From: Corbicula japonica
Taxonomy: Eukaryota > Mollusca > Bivalvia > Venerida > Cyrenidae
Length of the DNA: 64,000 nt
Reading direction: 5' to 3'
Assembly: GCA_038501625.1 (NCBI GenBank)
Contig: JAZAYU010000697.1
Span: forward strand, 114,810 to 178,809
Below, in pieces: positions 1 through 64,000 of the stretch. Below the pieces are notes generated by a model, which had not been told where the DNA came from, ran no database searches, and saw only the letters and a list, made by a program, of their open reading frames with translations. Position 1 is the stretch's first letter. Each line of letters opens with the position of its first letter. The position numbers and the translations under genes were made by a program.

Positions 1-3000
1 CAGAGTAAGCAAAAAATACTTCTATAAAATGAACGTTCACTTATTAGATGCGTTCTCCCGCTTTGCGCTCTCAATTTATCATTACATATACTAACTCTGA
101 CAAAACCAAAGAAAGATTCGTTCAGTTGAGAAATGAAATAAAAAATGACATAAAGCTATATATCGAACGCTCTACTAACTTTCAGTTGTATTCAAAGTGT
201 AGATTCGTACTATGTGAAGATATTTTCTCGTTCTTCTTAATGTCAAATGTTCACTGCTTTGGCACGTATAAGTAAACTGAATATATTTTTATTTTCTTGT
301 ACACTTCAACGCTGGGCTCTATATAAGAGAAGTACACGTCATGGGAAAAAGTAATTTATTCACGCAGTTCATGCGCGTAGAGGGAGACCCTCTAATCAGA
401 ATAAAGCTCTGTTGTCACACGTCTTTTTTGTCTGTGCATTGTTATTCCATTACATCTGACTATGCTTCTGTGTTGATGGAGTGTGGTTCATTTTTAAATT
501 ATGATAAAGAAACAAATAACGAGATTGGTTTCACATGAATTACAATAAATCAGGAACTATCTACGATATAATTTTGACAATATGAGGTGAAAACCATCAA
601 TTTTTATCAGTTCCTTTGATTTCACGAATTTTGATAAATCATTTCACGTAATATATGGACTAATTATTCAAACAAACGGAAATGAATGTACAAACATAAA
701 TTATAATGTAGCTTTGATCTTATACGATGAGAAAGTACCTTTTAAACCCTAAGTGCATTTCTTTAGAAGAATAACTTTCTACGCGTCTGACGCACAGCCT
801 TTTTACCCGATGAAGAAGAATATATTAAAAGCAATAATCTGAATTTCTTTGTTTTATAATATGCAAGATGTCTTAACAGTGTTTACTTCCACACATGTAG
901 CAATTATTCATAGACACATTTTAGTTCCGGTTAATTCAATCAGTTCAGAATGTAAATATGGGGACATCTCTGTTTTTTTCCCATAAAAGCAATTAAGCAC
1001 GCATGATATTACAAGTGCCATTGCACTTATTGTATCTGATACAACCTCATCTGTACCCAGGGTAAAAATGATATAATGACATGGTAGCACAACGCCACCC
1101 CTTATCATGTGGAGCTGGCCTTGGTGGGTTGCTAGATGCTGGTGACCCAGTATCTTCTAAGAACACTTCGTCTTTGTCTAGAATATCTTAGGAGTAGGTT
1201 GCTAATGACCTTTGTACATGACCAATAGGTTTATCAGCCACATTCTCTAGCTTGGAGTGTCTCTTTTGAACAGTTATCATTCCGATTTTATCCATTGAAA
1301 ATAATTCCAACCTAACTGCTGATTCACAATTGCTAATCCGCAATAGATTGAAACGCTTGCCTCACAGAAACCGTCACAAAAACAGAAAGCAAATATATAT
1401 GCACACGATTTTGGTTGAGATGGTAAGACCATAATAACAGACAATATTGCAAATTACCACTTTTTTCGGTTTAGAGGCATTTCAGTTTAATTTCTTGCGA
1501 TGGATGTCAAGCGTAACATCTATGCGTTGCCGAATTGTGCACACAATCGAGTGTCCGCAATACTAGTAGACTTTTTCGATGCGGCACTTGACCAGAAGTA
1601 AACAATGGATCAAAGGTTTAAGTTCGCCAAAGTTCAGTTCAAATGCTATTCGTTGCAACTTAATTAATTAGAATTTTCACTCGTTCTATTGAAATATTTT
1701 TATCATGAGATAGGAAATAAAAAAGTTAACAGGAACTGCTTCATAATAGCAACTGGTTGACGAACTGTAGATCTTACAAGCATCAATGTGTTTGTCCGTT
1801 TATCAAACAATGTTATTTACAGCGAATCTCATTTTTTAGTTTTAAAGCTAGAGTCTACAGTTTTCTATGTACTCGTACGCAATAGTCTTAATTTCCGACC
1901 TGACCTGATTGCCTTAGACGAAAAAACATAAATTCTCTTGTCATATCGTTACACGGTTCGGTTGTCATAAATGCCAAGCGTAACAACATTTCAGTTTAAT
2001 TCTTAAAACCTTTGCGTATCTATCACGGTGCAGGTTATCCAGACTACTCAATTCTTTCTTAGCCTGAATAAACACACTTACCTCGGTAAAAGAAATTGAA
2101 TGTTGATTCGAAAGGTCTATTTCTGGTTGGTTCAATTTAGCTCGGCTATCCTGCATACAGAACATTAAAAAACAATTGCCTTCTCTATCGTTATCCGAGA
2201 GCCAGGCATAGATTCCGAACGCCTATCTCATATTCCAAATATATAGTCAATATAAAAAAATGTTGTTCATTAAGTCTTCTTTTTTTGGCAATTCTATGAA
2301 GTCAAGTAGTTACTTTATTAAACTCCTCGCAGAACTATTTATTTGCCGTGGTGGTAACGCATGGGGATGTAGTTAAACAGAACGTAACTTTTTTAACTGT
2401 ATTACCCTGTATTGACGGCAAGACTCAGAAATATCAGTACACATTTTTTATCAAACAATGGTTTGCATATGTCAGTGAATATAGAAACATCATTGCAGCA
2501 TTTTCAGATTAACACCATTACATGATCAGCGACGTATGGCCCGGATAAAAAGTGTGTTTGCCCTTAACGATAAAACAATCAGCTGCTCTGATCACAATAT
2601 ATTTTTCAGGGGATATGAGCAAATGAACTATGCGTGTCACAGCAAAATCGCAATGGCAGAACTAAAAAAGTCTTTGGGATGATTAATCAATACTATACAT
2701 ATACTGGTTTGATATTGAAATAAAGACAAAGTAGTTTTACATGTAAAATTGACAAACATAGGTATATAGTCCAAAGACCTTTAAAAACGTTTGATAGCAT
2801 TACTGGTGCAAGGATGTGTAGTAGACGTTTGACCATTGTCACAAATGATACGATGTGTACAGATTATAACCTGACATACAAAAAGTGCTCTTCAAAGTAT
2901 CACGTTTACACTTAGTTAGACTAGACACAATATTCTTCCCTTTCGCCCACAATGGGACCGACAAACTAAGACCGACACATTTTTGAATAAAAGGTTTCAG

Positions 3001-3491
3001 TATCCACTGGCGGTGATGAAATGGACCAGGGGCCTTAATGTGATGGAGTATCTTGTGAATTGGACAATACCAGTAGAAAGCCACTAGCCCTAATGGGCCT
3101 CTTCTTTGTTTCTGTTTTTAAACGATATATCATGATACGTTTCGCAGTGATTTTTCACTTGTGATATGCAATGGAACAATTGAATATATTGTGATCGCAT
3201 TGCGCCGTCTCTAGTATTTGTAAAAACATGTTACTTTGAATGTCTTGTTAAATGTTCGAAGAGCGTGTGTCAACTCAATTAACTTGTAATGATGCAACAC
3301 TGTAAATAATATTTACGATATTATGCTTTTGTTTTCGCGTTCTTATGTGTTTACCATAATTAAACAGACTTAGTCAGATTCAACAAATCTTAATTTTATA
3401 TTTTTTCAATTTTAGAACTAGCGTTAAGGTTTTGTGCTGCCGAAAAAAAAATCTCGTTTGATTTGTTGTTGTTATTTTTGGCAAAAGCACT
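1..3491. other. gene-free stretch
   Basis: No open reading frame here has a recognisable domain, and the longest ones are short and of low complexity. A fragment near 2446-2620 resembles sequence near 53755-53850 (both contain 'ttttcagattaa.accatt' followed by a 'gtttgccct.aacga.aaaacaat' block), so at least part of the stretch is dispersed repeat. No promoter, RNA gene or splice-linked exon could be supported. Confidence 0.5.
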
Positions 3492-3707
3492 AATACTTAA
3501 GTCGTTTAATTCGTTTGAATGTTTGAACATTTTTTCATAAAACCGTTTGTACTTAAAGAAAGAGAAGAATGTATTTGATTCAATTTCAAAAATTGTGTCA
3601 CTATGATAATAATCTTTTTTTAACAAAAAAAAGCCAAAGAAAACGACTCGCACCGGACGCCCCGTGTAGCGATTAAACACGGTTAGCTTGTGTTCCCAAG
3701 TATACAT
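3492..3707 (+). repeat. 1.2-kb tandem unit, copy 1, left part
   Basis: This stretch matches 9517-9732 almost base for base, starting at 'aatacttaagtcg' and ending at 'cccaagtatacat'. It is the left part of one copy of a tandem unit of about 1.2 kb; the rest continues at 8510 after the inserted retrotransposon. The last five bases (3703-3707, TACAT) are the left target-site duplication of that insertion. Confidence 0.9.
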
Positions 3708-3902
3708 TGTTATGGTGTGCGCGGGTATGTGGGTACATTGATCAAGTAACACTGAGTTCGTTACATGTTTATTCAGTGAGGCCTTAACAAGAAGTGTCTG
3801 CTATAAGAGAGAGCATGAATATATAAAGGGTCAAGATGAGTTAACTCTGTACTACATGAATGTCTACTAAGTAAGGACAACGGAGTTGTCTACCATGTAA
3901 CA
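3708..3902 (-). repeat. 3' LTR of the gypsy element
   Basis: This 195-bp LTR matches the other LTR over its whole length apart from a 15-bp extra segment near 3852-3872 (containing 'catgaatgtctacta', a local slippage duplication) and one substitution (aagg against aatg). The ends are TG and CA. Confidence 0.93.
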
Positions 3903-3915
3903 TCTCCCTGTTTTT
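3903..3915 (-). other. polypurine tract
   Basis: Read on the minus strand, the bases just inside the 3' LTR are aaaaacagggaga, a purine-rich run in the position where plus-strand DNA priming occurs in LTR retrotransposons. Confidence 0.7.
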
Positions 3916-4208
3916 AAAATGTGAGTCAAGATCATAGAGCACTGAAAGTGTAATAAAAGTTCATGGGTTTAACTGTTGATTAATTGCTGTCTGTCACTGC
4001 TGATAATCTGATAGCAATTTATTATCCTTTCATGTTCCGCTATGATCATCATTGAACTGACCAGGTTAATGTTGCTGCACATGTTTCACTAATTAGCCAT
4101 AAATTTAATCCCAGCAGAGTTCACGAGTTCATTATGTCCATGAAGATTTCGCACTATCTTCCCAGAGTTTTATTGGGCACTAATTCAGCTGTTAAAATAA
4201 CATTAATG

Positions 4209-7200
4209 TCACAGATCAAATTTAACTGGGGGCTTAACACTTCTGCCTGATCTTGTTGTATAAAATGTAGTATCATTGTTTTCACTTTTTCCAGAATTTG
4301 ATAAGTCTACATTGCTGTTGGTATTGACAGAACATTTTAATGTGTTGCTGTTGCTAGCTGTAGCAGTCGCAGGGGCAATTATTGGTGTATTTGGGGTAAT
4401 TTGTGTTTTGTTAGGAAAATCTAACTGTCTGCATTGTGACTGATTTTCATTTGTTTTTAACAAATGGCGTCTGTTGCGTCTATATGTGGAACCATCGTGT
4501 GTAGTGACAATGAATGATCTGTTGTTAATCATTTGTGATACTGTTGCTGGCTTCCATAGTTTTCCTTGTCTTATTCGTACACTATCACCTATCTGCAGGG
4601 GGCTTAATGGGTGTGCTGACCTATCATAGTACACCTTTGATCTGCCTTTGTTCTGAGAAATTTTGCTTTTGACATGTGATTTCAAGATAACTTGGGGGTC
4701 AAGTTGGTGTGATGTGACTGGCAGTATTGACCTTAGCTGCCTGCTCATTAATAATTGAGCTGGTGATTTCCCACATGCTAGTGGTGAGTTACGATACTCT
4801 AGCAGAGAAAGATAAGGATCTGTTCCTGCTTGTTTAGCTTTTGTGAAAAGAGCTTTGATTGTTTGAACAGTTCTCTCCCCTAGACCATTACTTTGGGGAT
4901 AACCTGGGCTTGATGTTCTATGCTCAAAATCCCATTTTTTGGCAAATTCATGGAATTCTTGTGATGTGTACTGTCGAGCGTTGTCGCTAACGAGTGTTTG
5001 CACAATTCCATGACGGCTTAAGAAGCCTTTTAATTTGTCAATGACAGTTGATGATTTTGTGTCGGGCAACATGCTCACCTCAAAGTATCTACTATAATAG
5101 TCTACTAAGAGAATATAGTCAGTATTGTTCCAGTGAAATATGTCAGTGGCAGCAATCTGCCATGGTCTGTCAGGTATGTCACTGGGCTGCATTGGCTCTT
5201 TTGGATTAGCATTCCTGTGCTCCAAGCATACTGAGCACGAAAGAACCATTGTTTTTATGTCAGTAGTCATGTTTGGCCAGAAAAGCACTTGTCTTGCACG
5301 TTGCGTGCATTTTTCAATGCCAAGGTGCGCTTCGTGAATTATTTTGAGCATCATGGATCTACATCCCTTAGGTATCAGTATCTTATTGCCCTTAAGAATG
5401 ATACCGTCTACTACAGTCAGTTCATCTCTGTAGTTCCAAAATTCTAACAAGTCTTTGTGACATTTTGACCTGTCATTTGGCCAACCTTCGGATATGACCT
5501 GTTTAAGTCGTTGCATTTGCTCGTCGGAGTCTGTGACCGTTTTAATGTGTGACATTTTCTGATCACTGACGGGTAAGTTAGACATGACAGCATGTACATG
5601 CGTGTCCATGTCTGCAGCAAATTCTGGGTGTGTCTGAGGAAGGTATTTGCGTGACAGTGTGTCAGCAAGGGGTATGTCTTTTCCTGGTAGGAATTTCAAG
5701 TCTATGTCATAGATGTTGAGCTGTAACATCATGCGCTGTAATCTTGGTGGTGCTGAGTGTAAGTTTTTCTTGAACACCGCCAAGAGGGGTTTGTGGTCAG
5801 TCTCTACGGTAATTCGTTTACCATATACATAGTCGTGAAAACGTTTACACCCAAATAAGATTGCGTATAGCTCTTTTTCAATCTGGGCATAATTAATTTC
5901 CGTCTCAGTCAGAGATTTGGATGCAAAGCTCACTGGCCTTTTGTCTTGTAAAAGGACAGCTCCTAGACCACTTTTAGAAGCGTCAACTTGTAATGTGACC
6001 GGTTTATTCGGGTCAAAGTATGTTAGGACAGGACCTGGATCTTGGGTGATAACCAATTTTACCTTTTGGAAGGCTTCTTCCTGCGGTTTATCCCATACGA
6101 ATTCCGCATCTTTTGAGAGTAATTGTCTCATTGGGCTAGTCATTTCAGAGAGACTTGGTGCGAACCTTTGTAGATACGTCACCATGCCCAGAATGGTTTC
6201 AAGTTCTGACCTTGAAGTAGGAGAAGGCATGTCTTTAATGGCTTTAACCTTTGAAGGATCCATTTTAAGACCTTCTGCTGTAAGCACATGACCAAAAAAG
6301 GGTATTTCTGTCTTGCTTACTTCCGTTTTGTCAGGGTTGAGTTTGATATTCATTTCGCGGCATCTTTTCATGAACAAATCAAGATTTCGATCATGAGTGG
6401 CCTGATCTTTACCAAAGACAATGATATCGTCAACTATTGTCTTAACCCCTGGTAAGTTTTCTAAGCATTCGTCCATTTTCTGTTGAAACAGGTCATTACT
6501 ATTCTTAGTACCAAATGGTAATCTTAGAAATCTGTACCGCCCAAATGGGGTATTGAAAGTTGTGAGAAAAGATGACTTTTCTGTCAGCACTATCGACCAG
6601 TAACCACTGCGGGCATCAAACTTTGAGAATACTTTGGCACCAGTCAGGTCCGGAAGTATGTCGTCAAGAGTCTTACTGGGGTAGTGTGGTCTCATGATTG
6701 CCTCATTGAGGTCTTTGGGGTCCAAACATAACCTTAGAGAACCATCTGGTTTTTGTACAGTGACTAAGCTGTTGACCCATTCTGTCGGTTCTGTGACCTT
6801 TGTAATAATGTGATTAAGTTCCATTTTGTCCAACTCAGCTTTTAGTTTGTCACGTATTGCCAATGGTACTTTGCGTGGCGGATGTACAACAGGGATAGCA
6901 TCTTGCCTGATGCGTATTTCACACTGTCCCTTAAGTTTACCTATGCCGTCAAAAACGTCAGCGTACGTCGTTAGCACGGACTGTTTAGTCATAGGGCTTT
7001 CTGTCTGCATAGACAATACAAGGTTTATCAGACCTAAGGAGAGGCATGTCTCTAAGCCAAGAATGGGACTTGAACCTGGTGAATCTACTATGTAAAATTC
7101 TGCATGTGTGGTCTTATTCTTGTATGTGCATGGGAGTTTCCTATAACCATCTACAGTGAGAGGCTTGCCTCCATAAGCTGAGAGGCGTTTATTGGTGTAT

Positions 7201-8202
7201 TGCAGCGGTCCTTTTATGTTTAATGCCATGTATTGTGATCTTGGGATTACATTGACCTGAGCTCCAGTGTCAATTTTCATTCTTAAACATGCTTTGCCAA
7301 TACCAACTTTAACGAAAGCTTGGTTCGATATTGTGTCATGCTCAATAGAATTTACCAAGAAATCTGGACAATCAAGATCAAGAGAAGTGTTATTTACCTC
7401 ATTAACTTTTCTCTGCTTCATGTCGCGTACTTTTTTCCTACACATTTTTGCAAAATGATTCAGTTTAGCACAATAATGACACGTTTCACCATTTGCAGGG
7501 CACTTATTGTTCCCATGATTCAAACCACAATTGTTACAGTTCTCATGCTCTTGCTTCTTCGGATTCTGTTGGCGTCCTGGTTTTGACCGGTTCGATCCTC
7601 TGTTGTGGCGATGCGGAGCACCTTTGGGCTGTTTCACCGCATCTACTGCCGACGGTTCATCCATAGCCTTGCATTGGGCTTGGCTCAGCTCGTGTGTTCT
7701 GGCTATGTCTATGCACCGTTCAAGAGTCAATTCCGAGCCTTCTCGGATAAGTTTCTCCCTTATTTGGTTTGATCGTATTCCAAATACGATGTGGTCCCGA
7801 ATCTGATCGTCTTGCATATCGGCTGGATACGCACAGTCTTTAATAAGCAATCTTAGTTCCGTCACAAATTGTTCGAAAGATTCGCCTTCGTGTTGTGTTC
7901 TGGATTTGTAGATATATCTATTGTATATCAAATTTGTCTTTGGCTTGCAATAAGCTTCAAAACCATCCATGTAGGTTTTCAGTTTCTTTTTGTCAGTGTC
8001 AGACACATCCCATGTTGAGAAAATTTCTCTGCCTTTTTCCCCGATCCACAACATTAGGTAATTGCACTTTGACTTCCTCTGATTTCTTATCCAGCGGGCC
8101 TCCAAACATAAACTCTGAATGTTCTTTAAAGCGCTTAAATGCTGTAGCAAGGTCTCTTGCTGCCCAGTCCATTCTGGGGTTTTGTCCCGAATTTAATTCC
8201 AT
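4209..8202 (-). CDS. gag-pol polyprotein (frameshifted near its start)
   Basis: The long frame (4209-8150, 1,313 codons) carries the usual Ty3/gypsy order. There are two zinc knuckles near residues 205-238 (the second is a clean C-x2-C-x4-H-x4-C). An aspartic protease DTGA lies near 294, reverse transcriptase near 400-640 with VDDI near 573, and RNase H from about 720 with VDAS and the ETDHK motif. The integrase follows, with an HHCC region near 940-985 and the D, D, E triad near 1003, 1053 and 1090. The RNase H-integrase order is that of gypsy, not copia. The natural gag start is probably the ATG at 8202: its frame gives 67 codons of gag-like sequence, then the match passes to the main frame near 8060-8080. 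One indel there breaks gag. The first ~30 residues of the 8150 frame are therefore not native. Confidence 0.93.
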
Positions 8203-8308
8203 TGTTTTAAAATAGAATTTTACACTTGTATAGTGTCACAGTAACAAAACAGTCCGCAGAATTACGTAATCCTTTAGTTATAGTTTATTTCCATATTGTC
8301 TATAACTA

Positions 8309-8324
8309 CCACCTTCTGACACCA
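8309..8324 (-). other. primer-binding site (tRNA-Leu type)
   Basis: Immediately inside the 5' LTR, the minus strand reads TGGTGTCAGAAGGTGG. It begins with TGG, the complement of a tRNA CCA end, and resembles the tRNA-Leu primer site described for Mag/SURL/Steamer-type gypsy elements. The tRNA assignment is from memory of that family. Confidence 0.75.
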
Positions 8325-8504
8325 TGTTATGGTGTGCGCGGGTATGTGGGTACATTGATCAAGTAACACTGAGTTCGTTACATGTTTATTCAGTGAGGCC
8401 TTAACAAGAAGTGTCTGCTATAAGAGAGAGCATGAATATATAAAGGGTCAAGATGAGTTAACTCTGTACTAAGTAATGACAACGGAGTTGTCTACCATGT
8501 AACA
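8325..8504 (-). repeat. 5' LTR of the gypsy element
   Basis: This 180-bp LTR starts TGTTATGG and ends CA, followed by the TACAT duplication at 8505-8509. Apart from a 15-bp length difference and one substitution it equals the LTR at 3708-3902. Confidence 0.93.
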
Positions 8505-8509
8505 TACAT

Positions 8510-9496
8510 GATAAAGAAATCTTATTCTTAATATGGCGGCGTTTGAAATACCTTTAAACGCTGTTTATTTGTAATTTAATTAAGGTAAGAGATTTATTTT
8601 TTAACGATTTGTTTTCACTTTGGGGTTCAATTCATTAAAAAAACAGTTTATGAATTATCGATACTTGTTTTGTGACTGCTCTTGGTTAATACAGTAGAGT
8701 GTATATTGTGTTTTTAAGGCACAAGTGGAAACATGTTGGGCAATTGCCGGCCCCGGATCATTAACCATTAGCGATCCACAACAACATTTAGAACTTGGAT
8801 CTTTAAAAACATACGGTAAGATAGCAGTAGTATAGAAAGATCGTTTGGGGTGGATTGGGCACGGGGCACGGAGGATTGGGGCTTAAATGACTCATCGTGA
8901 CGTCATCGGCGTATGACTTATCGTCAACGGATCGAATGACTCACCGATGCCGGATCGAACGATTCATCGTCACCGGGATCGATCGTTAACTGAAAAAAGT
9001 TAAGGGTACTTTACGGCTTCTGTAGACCCCCTAACGGTACTTTAGCCCCTATATAATAAATCCGCGTCCTTTATAAATATAATGTACCAACAATCATTAA
9101 TCGTACTTGACAATAGTTAAGGTCAACCTACCCATAAAGTTTCATTTAATTCAATTATTTAAATCGATCGCGTTAGAATGTGCCCTTCGGGTCAGTTAAC
9201 TTTCATTCAGATATAGGAAAATTAATGTTAGCATCTCCATTCATCGATCGCATAGTATTGACGACCTCGGGGGTTATAAAATATCTGAGCGACTGACCAA
9301 TACACAAAGTTTTAAATGTCGATATTAGAGTTTAGCCAGGGGTATAGTCACCTTAAATTGTATGAAAGACCACGTTATTTGAGAACAGGGCGCTTATTGA
9401 TTCGTGAGGAAGTGTATATTCGCGTTCTTTATAACTATAACGAAGCAATAGTCATTTAAAGGCCCAATAAACTTCTCAAACAGCATATTTTTATTA
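8510..9496 (+). repeat. 1.2-kb tandem unit, copy 1, right part
   Basis: This continues the unit interrupted at 3707. It aligns with 9733-10720 with scattered substitutions and small indels. Shared landmarks include 'aatatggcggcg', 'ggcaattgccggccccgg', a run of spaced 'gactcatcgt' motifs at 8888-8965, and 'cagcatatttttatta' at the end. No protein-coding frame is visible; it is non-coding repeat or element terminus. Confidence 0.9.
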
Positions 9497-9516
9497 TTAT
9501 ATACTTTTTATTTTTA

Positions 9517-10720
9517 AATACTTAAGTCGTTTAATTCGTTTGAATGTTTGAACATTTTTTTATAAAACCGTTTGTACTTAAAGAAAGAGAAGAATGTATT
9601 TGATTCAATTTCAAAAATTGTATCACTGAGATAATAATCTTTTTTAACAAAAAAAAAAGCCAAAGAAAACGACTCGCACCGGACGCCCCGTGTAGCGATT
9701 AAACACGGTTAGCGTGGGTTCCCAAGTATACATGATAAAGAAATCTTATTCTTAATATGGCGGCGTTTGAAATACCTTTAAACGCTGTTTATTTGTAATT
9801 TAATAAAGGTAAGAGATTTATTTTTTAACGATTTGTTTTCACTTTGGGGTTCAATTCATTAAAAAAACAGTTTAGGAATTATCGATACTTGTTTTGTGAC
9901 TGCTCTAGGTTAATACAGTAGAGTGTATATTGTGTTTTTAAAGCACAAGTGGAAACATGTTGGGCAATTGCCGGCCCCGGATCATTAACCATTAGCGATC
10001 CACTACAACATTTAGAACTTGGATCTATAGAAACATTCGGTAAGATAGTAGTAGTATAGAAAATTCGTTTTGGGTGGATTGGGCACGGGGCACGGGGGAT
10101 TGGGGCTTAAATGACTCATCGTGACGTCATCGGCGTATGACTCATCGTCAACGGATCGAATGACTCACCGATGTCGGATCGAACGATTCATCGTCACCGG
10201 GATCGATCGTTAATTGAAAAAGTTAAGGGTACTTTACGGCGTCTGTAGACCCCCTAACGGTACTTTAGCCCCTATATAATAAATCCGCGTCCTTTATAAA
10301 TATAATGTACCAATAATCATTAATCGTTTTTGGCGATAGTTAAGGTCAACCTACCCATAAAGTTTCATTCAATTCAATTATTTAAATCGATCGCGTGAGA
10401 TTGTCCCCGTCGGGTCAGTTAACTTTCATTCAGATATAGAAAAAATTAATGTTAGCATCTCCATTCATCGATCGCATAGTATTGACGACCTCGGGGGTTA
10501 TAAAATATCTGAGCGACTGACCAATACACCAAGTTTTAAATGTCGATATTAGAGTTTAGCCAGGGGTACAGTCACCTTAAATTGTATGAAAGACCACGTT
10601 ATTTGAGAACAGGGCGCTTATTGATTCGCGAGGAAGTGTATATTCGCGTTCTTTATAAATATAACGAGCCAATAGTCATTTGAAAGCCCAATAAACTTGT
10701 CAAACAGCATATTTTTATTA
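9517..10720 (+). repeat. 1.2-kb tandem unit, copy 2 (uninterrupted)
   Basis: This is the intact copy of the tandem unit. It preserves the empty integration site of the gypsy element ('gtatacatgataaag' near 9727-9741). Positions 10058-10690 are also present in inverted orientation at 15556-16157, so this part may be the left terminal repeat of a larger element. Confidence 0.9.
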
Positions 10721-12429
10721 ACCTAAAACATTTTAGATTTCACCTGTATGCATAAAAAAAATAAACCTTACAATAAGAAAAGGGTATTATCTTATTGATT
10801 TGAAGCATGTTTTGCGGGTCGTTTATTTTGTTTACAAAACAAACAGCGAATCTTTCCGAGCTGATTTTCGGCAACTCTCGGCAGGCGACGGTCGCTAATT
10901 ATGCAGAAGTGCATAAATTGATGACGTATTTCCCACTAAAAGCCGTTAACGGGATGGGTCGTATAACATTTACATCTTTCTTTGTTTACCTTGTAATGAA
11001 GTAAAAACTTAAAGAATCTCTAATTTTCCGTTTCGATTGAACATTCCATCTGTATGATGAAATAATTTTTCGTTTACAACTTTTATGTGAATGACGTCAC
11101 CGCGTTCTGCGTTCTTACGGCCCACGTACGGAAAAAACCGATAACTTTTCGCCGAGTGATTGTAAACATTGGTAAGTAATTTTGTGGGCTACAAAAATAC
11201 TGTGACGTTTTAATTCGGACCGGGTCTCAATGAGTGGGGATTGTTTGAGAACATAAATATTTGGTCATTTATACTTTCTTTTGAAAAGGGTCAACGTGGT
11301 TAATTTATTTTCACAATGAAAAAAATAACGTTTTGACAAGTTTATTGGGCCTTTAATATCATTAAACATTAACCTTCCATACGCGTCCTTAATAAATATA
11401 ATGAACCAATAGGCCTAGTCATTAATTGTTCTTAACGATAGTTACTGTCAACCTCCCCATAAAGTTTCATTCATAAATCAGTTCATTTACTTAAATCGAT
11501 CGCATTAGAATGTCCCCATCAGGTCCTCGATACTTCTTCAATCAACATTAACCAATACACCTAGCTTCGCGAGTCGATATTTAGTCATTATACTTTTGCC
11601 CGGGGGTTAGTCGCGGATAGTGGTCACCGGGTGAAGCGTTAGTCTCGCTCGTTTTCCAATAATTTGTTCAATGCGCTAGATAAAACGATATCGATTAATG
11701 ATTAATAACATAAACAATCCATGTATTGATATAATAAAAAACTCGGCACGCAATGACATTATTTAAATGAAACGAAATTCATAACCTAAACAATCCCGGC
11801 ATTTATAGAATAAAACTTATTAAAAAACAGCTCGTTCCGTCGTTAGCCGTTATTTTAATGGAACCATAACTAGTATACCAGTAGGTTGAACGAAGTAAAT
11901 CCAATTCCCATAGACCTCAGTGTTAAAATCTCAATATTCAATGTACATTTAACATGATTTCATTCATCTTAATTTCTAGACAACCATATATTGCCGTTAA
12001 GATCTACATTTCATCTATTCAAAAACACACAGGAAATTGGGGGTTAACTTAATTGAAAGAAAATTACTGATCTCTAACCGAACAAACCCTATTTTAAACG
12101 CGGTATCGCAAATACGGTGCCAAAAATATACTTCCGCTGATCCGGAACTAGTTCGCCTCTACCAAATGAGATATAGGCATGAAATTGCTTTCATTTATTT
12201 TCCTGACATGTTATTTCTGCAAACAAGCCACAAACAGGCCGATTTCTAACGGTTAAGAGGCCCCCAGATGAAGAGAAAAATAGCATATATTAAAACGGAC
12301 TTCATTCGAATGGACCACGGAGGGATACAGCGTCATTTGGCGTTATTCAACCTATAAGTAATAAAGTTATCAAGCCTGGGTTCGATAGAATTAAACCAAT
12401 GAAAACGCGGCACGGTATGACATTATTGC
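10721..12429. other. gene-free stretch between repeats
   Basis: No supported gene is present. Apart from the short diverged copy of the tandem unit at 11384-11523, I see only AT-rich non-coding DNA and short random frames. Confidence 0.5.
11384..11523 (+). repeat. partial, diverged copy of the 1.2-kb unit
   Basis: The run from 'cgcgtcctta ataaatataatg' to 'aaatcgatcgcattagaatgtcccc' aligns with about 9065-9190 and 10287-10410 in the same orientation, with many substitutions. It is older than the two tandem copies. Confidence 0.75.
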
Positions 12430-13636
12430 AACGATTCGGGTAAGTGATTGTTTGAATGACTGATCGAGTGATTGATTAAGTGGGTGATAGGGTGAATAGA
12501 TGATTGAGTTATTAAATGAATAAATCTGGACGGGATGAATGTTTCTTGAATAATTGAGTGTTTGAATCAGTAATTGATTTATTGAATAGGCGAGAGAGTG
12601 AATGATTGGTTAAATGAACGAAAGGGTGAGTGAGTGGTTGATTGAATGGTTGACTGATTGATTGAATGAATGAGTGATCGAATGAATTAACGAATGAATG
12701 AGTAACTAAATAAATAATTGAATGATTGATTGAATGACTGAATAAATTACTGATAAAATAAATGGGATATTGATTCAGTGATTGATTGAACGAAATGGTG
12801 AGGGAGGGAATGAGTGATTGAGCGAATGAATAATTGAGCGTTTTATTGATTAAATGAATGTATGACGGAGTGAGTGATTGATTGAATGAGTGATTTACTG
12901 ATTGAATGGGCGAGGGAGTTAGTAATTGATTGAATGGGTGATTGAGTGAGTTAGTGATTGATTAGATGAGTGATTGAGGTAATAAATGGGTGATGGAGTA
13001 AATGATATTTGAATGCGTGTGAGTCAGTGAGAGAATGGGCAAGTGACCGATTGATTAAATAGGTGAAAGAGTGAATGGATGACTGAGCGATTAAATGAAT
13101 GAATATGGACGGGATGAATTTTTCTTGAATGATTAAGTGAGTATTGAATGAGTGATTAAGATAATGAATGGGTGATGGAGTTAATGATAATTGCATGCGT
13201 GTGAGTGAGTGATTGATTAAATGAGTGATTGATTGAATGAATAAGTGATTGAATGGGTGATAAAGTGAGTTAGTGATTTATTAGATGTGTGATTGAAATA
13301 ATGAATGGGCGAGGGAGTAAATGATATTTGAATGCGTGTGAGTGAGTGAGTGAATGGGCAAGTGAGTGAGTGATTGATTGTATGGGGAGTGAGTGATTGA
13401 TTAAATGGGTGAAAGAGTGAATGGATGATCGCGAGTAAATGACTGCATATGGACGGGATGAATGTTTCTTGAATGATTAAGTGAGTATTTAAATGTGTGA
13501 GTGATTGATTGAATAGGCGAGGGAGTGAATGATTGATTGAATTAATGATAAAATGAATCGGTGGGTGAGTGAGTGAGTGAGTGATTGATTGAATGAGCGA
13601 TTAAGTGGTTGAATGGGAGATAGAGTTAAAGATGTG

Positions 13637-13669
<33 letters not shown>

Positions 13670-13960
13670 GAGTGATTAAATGAATGGGTGATAGAGTAAA
13701 GATATATAAGTGAGTGATTGATTGAATAAGTGATTAAATGAATGAATGGGTGATAGAATGAAAGAAGTGTGAGTGATTGATTAAATGATTGGCTGAGGGT
13801 GTGAATGCTTGATTGGAATGATTGAATGAATTACTGATAAAATAAATGGTTGGGTGAGTGAGTGAGTGATTGAATAGGTGGTTGGGTGAGTGAGTGAATA
13901 GGTTAGTGATTGATCGAATGAATGATTGGTACAGTTACTGATTGAGCTATAAACGTATTC
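12430..13960 (+). repeat. degenerate tetranucleotide array (GATT/GAAT/GAGT)
   Basis: For about 1.5 kb the sequence is an irregular mix of gatt, gaat, gagt and gtga steps (for example 'gattgattgaatgagtgatt'), with higher-order blocks such as 'tggacgggatgaatgtttcttgaatga', which recurs near 12527, 13108 and 13451. Short minus-strand frames in it are simple-repeat artefacts. It separates the left repeats from the decayed viral-type genes on its right. Confidence 0.9.
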
Positions 13961-13996
13961 GATGTAAGAAGGAAACAAGAGCGAAAATGAATAATC

Positions 13997-14302
13997 ATGG
14001 AATCACCAACCGTGTTCAGAGTTATTAACTATTTTGCCGCGTTAAGAAACGCTGGCATAACAGATCGTAAATCCATGTTACAGAATATTTCGAGACTTCA
14101 AATGAAAGCGATTAGTTGTGTCGTGAAAAGACTCCTGAACGGTACTATCAACCCTTTTATGCGACATGTAAGGCTGATAGAAAGCAGGCGATTACTGCTA
14201 AGAACTTTGGCTTCAACGCGAGTGAGTTTTGCCAGGAGAAAGAGTTTAGTTAATCGATATCACTGCGTGATTCCCGCGTTATTAGGAGGAGGAGGAATTT
14301 GA
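13997..14302 (+). pseudogene. small Polinton/adintovirus-type structural-like protein
   Basis: This frame of 101 codons is rich in Arg, Leu and Ser and ends in a glycine run (ALLGGGGI). Its layout is a helical N-terminal half, a basic segment around residues 62-88 (ESRRLLLRTLAS, RRKSLVNR), then a short hydrophobic/glycine tail. That layout resembles the small core or membrane-active proteins encoded beside the ATPase in adintovirus- and Polinton-like elements; the match is by eye only. It lies about 60 bp upstream of the zinc finger/ATPase remnant in the same orientation. The frame itself is open, but its neighbours are broken, so the whole locus is probably dead. Confidence 0.5.
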
Positions 14303-14358
14303 AACTGTTAAAAGAACGTAAGAAGGCGCGGAGGAGTGAGCGTATTTGTACATAAGTA

Positions 14359-14945
14359 ATGTTTTCTTGCGAAGTTCAATTTTCGAGATACGATAATCTA
14401 AAGAGGCACCGAGACGCTAAACATCGCCTAGATCTTTCAAAACCGAAAACTGGCGATATGATATTTCAACATCCCTTTTCTATGCTACTTTCTGAGCCGA
14501 GCGGGAGCGGAAAAACGGAATGGACCAAGCGATTGATACTATCCGATATGATACAGCCCTCTCCCCAGCGCGTGATATGGTGATATGATACGACGAATTA
14601 AAACGATTCTTGCCCAACATTCAGTTTGTCAGCGGCATTCCGGAGCGTCTCGAAGATCCGGATTTCATCGATGCCTACTTCCGAAACCTTATCGTTTAGG
14701 ACGACTTGATGACGGAAGCCAAATGCGACCGACGAGTTGCCGATCTATTTACGAAGGCATGTCATCATCGGAACATTTCGATCATCTATCTTACTCAAAA
14801 CCTGTTTCCCCAGGGCAAAGCTTGCAGGGGCATAAGCCTCAATACTCAGTATTTGGCTCTATTCGATTATCAGATCGCACCCGGAGTCGTTATATGGTCA
14901 CAAAGAGATTGCTCTTTACCCGACGGTGTTGTGAAACCTAACTCG
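14359..14945 (+). pseudogene. decayed zinc finger plus FtsK/HerA-type packaging ATPase
   Basis: The first 75 codons hold a degenerate C2H2 finger (RHRDAKH with one cysteine displaced) and then a P-loop ending SGSGKT, where the first glycine of the Walker A motif has become Glu. The frame is then broken: an in-frame TGA at 14581-14583 is followed by a frameshift. A TAG at 14697-14699 falls in the hydrophobic strand just before the acidic DD of the Walker B region. The downstream part (about 14700-14880) keeps 'DLFTKACHHRN' and 'YLTQNLFPQGK', typical of the ATPases that package DNA in Polinton/adintovirus-like elements. At least one frameshift, two stops and a Walker A change make it non-functional. 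Confidence 0.7.
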
Positions 14946-15164
14946 AACGAGACGGAATGCCTGTATGTGAAACAGTTTTATTTACGGGAAAGCCTCTACG
15001 CGACAGTTTGTAACCGAGCCGGATACGTATTCGTGGATATAAGAAAGTTTGTTAACGGAACGGCTACTGTTATTGGCGTTGACCTCAGTCCGCTGCAGTG
15101 GTTAAGCTTAAAACGGCTTTCATCTGGCATAGACGTTGCTGTAACGGAGGCTCGCGCCAACTGA
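14946..15164 (+). pseudogene. PC4-like ssDNA-binding domain fragment
   Basis: The last ~70 codons before the stop at 15162-15164 resemble the PC4/p15 transcription coactivator fold. They contain an aromatic 'FYLRESLYATV' strand, 'VFVDIRKFV', then 'GVDLSPLQWLSLKRL', which matches the family pattern of a VDIR strand followed by an LSPEQW-like helix start. It runs on in the same frame as the ATPase remnant with no start of its own. This suggests a deletion fused two genes, or that the element encoded the pair together. Function at this locus is unlikely. Confidence 0.55.
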
Positions 15165-15178
15165 AAGGAACAAGAAGG

Positions 15179-15340
15179 GAATAATACCCTATCGCGTGGC
15201 CAAGATTCGCTTAGAACTCTGCGTTCTTGAAGCGATTTCATTCTGAATTTAAGTCCGCCCATACAGCGGACTTAGGATAAGAATGTACAGTTTACACTCG
15301 GACGAACCTCCCTAAGAATAATATCCTATCGCGTGGCCAA
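15179..15340 (+). repeat. 25-bp direct repeat pair
   Basis: A 25-bp motif containing 'cctatcgcgtggccaa' occurs at 15179-15203 and 15316-15340 with one mismatch, about 137 bp apart, just downstream of the decayed ATPase/PC4 frame. It could be a local duplication or paired regulatory sites of the dead element; nothing decides between these. Confidence 0.6.
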
Positions 15341-15555
15341 CCTTTTTCACAACGTGATATAATTTATCGGGCCAATCGTGGACGAATAGGATAAAAGTAA
15401 ATGTTGTTTTCATTTGACGCATTGTATTTCCAAACAATAACACTTCCTTATTATATTCTATAATACAAGCCTATACAAAGAAGTTTCAAAACGTCTTTCA
15501 ACGTCTTCTATCGTCACGTAGACAAATCCGAACATGTTACTTCAAAATCGTTTAA

Positions 15556-16157
15556 CCAACCAATAAGCGCTCTGTTCTCCTTTTACGTCGTCTTTCATAC
15601 AATTTAAGGTGACTACCCCCTGGCTAAGCTCTTCTATCGACATTAAAAACTTGGTGTATTGGTCAGTCGCTCAGATATTTTATAACACTCCCCCCCCCCC
15701 CCCGCCACCACCCGAGGTCGACAGTACTATGCAATCGATGAATGGGGATGCTAACATTAATTTTCCTATATCTGAATGGAAGTTAACTAACCCGACGAGG
15801 ACATTCTAACGCGATCGATTTAAGTAATTAAATTGAATGAAACTTTATGGGGGGTTGACCTTAACTATCGTCGAGAACGATTAATGATTTTTGTTCATTA
15901 TATTTATAAAGGACGCGGATTTATTATATAAGGGCTAAGGTACCGTTAGGGGGTCTACAGACGCCGTAAAGTATCCTTAACTTTTTTAATTAACGATCGA
16001 TCCTGGTGACAATAAGTCGTTCGATCCGGCGTCGGTGAGTCAATCGATCCGGTGACGATGAGTCATATGCTGATGACGTCACGATGAGTCATTTAATACC
16101 CAATCCCCCGTGCCCCGTGCCGCAATCCACCCCAAACGATCTTTCTATATTACTGAT
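15556..16157 (-). repeat. inverted copy of the tandem unit (putative right terminal repeat)
   Basis: Read in reverse complement, this stretch follows 10058-10690 (and about 8836-9425) throughout. Shared marks include the 'atcgcatagtattg' block (here with changes), the 'ccgcgtcctttataaatataatg' block and the spaced 'gactcatcgt' motifs. A cytosine run of about 16 bases at 15689-15704 is a private change. The homology stops sharply at 'aacgatctttctatatta' near 16157. Confidence 0.9.
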
Positions 16158-19100
16158 AGTATATGTATTCCAAGTACTGCACAATCCGATACTTATAGTA
16201 TTTAGTTTGTCTAAAAATTTCATATAGCCATTAGGTCATCTGTTTCTTCCGTAATAAAAACCCATTAATGACCACATTATTTTTCCTTCAATTTTAGAAA
16301 AAATAATAGATAATATAAAATTGTGGTGGAAAACAAAACTATAACCATCAATTATCTTTGAATCTTGTTGATATACGCACTTTTAGTCATGTACCATATT
16401 TTGGACGCTAGATACTTGAGTTATCAAAATTTATTACAATTCCATTTGTTCATGACACAGATATAAGTAAAAAAACATGAAAAGAGTATTCGTGCATGTT
16501 TATAAGTAATTTATAAACTTCTGCCTAAGCAGTGTATGTTTTCTCCTTTGTAACAAACATTTGTGGGGAAGTCCAACATTGACACTTACTGGTGTTATCT
16601 GATAAAATCCTTTTCGCTCACATAAGGTTATTGTGAAACAGGTTTTATTATGGTTATCATTATTCACATCTAATTGCAAATCCTTTCTTAATGTTCGTAA
16701 TTTGCATTTTACTAAAACGCCCAGATGCGCCTACATCGATTTTAATTAAAGAAACCAAAACACCTGACGATGAGTTTGTACGTGAATACAGAACTGAAAT
16801 CTTTACTTTATGTTGTTTCAAGAAAAGGATACTGACTTGTAGTGAAATGCAGTGTCATTTAAAAACACTTGGCAATCTTCCACTACCGTGATGGATTTTG
16901 GTATATACGATCAAATCTATAACTCTCTTCGAAAATGTCCGTTTGTTTATACCTCAGGAGGGTCTATATCCGGTGTACGATGTATCACACTGGGTTTGGA
17001 AGAAACAAATTTATAAACTTATGAGTAGAACTTAGACTAGCTCATATTTCATAGAAAAAAATCTTAATTAAAAGAAGACTGGTCGGATAGATTGATACAC
17101 TCTCGCCTCACCACCTTAAACAATATTACTCTATCAGCAGCTTAAAAATATTATATAAAAGTTTGATTCAAATGTTATGGTGTTACTCAGTTCTACTTTC
17201 AGCCCGAATTAATAAGTGAACAAGCCGCACGAATACTTTTCAGTATTGAAACTGCCTGTAAAGAACAAAACAACAATTTGATAACTTAACCTGAACAGCG
17301 CAGCTGAACAAAACTGCTAAAATATAACTATCTACCATATCTTTATTGAATCGCTCCTTTATAGAAATAGAGTTCTTTCACATTGTTACCTCAGCGCTCT
17401 CTAAAATTGAAGAGCATATTTAGTCGATAAATGCACGCGAGGGGGCATCGTTTACTATTGTTAATATGACTAAGTGATTATAAAATTAAGAACATGTTGA
17501 TTAATCATTTCAAATTTATAAATAAGTAAGTTCAGTCAAACAACGAAGAATAAAACAAAAACGTTATGATCATTTACAAGCACATCAAGAAAGTTTATGC
17601 GCATTTTAAACATTGTTTATCGCGGTATTTTCAGGACGCGAGTATCCAACGGATTTGTTTGGGTTTTTTATGAAAATACACACGTGAATTGTGTTTACTA
17701 AAAATAAATCTGTATAATTGACAATTCAGACGAACATTATCGGACATTTTACCGTTTTACGGCATTTTTTTTGTAACGCTATAATTTATAGTGGAATGAG
17801 ACATAATTATATTCTTATGTAGCTCGTCGGCGACTAGGTTGATATGTGTTTTGCGTGTTTTCCTTTTGAGAAAAAATATTACGTATTTACATAATAGGAT
17901 GATTCCAGCTACAACCCGAGAAATCGTTAAATTGATTGAACCAAACGAATATTGCCGGACGGCAGGCCAACCAAAACTATTCAAAAAAAATCCAGAGAGT
18001 TTTTTTTTATAAAAACTATTTTGATGTTGAAGAATGTAATTGTTGTCGCTGAAGGTTTTGAAATATAATATTTTCATTTCTGTTTAAAATCAAAATGACC
18101 ATGGACCAAAACAAATGAACGGGACTGCGATATTCAGGTCCGAGTTTAGTTTTATGACGCTTAGCTGTTGTGTACATGTGTGCCCGAGGCATCGTGTCAC
18201 TATCACGTAATCTCTCAATAAACAGGAAATTTTGGAGCCGTGACCAAGACCAAGTTTCTTAATATTAATTAATATAATTGTAAAACCCATTCTAAATTCA
18301 GTTAAATTTATGTTTCATTAATTATCCTTTTCAATATTTTTAAATCCTGAGATTTTGCCTGAAAATCCTTAGATCCGGAGAAGAACCTTACGGTCCGGAG
18401 ATTTCAGATAAAATCCTGAGATTTTGGAAGTCTGCTGACATTTTATCTTCTTTCTACATCATTCCCGTAACACGTAGATATTCATGAAATGCGACTTAAA
18501 CTAATATCTATTGACTATGGCTGACGATTTTATAAAAAAATGATGTTTATAATAACATGAATAATACGTAAACTACTACATGATCTGCCATTTCAACGCT
18601 ACAAATTATAGTTATAGAAATATGGGACTGAACTCGTGAAAATTTTTAGGTATTCGAAAAGTTAACGCTTGAAGTGACAATAACAGTTAAGTTCAATTTG
18701 ATGATTTGAGATAATTAATTTTAAGTCTCCTCAAATGTCAGATATCAAACAAGTTTTCACACCTCAATATGTCACCATCGTTTTCTGGGCAGAATGGGAA
18801 TGGGAATATTGTGTCAAATATATAGGGACAATTAACAGTAAACGGTCGTGTTCAAAGTATGATTTCTAGTTATTAAACATAAAAATAATTTTAATCCAGG
18901 ACTGATAAAAGAAATATACGAATGATTACAATAAATTTTAGTTTTAAACATATGTTGGAAGGAAGTAAAATAGTAAACAAAATAATAACGCTTAACGGGC
19001 GTTGAATACAACGGCGATACATTGTTGAATTCATCCGTTTTCTCTTCCAATTTAGGGAGATCAAGTTACATAAAATATATTTTTTGAAGTAAACGCATTT

Positions 19101-20127
19101 TGTCAGAAAAACACGAGACGCTTATATATGTGTCTGTGGCAAATAGACAGTAACATGCAATCCACATTGTCTTTGTTTTTATATAAGACTTCCTGATTCA
19201 AATTTGCAACCACGTCTTTGATTGTTTTACGCTTTTCACAGTCAAATCTTGCCGACCAGACTTTTTAAAGCCTGCAATATTCGGAAATTCGTAAAACTTG
19301 AATTTATTGTGCCTCATCACAATTATTATTATAATTTATCATAAGCTTTAAGACGACACCGTGATCATGTCCGTTCATTCTGTTAGCAATGACACTGTTA
19401 AATGCCCCCTCACGCGTCGGTTTAGGATAAAACCAATATTTTCGTACCTAAACGTGGAGTACGACGCATGCGCACAACAATGTGAAAGAACTCTATTTAT
19501 ATCAAAGTATAGATAAGGTAATAAATATGTCAAGTCACACTCTTATAAACTAGCCGATTGGTAAACATGCGGATAGGATCGTTAAGTGATTAAGACATGA
19601 TATTTACTTCAGCCTTTATAAATGTTCCGGTAAAAAAGATTGACTTAAAATGAATAAAAAAAGTCACTTTTTACCTAGTTTGCTGAAATAACCAACAAAT
19701 GTCCTTTGAAAAGAACTTTTATGGATATACATAAAAAATAACGGGAACAGTTAATTTGAGCGAGTTGCGTGCTCTTTTACAACACCGAAGTCGAAAAATG
19801 TTCACTGAAATCGACAACTTAAAATGTAAGTGTATTAATTTTTAATATTATTTATCACCTACAAATGTCACACAATCTATATTCAAATGTTGTCTACTGT
19901 ATTGTGTAAATTTGAACGCCTGCCAAGTTCCCAATATAGGCGATCGATGATTAATGTTAAATCACGGTTAAATTCTGTTATAACTTTGTTATTAACCGGT
20001 AGGTAAATATAAGTAAAAAAATTATTCTACTCAAAATTTGATAAGGGCGACTGTTTTCTCCAATGACAGCCTCGTCAATAAGATGAGTAGGGATATAATT
20101 TTGGTCCCAAAAAGTTTATAGCGTTTA
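16158..20127. other. gene-free stretch with weak inverted-repeat ends
   Basis: No coding exon or RNA gene is supported. The frames at 17757-18077 and 18090-18290 show no motif. A segment of about 110 bp near 17340-17455 recurs inverted near 19400-19512 (shared 'caatgtgaaagaactctattt' and 'gccccctc.cgcg'). These could be the ends of an old ~2.2-kb inverted-repeat transposon, but I see no target duplication. Confidence 0.5.
18340..18430 (+). repeat. dispersed 'ccggag/cctgagattt' repeat
   Basis: Short blocks of 'aatcctgagatttt' and 'gatccggagaag' alternate here. The same pattern occurs at about 60412-60500 ('aatccggagattt', 'gatccggagaag', 'ggataaaatccggagatttt') and in part at 59920-59945. This is a short dispersed repeat of unknown class. 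Confidence 0.6.
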
Positions 20128-21482
20128 GGGGAGACCGGGGATAGTTGTTACACTTTTAGCATTTTTCAGAATTGTGACTGTTTCAGTTGTGCGAAAGTAA
20201 TATAAATATTGGCAATTAAAACCATAGGAAGTTAAGTTTAATATAAAATTAGACCAATTACAGTATATACACTGAATTCATAAAAAAACTATTTTTCGTA
20301 AGTAGACCAAAGTGTAACAACTTACCCCGGTCGTGGGGCAGGTTGTTACATGTCTCGGGGTAAAATGTTACAATAGCTCTGGGTACAATTTTTAACATAT
20401 TCAGATACATAACAATGACTTTTTTGACAACGGTTTCATTCAAAGACGTGAAAATTGTTTAGAAAAATTATGATTTTTGACAAAAAAATCCATGTTGTTA
20501 CATAAATATAGTCACTGTGGATGTAAAGTTGGAAAGTCGCAAACGTTTCAATAAGGCATTCATTTTTTAAAAAATCTTTTTTGAATTCGGATAGATTATA
20601 TATATACATTTGTGGTTTACTTATATTGCTCGAACGAAAACAATTTAAATTTATAACTTTTGCGAAAGAACTTTGCGGATGTTTAGTTTGATACCTGTAA
20701 AAGTGTTAGTCCAATATACATTCAGGAACAGCCTCAACCACAGTTACAGAATACAAAAGCTTACCCACACTAACAAACTGTAGATCTGCATGAAATTTTG
20801 AGAGTGTATCAGTTTATTATTTGATCAATTAAAAAAGACACCACAAAAAAGAGAACCAGAAGGGTTACCTTCTTCGAGCGGTCAGTGCCAATAGTTTTCC
20901 GCCAGGTTTAATGCAATAAGATAAAGAAATCAATATTTTGGATTATTTTTGCGTTTACACGAGCATTTTTCCGATAAAATATCGACAATATTGTCGAAAG
21001 TTGTGAAATGAATAATATTAAGGTGTACCATGCTGGTAAAAAATCTATGTTTTGTTGAGGGACGAAATATTACCCTGTAACAACATGCCCCATCACCGAC
21101 GTAACAACTTACCCCACCCACCCCTTGTCGCACTTCAAGGTCGCTAAATATAACATATAGCCTGATTTATTTTTATTACTAGTTTCAAAGAAAATACAAA
21201 TATTTATGTTAATTTTAATTTGTGTTAAAGACTTGTATATGCAATAATGAGGAAATATCGAAATGTTTTCCAAATTCGAAAAAAAATACTTTTACATAGT
21301 AAAATCAGTTTTCCCTAGCTAATCTGACTATTTCCCGGACAATTATAATGAAACTTACATTAAACATAGAGGAAACTTTGAGGGTTATTTTAGTATCCAT
21401 ACCAACTTCATCAGTGATGCAATGTTGTCGCAAAATTAAGTGTAACAACTTGCCCCGTGTAACAACTATCCCCGGTCTCCCC
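20128..21482. mobile_element. non-autonomous inverted-repeat element, TA-flanked
   Basis: The ends are perfect inverted repeats of 26 bp: 'ggggagaccggggatagt...' at 20128-20153 and its complement at 21457-21482. Both sit next to TA, the duplication typical of Tc1/mariner-like transposons. The 1.36-kb interior has no transposase. It repeats the terminal theme: 'gtaacaactta.cccc' motifs occur near 20315-20350 in palindromic form, near 21075-21120, and again just before the right end. It is probably a non-autonomous element or MITE with transposase-binding-like internal repeats. Confidence 0.85.
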
Positions 21483-21483
21483 T

Positions 21484-22269
21484 ATGTTTTAGTCATGCAC
21501 GGGAATTATGGATTTGTACACTTATGACGACAAATGAAGCACGAGAACTTACTGAGTATAATGTCTGAATTTCTGTGTACTTGTTAAAAATGTGCAATTC
21601 AGCGTTAGAGTAACAATTCAGTCTGAAACCGTTTTTTAAAACAATCACCCAAGTCCGGTGTTGAATTTAAGATATTTTTATTAAGTCTATTTTATTGTAA
21701 GTAAAAAGTAACTGTTCTCTCACAAATATAGTACAATCAGCACTCACATAAAATAATCAAAGCCCAGAGCAAAAGGGTTAAGTATTTCCCGAAAGTTGAA
21801 AGCTTCACAATAAGTACATCGCAATCTTAACTGGTCAAAAAGACTAAACCGAAACTGGCGAAAGCCCAGAAAATAGGAGAACGCCCCTTTAAATATGTCC
21901 TTTTATTGAGAACCACTTGATCAACTGTTAGCCCATTAGCTTCCATATAAGGAGTTAGCCTGTAAGTATGCCAAGTGTTAAAAGATGTTAGGCCCCATAT
22001 TTGGATATTAGCATTATAAATGAGGAAGTTTCAATTAAGCCTGTCATCAGATCATTCTAACTGCTGAAATATCAATTCTGAGACAACCCAGACACACAAC
22101 AACTAGTTGATGAAATTTATTAATGAAAATTCATAGAAATTGAACCTTAAAACTGTAATAAATGAATCAAAATGCTAGAGGCGGCTTACGCCTGACGATA
22201 TGAATAGGGGGTCGGTAGGTTACAGACAGCCATGTTTTAAAGACGGGTTTCCCGCACCTTGAGTGTCTC
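21484..22269. other. gene-free stretch
   Basis: AT-rich DNA between two transposon remnants; no feature is supported. Confidence 0.45.
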
Positions 22270-22800
22270 CCACAGTGCTGTTCAACGAACGCGGAAACGT
22301 TTCAAAGACTAACGAAATGTAGCACATTTACAATGGTGGTCGTTCACATGCACAAGACCAATATTGTTGTTGAGGCCCGGCGCAATCGTTTCCAGAACGC
22401 TACCTCGGTACGAAACAGCTTGCAGAATGCAACAAACGTATGGGTATCCACCCAGACAATAAGAAACAGGTTGCATGATGCTGGCATGAATGCAAGACGT
22501 CCTGCCATTCGGATTCCTTTGATGAATAACCACGTCAGGGAACGCCTACGTTGACCATGCGCAATGGAGATCCCGCAATTCGACTCCTGTTTTGTTTACT
22601 GATGAGTCTCAATTTTATCAAGACTTCACAGATATGTGGGCCAGATTGTGGAGAAGACCAAATGAACGTTTTGCTCCTGTTTGCATTTCGGAACACGACA
22701 GAAAATTGTGGAGTGTCTGTTGTGGTAGGGAAAGGAATAAGACCTCCATATTTTTGATATCGTGACCTTGACAGCAGAAACGTATTGTCTCGGTTCCTTA
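22270..22800 (+). pseudogene. Tc1/mariner-like transposase fragment
   Basis: Residues read from about 22270 to 22552 look like the second DNA-binding helix-turn-helix of a Tc1-like transposase: 'STQTIRNRLHDAGMNARRP', then a run ending 'RERLRW'. In a shifted frame at about 22553-22705, 'LFTDESQF' and 'RLWRRPNERFAP' match the region around the first catalytic Asp and the WRR.GER-type motif. A frame change near 22550 and the lack of the second Asp and Glu show it is a dead fragment. The enclosing inverted repeats were not found. Confidence 0.8.
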
Positions 22801-23454
22801 CGTACATGTACGACCATATTCAGTTCAGTAATTCAACTCAGAGGACTAATGCACCGGGTTTATCAAATAAACAATACAAGGCAAAACTTAATGTATCATT
22901 AACTGTTCAAAATATTGATCTTAACAAGAATAAATACAGAATACAAAAGTGGCACCCTTATCAAATTTTGAGGAGTATAATACCAAACCATGACTGAGTC
23001 GTTCATAGATAGTTACATTACTGTACGTAATAAAATAGTGATCGATATCTACAATAATTGTTAACGTAATTTTCACCCTGGCAGTCTAGTTCACACTGCC
23101 CCGGTGTATGTTCCGGTGCATGTCGGTAATTTGTAGACGGTGTAACGTTGTAAACTGACCCCATAGAATAATGACCCCCCGATCATTATTTTAAATAGAA
23201 TATTGTCTCCTCGGTTATCATTTATGACTTCCACACAGTAAAATTGTGATTCCCTATAGAGTAATGACCCTCTTAACCATGTAAACGTACTCATAATTAT
23301 CGCTACCGATAGGCATCGTAAGATAATATAGTATTGGCAACCTTCCGTGTGTGATTTATTCATTATTGGGCGGAATTGATTTAAAATTTCAGGTATGACT
23401 ACTGACAATGCCCTGTTGTGCAAGAAGAAAATTATGAATCTAATCCACGTGTTC

Positions 23455-24370
<916 letters not shown>

Positions 24371-24604
24371 CATATTACTTTAAAAGTATTTGTTCTTTTT
24401 GATATACGAGTCGTATTTATTTATCTTAATAAATTTATATCTGTTTGAGTCATACGCTTTTGATATGGTTTTAACCTGTAACTGAATTTTCTTATAACTG
24501 GAATATAAAATAAAGATAATACCTGAAAAATCAAATTTTATACAGTAGTATTGCAATGCAACTCGAATTACATAATTATTTTATCTTATTATCATTCCAA
24601 ATTT

Positions 24605-25542
24605 TTTCGGCGTTAGCTGTCTAAGCTCATTTTTGACCTAGTTTTTCGACCAATGAAATGTAAATAATACTCGTATTCTCTTATTATGCAGAGGGAAAAT
24701 GAAATAAACTATTTCGATTGGTAGCTATTTACACCAGAGAGGCATCTAGCAGGCTGGAGAGGTATCTAGTGGGATTTTATTATTATGCAGCGGAAAAATC
24801 AAATAGATTAATTAGATTGGTTGTTAGTGGGTGTTGTATTGGAGGAAAAACATATTTACGATTTAAGTAACCAGTTAAGTCAATGTTGATGGCTTAAATA
24901 CAATATTATATGGAATATTCTTGGGTGTCACTTGCATACAATACACAGTGTAAAACGAAAGAGAAGTGTAGATATTCCTAGTTCTTACTGGTTCCTTTCT
25001 AGTTCCTTTGATACTGATTGTTAATTTCAAGTTCGTAAGACAAGTTCATTGTAGTGTAGTGGCTAACACTCTCGCCTCTCAAGCGCAAGCCTGGGTTCAA
25101 TACTCAGGACGGACACTTTTTTTAAACTTAATATACGTAAAAGTTGGTAGATTTCGCTCTTGTAACAGGCTGTTATTATTTATATTTATTAAATTTCAAG
25201 GACATTTATTCATCTTGAATTCTCACTCTACACGAGGTATTTTATTGAAACTGAATATTTTGCTTCTTTAATCGACTTGTTATCACTGTATGAAATTGTT
25301 GCAACAGCTTCAACATTTTTTTTGAAAGACACTTTCAATAAATTTATGAGTTGTCATGATTCGGTCGCTTATTCTCTAAGTCATACTAAGAAGGCAGGGA
25401 GGGTTCGTCAACAGCTATAACAAATAAAATAAAATAACTAAACTGTGTCTGCGTTGCCTCTCTGTATTTCTTTCTTTCTTGTATATATGTATATACAAAT
25501 CTTTTCCATCAACGCCGTTTATCTTTTTGAAAGATATTTCTT
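24605..25542 (+). mobile_element. ~1-kb repeat family with tRNA-like core, copy 1
   Basis: One of four copies in the window (others at 40899-41944, 42531-43515 and 53917-54712, all reversed). One end reads 'ttcggcgttagctgtctaag'; the other, read inward, starts 'gatatttcttt..' close to 'cggcgttgatgg'. The ends therefore share only a short CGGCGTT inverted terminus. A tRNA-like segment lies near 25048-25113. No protein is encoded. This copy ends 170 bp before the first coding exon of the BIR-protease gene. Confidence 0.85.
25048..25113 (+). other. tRNA-like segment inside the repeat
   Basis: The sequence 'gtagtgtagtggctaacac' resembles a tRNA A box and D arm, and 'gggttcaatactc' resembles a B box. 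The 'cgcctctcaagc' between them sits where an anticodon arm would be. The acceptor ends do not pair convincingly, so this is not a functional tRNA gene but a tRNA-derived promoter-like piece carried by the repeat. The three other copies keep the same block on the minus strand (about 41344-41405, 42990-43053 and 54208-54272). Confidence 0.6.
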
Positions 25543-25711
25543 GTTTAAATCTAGTTTTATAAACAGCAACTTTACAAAATTGCACGTATTACTAAATGTT
25601 CGCTTTTTATTACAAGAATATAATAACAGTTGAAAACTCACTTTTCAAGAATAATAAAAGTTGCCCCTTGTAAAAAGTGTGACTTTCGTTATTTCTGTAT
25701 TTCTAGAAACG

Positions 25712-25742
25712 ATGTCGATTCCAGCAGTCGCTTTTGGAGCAG
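25712..25742 (+). CDS. exon 1 of the BIR-protease gene (start codon)
   Basis: The ATG at 25712 opens ten codons (MSIPAVAFGA) plus one base, ending at donor G|GTAAGA. A possible acceptor, 'tatttctag' at 25697-25705, lies just before it, so this may be the first coding exon behind a non-coding one. No in-frame ATG upstream is needed. The residues are small and hydrophobic and lead into the membrane segment. Confidence 0.7.
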
Positions 25743-28700
25743 GTAAGAAAAACAGATGTATTGAATTTTCTAAAACTGTCTTTCACGCATAGTTACTATT
25801 AAAAGTTATTTTCTGCGTTCATGACATCTGTGACTTTTCATCAGATGTCAATTTCCCTATTTCTCTAACACTTGAAACAGTAACCAGTTTGGGATCAGGA
25901 TAAAAAGATTTATTTGTTTAATGAAGTATTAATAGCTTAATGCGGAAGGATAATTCACGAGAGGGGCGTAGCTACGAGCGATATAATTGTATACTACTGA
26001 GAGTTTGCTAAGCACGGAGTATTTGTGCATATCTTTTGTTATATGCCATTTATAACCTTTATTTTTTTACGCTTACCTCTAAGCTTACCTCTTTGGTTGC
26101 AAGACGGCGGCAGGGGTTTGAGAGTTTATGAAGGCTTATGGGGAAATCTTTTCTTTAAAGAACCTAAAGGCTCGATTTGTTTCTTTTATCACTGTTATCG
26201 TGTTCTTGCTAATTTGACTCCAGGGGCTCTGGTCTCGGTTAGATCATCGAGTACTCACCCATTTGGCTTTGCAATGCTATTAGCTTCTTATGTTTTATAT
26301 GTTTGTGTGCTTTAGCATGCAATATTGTTAAGCTGATGGTTGAGTTGGAGTCATTTCACCAAGACAGCTTGTATTTGTTTGTTAATATGAGAACCTGTTG
26401 GGGCAAGGTTGAGGTTGGTGCACCCTAGAACCTGGTTTCAACCCCCAGTGGCAATTTGTTTTGCCACTGACCGTTCGAAGGCGGTATCCCCAAAGGTTCT
26501 CTTTTTATCTCTAGTACCATTAAAAAGTGAGTATAAAAGAAACAATATGCTTATTTCAGAATATCCAGTCTCTCCTCACTTGCTCTGGTCTCTAGGGATT
26601 GCACGTTTTGCACTTGACAATTCTATTACCTTCTCATATTTGTGTGTGCTTTCGAATTGACCATTGTCGAGCCGATATGTTGGTGGAGTAAATTCATTAA
26701 ATAACTTGTACTTGTTCACATGAGAACTTGTACGGGCAAGTGTAAGTTTACACTTAAACCTGGCTGAAACCCCCAAGTCGGTAACCCTTTGTAACCTCAG
26801 GTTCTGATTTTCCTAGTTTGTGATGTCATATTTGAAATTGATTATAATACATGTAAACCAATGCAGTTTTCCTCTACTTTTTGGCAGTCTGGGAATGCTT
26901 TGTATTCTGAATGGAGAGTGTTTGTGTTATCTCCAGTTTAAATCAACAAGAACACGATTACACCGTTTCAAATTCCTTGTCCAGAGGATATCTTTGGAAG
27001 TACATGTTCTAGTTAAATTTTGTCAAAATTTTACTGAACAGCTAGTGTATGTAAGTAATCATTGCAGTACCTTCCTAAGCTGCCAGGATAAAACCCGTTC
27101 ATGAAGATTTGATTTATTATTAAAAGAAAATAAAAGGCAATATTAATGTCTCGAGGTTATTAGTAAAATCTTTAAATTCAAACAAGTATGGCTACCACCA
27201 AAATATTTTACAGAGCTCTTAACCTTCTGTTTGCAAGAATTTGGCAGGGGTTTAAGAGTTTATAAAGTTTTCAAGGGAAATCTTGTGAAAGAATTTAGAA
27301 GCTCGATTTGTTTCCTTTGTTTCAGCCGTCGTGTTATTGTTGATTTAATTTCTCTTGCAGTAAGCTTATTGAGTACCCCCACATTTCTTGCTTGAAAGTG
27401 GCATAACCCTCTTATGTTTTATATGTTTGTGAACTATATTTAAAGCCCGAGTGGCAAATTGTTTTGCAACTGCCCATTAAAAGGCATTAACATAAGGTTG
27501 ACCATTTCATATGCTGTCTGCCTTTTGGCAAACAGGGAGACTGAGTATTTGCTGAGTTTGACAATTCCTGATTTGCAGATTTCACTCAATATTTGAAAAT
27601 TAGCGTTCACTATCGTCAAAACACAAGTTATTATAGGTAGATGTAGAACTTCTGAAAACAAAAGATTAAATAGGGATAAAAGATATTCAAACAGTAAGTG
27701 TACAAATACTTGAGCATTTACTTTTATAGAAACACTTAAAAAACGAAAACAAAATTTAGTAGAAGCTAAGAAAGTCATGTTTTTGTTTCTAAGAAAACTA
27801 AGTAATATTACGTTGCCATACGACATTCAAACTGATCTTTTAGAACAAGAAATCAAGTCATTTTGTTGTTTGAGTGAGATGAATATGGAAATTTCAAAGC
27901 CATCAAACACGTTACATATGACACAGGCCTCGTTTTGGTTGAGCCTATTCATGGGCACTATAAAAAGCGATATGAAGAACAAATTACCAAAATAACACTA
28001 TTTGCTAGTTTCAGTCTTTAAGCAAGTTGCATTTTGACCACACTTCATCATTTAAATTACTGACTCCTGCTTTCTAAGTCGAAAATTGTTTCTATGATTC
28101 TGATTCTTGATAGCCGGATCGCCAAGGTAAGCAAAGCACACCAAGTTGTGTATTTTTAAACATAAATTTAACTATACATACAAAAACATTTAGGGTGCGA
28201 GTTGTTTTTGCCGTGTTGCACTTATACAATGGAAGTCTAAACGTATTTCGATCATTCTATGATACCTGCTGGGACATCTCAACGGTTAGAAAATTACTTC
28301 TAGTAAGATCTAGTTACATTTAATATAATCTGCATGTTGCAACAATATTATAATGTTATTAATCAAGTGAATTCATATTGGACTTGTTCTTGGGTCAAGG
28401 GTAGTCATATTGGCCCGAGGCCGAGGGCTAATATGACTGTCCGAGACCCAATAACAAGGCCACTATGAATTCAATTGATTAATGACAATTTTATTAATTA
28501 ACACAATATTCGTAGTTCTATACTTTAAATTTGCTAATTTACCGGCCTGAAGAGATGAAGTGTCAACTCTGATTCTTATGTCTGGCATCTTCAATCGGTC
28601 TAGGTACAGTAGTGACCTGGCTGGTATAAGCTACCAAGGAGATGCAGATATGAAGGTTGTTTTGTTTTGAATATTAAAACAACCTGAACATTCCTACACA

Positions 28701-31700
28701 CTGTGGCAGCCAACTCTATTGTTCATCCAGTCTAAATTTGGTTATTTTCCAAATATATAAAAAAAATTCTTTTCTCGCACATTCCATCCACGACTTCCGC
28801 ATGTGATACTCAATTTATCATGTCTGTAAGTTATCCAAACGAAGCTTTGATCCATTTTGCAAAATTCTGCTGAATAAAGTTGCTCAAATCAAGGGAAATC
28901 CCTGTTCATTAATTTACTGTTTTTTTTTTGGTTTCAAGAATGCTTGCTGCAGACATCTGCGTTGTTGTTGTACTGGTGAGTTAGATAAACTCAAAGATTT
29001 TTATTACACAGAAGAGTTTTATTACACAGAAAGATATCACCAAAATCAGCAACATAGACGTATCCTCTGCCGCTTTGCGTAACTGCACCTCTACTACCCA
29101 AACTCATACTATCTATTACATTGATTTTATCCATAAAAATTGACTTAGAAATTCCAAAATGGCGGCATATTTGTTTTTAAAAGGAAGTGATTCAATTCAT
29201 ATTGGACCAGTTCATTATCCAATCAGAATCATGCGATCTCATATTGGCTCAGTAAAACACGTATTGGCTCAGGTTATCTCGTATTGGCCCAGTTGAGAGT
29301 TCATATGAATTGAGTGCATCCCATATAAGGTGGACTGGATTGTACATATTGTGTCAATATTGTTTTAGTTAATTAATAATTATAGGTTATTAGACGTTTT
29401 ACTGTACAATACGCGAATATATTTGGACGAGTACACAGCTTGAAAAGTCATATTGGACGAGCCGTTAGGCGTAGTCCAAATATATCCCGTATTGTACAGT
29501 AAAACGTCTAATAACCTTTTTATTCTTCATCTAATAAATGAAGCATGGCTTTTCAAGCGTTTAAAGGCTATTCCATATATATTCCATATTTTACGGTCCA
29601 ATATTTTATTAAGTTCTACATTTCTCTTACTTGACAAGTTGCGTCATATTGCCACTGTCACCAGACGCTATACACGTCTCAGTGTGTATTTAAAGACAAG
29701 CGCCTACACGACCACGTGTTGTTTTTTTTTTCATACGGATCATTTTTACGGTCAACGGCTTTTATCGTTGTAAAACAATGGTAAAGTGCATTTGCACTTA
29801 ATCATCCAATATGAAAAAATACGGACTTTTTTGGATCCAATACGGGAAAATATTGGACGGTCACGTGGTACAATTAAAGGACGCTAATTGGATGAATTTA
29901 TTAGATGTAGAATAAAATATAGTATTAATATGTTTCTATTACAGGATCGATGATAGGCTGTTTAGGTCCTCTCGAAGGTAAGCATATCACTTCTAATAAG
30001 GTTTTTTTGATGCCATCGTTTATACAGACACGACAAAACGATACAGGATTGTAAATACTTGAAATGTAGTATTATCTTGTAACATGAAACCTTTATTTGC
30101 ATAAAAACAAAAAATATATAAGTCAACGCCAAGTCCTACAATGTAAACAACGTGATTTCAACATTAATATATTATTTATTAACTGCGAATCCAACATTTT
30201 CTTTTCCAACAAGCTAGATTTCAATGAACATTTCTTTTTTTTTTTAATTAAATTTAAGGTGATGTAATTAAAGTATTATCATTAATTCAACATGATTACA
30301 TATGTTTTGGACAGTTTAATCGATTAAATGAATATCAGATGTAAAAAGAAAGTGGCGGATGAGTTCATTTGAATATCTATTGTAGTATTTGATTATTTAA
30401 TTTTACATATTGTTTGCGTACTTGAAAATATGTAAGCCCTATTGAAATGATAATCATATGTGCATGAAACAAAACATACATTCTTTAACAATAATAATTT
30501 CAATTCCAAACTTTAATTTATACACTCAGATAAATGTTCAATTAACGATGATATCAACTAAATACTTTATGAATATAGTACGATGACAAAACACAAAACC
30601 TAAAAAGCGTTGTCCTCTGCAAGCTGCCATGCACATGTGATTATTATTTGATTATGTATATTTATGTACTTCTCATGCTTTTGTTATGTAACAAACTGAG
30701 AACTTATGTGAATAAAACTTGAAACTTGGATAATTGATAACTCCTTTTACCTAAAAATCAGTTAATTTCGATTTCTGATTACAATTATACCAAGTCAGTA
30801 AACTGATTAAGTTATGGATTTTGATTTACTTACAACCCGTAAAAAATATTTGCATAACAACTCTTATATATCGTGATTTGTTTTCACTCATTTTTAAATA
30901 TCATAAAACCTTCAAACAAACATCAGGTAATCTTGGATTTTGAATAAAAGAAAAATCTCAGAAATATTTACAAGATGTCATTTCTTATTTCGTAAAACGA
31001 GTAAAATAGACAATGACTCTTTAAAAATGAATATGGCTTTTGCAACCAAAAGTCTAATGTTAACTCATAAACCCTTCAAAAATTCGTTTTATCATTTAAA
31101 AAGTCTTAATTTATTACAAATTAATATTCCTTCGCCAAGTTCAATAGTCTAAGAGTCTTCAAAGATTTGGCAAAAATTTGACTACATTCTGACTTTTGTT
31201 TTAAAACATTGACTCTTTGAACATGTGTCACAGTATGTTTTTTGTCATTCCAGGAGGAATAATTATGCTTTGTGCACTAGGTAAGCTCAGATCTAGCAAT
31301 ATCATTGTTAAACCTATGTTTTATGCATATTCGTTCAGAAGTGTTTGGATTCTACCAGCTGAGATTCGAGATTATTTCCTGTAAAGTACAAGCTTTCAGT
31401 GTCCTTTAAAGTTCTCTTTAAATATATTTAAACACTTCCGCGTTTTAAGTGAATCATTGAAGATATGTGTGCATAAGAAGAGAATATATATGTTTCTGGC
31501 CACAGCGTATATTTTTGAGCAGATACTCTCATGTAATTATCGACTAATCATAAAGCACTTAAAGCAGTTATTAAATGGGCATGATCCCCACCCTATGATA
31601 ATGCTTAAAATATTATTAATTAGCCTTACTCGGTACGTTGTTGCAAAATAATATCAGTAGAGTAATCTAGGAACTAGAAATAAGATAGTACTTTGCCACA

Positions 31701-34700
31701 TTATACATGTAATTATAATTAACAGCCGACTGTTAAGCATATTTCTAAATATGTTTCTTTGATTCTAGGTTTGATAGGAATATTCAGTCTCATTGTGAAT
31801 GTTGTTGGAGGTAAGTAAATCACCCATAGTTAGATCTTTTAAAACAAAAGTTTATACAGTTATGTTAAAAGAGAGATTATTAACCATTTTAAGCAGAGAT
31901 TATTATGTATTACCAACACTGGATGAGACATACTATTTGTGCCCTGTCCGTCCGTCCGTCCTTCCCCTCCATCCGACCATTATACTTTCCGCTCAAGTGT
32001 TCCTCAAAACTTCCACTTCATAAAATGATTGGTAATTTTGCGGATGTTGTTATGGGGTCGCGAAGGCAAAGATCAAACTCATTTAAGCTTTGATGAAGAA
32101 AGTTTCGAAGCAGAGCTTTCAAACTTCACGGTATGATTGTAGTCTGAGTAGATGGTTGCTTTTTTTTAACGGATTTAGACTTCAAAGCAATGGCAAGTAC
32201 AAATTAATTGAATTATTCCATTATTTTTAGTTAAAACTTAAACATATTACAGGGCTTATCTTTTTGTGAATGTTTTTAAAAGGTAGAAATAAATAAATTT
32301 GGAATATGTGATAGATTTCCAGTTGAAACTGGAAGTTGGGTGCGATTCCCCACAAACCTGCGAAGGTCAACAAGGAAACGAATTCCGTTATTTTTTCAAG
32401 TGCGTATTGTTCGAACATAATGAAAAAAAACGCTTGGTTGGGGAGGATTAGGTTTTTGTTTGCAAAAGAAGAGGCACTGCGGTTTGAGCAAGTACCACCC
32501 TTACAACAATGCTGTTATTTGTGACTTTTTCTGTCAATAATAACCATACATGTATAAGAGTGATTCCCGCCTAAATATTTGTAAGAAGTACGGGATCGTA
32601 TAGATTCAGCAGTCACTGATAGAAATAATGCTTTAAGAGTAACATGTACAAAAGATCCAAGAAACAACTGCACATAAAATTAAAATAATAATAAGGCAGA
32701 TATAAAGTTAACTATTTCGTCTATTTTGTGAAATGTAAAGATTTGATAAAGGCAAATTACTGGTAGATAAAAAAATTCCCCAATAATCTACATAATCAGC
32801 ACTCGCAAACCTAATCATGATAAGTCGTACAATTTTCATGTAGTTTTCATGTGTAGCTTGCATGAGAAACTGGAGTAATTTATTGTCAGAAACTGATGTT
32901 TTTGTTATCTAAGCAGCTAATAAATTGTGTAATGGAAGTCAACAATGAATTGCAAATATAATATTGTGAAGCTTGAGCTTAAAATTAAAAGGTCATTTCT
33001 TTCATTTATTTATAGAACTACCTAAAAAAGATAAAATGGTTTAAGAGCGTTGTTACAACCCGTTTTGTTATAAATACGAGAATTATAATAATTATAACAA
33101 TTTTTATTTTTATTACAAAACGGGTTGTAAGGTATCAACCACTTTTGTAATAATGAGAATTGAAATAAAATGTCAGCCATAGTTATTTTTGTCAAATGAA
33201 AGTTTCTATCTGCAGAATAACTGTTTCTTTAGAGAGAAATTAGAACTTTCTTATTAATTGAATTGTCCTTGATCATTTAGAGACCTTCAAGTATTGATTA
33301 AAGTATTGGTTAAAACTCAAATTATATATAAATGAACTTATGTTTTAGATTTTATTACATTTTATAACAAAACGGGTTGTAAGGTATCAACCACTTTTGT
33401 AATAAAATGTGAAACTATGTTTTTATTGCCATAAAGAGTCTCTATTTTTAATAACAGTTTTAGACAGAAATTAGTACATACTGATTTGTCCTTGATCATT
33501 TAAAACCGTCTGGTGTTGATTAAAACTCAACTTATATATGAACGAACATTTTATTACATTTTAAAATTTTATTACAAAACGGGTTGAAAGGTATCAACCA
33601 CTTTTTGTAATAACGAGAATGGTAATAAAATCTGAAACTTAGTTGTTGTTTTTTTCAAAGAATAACTGTTTCTTTATATAAAAATTAGCACGTTCTTATT
33701 GATCTGAATTTTCCTCGATCATTAAGAGACCGTCAAGATTTGACTAAACTCAAATAGTTATTATATATGAATGAACTTAAGTGTTAGATTTTATTACATT
33801 TTGGAATTTTATTACAAAACGGGTTGAAAGGTATCAACCACTTTTGTTATAACGAGAATTGTAATAAAATGTAAAACGTTTTGGGTTTTTTTTTTGCCAA
33901 AAAGTTTCTGTCCGTAGAATAACTGTTTTTAGACTGATATTAGCACGCCCTTATTGACAATTGTTCTTGATTATTTAGAGACCTTCAAGTATTAATTAAA
34001 TCTCAAATAATATATGAATGAACTTAAGTGTTAGATTTTATTACATTTTGAAATGTTATTACTAAACGGGTTGAAAGGTATTAACCACGTTTGTAATAAC
34101 GAAAATTGTAATAAAATGTGAAAGTTATTTTGCCAAAAATGATTCTATTCATAGAATAACTGTTTTCTGAATAGAAATAAGCACGTGCTTATTGACATGA
34201 ATTGCCATTGATCATTTTGAGTATATCAAGTCTTGATTAAAACTCAACTTATATATGAATGAACTTAAGTGTTAGATTTTATAACATTTTGATATTTTAT
34301 TACAAAACGGGTTGTAATGTGTCAACTTCTTTTGTAATCACGAGAATTGTCATAATTATTACAATTCTCGTTTTTATTACAAAACGGGTTGTAACAGAGC
34401 ATGTTATTTTTTAAAGATATTTATAAAAGAAGCGGTAACTGAGAAAAAAATCAAACAGATGACGTACATTGTAAACGTTAAACACGTTAAAGACACGTAA
34501 TTTGATTCCTTCTTCATTGGATGTAAAATAAGCTGAAATATCTTATATTTTCCCTAATCTGCTCACAATCAACTAATAAAGAATATTTGTCGCATATATT
34601 GAATGCTGTTTTGTTCAGAGTAATTTTGAAAACTTGGTCAGATAGCCACTTCTATTGCTAAAGGTCAAACACCACATGAAGATGTTGCCGATGATGAGTT

Positions 34701-37700
34701 GAACGCAGTGTCATTCCAAACTTCGCATGAGGATGATGCCGATGATGAGTTGAATGCAATGTCATTCCAAACTTCGCATGAAGATGATGCCGATGATGAG
34801 TTGAATGCAGTGTCACTCCATACACTGTATGAAGATGATGCCGATGATGAGTTGAATGCAATGTCATTCCAAACTTCGCATGAAGATGATGCCGGTGATG
34901 AGCTGAATGCAATGTCACTCCATACACTGCATGAAGATGATGCCGATGATGAGTTGAATGCAATGTCACTCCATACACCGCATGAAGATGATGCCGATAA
35001 TGAGTTGAATGCAATGTCACTCCATACACCGCATGAAGATGATGCCGATGATGAGTTGAATGCAATGTCACTCCATACACCGTATGATGATGATGCCGAT
35101 GATGAGAAGAACGCAATGTCATTCCAAACACCGCATGAAGATGACACCGATGATGAAAAGAACGCAGTGTCATTCCAAACACCGCATGAAAATGATGCCG
35201 ATGATGAGAAGAACGCTGTGTTACTCCATACACCGCATGAAGATGTTGCCGATGATGAAAAGAACGCAGTGTCATTCCAAACACCGCATGAAGATGACAC
35301 CGATGATGAGAAGAACGCTGTTTCACTCCATACACCGCATGAAGATGATGCCGATGATGAAAAGAACGCAGTGTCATTCCAAACACCGCATAAAGATGAT
35401 GCCGATGATAAGAAGAACGCAGTGTCACTCCATACACCGCATGAGGATGATGCCGATGATGAGAAGAAGGCAGTGTCACTCCATACACCGCATGAAGATG
35501 ATGCCGATGATGAGATGAAGGCAGTGTCAATCCGAACTCCGCATAAAGATGATGCCGATGACGAATTGAACGCAGTGTTACTCCAAACTCCACATAAAGA
35601 TGATGCGGATGTTGAGAAGAACGCAGTGTCACTCCAAACCCCGCATGAAGATGATGCCGATGATGAGATGAACGCAGTGTCATTCCAAAATCCGCATGAA
35701 GAGTATGCCGATGATGAGTTTAAAGCAGTGTCACTTCAAACTCCACATGAAGATGATGTCGATGATGAGATGAACGCAGTGTCACTCCGGAATAAACAAC
35801 CGGTATCATACACGTACCTTCAGTCTTTTATCGATCACTGCAACCTAACAAAACAGAACATACAAACTCCGCAACAATTTTTCACTCAAGAGTTAGGAAA
35901 TGAAATTACGAATATGAATGAACAAAGTGAGATTGAACAACATTTTGAGTTGGAAGGAGGAAGCGCGCTATTGAATTCTCAACAGAAACTGAATTCAAAT
36001 GACAACCTTTGGTTTCCCCTTAGCCGCGATGCTAAATCACCAGAGGAACATTTAAAGCACGAAATAGTGACGAGTGTGACCCACAAGAAAGAAAATGCAG
36101 ACGATAAAAGCTATTCCAAAGCCAGTCAATTATTTAGAAAGCCTTGGCCACCTCCGATTGACCAAACGGGTGAAACTATTAGACGCTTGACAGAACTTCC
36201 TCAACCGCTGATAGATACCAAATATACGATGCAAGTTCTTGAGGTTTGTTGTGTGTTTGAACCGATGATAAATATAGTCGAGCAGATCGCGCTTGGCAGA
36301 CCACCTGCTCCTCATGTTTCTATGCGGTACGAACTCCTGAGATTCTGCACTTTCAGAAGTTACCCAAAAGAAGACAAACCATACTTAATAAAACTTGCAG
36401 AGGCAGGATTTTACTACGCATCAGATGGAGACGGTGTCGTCTGCTATTGTTGTGGAATAAGAAGATACAACTGGACCGCAGATGATCAACCATTGAAAAT
36501 ACACAAAAGGATAAACCCAACCTGCAAGTTTCTCATAACAAATGATGAGGTCAACGTAAGAAATAATTACAATGGTCCATTCAGCAAAACCTTCATGTTT
36601 ATTGACAGTATTCCTGAGCCTAGAGAAAGCCTAGAACCAGATGAGGTCGTTAACAATGACTGGGAACCTGAGAGAACACGAAGTCCAACACCAAGACCGT
36701 ATAACGATGAGTCTTCGGGTAGTTCAAACCAGCTTGGTGCGTATATTTGTAAATGATATCCTTTTTTGTCACGCATTTAAACACACTCTTATAATTAAAT
36801 AGACGGAAAGTAACCGTAGATTCTATTACCTTTATATTTATTTCGGTACTAGTATATGATAAAAAGACAAATTTATATAAATATGATTTATTTCGTTTGA
36901 GGAACGAGAGAAATGATGAGAAAGAAATGATTTTCCCTTAAAGTTACGCTGTCACTGTTAAGGGTCACTAAAGCGCGACATTTTCGTGCTATTAAGGTAC
37001 TTCATACTTGCTCATAATACAGTTTTACAGATGATGAGCTGTGAAAATAAAATTATCATTTTTTAACAATTTTCAAAAATACTGTAATTATATTGTTATA
37101 AACAGATTAATACAGAAGACAATTGTTGAAAAAAAAGAATTATGTTAGAATAGTTTTAAAAAGTGGTACATGCTATGTTGTCTAATCCGGGTGTCAAAAT
37201 AAAGCATTTTCCACTCAAATATATCAAAAATAATTAATTACAATATCCAGTTCAATATTCCATCTAGGGTCAACCAGTGTTACTTTTTGATAAGTTCGAA
37301 TGTATTAGTGTATTAGGGAAAGACATTAAGATACAAAGTGTAAATATTGTTGTTAAAACTTTCCTTTAAATCCACAGCAATTAACACTGCGATCTCGGAA
37401 CAGAATCGGCTTGCCACGAAGATGGGCAGATTAACTAGCTACATAGATTGGCCGGAAACAGCCAGCCAAACGCCAGATGTTCTTGCAGAAGCAGGATTCG
37501 TTTACGAGGGTAGGAAGTTTTTTATGTTTCTTTCTTAGCGCTTCAACAATTTTAAAAACAATCATAATGATTTAATTGTAATGGTAACTGGTGAACATGT
37601 AACCTTCAATGTGGTAGGTTTTTTGCCGGGCCCCTTGCGGGTAACCCCATTTATTCATTATTATAATATATACGCATTACATGATCACTATGCTTTGAAC

Positions 37701-37844
37701 TTTTGCATGATGTTTATAATGACTTGTACATATACACTTGAAAGAGCAAAATACAATAAAAGACGATAAAAATGACACGGGTGAATAAGTGGGGAATAAC
37801 AAGAGAACAAAACAAAAAAGGAAAGAGAGAGACCAAAAACCCAA

Positions 37845-37893
<49 letters not shown>

Positions 37894-38434
37894 AGATAAG
37901 TAACCAACGAACAAACCTTCAGACATAAAGTAACAGATCTAAGCACCAGACACGGCGACATCGCCTAGCCAAGAGTGCTGTACATGGTTATAGACGTGCC
38001 ATCCAAATTCTCAATAGAAAAATTTTCCGGCAACGCCTATATACCATAACTATCCACTAATGACCCTCTGACTACCTAGACATTTACATACACTTATTTT
38101 TTACGCATACAAACATACGAGACAATTACATATACACATCTATTCGCATCGTGCTTCCTCCTTTTTTTTTTATTTTTGGAGTTTTAACACACACTAGTGC
38201 TATAGACAGGGACACACACAATGAAAGTCAGCTGGATCTTCCGATACACTGAATTGAAGATATATTAAGTTAAAGGGAGATAATTCAATTCAAACAACTA
38301 ACTTCCGAATTAAGGGATCCCCTGTTACTTTATGTCTGAAGGTTTGTTCGTTGGTTACTTATCTCACACATATGTATCTTCCTTCCACGAACATGAACGG
38401 AAGTTAGTTGTTTGAATTGAATTATCTCCCTTTA

Positions 38435-38493
<59 letters not shown>

Positions 38494-41400
38494 AAAATGT
38501 GGTAGTTAAGATTAATAGTATTTTATTATTTGTGGCGTTTGTTCTTAACAAGAGAATGGGTTGCTCTTGAAATAAAATTTGAAATGTATGACTATGGATC
38601 TGCGAATATAAATCTTACGTATCATAGAAAACGTCATTAATAACATTTCAAAGCAGGAGATACATCCTTGGGTTGATAAAAAATATTCAATGCAATACTG
38701 GCTTAGTTATATAAACCACCTATGTTAAACGGAACGAAATATTGAAACAACAATTTCAAGAAAAAATAGAAGTATATCGCTCAACGTGCTGCAAAAGACA
38801 TAAATGATAAACCTCTAATAGCAAGTAAAATTAAGTAAAGTAACAATATAGTATTACCCGTAATTTTCTCCGGAGCAGCTTCGAAACGTATTCCATATAC
38901 TAATAATTTGGCAACAACTATAAATATGAAAGGATAAATCATTTCTTGTGATAAAATGGTGTTATCAAATGTGTGGGTTTTTAAAAAATTCTTTATCTAC
39001 AAAATGGGATATCTCGTTTCAGGAATTGGTGATTGTGTTCGATGCTTCTGCTGTAGAATAGGTATTAGTACATTTTATTTCTTAACCCTTTTAATAAGTA
39101 CCAACCATATAGGTTTGTGAAATTCTTTGTCTTAAAATGAAGGTTTACAGACGATAAGTTTATTTCTAGTATAGTCACGAAACTTCGAAGACGAAGCTTT
39201 TGAATGTTGTTTCGTTATTATTTATTATTTTAACATCATAATTATAGTAAAAAGCTGGCATCTATTCATTAACTAAAATTATGATTAACAGTGTCTACAT
39301 ACTGTCACGTAAATATAACATAAACACATAAAAACACACAATTCAAATTGTATAGGAATCTTTGTGTGACCATTTACCATAATATTATTTGCCAAGCCAT
39401 TTTGTCTCGTGAAACATACATTGCTACCAAGAGACGGGCCTTGTTTTCCTAGTATGTATATTTGGAATTATCAAGGGATGTTCCATGGTAAACCTTCTAC
39501 CAAAGTTGTTTAAGCCATAATGTTTCACCAGTACAAAGTATTGAAAGTATTGAAGCCAATGAGTTGGATTTTTCCTACGTTTTAATTATGAAATAATCAA
39601 ACCGTTTCACAATTCAAATAGTTATTTTGTTTAATTTTGATGACCGTCAGCGATTGAAGCGATGGTAATGAAATACACCCTATATCGCTTCTAAGCGTTC
39701 GTATACCTTTCTTGATTCACTTATACATGTTATTGTAGTCATCATAAAATTCTTGACGGATGTTCTAACCGAAGAGGAAAAATTAAATGTATTTTTGAAA
39801 GTTCTATAAAACTATTCATGAAAATTCAAATTTGGGTTCCGATTTTTTATTTTCAGTTAAGAACCTGTGCTTAAGGGCCATCGTGACTTCTAAAAAATTG
39901 ATATAGGTTATTTTTTATTTGGAAATGAGTTATTGATACAATGTACATGCATGTTTGATTTATGTTCGAAAATGAAATGTTTGTTCATGGCTTGAAAAAA
40001 CAACTGGTTTATCTTTTTCTATTCCACGATATTTTGCATTTGCCATATTTCCTTTTGCATTTTGTTCATTAAAAAGCGACACAATTTTTATAACATGTTG
40101 TATATGTTATGTCTACGTATTTTATAGCACTGGAAACTTGGACACAAGATATGACCCCGTGGAATGAGCATATCCGCTATGCAAAGAACTGCATGTTTGT
40201 TAATCTGGTACAGCTGGCATTTCAATTTCGAGATGTAAGATCTTTTAAACGATTACTTCTTTTAAAACTAGAATGTGTCCTTGGACACTGATTCCCCCAC
40301 TTCTCAACAAAATGTGTAATAACAAAGGGCCATAACTCTGGTGAAAATGGTCGCAGGAAAAAATCCTTTCTTTACGATCATCTACACATCCTGCTTGATC
40401 ATCTATGCAAGTTTGAAAGAAATCCGCCTTATAGTTTAGGAGAAGTTGATGCCACAAGATTTGGGAACGTACAGACGTACGGACGGACGTACGGACAGAC
40501 GTACGGACGGACGAGTGCAACTCTATATGCCTCCCACTTTTTGGGGGCATAAAAAGATAAGCATATCAGGAATACCATATTCAGAAGACACAGCCTCCCC
40601 ACACAGCCACAAAGCAGAAAGGGAAAAATATCAATTTATAAAATAAGCAATATAGACACCACCTTCTTGTAACGTTCAATGGCATAACTTCCCACTGGGT
40701 GTTAAATGTTTTAAAGTTATGGGTCGATATCATTTATGTTACAAGATAAAATGCCTGGAAATAACCCTCGTCAATAGTTTATAAGTTATATCTAATGAAG
40801 TATTTTATTCATTGATGCATAAATATTTTCAAACTTAAATCAATTAAACAATGTTTAAAGATGAAAAATGGTTTCTTTTAGTTGAACTTATTTGTAAACA
40901 AGAACTTTCTTTAAAAAAGATATACGGCGTTGATGGAAAAGATTTATATATACATGTATAAAAGAAAGAAAGAAATATAGAGATGCGAAGCAGACACAGT
41001 TTAGTTATTTTAATTTACTTGTTATAGCTGTTGACGAACCCTCCCTGCCTTCTTAGTATGACCCAGAGATTAGGCGATCGAATCATGACAACTCATAACT
41101 TCTTTAAAAGTGTCTTTCAACAAAAATGTTGAAGCTGTTGCAACAATTTGATACGATGATAATAAGTCGATTACAGAAGCAATGTCTTATATTTAGTCTT
41201 GATTTACATTTATTCTGTTTCAATAAAATAACTCTTGTAGAGGTAGAACTAAAGATGAATAAATGTCCTTGAAATTTAATAAATATAAATAATAACAGTT
41301 TGTTACAAGAGCGGAATCTACCCACTTTTACGTAAATTAACTTCTGAGTATTGAACCCGGGGACTCCGTTTGCGAGGCGATAGAGTTATCCACTACACTA

Positions 41401-44400
41401 CAGAAAACTTGTATTTCGAACTTGAAATTAACAATCAGTATCAAAGGAACTAGAAAGGAAATCGTAAGAACTAGAAATATCCACACTTCTCTTTCGTTTT
41501 ACACTGTGTATAGTACGCAAGTGTTTACCTGACATCCAAGAATATTCTATATATAATTGTATTTAAGCCATCAATATTGACTTAACTGGTTATTTAAATC
41601 GTAAATATGTTTTTCTCCAATACATTTATCGCAAAATGCTCGAACATGTAAGTGCCAGGTAAATTCTTAATACACACAATATAAAAATCGTTACAGTAAT
41701 TGTAAACAACACCCACTAACAACAAATCGAAATAATCTATTTGATTTTCCCGCTGCATAATAATAAAAATTCCACTAGATACCTCTTCACCCTGCTAGTT
41801 TCCTCTCTGGTGTAAATAGCTACCAATCGAAATAGTTTATTTCATTTTCCCGCTGCATAATAATAGAATACGAGTATTATTTACAACATTTCATTGGTCG
41901 GAAACCTAGGTCAAAAGTGAGCTTAGACAGCTAACGCCGAAAAATGTAGAATAAAAGTTCATTTTTAACACACTAAATCACGAAACTGCATGCTAACTTT
42001 GGTTCGTCATACAATACAAAATATGATTTAAGCTAATGCAATCAACTACAATTTCAATAAAGATGAATGTCTTAGTGTAACCTAATTGTAAAATAACGTG
42101 TAATAAATGTAACGGAAATGACAGAATGGTTCGAATTGTAGATAGTTGTAAAGAAATGATGTTTTGTTGGGACCGTTTTTACCCCAGTAATTTGTTAATT
42201 TTAATCATAAAAGTTTTTTGCGCTCTCCTTGTTTACTGTCTTGTTGTTTTCTTTTAGCTTGCACGGGCAGGTTTTTACATCTTCAAAATTCAATATATAT
42301 TGAGATTGCATCACGATGGCGGAATGACAGAGCAGTAATGCGAAGATTACTTGCATACCACGTGTTCTGTCGCAAAACGAAATTTCTTTCTTTCCGTAGG
42401 AAAAAGATCGCGTGCTTTCACGAGTGACATCTGGGTGTCAAGTATTGAAGTTAGTGACAACATTTAGAAAACTGTATGTGTTAAGGTTTCGCAAACATTA
42501 CAAATGGCGAAAAATAGCTTAAATTTCAACAAGAAATATCTTTAAAAAAGATAAACGGCGTTGATGGAAAATATTTATATATACACGTATATAAGAAAGA
42601 AAGAAATACAGAGAGGCGAAGCAGACACAGTTTAGTTATTTTATTTTACTTGTTATAGCTGTTGACGAACCCTCCCTGCCTTCTTAGTATGACCTAGAGA
42701 TTAAGCGACCGAATCATGACAACTCATAAATTCATTGAAAGTGTCTTTCAAAAAAAATGTTCAAGCTGTTGCAACAATTTCATACAGTGATAACAAGTCG
42801 GTTAAAGAAGCAATGTCTTACATTAAGTCTTGATCTACATTTATTCAGTTTCAATAAAATACATCTTGTAGAGTTAGAACTCAAGATGAATAAATGTCCT
42901 TGAAATTTAATAAAAATAAATACAAACAGCCTGTTACAAGAGCGAAATCTACCAAATTTTACATCAATAACTTTAAAGAAAGTGTCCCTCCCGAGTATTG
43001 AACCCGGGGCCTTCGCTTGGGAGGCGAGAGTGTCATCCACTACACTACAATGAACCTGTATTTTTGTACTTGAAATTAACAATCAGTATCAAAGGAACTA
43101 GAAAGAAACCAGTAAGAACTAGAAATATCTACACTTCTCTTTCGTTTTACACTGTGTAAACTTGTATGCAAGTGTTTAGCTGACACCCAAAAATATTCCA
43201 TATAAAATTGTATTTAAGCCATCAATATTGACTTAACTGGTTATTTAAATCGTAAATATGTTGTTTTTTTCTCCAATACAACACCCACTAATAACCAATC
43301 GAAATAATCTATTTGATTTTTCCGCTGCATAATAATAAAAATCCCACTAGATACCTCTCCACCCTGCTAGATGCCTCTCTGGTGTGAATAGCTACCAATC
43401 GAAATAGTTTATTTCATTTTCCCTCTGCATAATAAGAGAATACGAGTATTATTTACAACATTTCATTGGTCGAAAAACTAGGTCAAAAGTGAGCTTAGAC
43501 AGCTAACGCCGAAAAATGAATTTTGGGGAAAATACTCATTGAAGAAATACAATTATCTAAGGATGTACTAATGTTTGCACGCTCAGTTTAGTCTAATTCA
43601 TGTTCTAAATACCAAGCACATACGAAAACAAAAGAAAAACCGTTTGAATGAGAACTCAGAAATTCATGGACAATATATCAAAACAACTCACACCTGAAAT
43701 AAGTATATGCTGGTCTACAATCATTAGTGCCAATTCATCAAAATAATGTTAGGGTTTTTATTCCTGAGACAAGATCGTGTTATTTGTCACCTAGTGTGAA
43801 CTGTTATGGCCGAGGTTCCGTATAACAAAAACGGTTCACCTTTGAAGAAAGATTTATCCATCTTCACCTCGCAAGATACTGGTTTACCTCCATATAATAT
43901 CCTTTTATTTTTATGAAGTGTGTTTGTTTTCAGAATGTGGGAGAGAATATCATCGGTAAGTACTGTTAACGTTTTTTTTTTTACTTTTATAGAAGAAGAC
44001 TATAAATGGCAAAAAGCACCAGTAACGAACTGGCTACTGTACACCGTATTAGTGAAGTTAGTTTTAAAGGTGATAGAGTCTTTTTTTAGCTCGACTATTC
44101 GAAGAATAGGGGAGCTATCCTACTCGCCCCGGTGTCGGCGTCGGTGTCGGCGTCCGTTTAACAAAAAATGCACTATGGTCCATAACTTGAAAAATACTTA
44201 ATATATCAACTTCACCATTGAATTCTGCATCATTACCAACAACACCCATAACTCTGCTACAATTTTTTTCAAATTATGCCTCCTTTTCACTTAAATTTTG
44301 CGTTAATGAAAATATGCACTTTGGTCCATAACTTATAAACTATATGAGATATCAACTTGAAACTTGGAATATAGATTCACCATCAAATTCTACATCATTA

Positions 44401-47400
44401 CCAACAAGACCCATTACATAAATCCATATGCATTTTGCCCATAACTTTAAAACTACTTGAGATATTGCCTTGAAACTTGAAATATATTTTCACCATCAAA
44501 ATCTACATCATTTTTCAAATTATGCCCCTTTTTCACCTAAATTTTGCGTTAAGCAAAATAAACACTTGACCCTTAATTTAGAACTACCCAGAAATCTGGA
44601 AAATATATTCACCATCAAAATCTAGGTCATTATCAACAACACCCATAACTCTGATACCAATATTTTTCAAGTTATGCCCTTTTTCATTTATGCAATTGTC
44701 CCATAAGTTTGAAACAACAGGAGATATTACTTTGAAACTTGGAATATATGTTTGCCATCAGTTTCACAATCATTATCAACAAGATCCATAACTCTAGTGT
44801 AAATATTTCTGTAAGTTATTCCCCTTTTGCATTTAGTTTTTACCTCGACTATTCGATATTTCATTGAAACTTTGAATATTTTTTCACCATCAAAATCTAC
44901 ATCATTACCAACAAGACCCATAACTGTTATACAATTTCTCTACAAGTTATGCCCCTTTTTCCAGTGTTCCGTTTTTAACTTATATTTTCACTTAAGTGCA
45001 CTTCATCGATAACTTTGCAAATACTTGAGGTATCAACTTCAAACTTCCATTATATTTTCATTTCTGTTATTTTTCTGTAACATAACTAAAGTGATTGATA
45101 TTGAACTAAAAGTAAATGTCTCTAATAAAAAATTACTAACAAGTTTTCTAACAAATCCAGAAATATTTCATAGTTATTCCCCTATTCAGTTTAATATTTA
45201 TAGTACATTAAGGAATTATTTCTGTTATTTGAAATGAATTTCTCCCTTACCATTCACTTGTTAATATTTTCTATCTGATTGCACATGAATTTAAGACCAT
45301 AGTTGTTTTTGTTTTAATCTTTGAATTGTATATGTTTCAAATGTTTCGAATACACTCAACAAAAGTTCTAATTGGTCATCAATTGTATTTGCTTACAATA
45401 TATGCTAGTTTCGTTTCTTCCATACGTCACGAGAGGTTGTGGAAAGAACTGTTTTGTCTTGAAATCAATTCTCTGATTGATTGTTTTCTTAAATGAATCC
45501 AATACCATTTACTTACAACACAGGGTCAAAATTAGCACAGTCTTTAATTGAAAGGGAGGTAATTTTAAAATTGGATACTTTGAAGGGGATTTATTTAAAC
45601 AAATGTGCTGTTGATTAATAAGTGTTTATGTTTTTCCTACTAATGAGGGGGTCCTATATAAACAAAACAAGAAATTTATAGCAAATTTCTGTTTGCTTGA
45701 CCTTTTTATGCAAGAAATGCATTTTTAGCAAAATTAAGGATAACTCTCACCAAACTGTTCCAAAGTCAATTATTACAAGATTAAAGTTTAAGTTGAAGAC
45801 TGTTGCTGGCATATAACCATAAATAAAGAGTGATTTCAATTTTTTTCTAACAATAAAATACGGACAAAAAGTGACCAATTAGAACTTTTTTTGAGTGTAG
45901 TCGAGCGCGCTGTCTCCTCTGACAGCTCTTTAAAATTACATAAATTGATTGTTTTATAAAACCGATCTGTCGAACCTTCAAAGTTCGTTTCATCTGTTTA
46001 AACAAAGTTGTTAACTACACGAACCCGACTTATAAGCATATTAGAATTAACAATCAAAGTCGCACGGTGGTTAAGCTACTCAGAGTTTTTTTTATCAAAT
46101 CTATGTCACCCGACTCTTTTGATCAAGAAAAGGACTTTTAATGATTTTTAGCAATAATTATATAGTTGTATGATTAATTTATGCAGGACGGAATGTGACA
46201 ATTGTATGTTTATACAAAATGAGTGCAACATTTGAGAACATCGCAACGTTTTAATTAAGAGAGAAAAACAAAATCGCGATGTACTGGTGCTATATATCAA
46301 GATGTGGAAACTCCTTGAAAAAAAATTCGTTTAATTAACCATGTACACTTTTTAAAGAATATGTTGAAAATTATGTATTACAATTTAGCACTGGCTGTGA
46401 TTTCTAAAAAATAAAGTAAAAATGCAAATCGGTGAAATATTGAAACACTTTTTATCTATGATTGAAGCCCCACGTGCGGTTAATCATGACATATATTAAA
46501 GGCTTAAATATCCTTATATTCCGTGGAGATGCTTTTTTTAATTCATCCGAGTTTATTGTGATTTTTTAAAAGTTTTTTCCATATCCATCTTTTGATATCA
46601 TTATGGGTTAACCACACTTCTCCCCAGCACCTTCATCGAGAAAAAGAAAACTATCAAAATTTTAATGAAACTTGGCAAAAATGAATGCTACTAAGGCCTT
46701 AAAAAAAAAAGGTTTGTTTCTGGTTACATCCTTGAAAAAACAATGGGTCGGTAGGTCGGTTTTCTTTTCTTTTATATTTTTTTTAGGGGAAGGAACCAAA
46801 GTCCAGGTATATACCATCTTGTGTGTTAGTAAGTACATCAAATATTTAAATGGTTAAATTTGTACAGTAGACGCCGGGAAATCGAATACACAAATTGTCA
46901 GCTAAAAATATTCTATTGCCCGGAGTGTTCGATTCGCCGGTAATCGTATTCATCATTAAATCTGCATATATTTGTTGACAAGGGAGGTCAGGTAGATCGT
47001 GTTCTGGACAATACTCGTGATAAATATGCATTATTTATATGTTTATTAATTGATTAACAGACCCTTCTGGTATGTACTGCTACAAAATCAAAGTTTCAAA
47101 TTATATTATGACACCGCGAAATTTACAACGTGAATGTAAAATAAGTATTAACACGAAGACCTATATATTACCTATATAGGTCTTTGATTAAAACACTAAA
47201 CAATGCGAACATATTCCATAATAAATTACATCCCAATTTTATCTCAAGTATCATATTTCAGTATTATTGCATCATCAACCAATTAAACTCAGCTAAAAAT
47301 GACAAATGTCACGTACACACTTCTTGTAGATCAAACGATTTCAAAGCAGAGCCGATAAAACAACACAGTCTTGATATGAGCCGACAATTTCCTTTGAAGT

Positions 47401-50400
47401 TGCATTTCATTGACGGTTGGTATCAATGTTTACCTCCATACTGACTGTCAATCAAATTCAGTCTCCGTATGAAATTAACAAGGAAGGCGGATCGAAGAAA
47501 TGTACATTAATCTACGAGTATTTTTAAAACATTTTTGAGAAAATTTATTTTTGTTTGTTTTTGAATTGTGCGGATTATGCGATAATTTAAGAGACAATGG
47601 AATTTGAACGTGGATTATTGTAAGCACGTGTACCAATAACGTCTCGATATACAAATTCAAAGCAGCTCAAATATATGATAAAATTTAGAACAAGAAACAA
47701 CAGATTACCCGTCGAAACAGGAAGCTGGAACAACACAGCCCTTCATCTAAGAGTATGTAATCTTTGTCATAGATCTATAGGTGACGAATTCCACTATATA
47801 TTTGAATGTTCATTTTTCAGTAATAGTAGAAAACGGTACATCAATACAAGGTTTAGTTCAAAACCAAACATACATACATTTAGTTTTTTAATGAATATAA
47901 ACAATGTAGACACAAATGAATATCAGAAACTGTGCTTGTTTGTTAAAGAAATAATACTTAATGCCAGGTAAAATCTAGTGTACTATATTCTTTCCTCTTA
48001 GGGTACTCTCTCTTTGATACGTTTCTTTTTTGTTCTTTTTTTTCCTGTCATCCTTCTTCAAATAACAAGATAGCTACTTTATTACGTACATTCTCTAAAT
48101 CATCAATTGATCAGTTATGTTTCATTGTTGTCTCGTTTTTGCTTTGAATATTTTGTTGTACCTCATGCTATCATGTACCATGATCTGATCTGAGAGAAAT
48201 AAATTGTATTGTATTGTATTGTATTGTATTGATAACGGATGGGCCTAGGTTCCTGTGTATTTGTAACAGATTTTAACGCCTGATTGAATAAGCTGTTTAA
48301 AAGAGGTGACAGGTTACAGATTGTTTGCCCGGAAATGTATCTATTAAGGTATTGAAGTGTAGAAAAGGGAAAACTCACTGCATTTTATACTTTAATTCCA
48401 TTGAAACTAATAAACCAGTGTTTCAACTTAAAGTTGAATTGTTTTGCTTAACATGTAATATAAATAGTTATTCTTTTAATTACAATTAGATGTGTAATGC
48501 CGTAATGTGGTTTAATGCGTGGATATTGTTGATTTGTTCATGGCTATTTTTTGTAAAAAATATGTTGGATATACTTACCTTAATACCTACCACTTTTTGC
48601 AACCACTGTGCCTCACTTTCAACTCGTATTAAGTCGTTTTAGCTTTACATTCGTGATATTGTTGCAATTAACACATAATCAAATATATACATATCCCGTC
48701 AAAGATGGTAAAAGTTCTATCACTACCACCAAAGCAGGGTTAATAATTTGATCAGTGCTGTTTCTTTCACTCATTTTACGATACATATATCAGTACATAA
48801 TTGTTCACTCATAAAACCATTATTAAACGATTCTGCATTTACGCCGTATCACGTAATATGCACTTCGAACAGAAATCTTAATCTATTGGCTTCCTTCAAT
48901 GAAGTCGTCGGTGGATCAAAAAGAATATTTTTACTGGCTCGCCGAACGTTGACATCCATGATTGTTTACCTGGGCGAATTCAATCATGGAATTAGCAACG
49001 TTGACCCGAAAGCACACGCAACGGGGTTCACATATGTTACATGGACAAAAATCACGCGTTTAACTGTTAAAATAGCACCGGAGAAGAAAGTGACCGTAAA
49101 TTTTCCAAAAATGAAACGGTGCTGGCTGTTATTTTGCACCTGACATTGTGTCCGAAAATAACAGAATTTTTCGTCGGTCAAAATCCCGGTCGGCTTTTCA
49201 TACAATTTTTTTGGGAGGGCTGAAAAAAAGTTACGGTCGGCGCAATTTAGAGACGGTCGGTCGGGTAACCAGAAACAAACCTATTTTTTTTTAGGCCTAA
49301 TGTATCTATATTTTGCATGCATTCAGACACTTTAGAAAAGTAAAGAAAAAAGTTAGACCTAAAAATTACTTCAAATTCTATTTACATTAGGGATGGGAAC
49401 GAGTAGCAAAATCGGTACTCGGGTACTCGGATCTTATTCCGATCGAGTACTCGAAACCTTTCTCTAACGTAAGAGGACATATCAGCTTCCATAAGTTTTA
49501 ACGATCATACCGAGTATGATCATGCCAGACTGCCTGTTATTATCGATCTCTCAAGACGATTCACAACACATTGAAAGAAAACAAAAATACCTTAATGATA
49601 TTTAATCATATTTAATGAATTTCGATCATCAACGCTGAAAAAATTTAACTAAACAATCATTAATTAGCCCTAGTCACAAACCAGAACATCACCGTAAAAT
49701 GTACACATCGTGAAAATAGTGCATATTCTCCAATCAGACTTGATTTCAGTTTTGCTAACCTAAGATCAACAATCGCATTAGAATATAATTACTTAATAAA
49801 CAAAATCAAATAAAACGCCGATGAGGGAAGCGTCGTGCTTAAAATATTCAGGTGCTAATTTAAATGATTGCAAATTGACTGTGTTACGACAGCAAACAAT
49901 AACGTCAATTGGGCGCCAATAATCGGATATTTGTGCCCCTAAGTGTCATCTTGTTTATTCGAAACCGGATGCGAGGTGTTGACAATTAACTGTCAGTCGG
50001 CGATTTGTAAGATTCCATTATGACAATTTTTATTGGTTGATTTTTTTGTTTACATTTTTAATCGGGTACGCTCATACTTTATGAACAACTCGGGTACTCG
50101 GACGTTAATCGAGTACCCGAGTGCTCGATTACTCGTTCCCATCCCTAATTTACATAAATTCACAAAAACTAAGCAATACAAAACATAATTTCAAATTCCC
50201 ACGTGAGTGTAATGATACTGACAAGAAAATGTTGTGTACTTTGTAGGAATGGGAACGGATACCTAAACTACTATCCGAATAACCGTATCATTTTATCGAA
50301 CACAGAAAATTTTGCTCATTAAATATTTTCAAATTTAAAATGCAATACAGCTACGCTATATTGCGATCCTTTGAGTCCTCGACCAGCCTACCGGGGTATT

Positions 50401-53400
50401 ACGGAATCAAAAATAAATGAAAATTCGGACCAAACGAATTAACTTTTTCAGTAAATTAGGACGGTGAAAAAATTGAGCTACCGCGAAAAAGTACAAGAGA
50501 ATAGGTCAGTAGTTTTAGTGTATGTGTTCGATAAAATTTGAGTTTCATTTCAAGTGGACGCTTGCAAGCTCATACGTAATATTCTTTAAACACAAAAATA
50601 TGCATAGCTTCATATGCAGGGCGATTCATATTACAAAAATCTGCCTACTTCTATCTGCCGTTATTGAGATTTTGAAAATTTTCTTTTTTATCGATGAACG
50701 TGCTGGAGAGGAGTGTACTAAGTTTCATAGTGGTCTTCGTTCGGCGTCTGTTGTCCGCCCATCAACAATTTACTTTAAAAAATATCTTCTCTGAAATCAC
50801 TGGACTGATTATAACCAAATTTGGCTTAACGTCTTGACTTCTAAACTTTCCAAACGTGAGGTCAACCGTTCCTCAAATTCGGGACTTGTGAGCAAAATCT
50901 TTAAAACAAAATATCTTCTCAAGAACGTCCAGATTACAAAGATATTTCACAGGAACATTTTCTTGAATTACTCTCAACCAAATGTTTTCAAATCGTAAAA
51001 ATACACTTAATACGAGGCTTGTTCGGAAATTATTGAGACTGCGTCTGTATGGGAGCTAATTTTTGACATAAATCGTAAATATTGTGCACACGTATATTTA
51101 AATTTGTACATTAATCAAACAGTGTAACTATTTTCAATGTTTAAATCATTTTAATTTGCATAATTTCATTTTTATAACCTATGGTAGACGTACCCGGAGC
51201 TTGCTGTAAATTCGGGACTTATAAGCAAAATCTTAAAAAAATATCGTCTCAAGAACGTCCAGATTACAAAGACATTTCACAGGAACATTGTCTTGAAAGA
51301 CCCTCTACTAAATGTTTTAAGTCGTAAAAGTACATGACAACCAATGTGCGGAACTTGTGTTCCTAATTTGTTCATAAGGAAAGCTTTGCAAAATCTTCTA
51401 AAACAACACTCCTACCAAAGTTTATCAAGCCGTGTCATTTCCTAAAACATGACCAGGAGTGTCGTGGGTATTTTGTCCCTTTATGTCTGTGTGGAAGGTT
51501 TAAAAGATCTTCTTTGAACAAAAACGCCAGCCAGCTTTCAAAATTATAGTGAATGGAAATGTTATTTGAACGACCCTCTACTAATGATGCTCAAGCCGTA
51601 ACGTTTCGTACAAACACATTGCTGCCAGTTGGTAGGGCTTGTTCCGGCTCGCCCACGGGCGGCCGGATATAGGTAGGAATTTACTATGAAAACAGCGAAG
51701 AAAACAAAGTTTAGCCGTTTGAACGGAAGTTCGTGGTTCTCGCTTTCTCTATTGGTTCTTTAATTGATGAAGGAAATCAGTGTGGAAATACCATACCCCT
51801 TTTCAATCCTCTAATATCATTGGATTATTAAATAGCAGCTACCGGAATCCTATGTGAGCGACGCCTTTAGGAGGTGTTGGTCATTTTAGGTTTTGGAGGA
51901 TAGTGTAAAATACAGAGGACTCAAATTCCAGAGTCACTCCTGGTTTTTTAAAGTGTCAGGTGAATAGTACCGCTAGTCTGGACCTCGGTTAAAAATCTTA
52001 TCCGAAAGACTGTTAGTAATTTTAGATTGAGTAGCGGGGTATCGAACCAGAGATCCCTGGAGACAGAACCTCTTTTACACCCTGCAAGAGCTCATTCATC
52101 TGGAAACTTAATATGATTAGCCGACTACCTTTGGCATATCCAGATACTTTCCAAAAATGTAAAACTGTAGACCCCAATGCGTTACATATATTTCCTGTAA
52201 CATTCCTTTTAGACACTGTATTGAAGTTGTTTAAGCCTTATCGCTTCGTAAAAATTACAAAGGGGTCGAGACTTGTTAGAAACGACTACATATTGCAAAA
52301 GGGAAAAAGTAAACGGGTGTAAAGTATGTTTGAAAAAAAAGGCGGGTATCCCGGTTTTGCCATTGAAATAAAGGCGCCAACAATTTAATGCTATTATGTA
52401 AATTAGAAAAAAGAACAAGAAGAAAACTACGTCTCGCTGTGCTAAAATGATATCAGTTTTTCACAAAATTGCAATTATAGACATCAATTTAATTGTATGA
52501 CATTGCAAAAAGTGTTTATTTCTTAAAAAGGGACAATATTTTTAAATCTTGTTGTTGTTATCGTTTTGTGTTCATTTTATGACGTAAATTAAATGTATGG
52601 AATTCTTTTTTAATACAGAGAACCAGTTTTCAGCTCAGGAGATAGAGGACATTTTTCTGTCAGATGCTGCACAGGGTGTCCTTGACTTGGGCTACCAGCC
52701 AAGAATCATCAAAATGGCTATTGACCAAATTCGTCTGAATCGTAAGTTTTATCTATTGGTTGGAAAGAAACAGACAAACAGCGCGAATTACAAATGGATA
52801 ATACATGTATTATCAATCCTATATTTCTGAATCTGTTCAACCATCTAACCTTCCGTTCTGATTGCATTAATTTTGTTCCCAAGAGTGGCATTTTAAAAAT
52901 GATCTATTCGTTATTAAATGTTGATGGCAGACTATTTATCATAATCAAAATTCAATTATTAATAGTCATATGTTTATAGATGAGCCGACATGACAGCAGC
53001 CACATTGAATTCTTGAAAAATTCTGATCTCCAACTCTCGGTAAACTGTTGTTGTTTTTTAATTTCACAATAAAATAATTACAATTATCATATTGTTAAGC
53101 TTTGCATTGGTCAAAAGAATAAGTGATTAATGAAAACAAGAAACGAGACGTTAAGTTCGTCTTATAATTTTGCAGTGCAAATGAGCGGCGAAGATGCAGC
53201 CTGTAGTAGCAACTGTTCTGGCTACCCTTTGAAAAAGAGTCATGATAATACTCTCTCCGAAGGCTTAGTCAATTTGTTGGCAAGACAAATGAAATCGGTT
53301 GGCGCGCTTATCTATAAAAAGAAATTGGGAACTGTGTTTAGAGTGGGGTCCGTCTACGTGATGACTGCATGGCATGTTGTTCAAGATTTTGTCGGTTAGT

Positions 53401-55660
53401 GAAATTCTTTTTTGTTGTTGTTTTAGGTGAGATTTAATTTAATCATGTCGACTAATGAGATTTTATTTAAATATCCATAATCGCATTTTAAATATTGTTA
53501 ATTTTTATTAGTTCGAAGTCAAGAAATTATTACATATTAGAGATTCGGAATAGACGAAAAGGGAACATTGTAAGCCGACGAACCCGACAAATATGAAAAT
53601 ATTGCAGGCTAGGTTTGATTGAGCCTGTTTATGGGCAGTAATGGAAATGCATATTACTGTCCACACCGCCTAGCCCCTGGTTGAGCGTTACTCAATATTT
53701 ACACCAATATGTATTACAATTTTGATCCATCCCAAACGATATGCCTATGACGGTGAACATGTAACCTTCAATGCGGTATTTTCAGATTAATACCATTCCA
53801 TGTTTAGAGGCAGATAAAAGAGTGGGTTTGCCCTAAACGAGAAAACAATGGACGGAACTAAACAGAATAGAATTTTGAAAGAGGATCTGAGAATATAAAT
53901 CCTACATAATGAAAACAAGAAATATCTTTAAAAAAGATAAACGGCGTTGATGGAAAAGATTTTTATATATAACAAAGAAATAAATAAAGACCGTGCAAAA
54001 ATTTCGTCTGGTGATAATACGTCGATTAAAGAAGAATGTCTAACATTAACTGTACATTCAGTTTCAATAAAATACCTCTTGTAGAGTTAGCACTAATGAT
54101 GAATAAATGTTATTAAAATACAATAAATGAAAATAATAACAACTTCTTACAAGAGCGAAATCTACCAACTTTTACGTAAATTAACTTTAAAAGAAAGTGT
54201 CCCTCGCGAGTATTGAACCCGGGGCCTCCGCTTGAGAGGCGAGTGTGCTAACCACTACACCAATGCGTTTTGAATTTCTGGACTTGAAATTAACAATCAG
54301 TATCAAAGGAACGAGAAAGGAACCAGTAAGAACCAGAAATATCTGCACTTCTCTGTCGTTTTACACTGTGTATTGTACTCGAGTGTTTACCTGACACCTA
54401 TGAATATTCCATATAAAATCGTATTTAAGCCATCAATTGACTTAACTGGTTATTTATACCGTAAATATCTTTTTCTCCAATACAATTAACGCTTTTTAAA
54501 ACGAAAATGCCCGAACATATAAGCGCCAGGTAAATACTTACACACAATAATAAAATCGTTACGGTAATCATTAACAAAACCCACTAATAACCAATCAAAA
54601 TAATGTATTTGATTTTCCCGCTGCATAATAAATTTTATTTACAATATTTCATTGGTCGAAAAACTAGGTCAAAAGTGAGCTTAGACAGCTAACGCCGAAT
54701 AACGCCGAAAAAAAGAAGGAAGTATATCCTTGGGGTGATTGAACAATACCCGAATCTGTATAGGCTGGGATATTGAAACCATTTATCTATAAACTGGCCG
54801 AAATATTTACACAAAGGTAATATTAGAAGTACTTTTGACATAGTACATAAGTATCATGCTCAACGACCTTGAAAGGACGAAAGCATGAATTAAGAGTATC
54901 CCTTAAGACATTAATGTCGGGAACAAAAAAGAACACATTTCTAATATATTGATTAACTCATTCTTATTCTGTTTCAGGTAAAAGCGCCGACGTGTTAGCT
55001 AGTGTTAGCGTTAACTTTAATGAATCACTTGTAGAGCATGGAGTCAGTCCTTATATGGTGGCCAACATCATTTTATGGAACATAGATTTGGATTTGGCAA
55101 TTCTTCAGATTTATCATCCTGATGGGTATCCCTTACCTCCACCCTTACAACTATTTTGTGAAGAAAAAGAATACATTAAATTTAAGGAAGTTTACCTTAT
55201 TGGATATGGGCATCCAAACGACGAAAGCAAACGCCTAGATCCAAAGTGTAAAATACTATGGCCGGATAGTGAGCAAGTGACGGCTGCTAAACGATGGTTG
55301 GATGAAAATACATCCTCGCTAATGTGTACATTAAAATTAAGTGGGATGCATTCTGATATAGTTGCTTTGGTTGAGAAGGGGTATGAAGGTCTTGACCACC
55401 CGGACAAGCTTATATTTGATTGCTACCTTCAACAAGGCGGCTCAGGGTCACCTGCTTTAATACACAACGGTTCGGATACTGTCAAGGTTGTCGGGATTTT
55501 AACTCACGAGATGCCAGAATTTTATTTCTTTCTGAACAATTTAGCTCGCAAGAAGATTGACGACTCCTACCTGTTCGAAATGGGGCCAAAGATGTCTAGC
55601 ATATATAAATTCGTATTAAGTATCTACCCAGAGTTAGCATCAGAAATATTCAGTGTTTAA
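25712..55660 (+). CDS. membrane-anchored BIR-BIR-UBA-serine protease fusion gene (12 coding exons)
   Basis: The coding exons are 25712-25742, 29945-29977, 31254-31280, 31769-31810, 34646-36736, 37378-37509, 39023-39061, 40128-40234, 43934-43955, 52619-52741, 53176-53394 and 54978-55660. They sum to 3,549 nt, or 1,182 codons plus stop. All introns are GT-AG; all are phase 1 except the one after exon 8, which is phase 0. Domain order: hydrophobic segment at residues 22-44, acidic 17-residue repeats at about 53-426, BIR1 at about 600-672, BIR2 at about 756-822, UBA-like at about 842-883, then a PA-clan (trypsin-fold) protease with His949, Asp994 and Ser1111. There is no RING. BIR domains bind caspases or IAP-binding-motif proteins, UBA domains bind ubiquitin, and the protease should cut peptide bonds; the combined role is inference. 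Transcript ends are unknown, and upstream non-coding exons are likely. Confidence 0.85.
28356..28493. repeat. imperfect palindrome (~60-bp arms)
   Basis: The left arm 'ttattaatcaagtgaattcatattgg' and on to 'tagtcatattggccc' pairs with the right arm 'aatatgactgtccgagaccc' to 'gaattcaattgattaatgac'. The arms are about 60 bp with a small loop at 'gaggccgagg'. The unit looks like a fold-back element end. Confidence 0.8.
29385..29516. repeat. near-perfect inverted repeat (43-44 bp arms)
   Basis: The arms at 29385-29428 and 29474-29516 pair with one extra base: 'ggttattagacgttttactg' opens the left arm and its complement closes the right. The loop is about 45 bp. The text 'attggacgag' and 'agtccaaatata' inside shows internal sub-repeats. 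A second, shorter inverted pair ('ttattcttcatctaataaat' type) at 29519-29539 and 29895-29915 encloses the next 400 bp. Confidence 0.88.
29945..29977 (+). CDS. exon 2 of the BIR-protease gene (33-bp micro-exon)
   Basis: Acceptor 'attacag' and donor 'GTAAGC' bracket 33 bp that keep the phase-1 frame and read (G)SMIGCLGPLE. It is symmetrical, so skipping it would not shift the frame. Confidence 0.7.
31254..31280 (+). CDS. exon 3 of the BIR-protease gene (27-bp micro-exon)
   Basis: Acceptor 'cattccag' and donor 'GTAAGC' bracket 27 bp encoding GGIIMLCAL, the first half of the predicted membrane helix. The exon is symmetrical phase 1. Confidence 0.7.
31769..31810 (+). CDS. exon 4 of the BIR-protease gene (42-bp micro-exon)
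   Basis: Acceptor 'gattctag' and donor 'GTAAGT' bracket 42 bp encoding GLIGIFSLIVNVVG, the second half of a hydrophobic stretch of about 23 residues. No charged residue interrupts exons 3 and 4, which together fit one transmembrane helix or uncleaved signal anchor. Confidence 0.72.
31811..34645 (+). other. intron 4 with tandem-repeat element
   Basis: This 2.8-kb intron holds a 'gtccgtccgtccgtcc' molluscan-type repeat fragment near 31940-32100 and the inverted-repeat element at 33051-34396. The remainder is AT-rich. No further exon is needed between exons 4 and 5, because their phases already match. Confidence 0.6.
33051..34396. mobile_element. inverted-repeat element with internal ~235-bp tandem array
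   Basis: The ends are inverted repeats ('tgttacaacccgttttgt' at 33051-33068; complement at 34379-34396). Inside are about six direct copies of a unit with the core 'ttattacaaaacgggttg.aaggtatcaaccacttttgtaataacgag', near 33110, 33365, 33575, 33810, 34050 and 34290, at about 235-bp spacing. Small hairpins ('gagaattataataattataac') sit at both edges. Bivalve pearl-like elements have a comparable plan of termini around a satellite-like core; the kinship is inference. Confidence 0.82.
34646..36736 (+). CDS. exon 5 of the BIR-protease gene: acidic repeats and BIR1
   Basis: This 2,091-bp exon uses acceptor 'cagatag' at 34639-34645; nearby AGs would hit stops. Donor 'G|GTGCGT' ends it; the frame only runs on to a stop at 36756 if the intron is retained. 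It encodes ATSIAKGQTPHED, then 21 full copies of a 17-residue acidic unit, then about 170 residues of unassigned, mostly polar sequence. BIR1 follows (about 36319-36531): 'RFCTFRSYP', 'LAEAGFYY', and the zinc ligands C-x2-C-x16-H-x6-C in 'CYCCG...IHKRINPTC'. A polar Ser/Pro/Glu-rich tail follows. Minus-strand frames across the repeats are shadows. Confidence 0.9.
34699..35769 (+). repeat. 51-bp coding minisatellite (21 copies)
   Basis: Twenty-one uninterrupted 51-bp units encode variants of LNAVSFQTPHEDDADDE, with partial units on both sides. The length is a multiple of three, so copy number can change without breaking the frame. Two subtypes alternate: SFQT against SLHT, and leading Leu against Lys. 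The N-terminal block is Leu-type and the middle block Lys-type, showing spread by unequal exchange. The net charge is strongly negative. Confidence 0.97.
37378..37509 (+). CDS. exon 6 of the BIR-protease gene: start of BIR2
   Basis: Acceptor 'atccacag' and donor 'G|GTAGGA' bracket 132 bp. After a short helix-rich lead (INTAISEQNRLATK) it encodes the N-terminal half of the second BIR domain: RLTSYIDWP, then VLAEAGFVYEG, matching the R-x-x-(T/S)-(F/Y)-x-x-W-P and L-A-x-A-G-F signatures. It joins exons 5 and 7 in phase 1. Confidence 0.88.
37843..38490. repeat. interleaved inverted repeats bounded by microsatellites
   Basis: An (AC)n(AT)n(GT)n tract (37843-37892) leads into arm A (37887-37936), whose perfect inverted copy A' is at 38322-38371. 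Arm B (38270-38307) has a perfect inverted copy B' at 38398-38435. The order is A, B, A', B', so the two hairpins interlock and cannot form together as simple stems. A (TA)n tract (38438-38490) closes the block. It lies in intron 6. Confidence 0.9.
38580..38830 (+). repeat. intronic repeat also present before exon 12
   Basis: Blocks such as 'gagatacatccttgggttgat' and 'atcgctcaacg.gctg' have diverged counterparts near 54719-54900 ('agtatatccttggggtgat', 'atgctcaacgaccttg'), and 'gaatataaatc.tac.ta' near 53890. The copy at 53.9 kb is split by the tRNA-like ~1-kb repeat. A further fragment is near 2670-2720. Confidence 0.6.
39023..39061 (+). CDS. exon 7 of the BIR-protease gene: BIR2 zinc Cys pair
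   Basis: A 39-bp exon (acceptor 'gtttcag', donor 'GTATTA') encoding IGDCVRCFCCRI. It supplies the C-x2-C zinc ligands of BIR2. It is symmetrical phase 1, so skipping it would keep the frame but remove two zinc ligands. Confidence 0.85.
   Translation, partial: ELVIVFDASAVE
40128..40234 (+). CDS. exon 8 of the BIR-protease gene: end of BIR2
   Basis: Acceptor 'ttttatag' and donor 'GTAAGA' bracket 107 bp encoding LETWTQDMTPWNEHIRYAKN then Cys. This completes BIR2: with exon 7 the spacing is C-x2-C-x16-H-x6-C, exactly canonical. The exon ends in phase 0, the only break from the phase-1 rule in this gene. Confidence 0.88.
40300..40555 (+). repeat. molluscan-type 'gggccataactc' repeat with GTACGGAC minisatellite
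   Basis: The block starts 'aacaaagggccataactctgg', ends 'cactttttgggggcataa', and contains a short array of 'gtacggacggac' steps at 40468-40512. The same theme ('caaagggccataactctg', then 'gacggac' steps) builds the large array at 61.5-63.5 kb, so the two are related families. Confidence 0.75.
40899..41944 (-). mobile_element. ~1-kb repeat family with tRNA-like core, copy 2
   Basis: This is the fullest copy. It starts 'aagaactttctttaaaaaagatatacggcg', holds the reversed tRNA-like block near 41344-41405 ('ttgaacccggggactcc'), and ends 'gacagctaacgccgaaaa'. It lies in intron 8. Confidence 0.85.
42531..43515 (-). mobile_element. ~1-kb repeat family with tRNA-like core, copy 3
   Basis: It inserted into another repeat whose uninterrupted relative is at 58970-59020: 'aaatttcaa' on the left joins 'atga.attttggggaaaa' on the right in that empty copy. 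This fixes the ends at 'aagaaatatc' and 'cgccgaaaa'. The tRNA-like block is at about 42990-43053. Confidence 0.88.
43516..43770 (+). repeat. dispersed repeat shared with 59005-59270
   Basis: About 250 bp align in the same orientation with 59005-59270 ('tagtctaattcatgttctaa', 'agaaaaaccgtttg.atgaga', 'agtatatgctggtctacaa'). The relation shows the two flanks of copy 3 of the ~1-kb repeat were once contiguous. Confidence 0.85.
43934..43955 (+). CDS. exon 9 of the BIR-protease gene (22-bp micro-exon)
   Basis: Acceptor 'gttttcag' and donor 'GTAAGT' bracket 22 bp (NVGENII plus one base). It enters in phase 0 and leaves in phase 1, exactly what is needed to connect exons 8 and 10. That fit is the main reason to accept so short an exon. 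Confidence 0.7.
44085..45070 (+). repeat. degenerate tandem repeat in intron 9
   Basis: A leading block 'agctcgactattcgaagaataggggagc' followed by 'gtcggcgtcggtgtcggcgtcc' opens about seven diverged units of 120-160 bp. Each contains 'ccataactt.aaa.tact', 'ttcaccatcaaaatctacatc' and 'ttatgcccctttt'. This is of the molluscan 'ccataact' repeat type; no coding potential is seen. Confidence 0.75.
45353..45897. mobile_element. 545-bp mariner-type MITE
   Basis: The inverted ends 'cactcaacaaaagttctaat' and its near complement 'attagaactttttttgagtg' are flanked by TA at 45351-45352 and 45898-45899. The interior encodes no protein. TA duplication and short size indicate a non-autonomous Tc1/mariner-type element. 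Confidence 0.88.
46692..49300. mobile_element. 2.6-kb inverted-repeat element with nested LINE fragment
   Basis: The ends share an inverted repeat of about 36 bp: 'taaggccttaaaaaaaaaag' then 'gtttgtttctggttac' at 46692-46727, complement at 49265-49300. A 'gggtcggtaggtcgg' or 'cggtcggtcggg' run lies just inside each end. The interior has no transposase I recognise and contains a LINE 3' piece at 47645-48231. The frame at 48748-49143 has no motif. I saw no clear target duplication, so the class is unassigned. Confidence 0.7.
47645..48231 (+). pseudogene. LINE reverse transcriptase C-terminal fragment with (ATTGT)n tail
   Basis: The open frame 47675-47971 reads 'FRTRNNRLPVETGSW' then 'LRVCNLCHRSIGDEFHYIFEC'. 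This is the cysteine/histidine-containing C-terminus typical of RT polyproteins of molluscan non-LTR retrotransposons. After about 230 bp of 3' UTR the copy ends in a short ATTGT-unit tail (48203-48230), a usual LINE 3' signature. Only the 3' end is present (5' truncation). Confidence 0.78.
49388..50147. mobile_element. 760-bp hAT-type MITE
   Basis: The ends are inverted repeats ('tagggatgggaacgagta' and complement), each followed inward by 'ggtactcgggtactcgg'-type repeats. A perfect 8-bp duplication, ATTTACAT, flanks it at 49380-49387 and 50148-50155. An 8-bp duplication and TAGGG-type termini are hAT features. The interior has no transposase. Confidence 0.93.
50720..51650 (+). repeat. degenerate tandem repeat, ~330-bp spacing
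   Basis: The block 'aaaatatcttctcaagaacgtccagattacaaagatatttcacaggaacat' occurs at about 50912 and, with few changes, at about 51238; weaker copies follow near 51500. It is preceded by 'gtcttcgttcggcgtctgttgtccgcccatcaac', a block of the kind found in molluscan non-coding repeats. No gene is seen. Confidence 0.75.
52619..52741 (+). CDS. exon 10 of the BIR-protease gene: UBA-like domain
   Basis: Acceptor 'aatacag' and donor 'GTAAGT' bracket 123 bp encoding about 41 residues with the pattern AAQGVLDLGYQPRIIKMAI. This resembles the UBA domain found after the BIRs in cIAP/XIAP-type proteins (a helix, an LGY/MGF loop, then a second helix). UBA domains bind ubiquitin. The domain is short and the assignment is by pattern. 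Confidence 0.75.
53176..53394 (+). CDS. exon 11 of the BIR-protease gene: protease N-half with catalytic His
   Basis: Acceptor 'ttttgcag' and donor 'GTTAGT' bracket 219 bp. After a Cys/Ser-rich linker it encodes SVGALIYKKKLGTVFRVGS then VYVMTAWHVVQDF. A glycine-flanked strand followed by TAWHVV is the catalytic-His signature of trypsin-fold peptidases of the HtrA/Trypsin_2/FAM111 type (compare TA.HV). His949 is the predicted base. Confidence 0.88.
53917..54712 (-). mobile_element. ~1-kb repeat family with tRNA-like core, copy 4 (internally deleted)
   Basis: This copy in intron 11 lacks about 150 bp between 'agatttttatatata' and 'aatttcgtctggtgataata'. It keeps the reversed tRNA-like block (54208-54272) and ends with a doubled 'taacgccgaa'. 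It splits the intronic repeat whose relative is at 38580-38830, giving a second natural empty site. Confidence 0.85.
54978..55660 (+). CDS. exon 12 of the BIR-protease gene: protease C-half, stop
   Basis: Acceptor 'gtttcag' opens the last coding exon of 683 bp, ending with TAA. It holds the catalytic Asp in NIDLDLAIL (Asp994 predicted) and the nucleophile motif QQGGSGSPAL, which aligns with the GDSGGP consensus (Ser1111), followed by KVVGILTHE, a typical strand after the nucleophile. An insert of about 90 residues with many Lys and Asp separates Asp and Ser, longer than in HtrA. No PDZ domain follows. The triad is complete, so activity is plausible. Confidence 0.9.
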
Positions 55661-55959
55661 ATGCACGTTCAAATATAACTGGAATGTGGAAGTATGCTAC
55701 CTAAAATGACATTACGAAAAGTCAACACAAATAAGTGTTTCTACGGTTTTAGGCATTGTCTTACGCTAGTCGTGTTGCCTTATTTTGATAGTAAATGAAC
55801 ATAATAAGCCACCGTTGTATCCGTTATTGAAAAAAACTCGGCTTGCTTTATCAATAACGGCAAATTTGCTGGCAACTGTGACTTTGTGCATCACATCACT
55901 GAAGCCTTTTTAGGCCTCGTCTTGTTCAAAGATTCAAAATCATAAAACTGTTGGGTATA
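55661..55959 (+). other. 3' flank of the BIR-protease gene
   Basis: No canonical AATAAA is visible in the first 300 bp after the stop. A small hairpin ('ccgttattga' at 55821-55830, complement at 55851-55860) lies here. The true transcript end cannot be placed by eye. Confidence 0.5.
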
Positions 55960-56720
55960 AAACATATTGTAAACTGTATTATTCATGTGTGGTTCCAGTT
56001 TTAGACTACTGTTCTTCTGTTTGGGGTTTCAAAACTTTCAATTAAATTTATTTGATTCAAAACAGAGCGATAAGGTATTTTCTAGGTGTTCACAAATTCA
56101 CACCAATTTTAGCGTTAAATGGGGATATGGGTTGGATTATTACAAAACACAGACATTGGGTAAACATGATTAGATTATGGAACAGAATAGTAAAAATGAA
56201 TAACTGAAGATTGACAAGAAAAATATTTGAATATGTTTATTTGTCTAATGGAAATACTTGGTGCTCAGAAATAAAACAAATTCTATGTGAAGTAAATCTT
56301 TCGGCCTGTTATGACAGTAAAACTACGGTTGATCTCAAAGAGGTAGAAGACAGATTATTTACAAAATATAAAGAAGATTGGTCTAATAATATAAAAACAG
56401 TCTCAAAGTTGAGAACTTACATAAAATGTAAATCAGAATACAATACAGAAAAATATCTTCTCAAATCTTTCAAAGGTTGAGAGATCACATTTAGCACAAT
56501 TTCGCTGCGGTATTCTACATCTTCGGGTTAAAACTGGAAGATTTGTGGGTCTTAACCAAAAAGATAGTTTTGTCAAATTTGCAAGAGAAATAGTGAAGAA
56601 GAAGATGAAAATCATTTCTTGTTAAAGTGTTCCATGTATCAGGACATCAGAGACAATCTACTACACACAGCAATTGCTAAAAATGAACATTTTCCAACGC
56701 TTTCAGATACAGGAAACACT
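55960..56720 (+). pseudogene. LINE reverse transcriptase C-terminal remnant
   Basis: Across three frames the sequence reads like the C-terminal part of a molluscan LINE polyprotein: a 'LDYCSSVWGF'-type piece near 55995, then 89 open codons (56211-56480) with 'WCSEIKQILCEV' and 'KLRTYIKCKSEY'. A shifted piece near 56580-56700 has 'EDENHFLLKCSMYQDIR', the zinc-like C-terminus. Several frameshifts and stops make it dead. It begins 300 bp downstream of the protease stop. Confidence 0.75.
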
Positions 56721-57013
56721 AGTTTATTTACTAAATAACCATTTTATCCATGTGTCAAAACTTATTGTTAGCGGCATGATTAGAAGAAAATCTATACTGT
56801 ACATTTAAATAAATTATCTGTATTTTCTACGAAAAATCTCTCGTTAAAAATCAACTTGAGTAATATGTATTTATTTCTTTTCAAACTCTCGTTCAGTCAC
56901 ATCAAATGTACATATTTTGTTTTCTATTTTGTGACTTAAAATGTAAATAGTACATGTACATGCGTACTTATTGAAAATGTCATACAGTATTAGATTCTGT
57001 TCTAATGTTTAAA

Positions 57014-57261
57014 CAGGGGTCGTGAGTTCGATCCCCAGCCGAGGCGGGAAAAATTTCTCCGTGACAATTGAACTCGGACATTGCGTCTGAGAGTCATTTG
57101 TCCCTCACCTCTGATTCAAGTGAGGAAGCAGTCGGTCGCTTGCGGAGAAATTGGTTAGTACTGGTTAGAGACCCAGGAACACCGGTTAGGTGGACTGACC
57201 GCCGGGATATAACCCAGAAAAGTGTTGAAACCAGGCGTTAAACCCCAAACAAAAAACAAAA
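57014..57261 (+). mobile_element. tRNA-derived SINE with 13-bp target duplication
   Basis: A tRNA B box ('gagttcgatcccc') opens the copy, and the body ends 'gtgttgaaaccaggcgttaaacccc' followed by an A-rich tail. A perfect 13-bp duplication TCTAATGTTTAAA flanks it (57001-57013 and 57262-57274). The A box is missing, so the copy is 5'-truncated. The 'gcgttaaacccc' end is reminiscent of bivalve V-type SINEs such as RUDI; family assignment is inference. Confidence 0.88.
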
Positions 57262-57364
57262 TCTAATGTTTAAAATTAGCTGAAGTGACTTATAGGCCCA
57301 ACGTGGTCGGGTGTTGTAATTATTTGTTATTATTGTTTGTAAATATTATACACAATGTCACTAT

Positions 57365-57535
57365 AATAAAATTTACTTACTTACTTACTTACTAACTTCA
57401 CTTACTTTACTTACTTGCTTGCTTGCTCGCTCGTTCGCTTGCTCGCTCGCTCGCTCACTGACTCACTTACTGACTTACTTTACTACTTTACTTTACTTTA
57501 CTTTACTTTACTTTACTTTACTTTACTTTACTTAC

Positions 57536-57571
<36 letters not shown>
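57365..57571 (+). repeat. TTAC/TTGC/CTCG microsatellite
   Basis: Tetra- and pentanucleotide runs (acttactt, gcttgctcgctc, actttacttt) about 200 bp long. The leucine/threonine-rich frame across it is an artefact. Confidence 0.95.
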
Positions 57572-57572
<1 letters not shown>

Positions 57573-58616
57573 CATTAATTTTAAATTAAAAACGAAAAAA
57601 AATGTGTCGACATTGTATCCGTAAACGCTGAAAATAATTCGATTTTCCTTTTATCACTTATGACGAACCTGATTTCTGAAAGGCAAATGTCAGCATGATT
57701 TCAGCGAATTTATGCGTTTCGTAATCGCGAAAGATTTTAAGATTGCGTTCAGTCATTGTAAATATGTTGGCTTTGTGTTCTTCAGAATGTCGTATGATTT
57801 ATTACGACTAACAGCGCTAGCCGGATTTATATTTAAGCAACATGATGTTAAATCGTTATCATCATTTTGCAACATATATGTATTAAGTGAACACTGAATG
57901 CAGAATTTGGTCGGCATTAGGCATCAAATGATCTACTCATTCAATTGTAGAAACGAACGTTTGACTGGGAAACTAAGGATAAACATAGAAGTTAGAACGT
58001 TTGACTGGACCGACTTCAAAAAAGAACGTATAACTAGATCGGATGAAGACATAATCTTATGCCGTAGGACAGTTGTATGGAAAAAGATGGAACCAACTCA
58101 ACCGTTTCCCGCTAACATGCATCAGACAGTTATTCTTCACTTTCTATCTGAGTGTAGATAATCCCACGAGATATTCTCGGGTACATCTAGTTCGTGTCTG
58201 TTTGTTTATTAAACGATTAAACATCAACATAACGGCATTACTCAGGATAATCTTTCATAGCTAGTATTATGTTTCAATAGGCAATTGATTACATTACTAC
58301 ATAATAGACAGCCGTCAGTGAGATTTTCTCAATGACGATGAACTTATTTTATTTAGAACAGATTGATTTTTCGGTACTTTGAGGTCATCTACTATAACCG
58401 ACTACTAGACATCATAGGCCCTTATAATATTTTCTATAGCCCAAGCATCAAGTACTGACAGGGTATATGATTTCAGTCACCAATCCGTAAGCCGAACAAC
58501 AATTATAATAACTACCATCTGTAAATTAAAAAGAAACTTTTAAATTATCAACATGATATTCTACAGCGCTCTGCATGCCTGGTGATTAACCCATCTACAG
58601 TTGGTGTAATGCTTAT
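57572..58616. other. gene-free stretch
   Basis: Two adjoining frames (57712-57897 and 57898-58161) show no motif, splice context or homology I recognise. I do not call a gene. Confidence 0.4.
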
Positions 58617-59275
58617 CTCTTCATTTGCACGCCTGTGGCAGGGGTTTAAGAGTTTATGGACGTTTTTAGGGAAATATTGTAAAAGAACTTAAGAGGCTCA
58701 ATCTGTTACTTTTGTCACAGTCATTGTGTTCTTGCTTATTTGATTCTGATCAATGATTACCCGCCACTTTGCTTGACAGTGCTATAATATTTTTATGTTT
58801 TATATGATTGTATGCCTTTGCATGCAATATTGTCGAGATGATGGGTGGGTTGGAGTTATTTCACCAAGACAACTTTTTGGCTGTGTAGGGCAGCTGTGTC
58901 TTCTGTTGCTATTCCTGATATGCATATTTCACTCTTTCTTCCGTTATATCCCTCATTTTTAAGGCGTCGCAAACATTGCAATGGGCGAAAACAGGCTAAA
59001 ATTTCAAAAATGAAATTTGGGGAAAATACTTATCGCCACCTAGATTTTAGTAAAGAAATGTATTTAGCAAAGGATGTAGTTAATGTTGCAAGCTCAATTT
59101 AGTCTAATTCATGTTCTAATTATCAAGTTCATACTAAAACAAAAGAAAAACCGTTTGCATGAGAACTCTGAAATTCACGGACAATATACCAAACCAACTC
59201 ATACCTGTAATAAGTATATGCTGGTCTACAACGTTTAGTGCCGATTCGTCAAAATAATGTTAGGGTTTTTCAAGA
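58617..59275 (+). repeat. dispersed composite repeat (related to 26.1, 27.2 and 43.5 kb)
   Basis: The first half (58632-58860) matches the 'ggcaggggtttaagagttta' repeat of intron 1. The second half (58970-59270) matches 42490-42530 plus 43516-43770, without the ~1-kb insertion found there. Confidence 0.8.
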
Positions 59276-61229
59276 AATTCAAGGAAAACTTACAGGTATC
59301 CAGTCTGACACGAAGAAGGTAGTATTTAAACGAGAACTGGGTCGATTCTATAAAAATGGTTTCTGTTAAATGATAATCGGATAAAATGAAGCGTCTTCTT
59401 TAAGGGCTGATCCAATTAATAAAAGATATGTATTTTTTCTGTAAAAAGTCTACTGTTTCTACATGTAACTTTTTGTTTCTTTGATATTATATGTATGCCT
59501 CGTAATCGAACCCGTACGGCAAAATTATATGCCAACGGTAATCGATATTTACTGAAAACATTAATTAGTCTAACAAATGTGCACGGGAAGACTTCCTACG
59601 GCTGCCACAATCAGCGCTATTGTAAATGTAAAACACTTTGAATCGAAGTCGTACGCTGACAGTGGCTATTAAAATATCTCCGAACAAGCTTCCGACTGAG
59701 CTAACATCCCCCCTCCCCCCCCCCCCCAAAAAAAAAATGCGCGGATAACCCCGATAAACGAACGTAACTATCATTTATGACACTCAAAATGGAAATAAAA
59801 TCGAATCGCTTAATGAAATATTCGACTAACTGAACCGTTTTAAATATTTTACCTTATCCTCATCCACATTAAACATTTTTCACATATCCAGGCTTCAGGC
59901 CTGCCAAAACTTCTTTATTAAAAATCCGGAGATTTTGTCTGAACATGTCAATGATGATGACAACGACGACGATGATGATGTTGTTGTTGTTTTAATGTCG
60001 TTGCTGCTGTTCAATATGACAGTGACTGAACAAAAATGATGATGGTGATGATGATGATATTTTTCTAATATTCTTCTATTTAATTATATTTTACAAAGAA
60101 TTTTATAAATGAATTTTGCTGATTTTATTAGAAATAGTTAAAAAAAATGTTTTAAAAAACTTTTGTCTATTTTTATCATTCATTGTTTTACTTTCTATTC
60201 ACTCTGAAAATAGATAAAGGTGTGTGTAAAATCGAGGCCCTTATTTAGTTTATGACACGCGGTTATTGCATAGTTGTTGCAAGAGGCACTGAGGCACGTC
60301 CTCGTTATCTCGTAATATACAGGAAATGTGGGACCGAAGTAGAATAACTATTACGTTCATTGCATAACTTTTACATTATGTTTAATTAATCTATATTTTT
60401 TGCAGTTCCATAGAAATCCGGAGATTTCGAATATAAATCCGGAGATCCGGAGAAGTAACTTAAAATCCTAAGAATTTCGGATAAAATCCGGAGATTTTGC
60501 AGACTTGAGGCTTTCGACCCCGAAACATTGCTCTTTTCCGCTCTACCTTTAGGCTGTATGTGGAGACTTTTCTGACTGTGTTTTAGTGACACATGTATGA
60601 ATATTTCTTTTTTCTATACCTCTTCAGATATTAATGATTTCCTGAAAGGGACTCGTTTGGGACAGTCTTAGGGCAGTGAAATGACAATTTCCAACTCTAG
60701 CCAAAATCTCCATGGATATTAAATATTGCTGCCCAAACAGGGGTTTGAGCAACTGACCCCCTCTGCATCCGCCATTGCACCTTGAACATTTTCTTTTCCT
60801 CTACTTTAAGGCTCTATGGGGAGGTATAGCCTATTGTGATATATTTCTCTTTTCATACCTCTTTGCTTATATGCGACTTTTATTCTTTATTATGACTTAC
60901 CTTTTCAGAACGCGGCAGCTGGCTCATCCTGCTATTTCACCTCTAGCTCATTTTGTACTTGTTCATGTTTTAAGGGAAGAATACCAAAAAGAATTAGAAA
61001 TTAAAATTCATTCCATAACAATATTTTATTCAACAATGCACATCAATATGACAAGTGAAGATTTCCATTTTTGTTCTGCTTTCTGTTCGGTCCTCAACAT
61101 CAGAACGTTTCAATTTCCTAGTAATCTAGTAAATAAATATCCCACAAGCTGTAACTACATGTTCATAGGTAAATTAAGCTTTAAATCTGTTTTGAAAAAC
61201 ACATCGAACAAGCAAATTCGTTGAATTTA
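59276..61229. other. gene-free stretch with simple repeats
   Basis: Contains a C-run followed by an A-run at 59709-59738, a GAT/GTT-rich trinucleotide patch at 59945-60060, and the dispersed 'ccggagatttt' repeat at 60412-60500. The frame at 60775-61224 starts with TTG, is hydrophobic at its N-terminus and has no recognisable domain, so it is not called. Confidence 0.5.
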
Positions 61230-63539
61230 TATCCCCCGCCGAATACTGGTTGTTACTAACATAACAGCTGAAGACATAGGGCTTTATTTCGATATTTATC
61301 ATGGATGTCAAAAAAGGTGAAAAAAAACTTCAGATATAAAAAAAACAGAATATAAAAATAAGACTAAAAGTCTTCAAAGTGTTGAAATGAAGAATGCAGT
61401 AGTAAAAATATAGCGCTTTATTTAATATAAATCCATGCAGAAGTTGCATAGAAGTGGCATGGAAACGAATACTAATCTATATGCATAGTGCATAACTTAT
61501 CAAAGGGCCATAACTGTGTTAAACGGTCAGACCAGAACAAGACAAAAATATGGGCATCTTGTCTTGGTATTGATGGTTTCCATAGATTCCTGCCGAGAAA
61601 TAGCAAGGAAATAAATACTGCTCTACATGCAAAATGCATAATTTATCAAAGGGCCATAACTCTGTGTTAAAGGATCTGACTGAAACAAGATGACAATATG
61701 TCTCCTTTTTGTATTGATGGTTCCCAGAAAGTTTCATTAAAATCCACCCAGTAGTTGCAGAGAAATAGTGCGGAAACAAATTCTGCTCTATATACATAAT
61801 ACATTAGTTATCAAAGGGCAATAACTCTGTGTTAAATACTCTGACCGGAACAAGATGACAAAATGTGCATCTCATCTCAGTATTGATGTTTCCCAGAAAG
61901 TTTCATTTCAATCCATCAAGAACTTGCAAAGAAATAGAGCGGAAACAAATACTTCTCTATATGCATCATACATAAGTTATCAAAGGGCAATAACTCTGTG
62001 TTACAGTCCAACTGGAACAAGATAACAATATACACATCTGTTATGGTTCTCAGAAAGATTAATTGAAATCCATCCAGTAGTTGCAGAGAAATAGGGGAAA
62101 TGAATACTGCTCTATAATATGCATAATGCATTAGTTATCAAAGGGCCATAACCCTGTGTTAAATAGTCTGACGGGAACAAGAGGGTGATATGCGCATTTC
62201 CTCTTGGTATAGATGGTTTCCAGAAAGTGTTTCATTGAAATCCATCCAAAAGTTGCACGGAAACAAATACTGCTCTATATGCATAATGCATAAGTTATCA
62301 AAGAGCCATAACTCTGTGATAAACAGTCTGACCGGAACAAGACAATGATATGTGCAGCTCTTCTTGGTATTGATGGTTTCAAGAAAGTTTCATTGAATTC
62401 CATTCAGTAGTTGCAGAGAAATAGCTGGGAAATGAATACTGCTCTATATGCATAATGCATAAGTTATCAAAGAGCCGTAACTCTGTGTTTAATGGTCTGA
62501 CCAGAACAAGACGATGATATGCGCATCTCCTCTTGGTATTGATGGTTCTCAGAAATATTTATTGAAATCCATCCAGTAGTTGCAGAGAAATAGCGCAGAA
62601 ATGAATACTACTCTATATGCATAAAACATAAGTTATCAAAGGGCAATAACTCTGTGTTAAACAGTCTGACTGGAACAAGACGATGACATGCGCATCTCTT
62701 CTTGGTATTGATGGTTTTCAGAAAGTTTCATTGAAATACATTCAGTAGTTGCAGAGAAATAGCAAGGAAATGAATACTGCTCTATATGCATAATGCATAA
62801 GTTATCAAAGGGCCGTAACTCTGTGTTCAACAGTCTGACTGGAACAAGACGACAACATGCGCAACTCCTCTCGGTATTGATGGTTCTCAGAAAGATTCAT
62901 TGAAATCCATCTGGTAGTTGCAGAGAAATGGCACGGAAATGAATACTGCACTATATGCATAATGTATAAGTTATCAAAGGGCAATAACCCTGTGTTAAAT
63001 AGTCTGATGTCAACAAGACGACGATATGCGCATCTCCTCGTGGTAAAGATGGTTTTCAGCAAGTTTCATTGAAATCCATACGGTAGTTGCAGAGAAATAG
63101 CGCGGAAACAAACACTGCTCTATATACATAATGCATAGTTTATCAAAGGGCCATAACTCTGTGTTAAATGGTCTGACCGGAACAAGACGACGAAATGCGC
63201 ATCTCCTCTTGATACTGATGGTTCCCACCAAGTTTCATTGAAATCCATACAGTAGTTGCAGAGAAATAGCGCGGAAACGAATACTGCTCTATATACATAA
63301 TGCATAGGTTATCAAAGGGCCATAACTCTGTGTTAAATGGTCTGACCGGAACAAGACGACGATATGCGCATCTCCTCTTGGTACTGATGGTTGCCACCAA
63401 GTTTCGTTGAAATCCATCCAGTGGTTGCGGAGAAATAGCGCGGAAACGAAATTCTGACGGACAGCGTGACGACGTGACACCGTGACGGACGGACAACGCC
63501 AAAACAATATCCCCCTCCCGATTTCATCGGCGGGGGATA
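61230..63539. mobile_element. inverted-repeat element with 12-copy ~169-bp tandem array
   Basis: The edges are short inverted repeats ('atcccccgccgaa' at 61231 and 'tcggcgggggat' ending at 63538). Inside, 61480-63450 is a tandem array of about 12 units of roughly 169 bp. Each has 'caaagggccataactctgtgttaaa', 'tctgaccggaacaagacgac', 'ttgatggtt..cagaaagtttcattgaaatcc' and 'gttgcagagaaatagc'. The array ends in 'gacggacagcgtgacgacgtgac' steps and 'caaaacaatatccccctcc'. The many minus-strand frames across it are shadows of the period. Confidence 0.85.
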
Positions 63540-64000
63540 ATAACAGTAATAACTGTAAGCATTTGTAATTGAAACATACATGTTTAGCCTTAACTCTATT
63601 CACTATAATTCTTTGTTTGCTTTTTCGAGTTTTATACACTTTATTATGTATTTCAAGTCTGATTTTTGTTATCATATTTTTTCTTTTTATACAATAACGT
63701 CTCTTTCATGTGGTTATTTTTCAACTTTGAATTTCTTATTCTGTCTTAATGTCTTTTGGAACTTGGTAGATTTATTTTGTTAACATGGCATATGATTTAT
63801 TCCTTTAATTTACTTTTGTGTACTCCATAAGGAAACACTGCTTCTCTGCACCAATTCTGTGTCCTTCATTCCCATATTGCTTGTTTTTTGGATGGGTATA
63901 TTAACAGTTTTCTTTGTTTGATTTAGTAAATTCGTTATATTTTCTGTCAGTCTGTTCTGATTCTTATTTATTAAAAAAGGATATATATATTTTGTATATT
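63540..64000. other. gene-free stretch
   Basis: T-rich DNA with a short frame (63580-63783) of low complexity. Nothing is supported. Confidence 0.45.

Follow-up and report, generated by a model that had tools for sequence, protein, structure and literature searches.

A putative BIR-BIR-UBA-protease gene in the bivalve Corbicula japonica

A gene on the forward strand of contig C697 of Corbicula japonica is, on balance, probably a locus-specific chimera, in which a BIR-BIR-UBA-RING IAP would have exchanged its 3' end for protease exons. The window, i.e. the whole stretch of 64,000 nucleotides that was analyzed, covers positions 114810-178809 of C697 and ends with the contig; the genome comprises 1.07 Gb in 1,630 contigs. 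The gene (25712-55660, +) was modelled as eleven exons with GT-AG introns, giving an open frame of 1,174 codons with no frameshift or stop in any exon. The predicted order is a hydrophobic N-terminus, acidic 17-aa repeats, BIR1, BIR2, a UBA-type exon and a Trypsin_2 protease.

IAPs work via ubiquitin or direct caspase binding. If the reading is true, an IAP with its own protease would couple the same sensor to another output and would be a natural counterpart to engineered targeted degraders. The swap is open to a direct test, since the genome also contains the controls for it, namely RING-bearing relatives and free proteases.

Gene model and predicted domains

The addition of a 22-nt exon and of the acceptor at 52619 gave exactly 1,182 codons, ended by a single stop (Table 1). 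The single spliced frame of this length proposed by the first-pass annotation was thus reproduced, with the doubtful 22-nt exon; the frame is 1,174 codons long without it. Some small exon is plausible at this place, since exon 8 finishes in phase 0, whereas in the closest IAP relative, on contig C328, the UBA exon appears to begin in phase 1. A comparison with C328 found no conserved small exon between BIR2 and UBA, and the 22-nt exon is the least certain part of the gene model, its position not being settled. The join of exon 8 to the UBA exon and the weak-looking 5' acceptor of exon 5 are the weak links of the model and count against a chimera. The exon set is beyond chance, because homologues of the BIR1, UBA, His and last exons occur at other places in the genome.

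Table 1. Exons and repeats of the predicted gene, with positions in the window
Feature	Position	Strand	Remarks
Exon 1	25712..25742	+	putative ATG start codon, MSIPAVAFGAG; donor GT, phase 1 end
Exon 2 (33 nt)	29945..29977	+	AG/GT, phase 1 to 1
Exon 3 (27 nt), hydrophobic	31254..31280	+	AG/GT, phase 1 to 1
Exon 4 (42 nt)	31769..31810	+	with exon 3, predicted membrane helix, residues ~24-42
Exon 5: acidic repeats, linker, BIR1	34646..36736	+	open frame; BIR 64.3 bits; 80% identical to C328 relative
51-bp (17-aa) acidic repeat, 22 copies, start of exon 5	34666..35788	+	Tandem Repeats Finder
Exon 6, BIR2 first part	37378..37509	+	BIR 20.7 bits; C328 exon of equal length
Exon 7, BIR2 middle (CFCC)	39023..39061	+	BIR 19.7 bits; 93.9% nt match with C328
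Exon 8, BIR2 end, phase 0 end	40128..40234	+	C328 match (C328 exon +30 nt); spliced BIR match
Candidate 22-nt exon, phase-restoring before UBA exon; uncertain	43934..43955	+	yields 1,182 codons
UBA-type exon (first two helices)	52619..52741	+	phase-1 donor; 14 other genome places; 74% aa identity with C328
Protease exon, catalytic His (TAWH)	53176..53394	+	36 other genome matches, E up to 1; phase-1 acceptor
Last exon: Asp (DLDLA), Ser (GGSGSP), stop	54978..55660	+	39 other genome matches; Trypsin_2 above cut-off when spliced

The N-terminus displayed one strongly hydrophobic stretch over the tiny phase-1 exons, with a 19-residue mean hydropathy of 2.63. The membrane anchor proposed earlier is a prediction from hydropathy.

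In a Pfam search, the spliced 748-aa C-terminal part contained two BIR stretches (whole-protein E 9.5e-38) and a Trypsin_2 domain (PF13365; 34.8 bits, cut-off 27.6). BIR1 lies in a single exon and carries the zinc motif C-x2-C-x16-H-x6-C at 36442-36525 (+), so that the protein has at least one BIR with the motif that marks the IAP family; BIR2 is spread over three exons. The 300-aa protease alone scored 38.1 bits for Trypsin_2 (cut-off 27.6) and 21.2 bits for Trypsin (cut-off 20.6), while the unspliced last exon alone gave 23.8 bits for Trypsin_2, below the cut-off. The triad motifs are intact, with TAWH at 53364-53375, DLDLA at 55085-55099 and the first Ser codon of GGSGSP at 55442-55444. Both the two BIRs and the trypsin-fold type of protease with His, Asp and Ser motifs were claimed in the first-pass annotation and agree with these matches. 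The last exon folded as a single sequence (AlphaFold2) had a mean pLDDT of 34.5, which is uninformative on the trypsin fold.

The UBA exon alone matched no Pfam family, and its best PDB matches, at E 0.43 and above, were helicases and phosphotriesterases; its identity as UBA therefore rests on the paralogues. Of the UBA-like segment proposed earlier, the part homologous to the UBA exon of C328 was recovered, and the exon of the presumed third helix was sought in the window and not found. A PDB search with UBA plus protease returned only a designed protein (E 0.098), which was taken as chance.

HtrA2/Omi is a trypsin-fold serine protease that works with IAPs, as a free enzyme with a PDZ domain. 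HtrA proteases are marked by a C-terminal PDZ domain; the Pfam scan of the spliced protein (E up to 1) detected no PDZ domain, and kinship with HtrA was rejected on this ground. The window gene also differs from HtrA2/Omi in that BIR and protease are predicted in one chain.

RING-bearing relatives and free proteases in the same genome

At least 150 BIR matches were detected in the genome. Among the matches listed, six were close relatives of the BIR1 exon, i.e. C328 with 80% identity, C3 with 72% and four on C7 with 64-74%. The C328 stretch was read over 20 kb and displayed BIR1, three BIR2 exons whose splice sites match those of the window gene, a UBA exon (74% aa identity), a linker frame and a RING exon (zf-C3HC4_3, 57.3 bits). 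The BIR2 exons are 132, 39 and 107 nt long in the window versus 132, 39 and 137 in C328. The open frame after the C328 UBA exon, with approximate exon boundaries, holds the presumed third UBA helix and the linker. When the UBA exon was joined to this frame, boundaries being approximate, UBA_BIRC2-3 was matched weakly (E 0.057); in the PDB the same join reached the BIRC2 chain 3t6p at E 0.31, with a lysozyme entry better at E 0.052. C328 is the closest case of a BIRC2/3-like BIR-BIR-UBA-RING IAP, with which the window gene has in common the BIR1 exon, the three-exon BIR2 and the UBA exon with its phase-1 donor. C328 continues to the linker exon with the presumed third helix and to the RING, whereas the window gene continues to the protease.

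The UBA exon was mapped to 15 places in the genome, the window and 14 others. All 15 candidates from the first look were scored; among the 14, six were strong (E 1.6e-7 or better), one reached 6.5e-4, and seven were weak, reaching only E 0.03-0.39. A BIR1 match was located 5' on the same strand in 13 of the 14, among the BIR matches listed, the exception being C1465. Conversely, a UBA match followed 3' on the same strand at the six closest BIR1 relatives listed and at seven of the eight other UBA places. With the RING exon of C328 as query, all 14 were found, among the RING matches listed, to have a RING match downstream on their own strand, 1,132-8,258 bp from the UBA; a protease match 3' of the UBA was found at none of them. 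With BIR1 upstream in 13 of 14 and RING downstream in 14 of 14, the BIR and UBA exons belong to one gene whose ancestral end was a RING.

In the window, no RING motif was detected on either strand up to the contig end, 11,259 bp past the UBA exon, and neither the linker nor the RING exon of C328 had a match better than E 1.2; in a control, the RING query found eight of 29 loci in the searched database. A RING-like match of 15 residues at 52318-52362 (E 1.2) was taken as chance. The C-terminal RING of BIRC2/3-like IAPs was thus not found in the window, and protease exons sit at its place, as the first-pass annotation had proposed.

The dN/dS values against C328 were 0.21 for the BIR1 exon, 0.33 for UBA and 0.60 for BIR2; these are pairwise and do not distinguish which branch is under constraint. 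A further BIR1 relative, on C105 (51%), was set aside: it ends soon past BIR1, and the protease query found nothing better than E 1.4 in the surrounding 40 kb. Seventeen BIR places, among the matches listed, shared one score, 81.2 bits, with open frames of 135-137 aa, which suggests a recent burst of IAP copies.

Beyond the window, the genome contained 39 matches to the last protease exon and, at E up to 1, 36 to the His exon. After three second pieces were dropped, 37 of the 40 last-exon rows were counted as places, the window included; of the His-exon rows, 33 of 37 were used, since four lay above E 0.05, three of which would add a His exon at C44, C709 and C150. At 31 of the 37 places, the His exon lay at most 12 kb upstream on the same strand. 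For the comparison with BIRs, 18 of the matches listed were taken, namely those on protease contigs. Among the BIR matches listed, a BIR within 60 kb 5' on the same strand was found for one of the 36 other protease places, a damaged copy on C221 (35.2 kb). Since no protease match follows any of the 14 other UBA places and 35 of the 36 other proteases have no listed BIR 5', the protease is a family of its own, whose join to the IAP exons was seen at this locus alone.

The last exon of the closest protease copy, on C589, contains one TAA. At E up to 2, the UBA query found nothing in the 1.6 kb examined 5' of the His exon of this copy, with a gap of 369 bp in the coverage. In C29, the His exon was absent from the stretch examined, 1.8 kb 5' of the last exon. 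Several other protease copies in the genome bear stops. Copies with stop codons in both exons are on C1150, C314, C121, C89, C135 and C357, four of them with a near-equal exon spacing of ~1.1 kb, and they are perhaps an amplified pseudogene. Contig C221 carries six BIR1-type places, among the matches listed, together with protease pieces; one protease copy (644497, -) precedes a BIR1 exon of the same strand by ~11 kb.

The junction and its possible origins

The UBA exon and the His exon are separated by 434 bp (52741 to 53176) on the same strand, with phase 1 on both sides. In the window and, at the homologous place, in the two relatives examined (C589 and C29), a splice acceptor in phase 1 is predicted for the His exon. 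Given the acceptors in these relatives, the His exon resembles an internal exon that depends on a preceding donor in phase 1; in the window, the UBA exon offers such a donor 434 bp upstream. In C589 there is no in-frame ATG from the upstream stop to the start of homology. An in-frame ATG lies 5' of the predicted acceptor in C29 and another at 53130 in the window; either would permit an unspliced protease start, and this counts against a chimera. So does the fact that the junction was seen in one of 15 UBA places and one of 37 protease places of this one genome. The UBA is also probably truncated by the junction, behind its second helix, which likewise speaks against a chimera.

It is rather unlikely, though it deserves weight, that two genes lie here, with a free protease copy in the intron past the UBA exon or beside a truncated IAP, transcribed on its own, and the RING beyond the contig or lost. 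Free copies are common in this genome: 30 other places have both protease exons, some with stops, and no listed BIR match is located 5' of the 36 other protease places (60 kb, same strand), save the damaged copy. On contig C221, too, protease and IAP copies occur together, and the two ATGs in the window and in C29 would serve a separate start. Since the contig ends with the window, 11.3 kb past the UBA exon, a displaced RING may be located past its end; however, the distance from UBA to RING is at most 8.3 kb in the 14 relatives. The internal-exon acceptor of the His exon, predicted at three loci, means moreover that a protease gene of its own would require a further exon upstream, for which just 434 bp are free. 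This gap held eight candidate first exons, all with donors of 2 of 5 or less, and no good one was found.

An IAP copy left non-functional by the loss of its RING, with a protease splice that is accidental and unused by the animal, would fit the UBA probably truncated after helix 2, the dN/dS of 0.60 for BIR2 and the single occurrence of the junction. We consider it improbable, as all exons are open while several other protease copies bear stops, and BIR1 is strongly conserved. A wrong assembly of an IAP haplotype to a protease locus is very improbable: the assembly is a draft of 1,630 contigs and the junction was found at no other place in the genome, but a misjoin would have to fall into the 434-bp stretch between exons and would need to have united two loci with agreement of both strand and phase.

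Under the favored reading as a chimera, a BIR-BIR-UBA-linker-RING IAP would have lost its 3' end, i.e. the presumed third UBA helix, the linker and the RING, and the last two exons of the free Trypsin_2 protease family, which is perhaps FAM111-like, would have arrived 434 bp past the UBA exon with a phase 1 match. The predicted product would be anchored in a membrane by its N-terminus and would carry an extended acidic spacer, a pair of zinc-binding BIRs, a UBA that is truncated and, at the C-terminus, a serine protease with the full triad. The BIRs may recruit their partners in the manner of other IAPs, and the protease joined to them could cut the bound partner, the partner's neighbors or its own chain where the ancestor would ubiquitinate. 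Ubiquitin binding is doubtful, because the search of the window did not recover the C328 frame that holds the presumed third helix. Judging by the dN/dS values of BIR1 and BIR2, target capture would most plausibly occur via BIR1, with the protease as effector; the weak constraint on BIR2 counts against the chimera. Both modes of action put forward in the first-pass annotation, capture and cutting of targets and a self-limiting protease, could follow from the predicted domains. Transcription across the junction, membrane insertion, activity and targets are what we infer from the gene model. It is possible, although this is tentative, that the product is a membrane-held natural targeted protease, in which a RING ligase was swapped for a FAM111-like serine protease and BIR ligands are cut directly.

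Known architectures and other features of the window

FAM111 proteases have the same Pfam domain, PF13365, and the accessible part of PMC9798293 describes coral and lancelet members without UBL domains. The window protease has the Trypsin_2 domain in common with FAM111-type proteases and differs from them in being attached to BIR and UBA exons. No paper on FAM111 in molluscs was found in the open-access literature. Bivalve IAPs underwent massive expansion and domain shuffling by exon modules and include UBA-containing members, according to the parts consulted of PMC7831173 and PMC8917759. In the same parts, these clam and oyster papers list combinations of BIR, RING, DD, UBA and UBC with no protease domain among them, and the words 'trypsin' and 'peptidase' each occur zero times in either text as consulted. 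The sole paper that names both Pfam accessions (BIR and trypsin-type), PMC7539657, is apparently a survey of cell-death genes in protists, and the accessible parts of PMC8195603 and PMC11797021 contained no BIR-trypsin protein. A fusion of BIR with a trypsin fold was not recognized in the open-access literature; automatic gene models of this kind may be present in annotation databases.

Several other features were detected in the window. Remains of a Tc1/mariner-like transposase are located at 22219-22830 (+), with HTH_Tnp_Tc3_2 within 22219-22551. A polyprotein with one open frame of 1,327 aa and RVT_1, RNase H and integrase matches is located at 4209-8192 (-), which we take to be of the Ty3/Gypsy type. 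A 154-aa frame at 14700-15164 (+) had no Pfam match and presumably resembles a packaging-type ATPase. Two tRNA-like stretches, of the Glu and Gly type, at 25044-25116 (+) and 42982-43055 (-), the latter inside an intron of the BIR-protease gene, are perhaps tRNA-derived short interspersed elements. Near the contig end, a tandem array of ~11 copies of 169 bp occupies 61591-63456.
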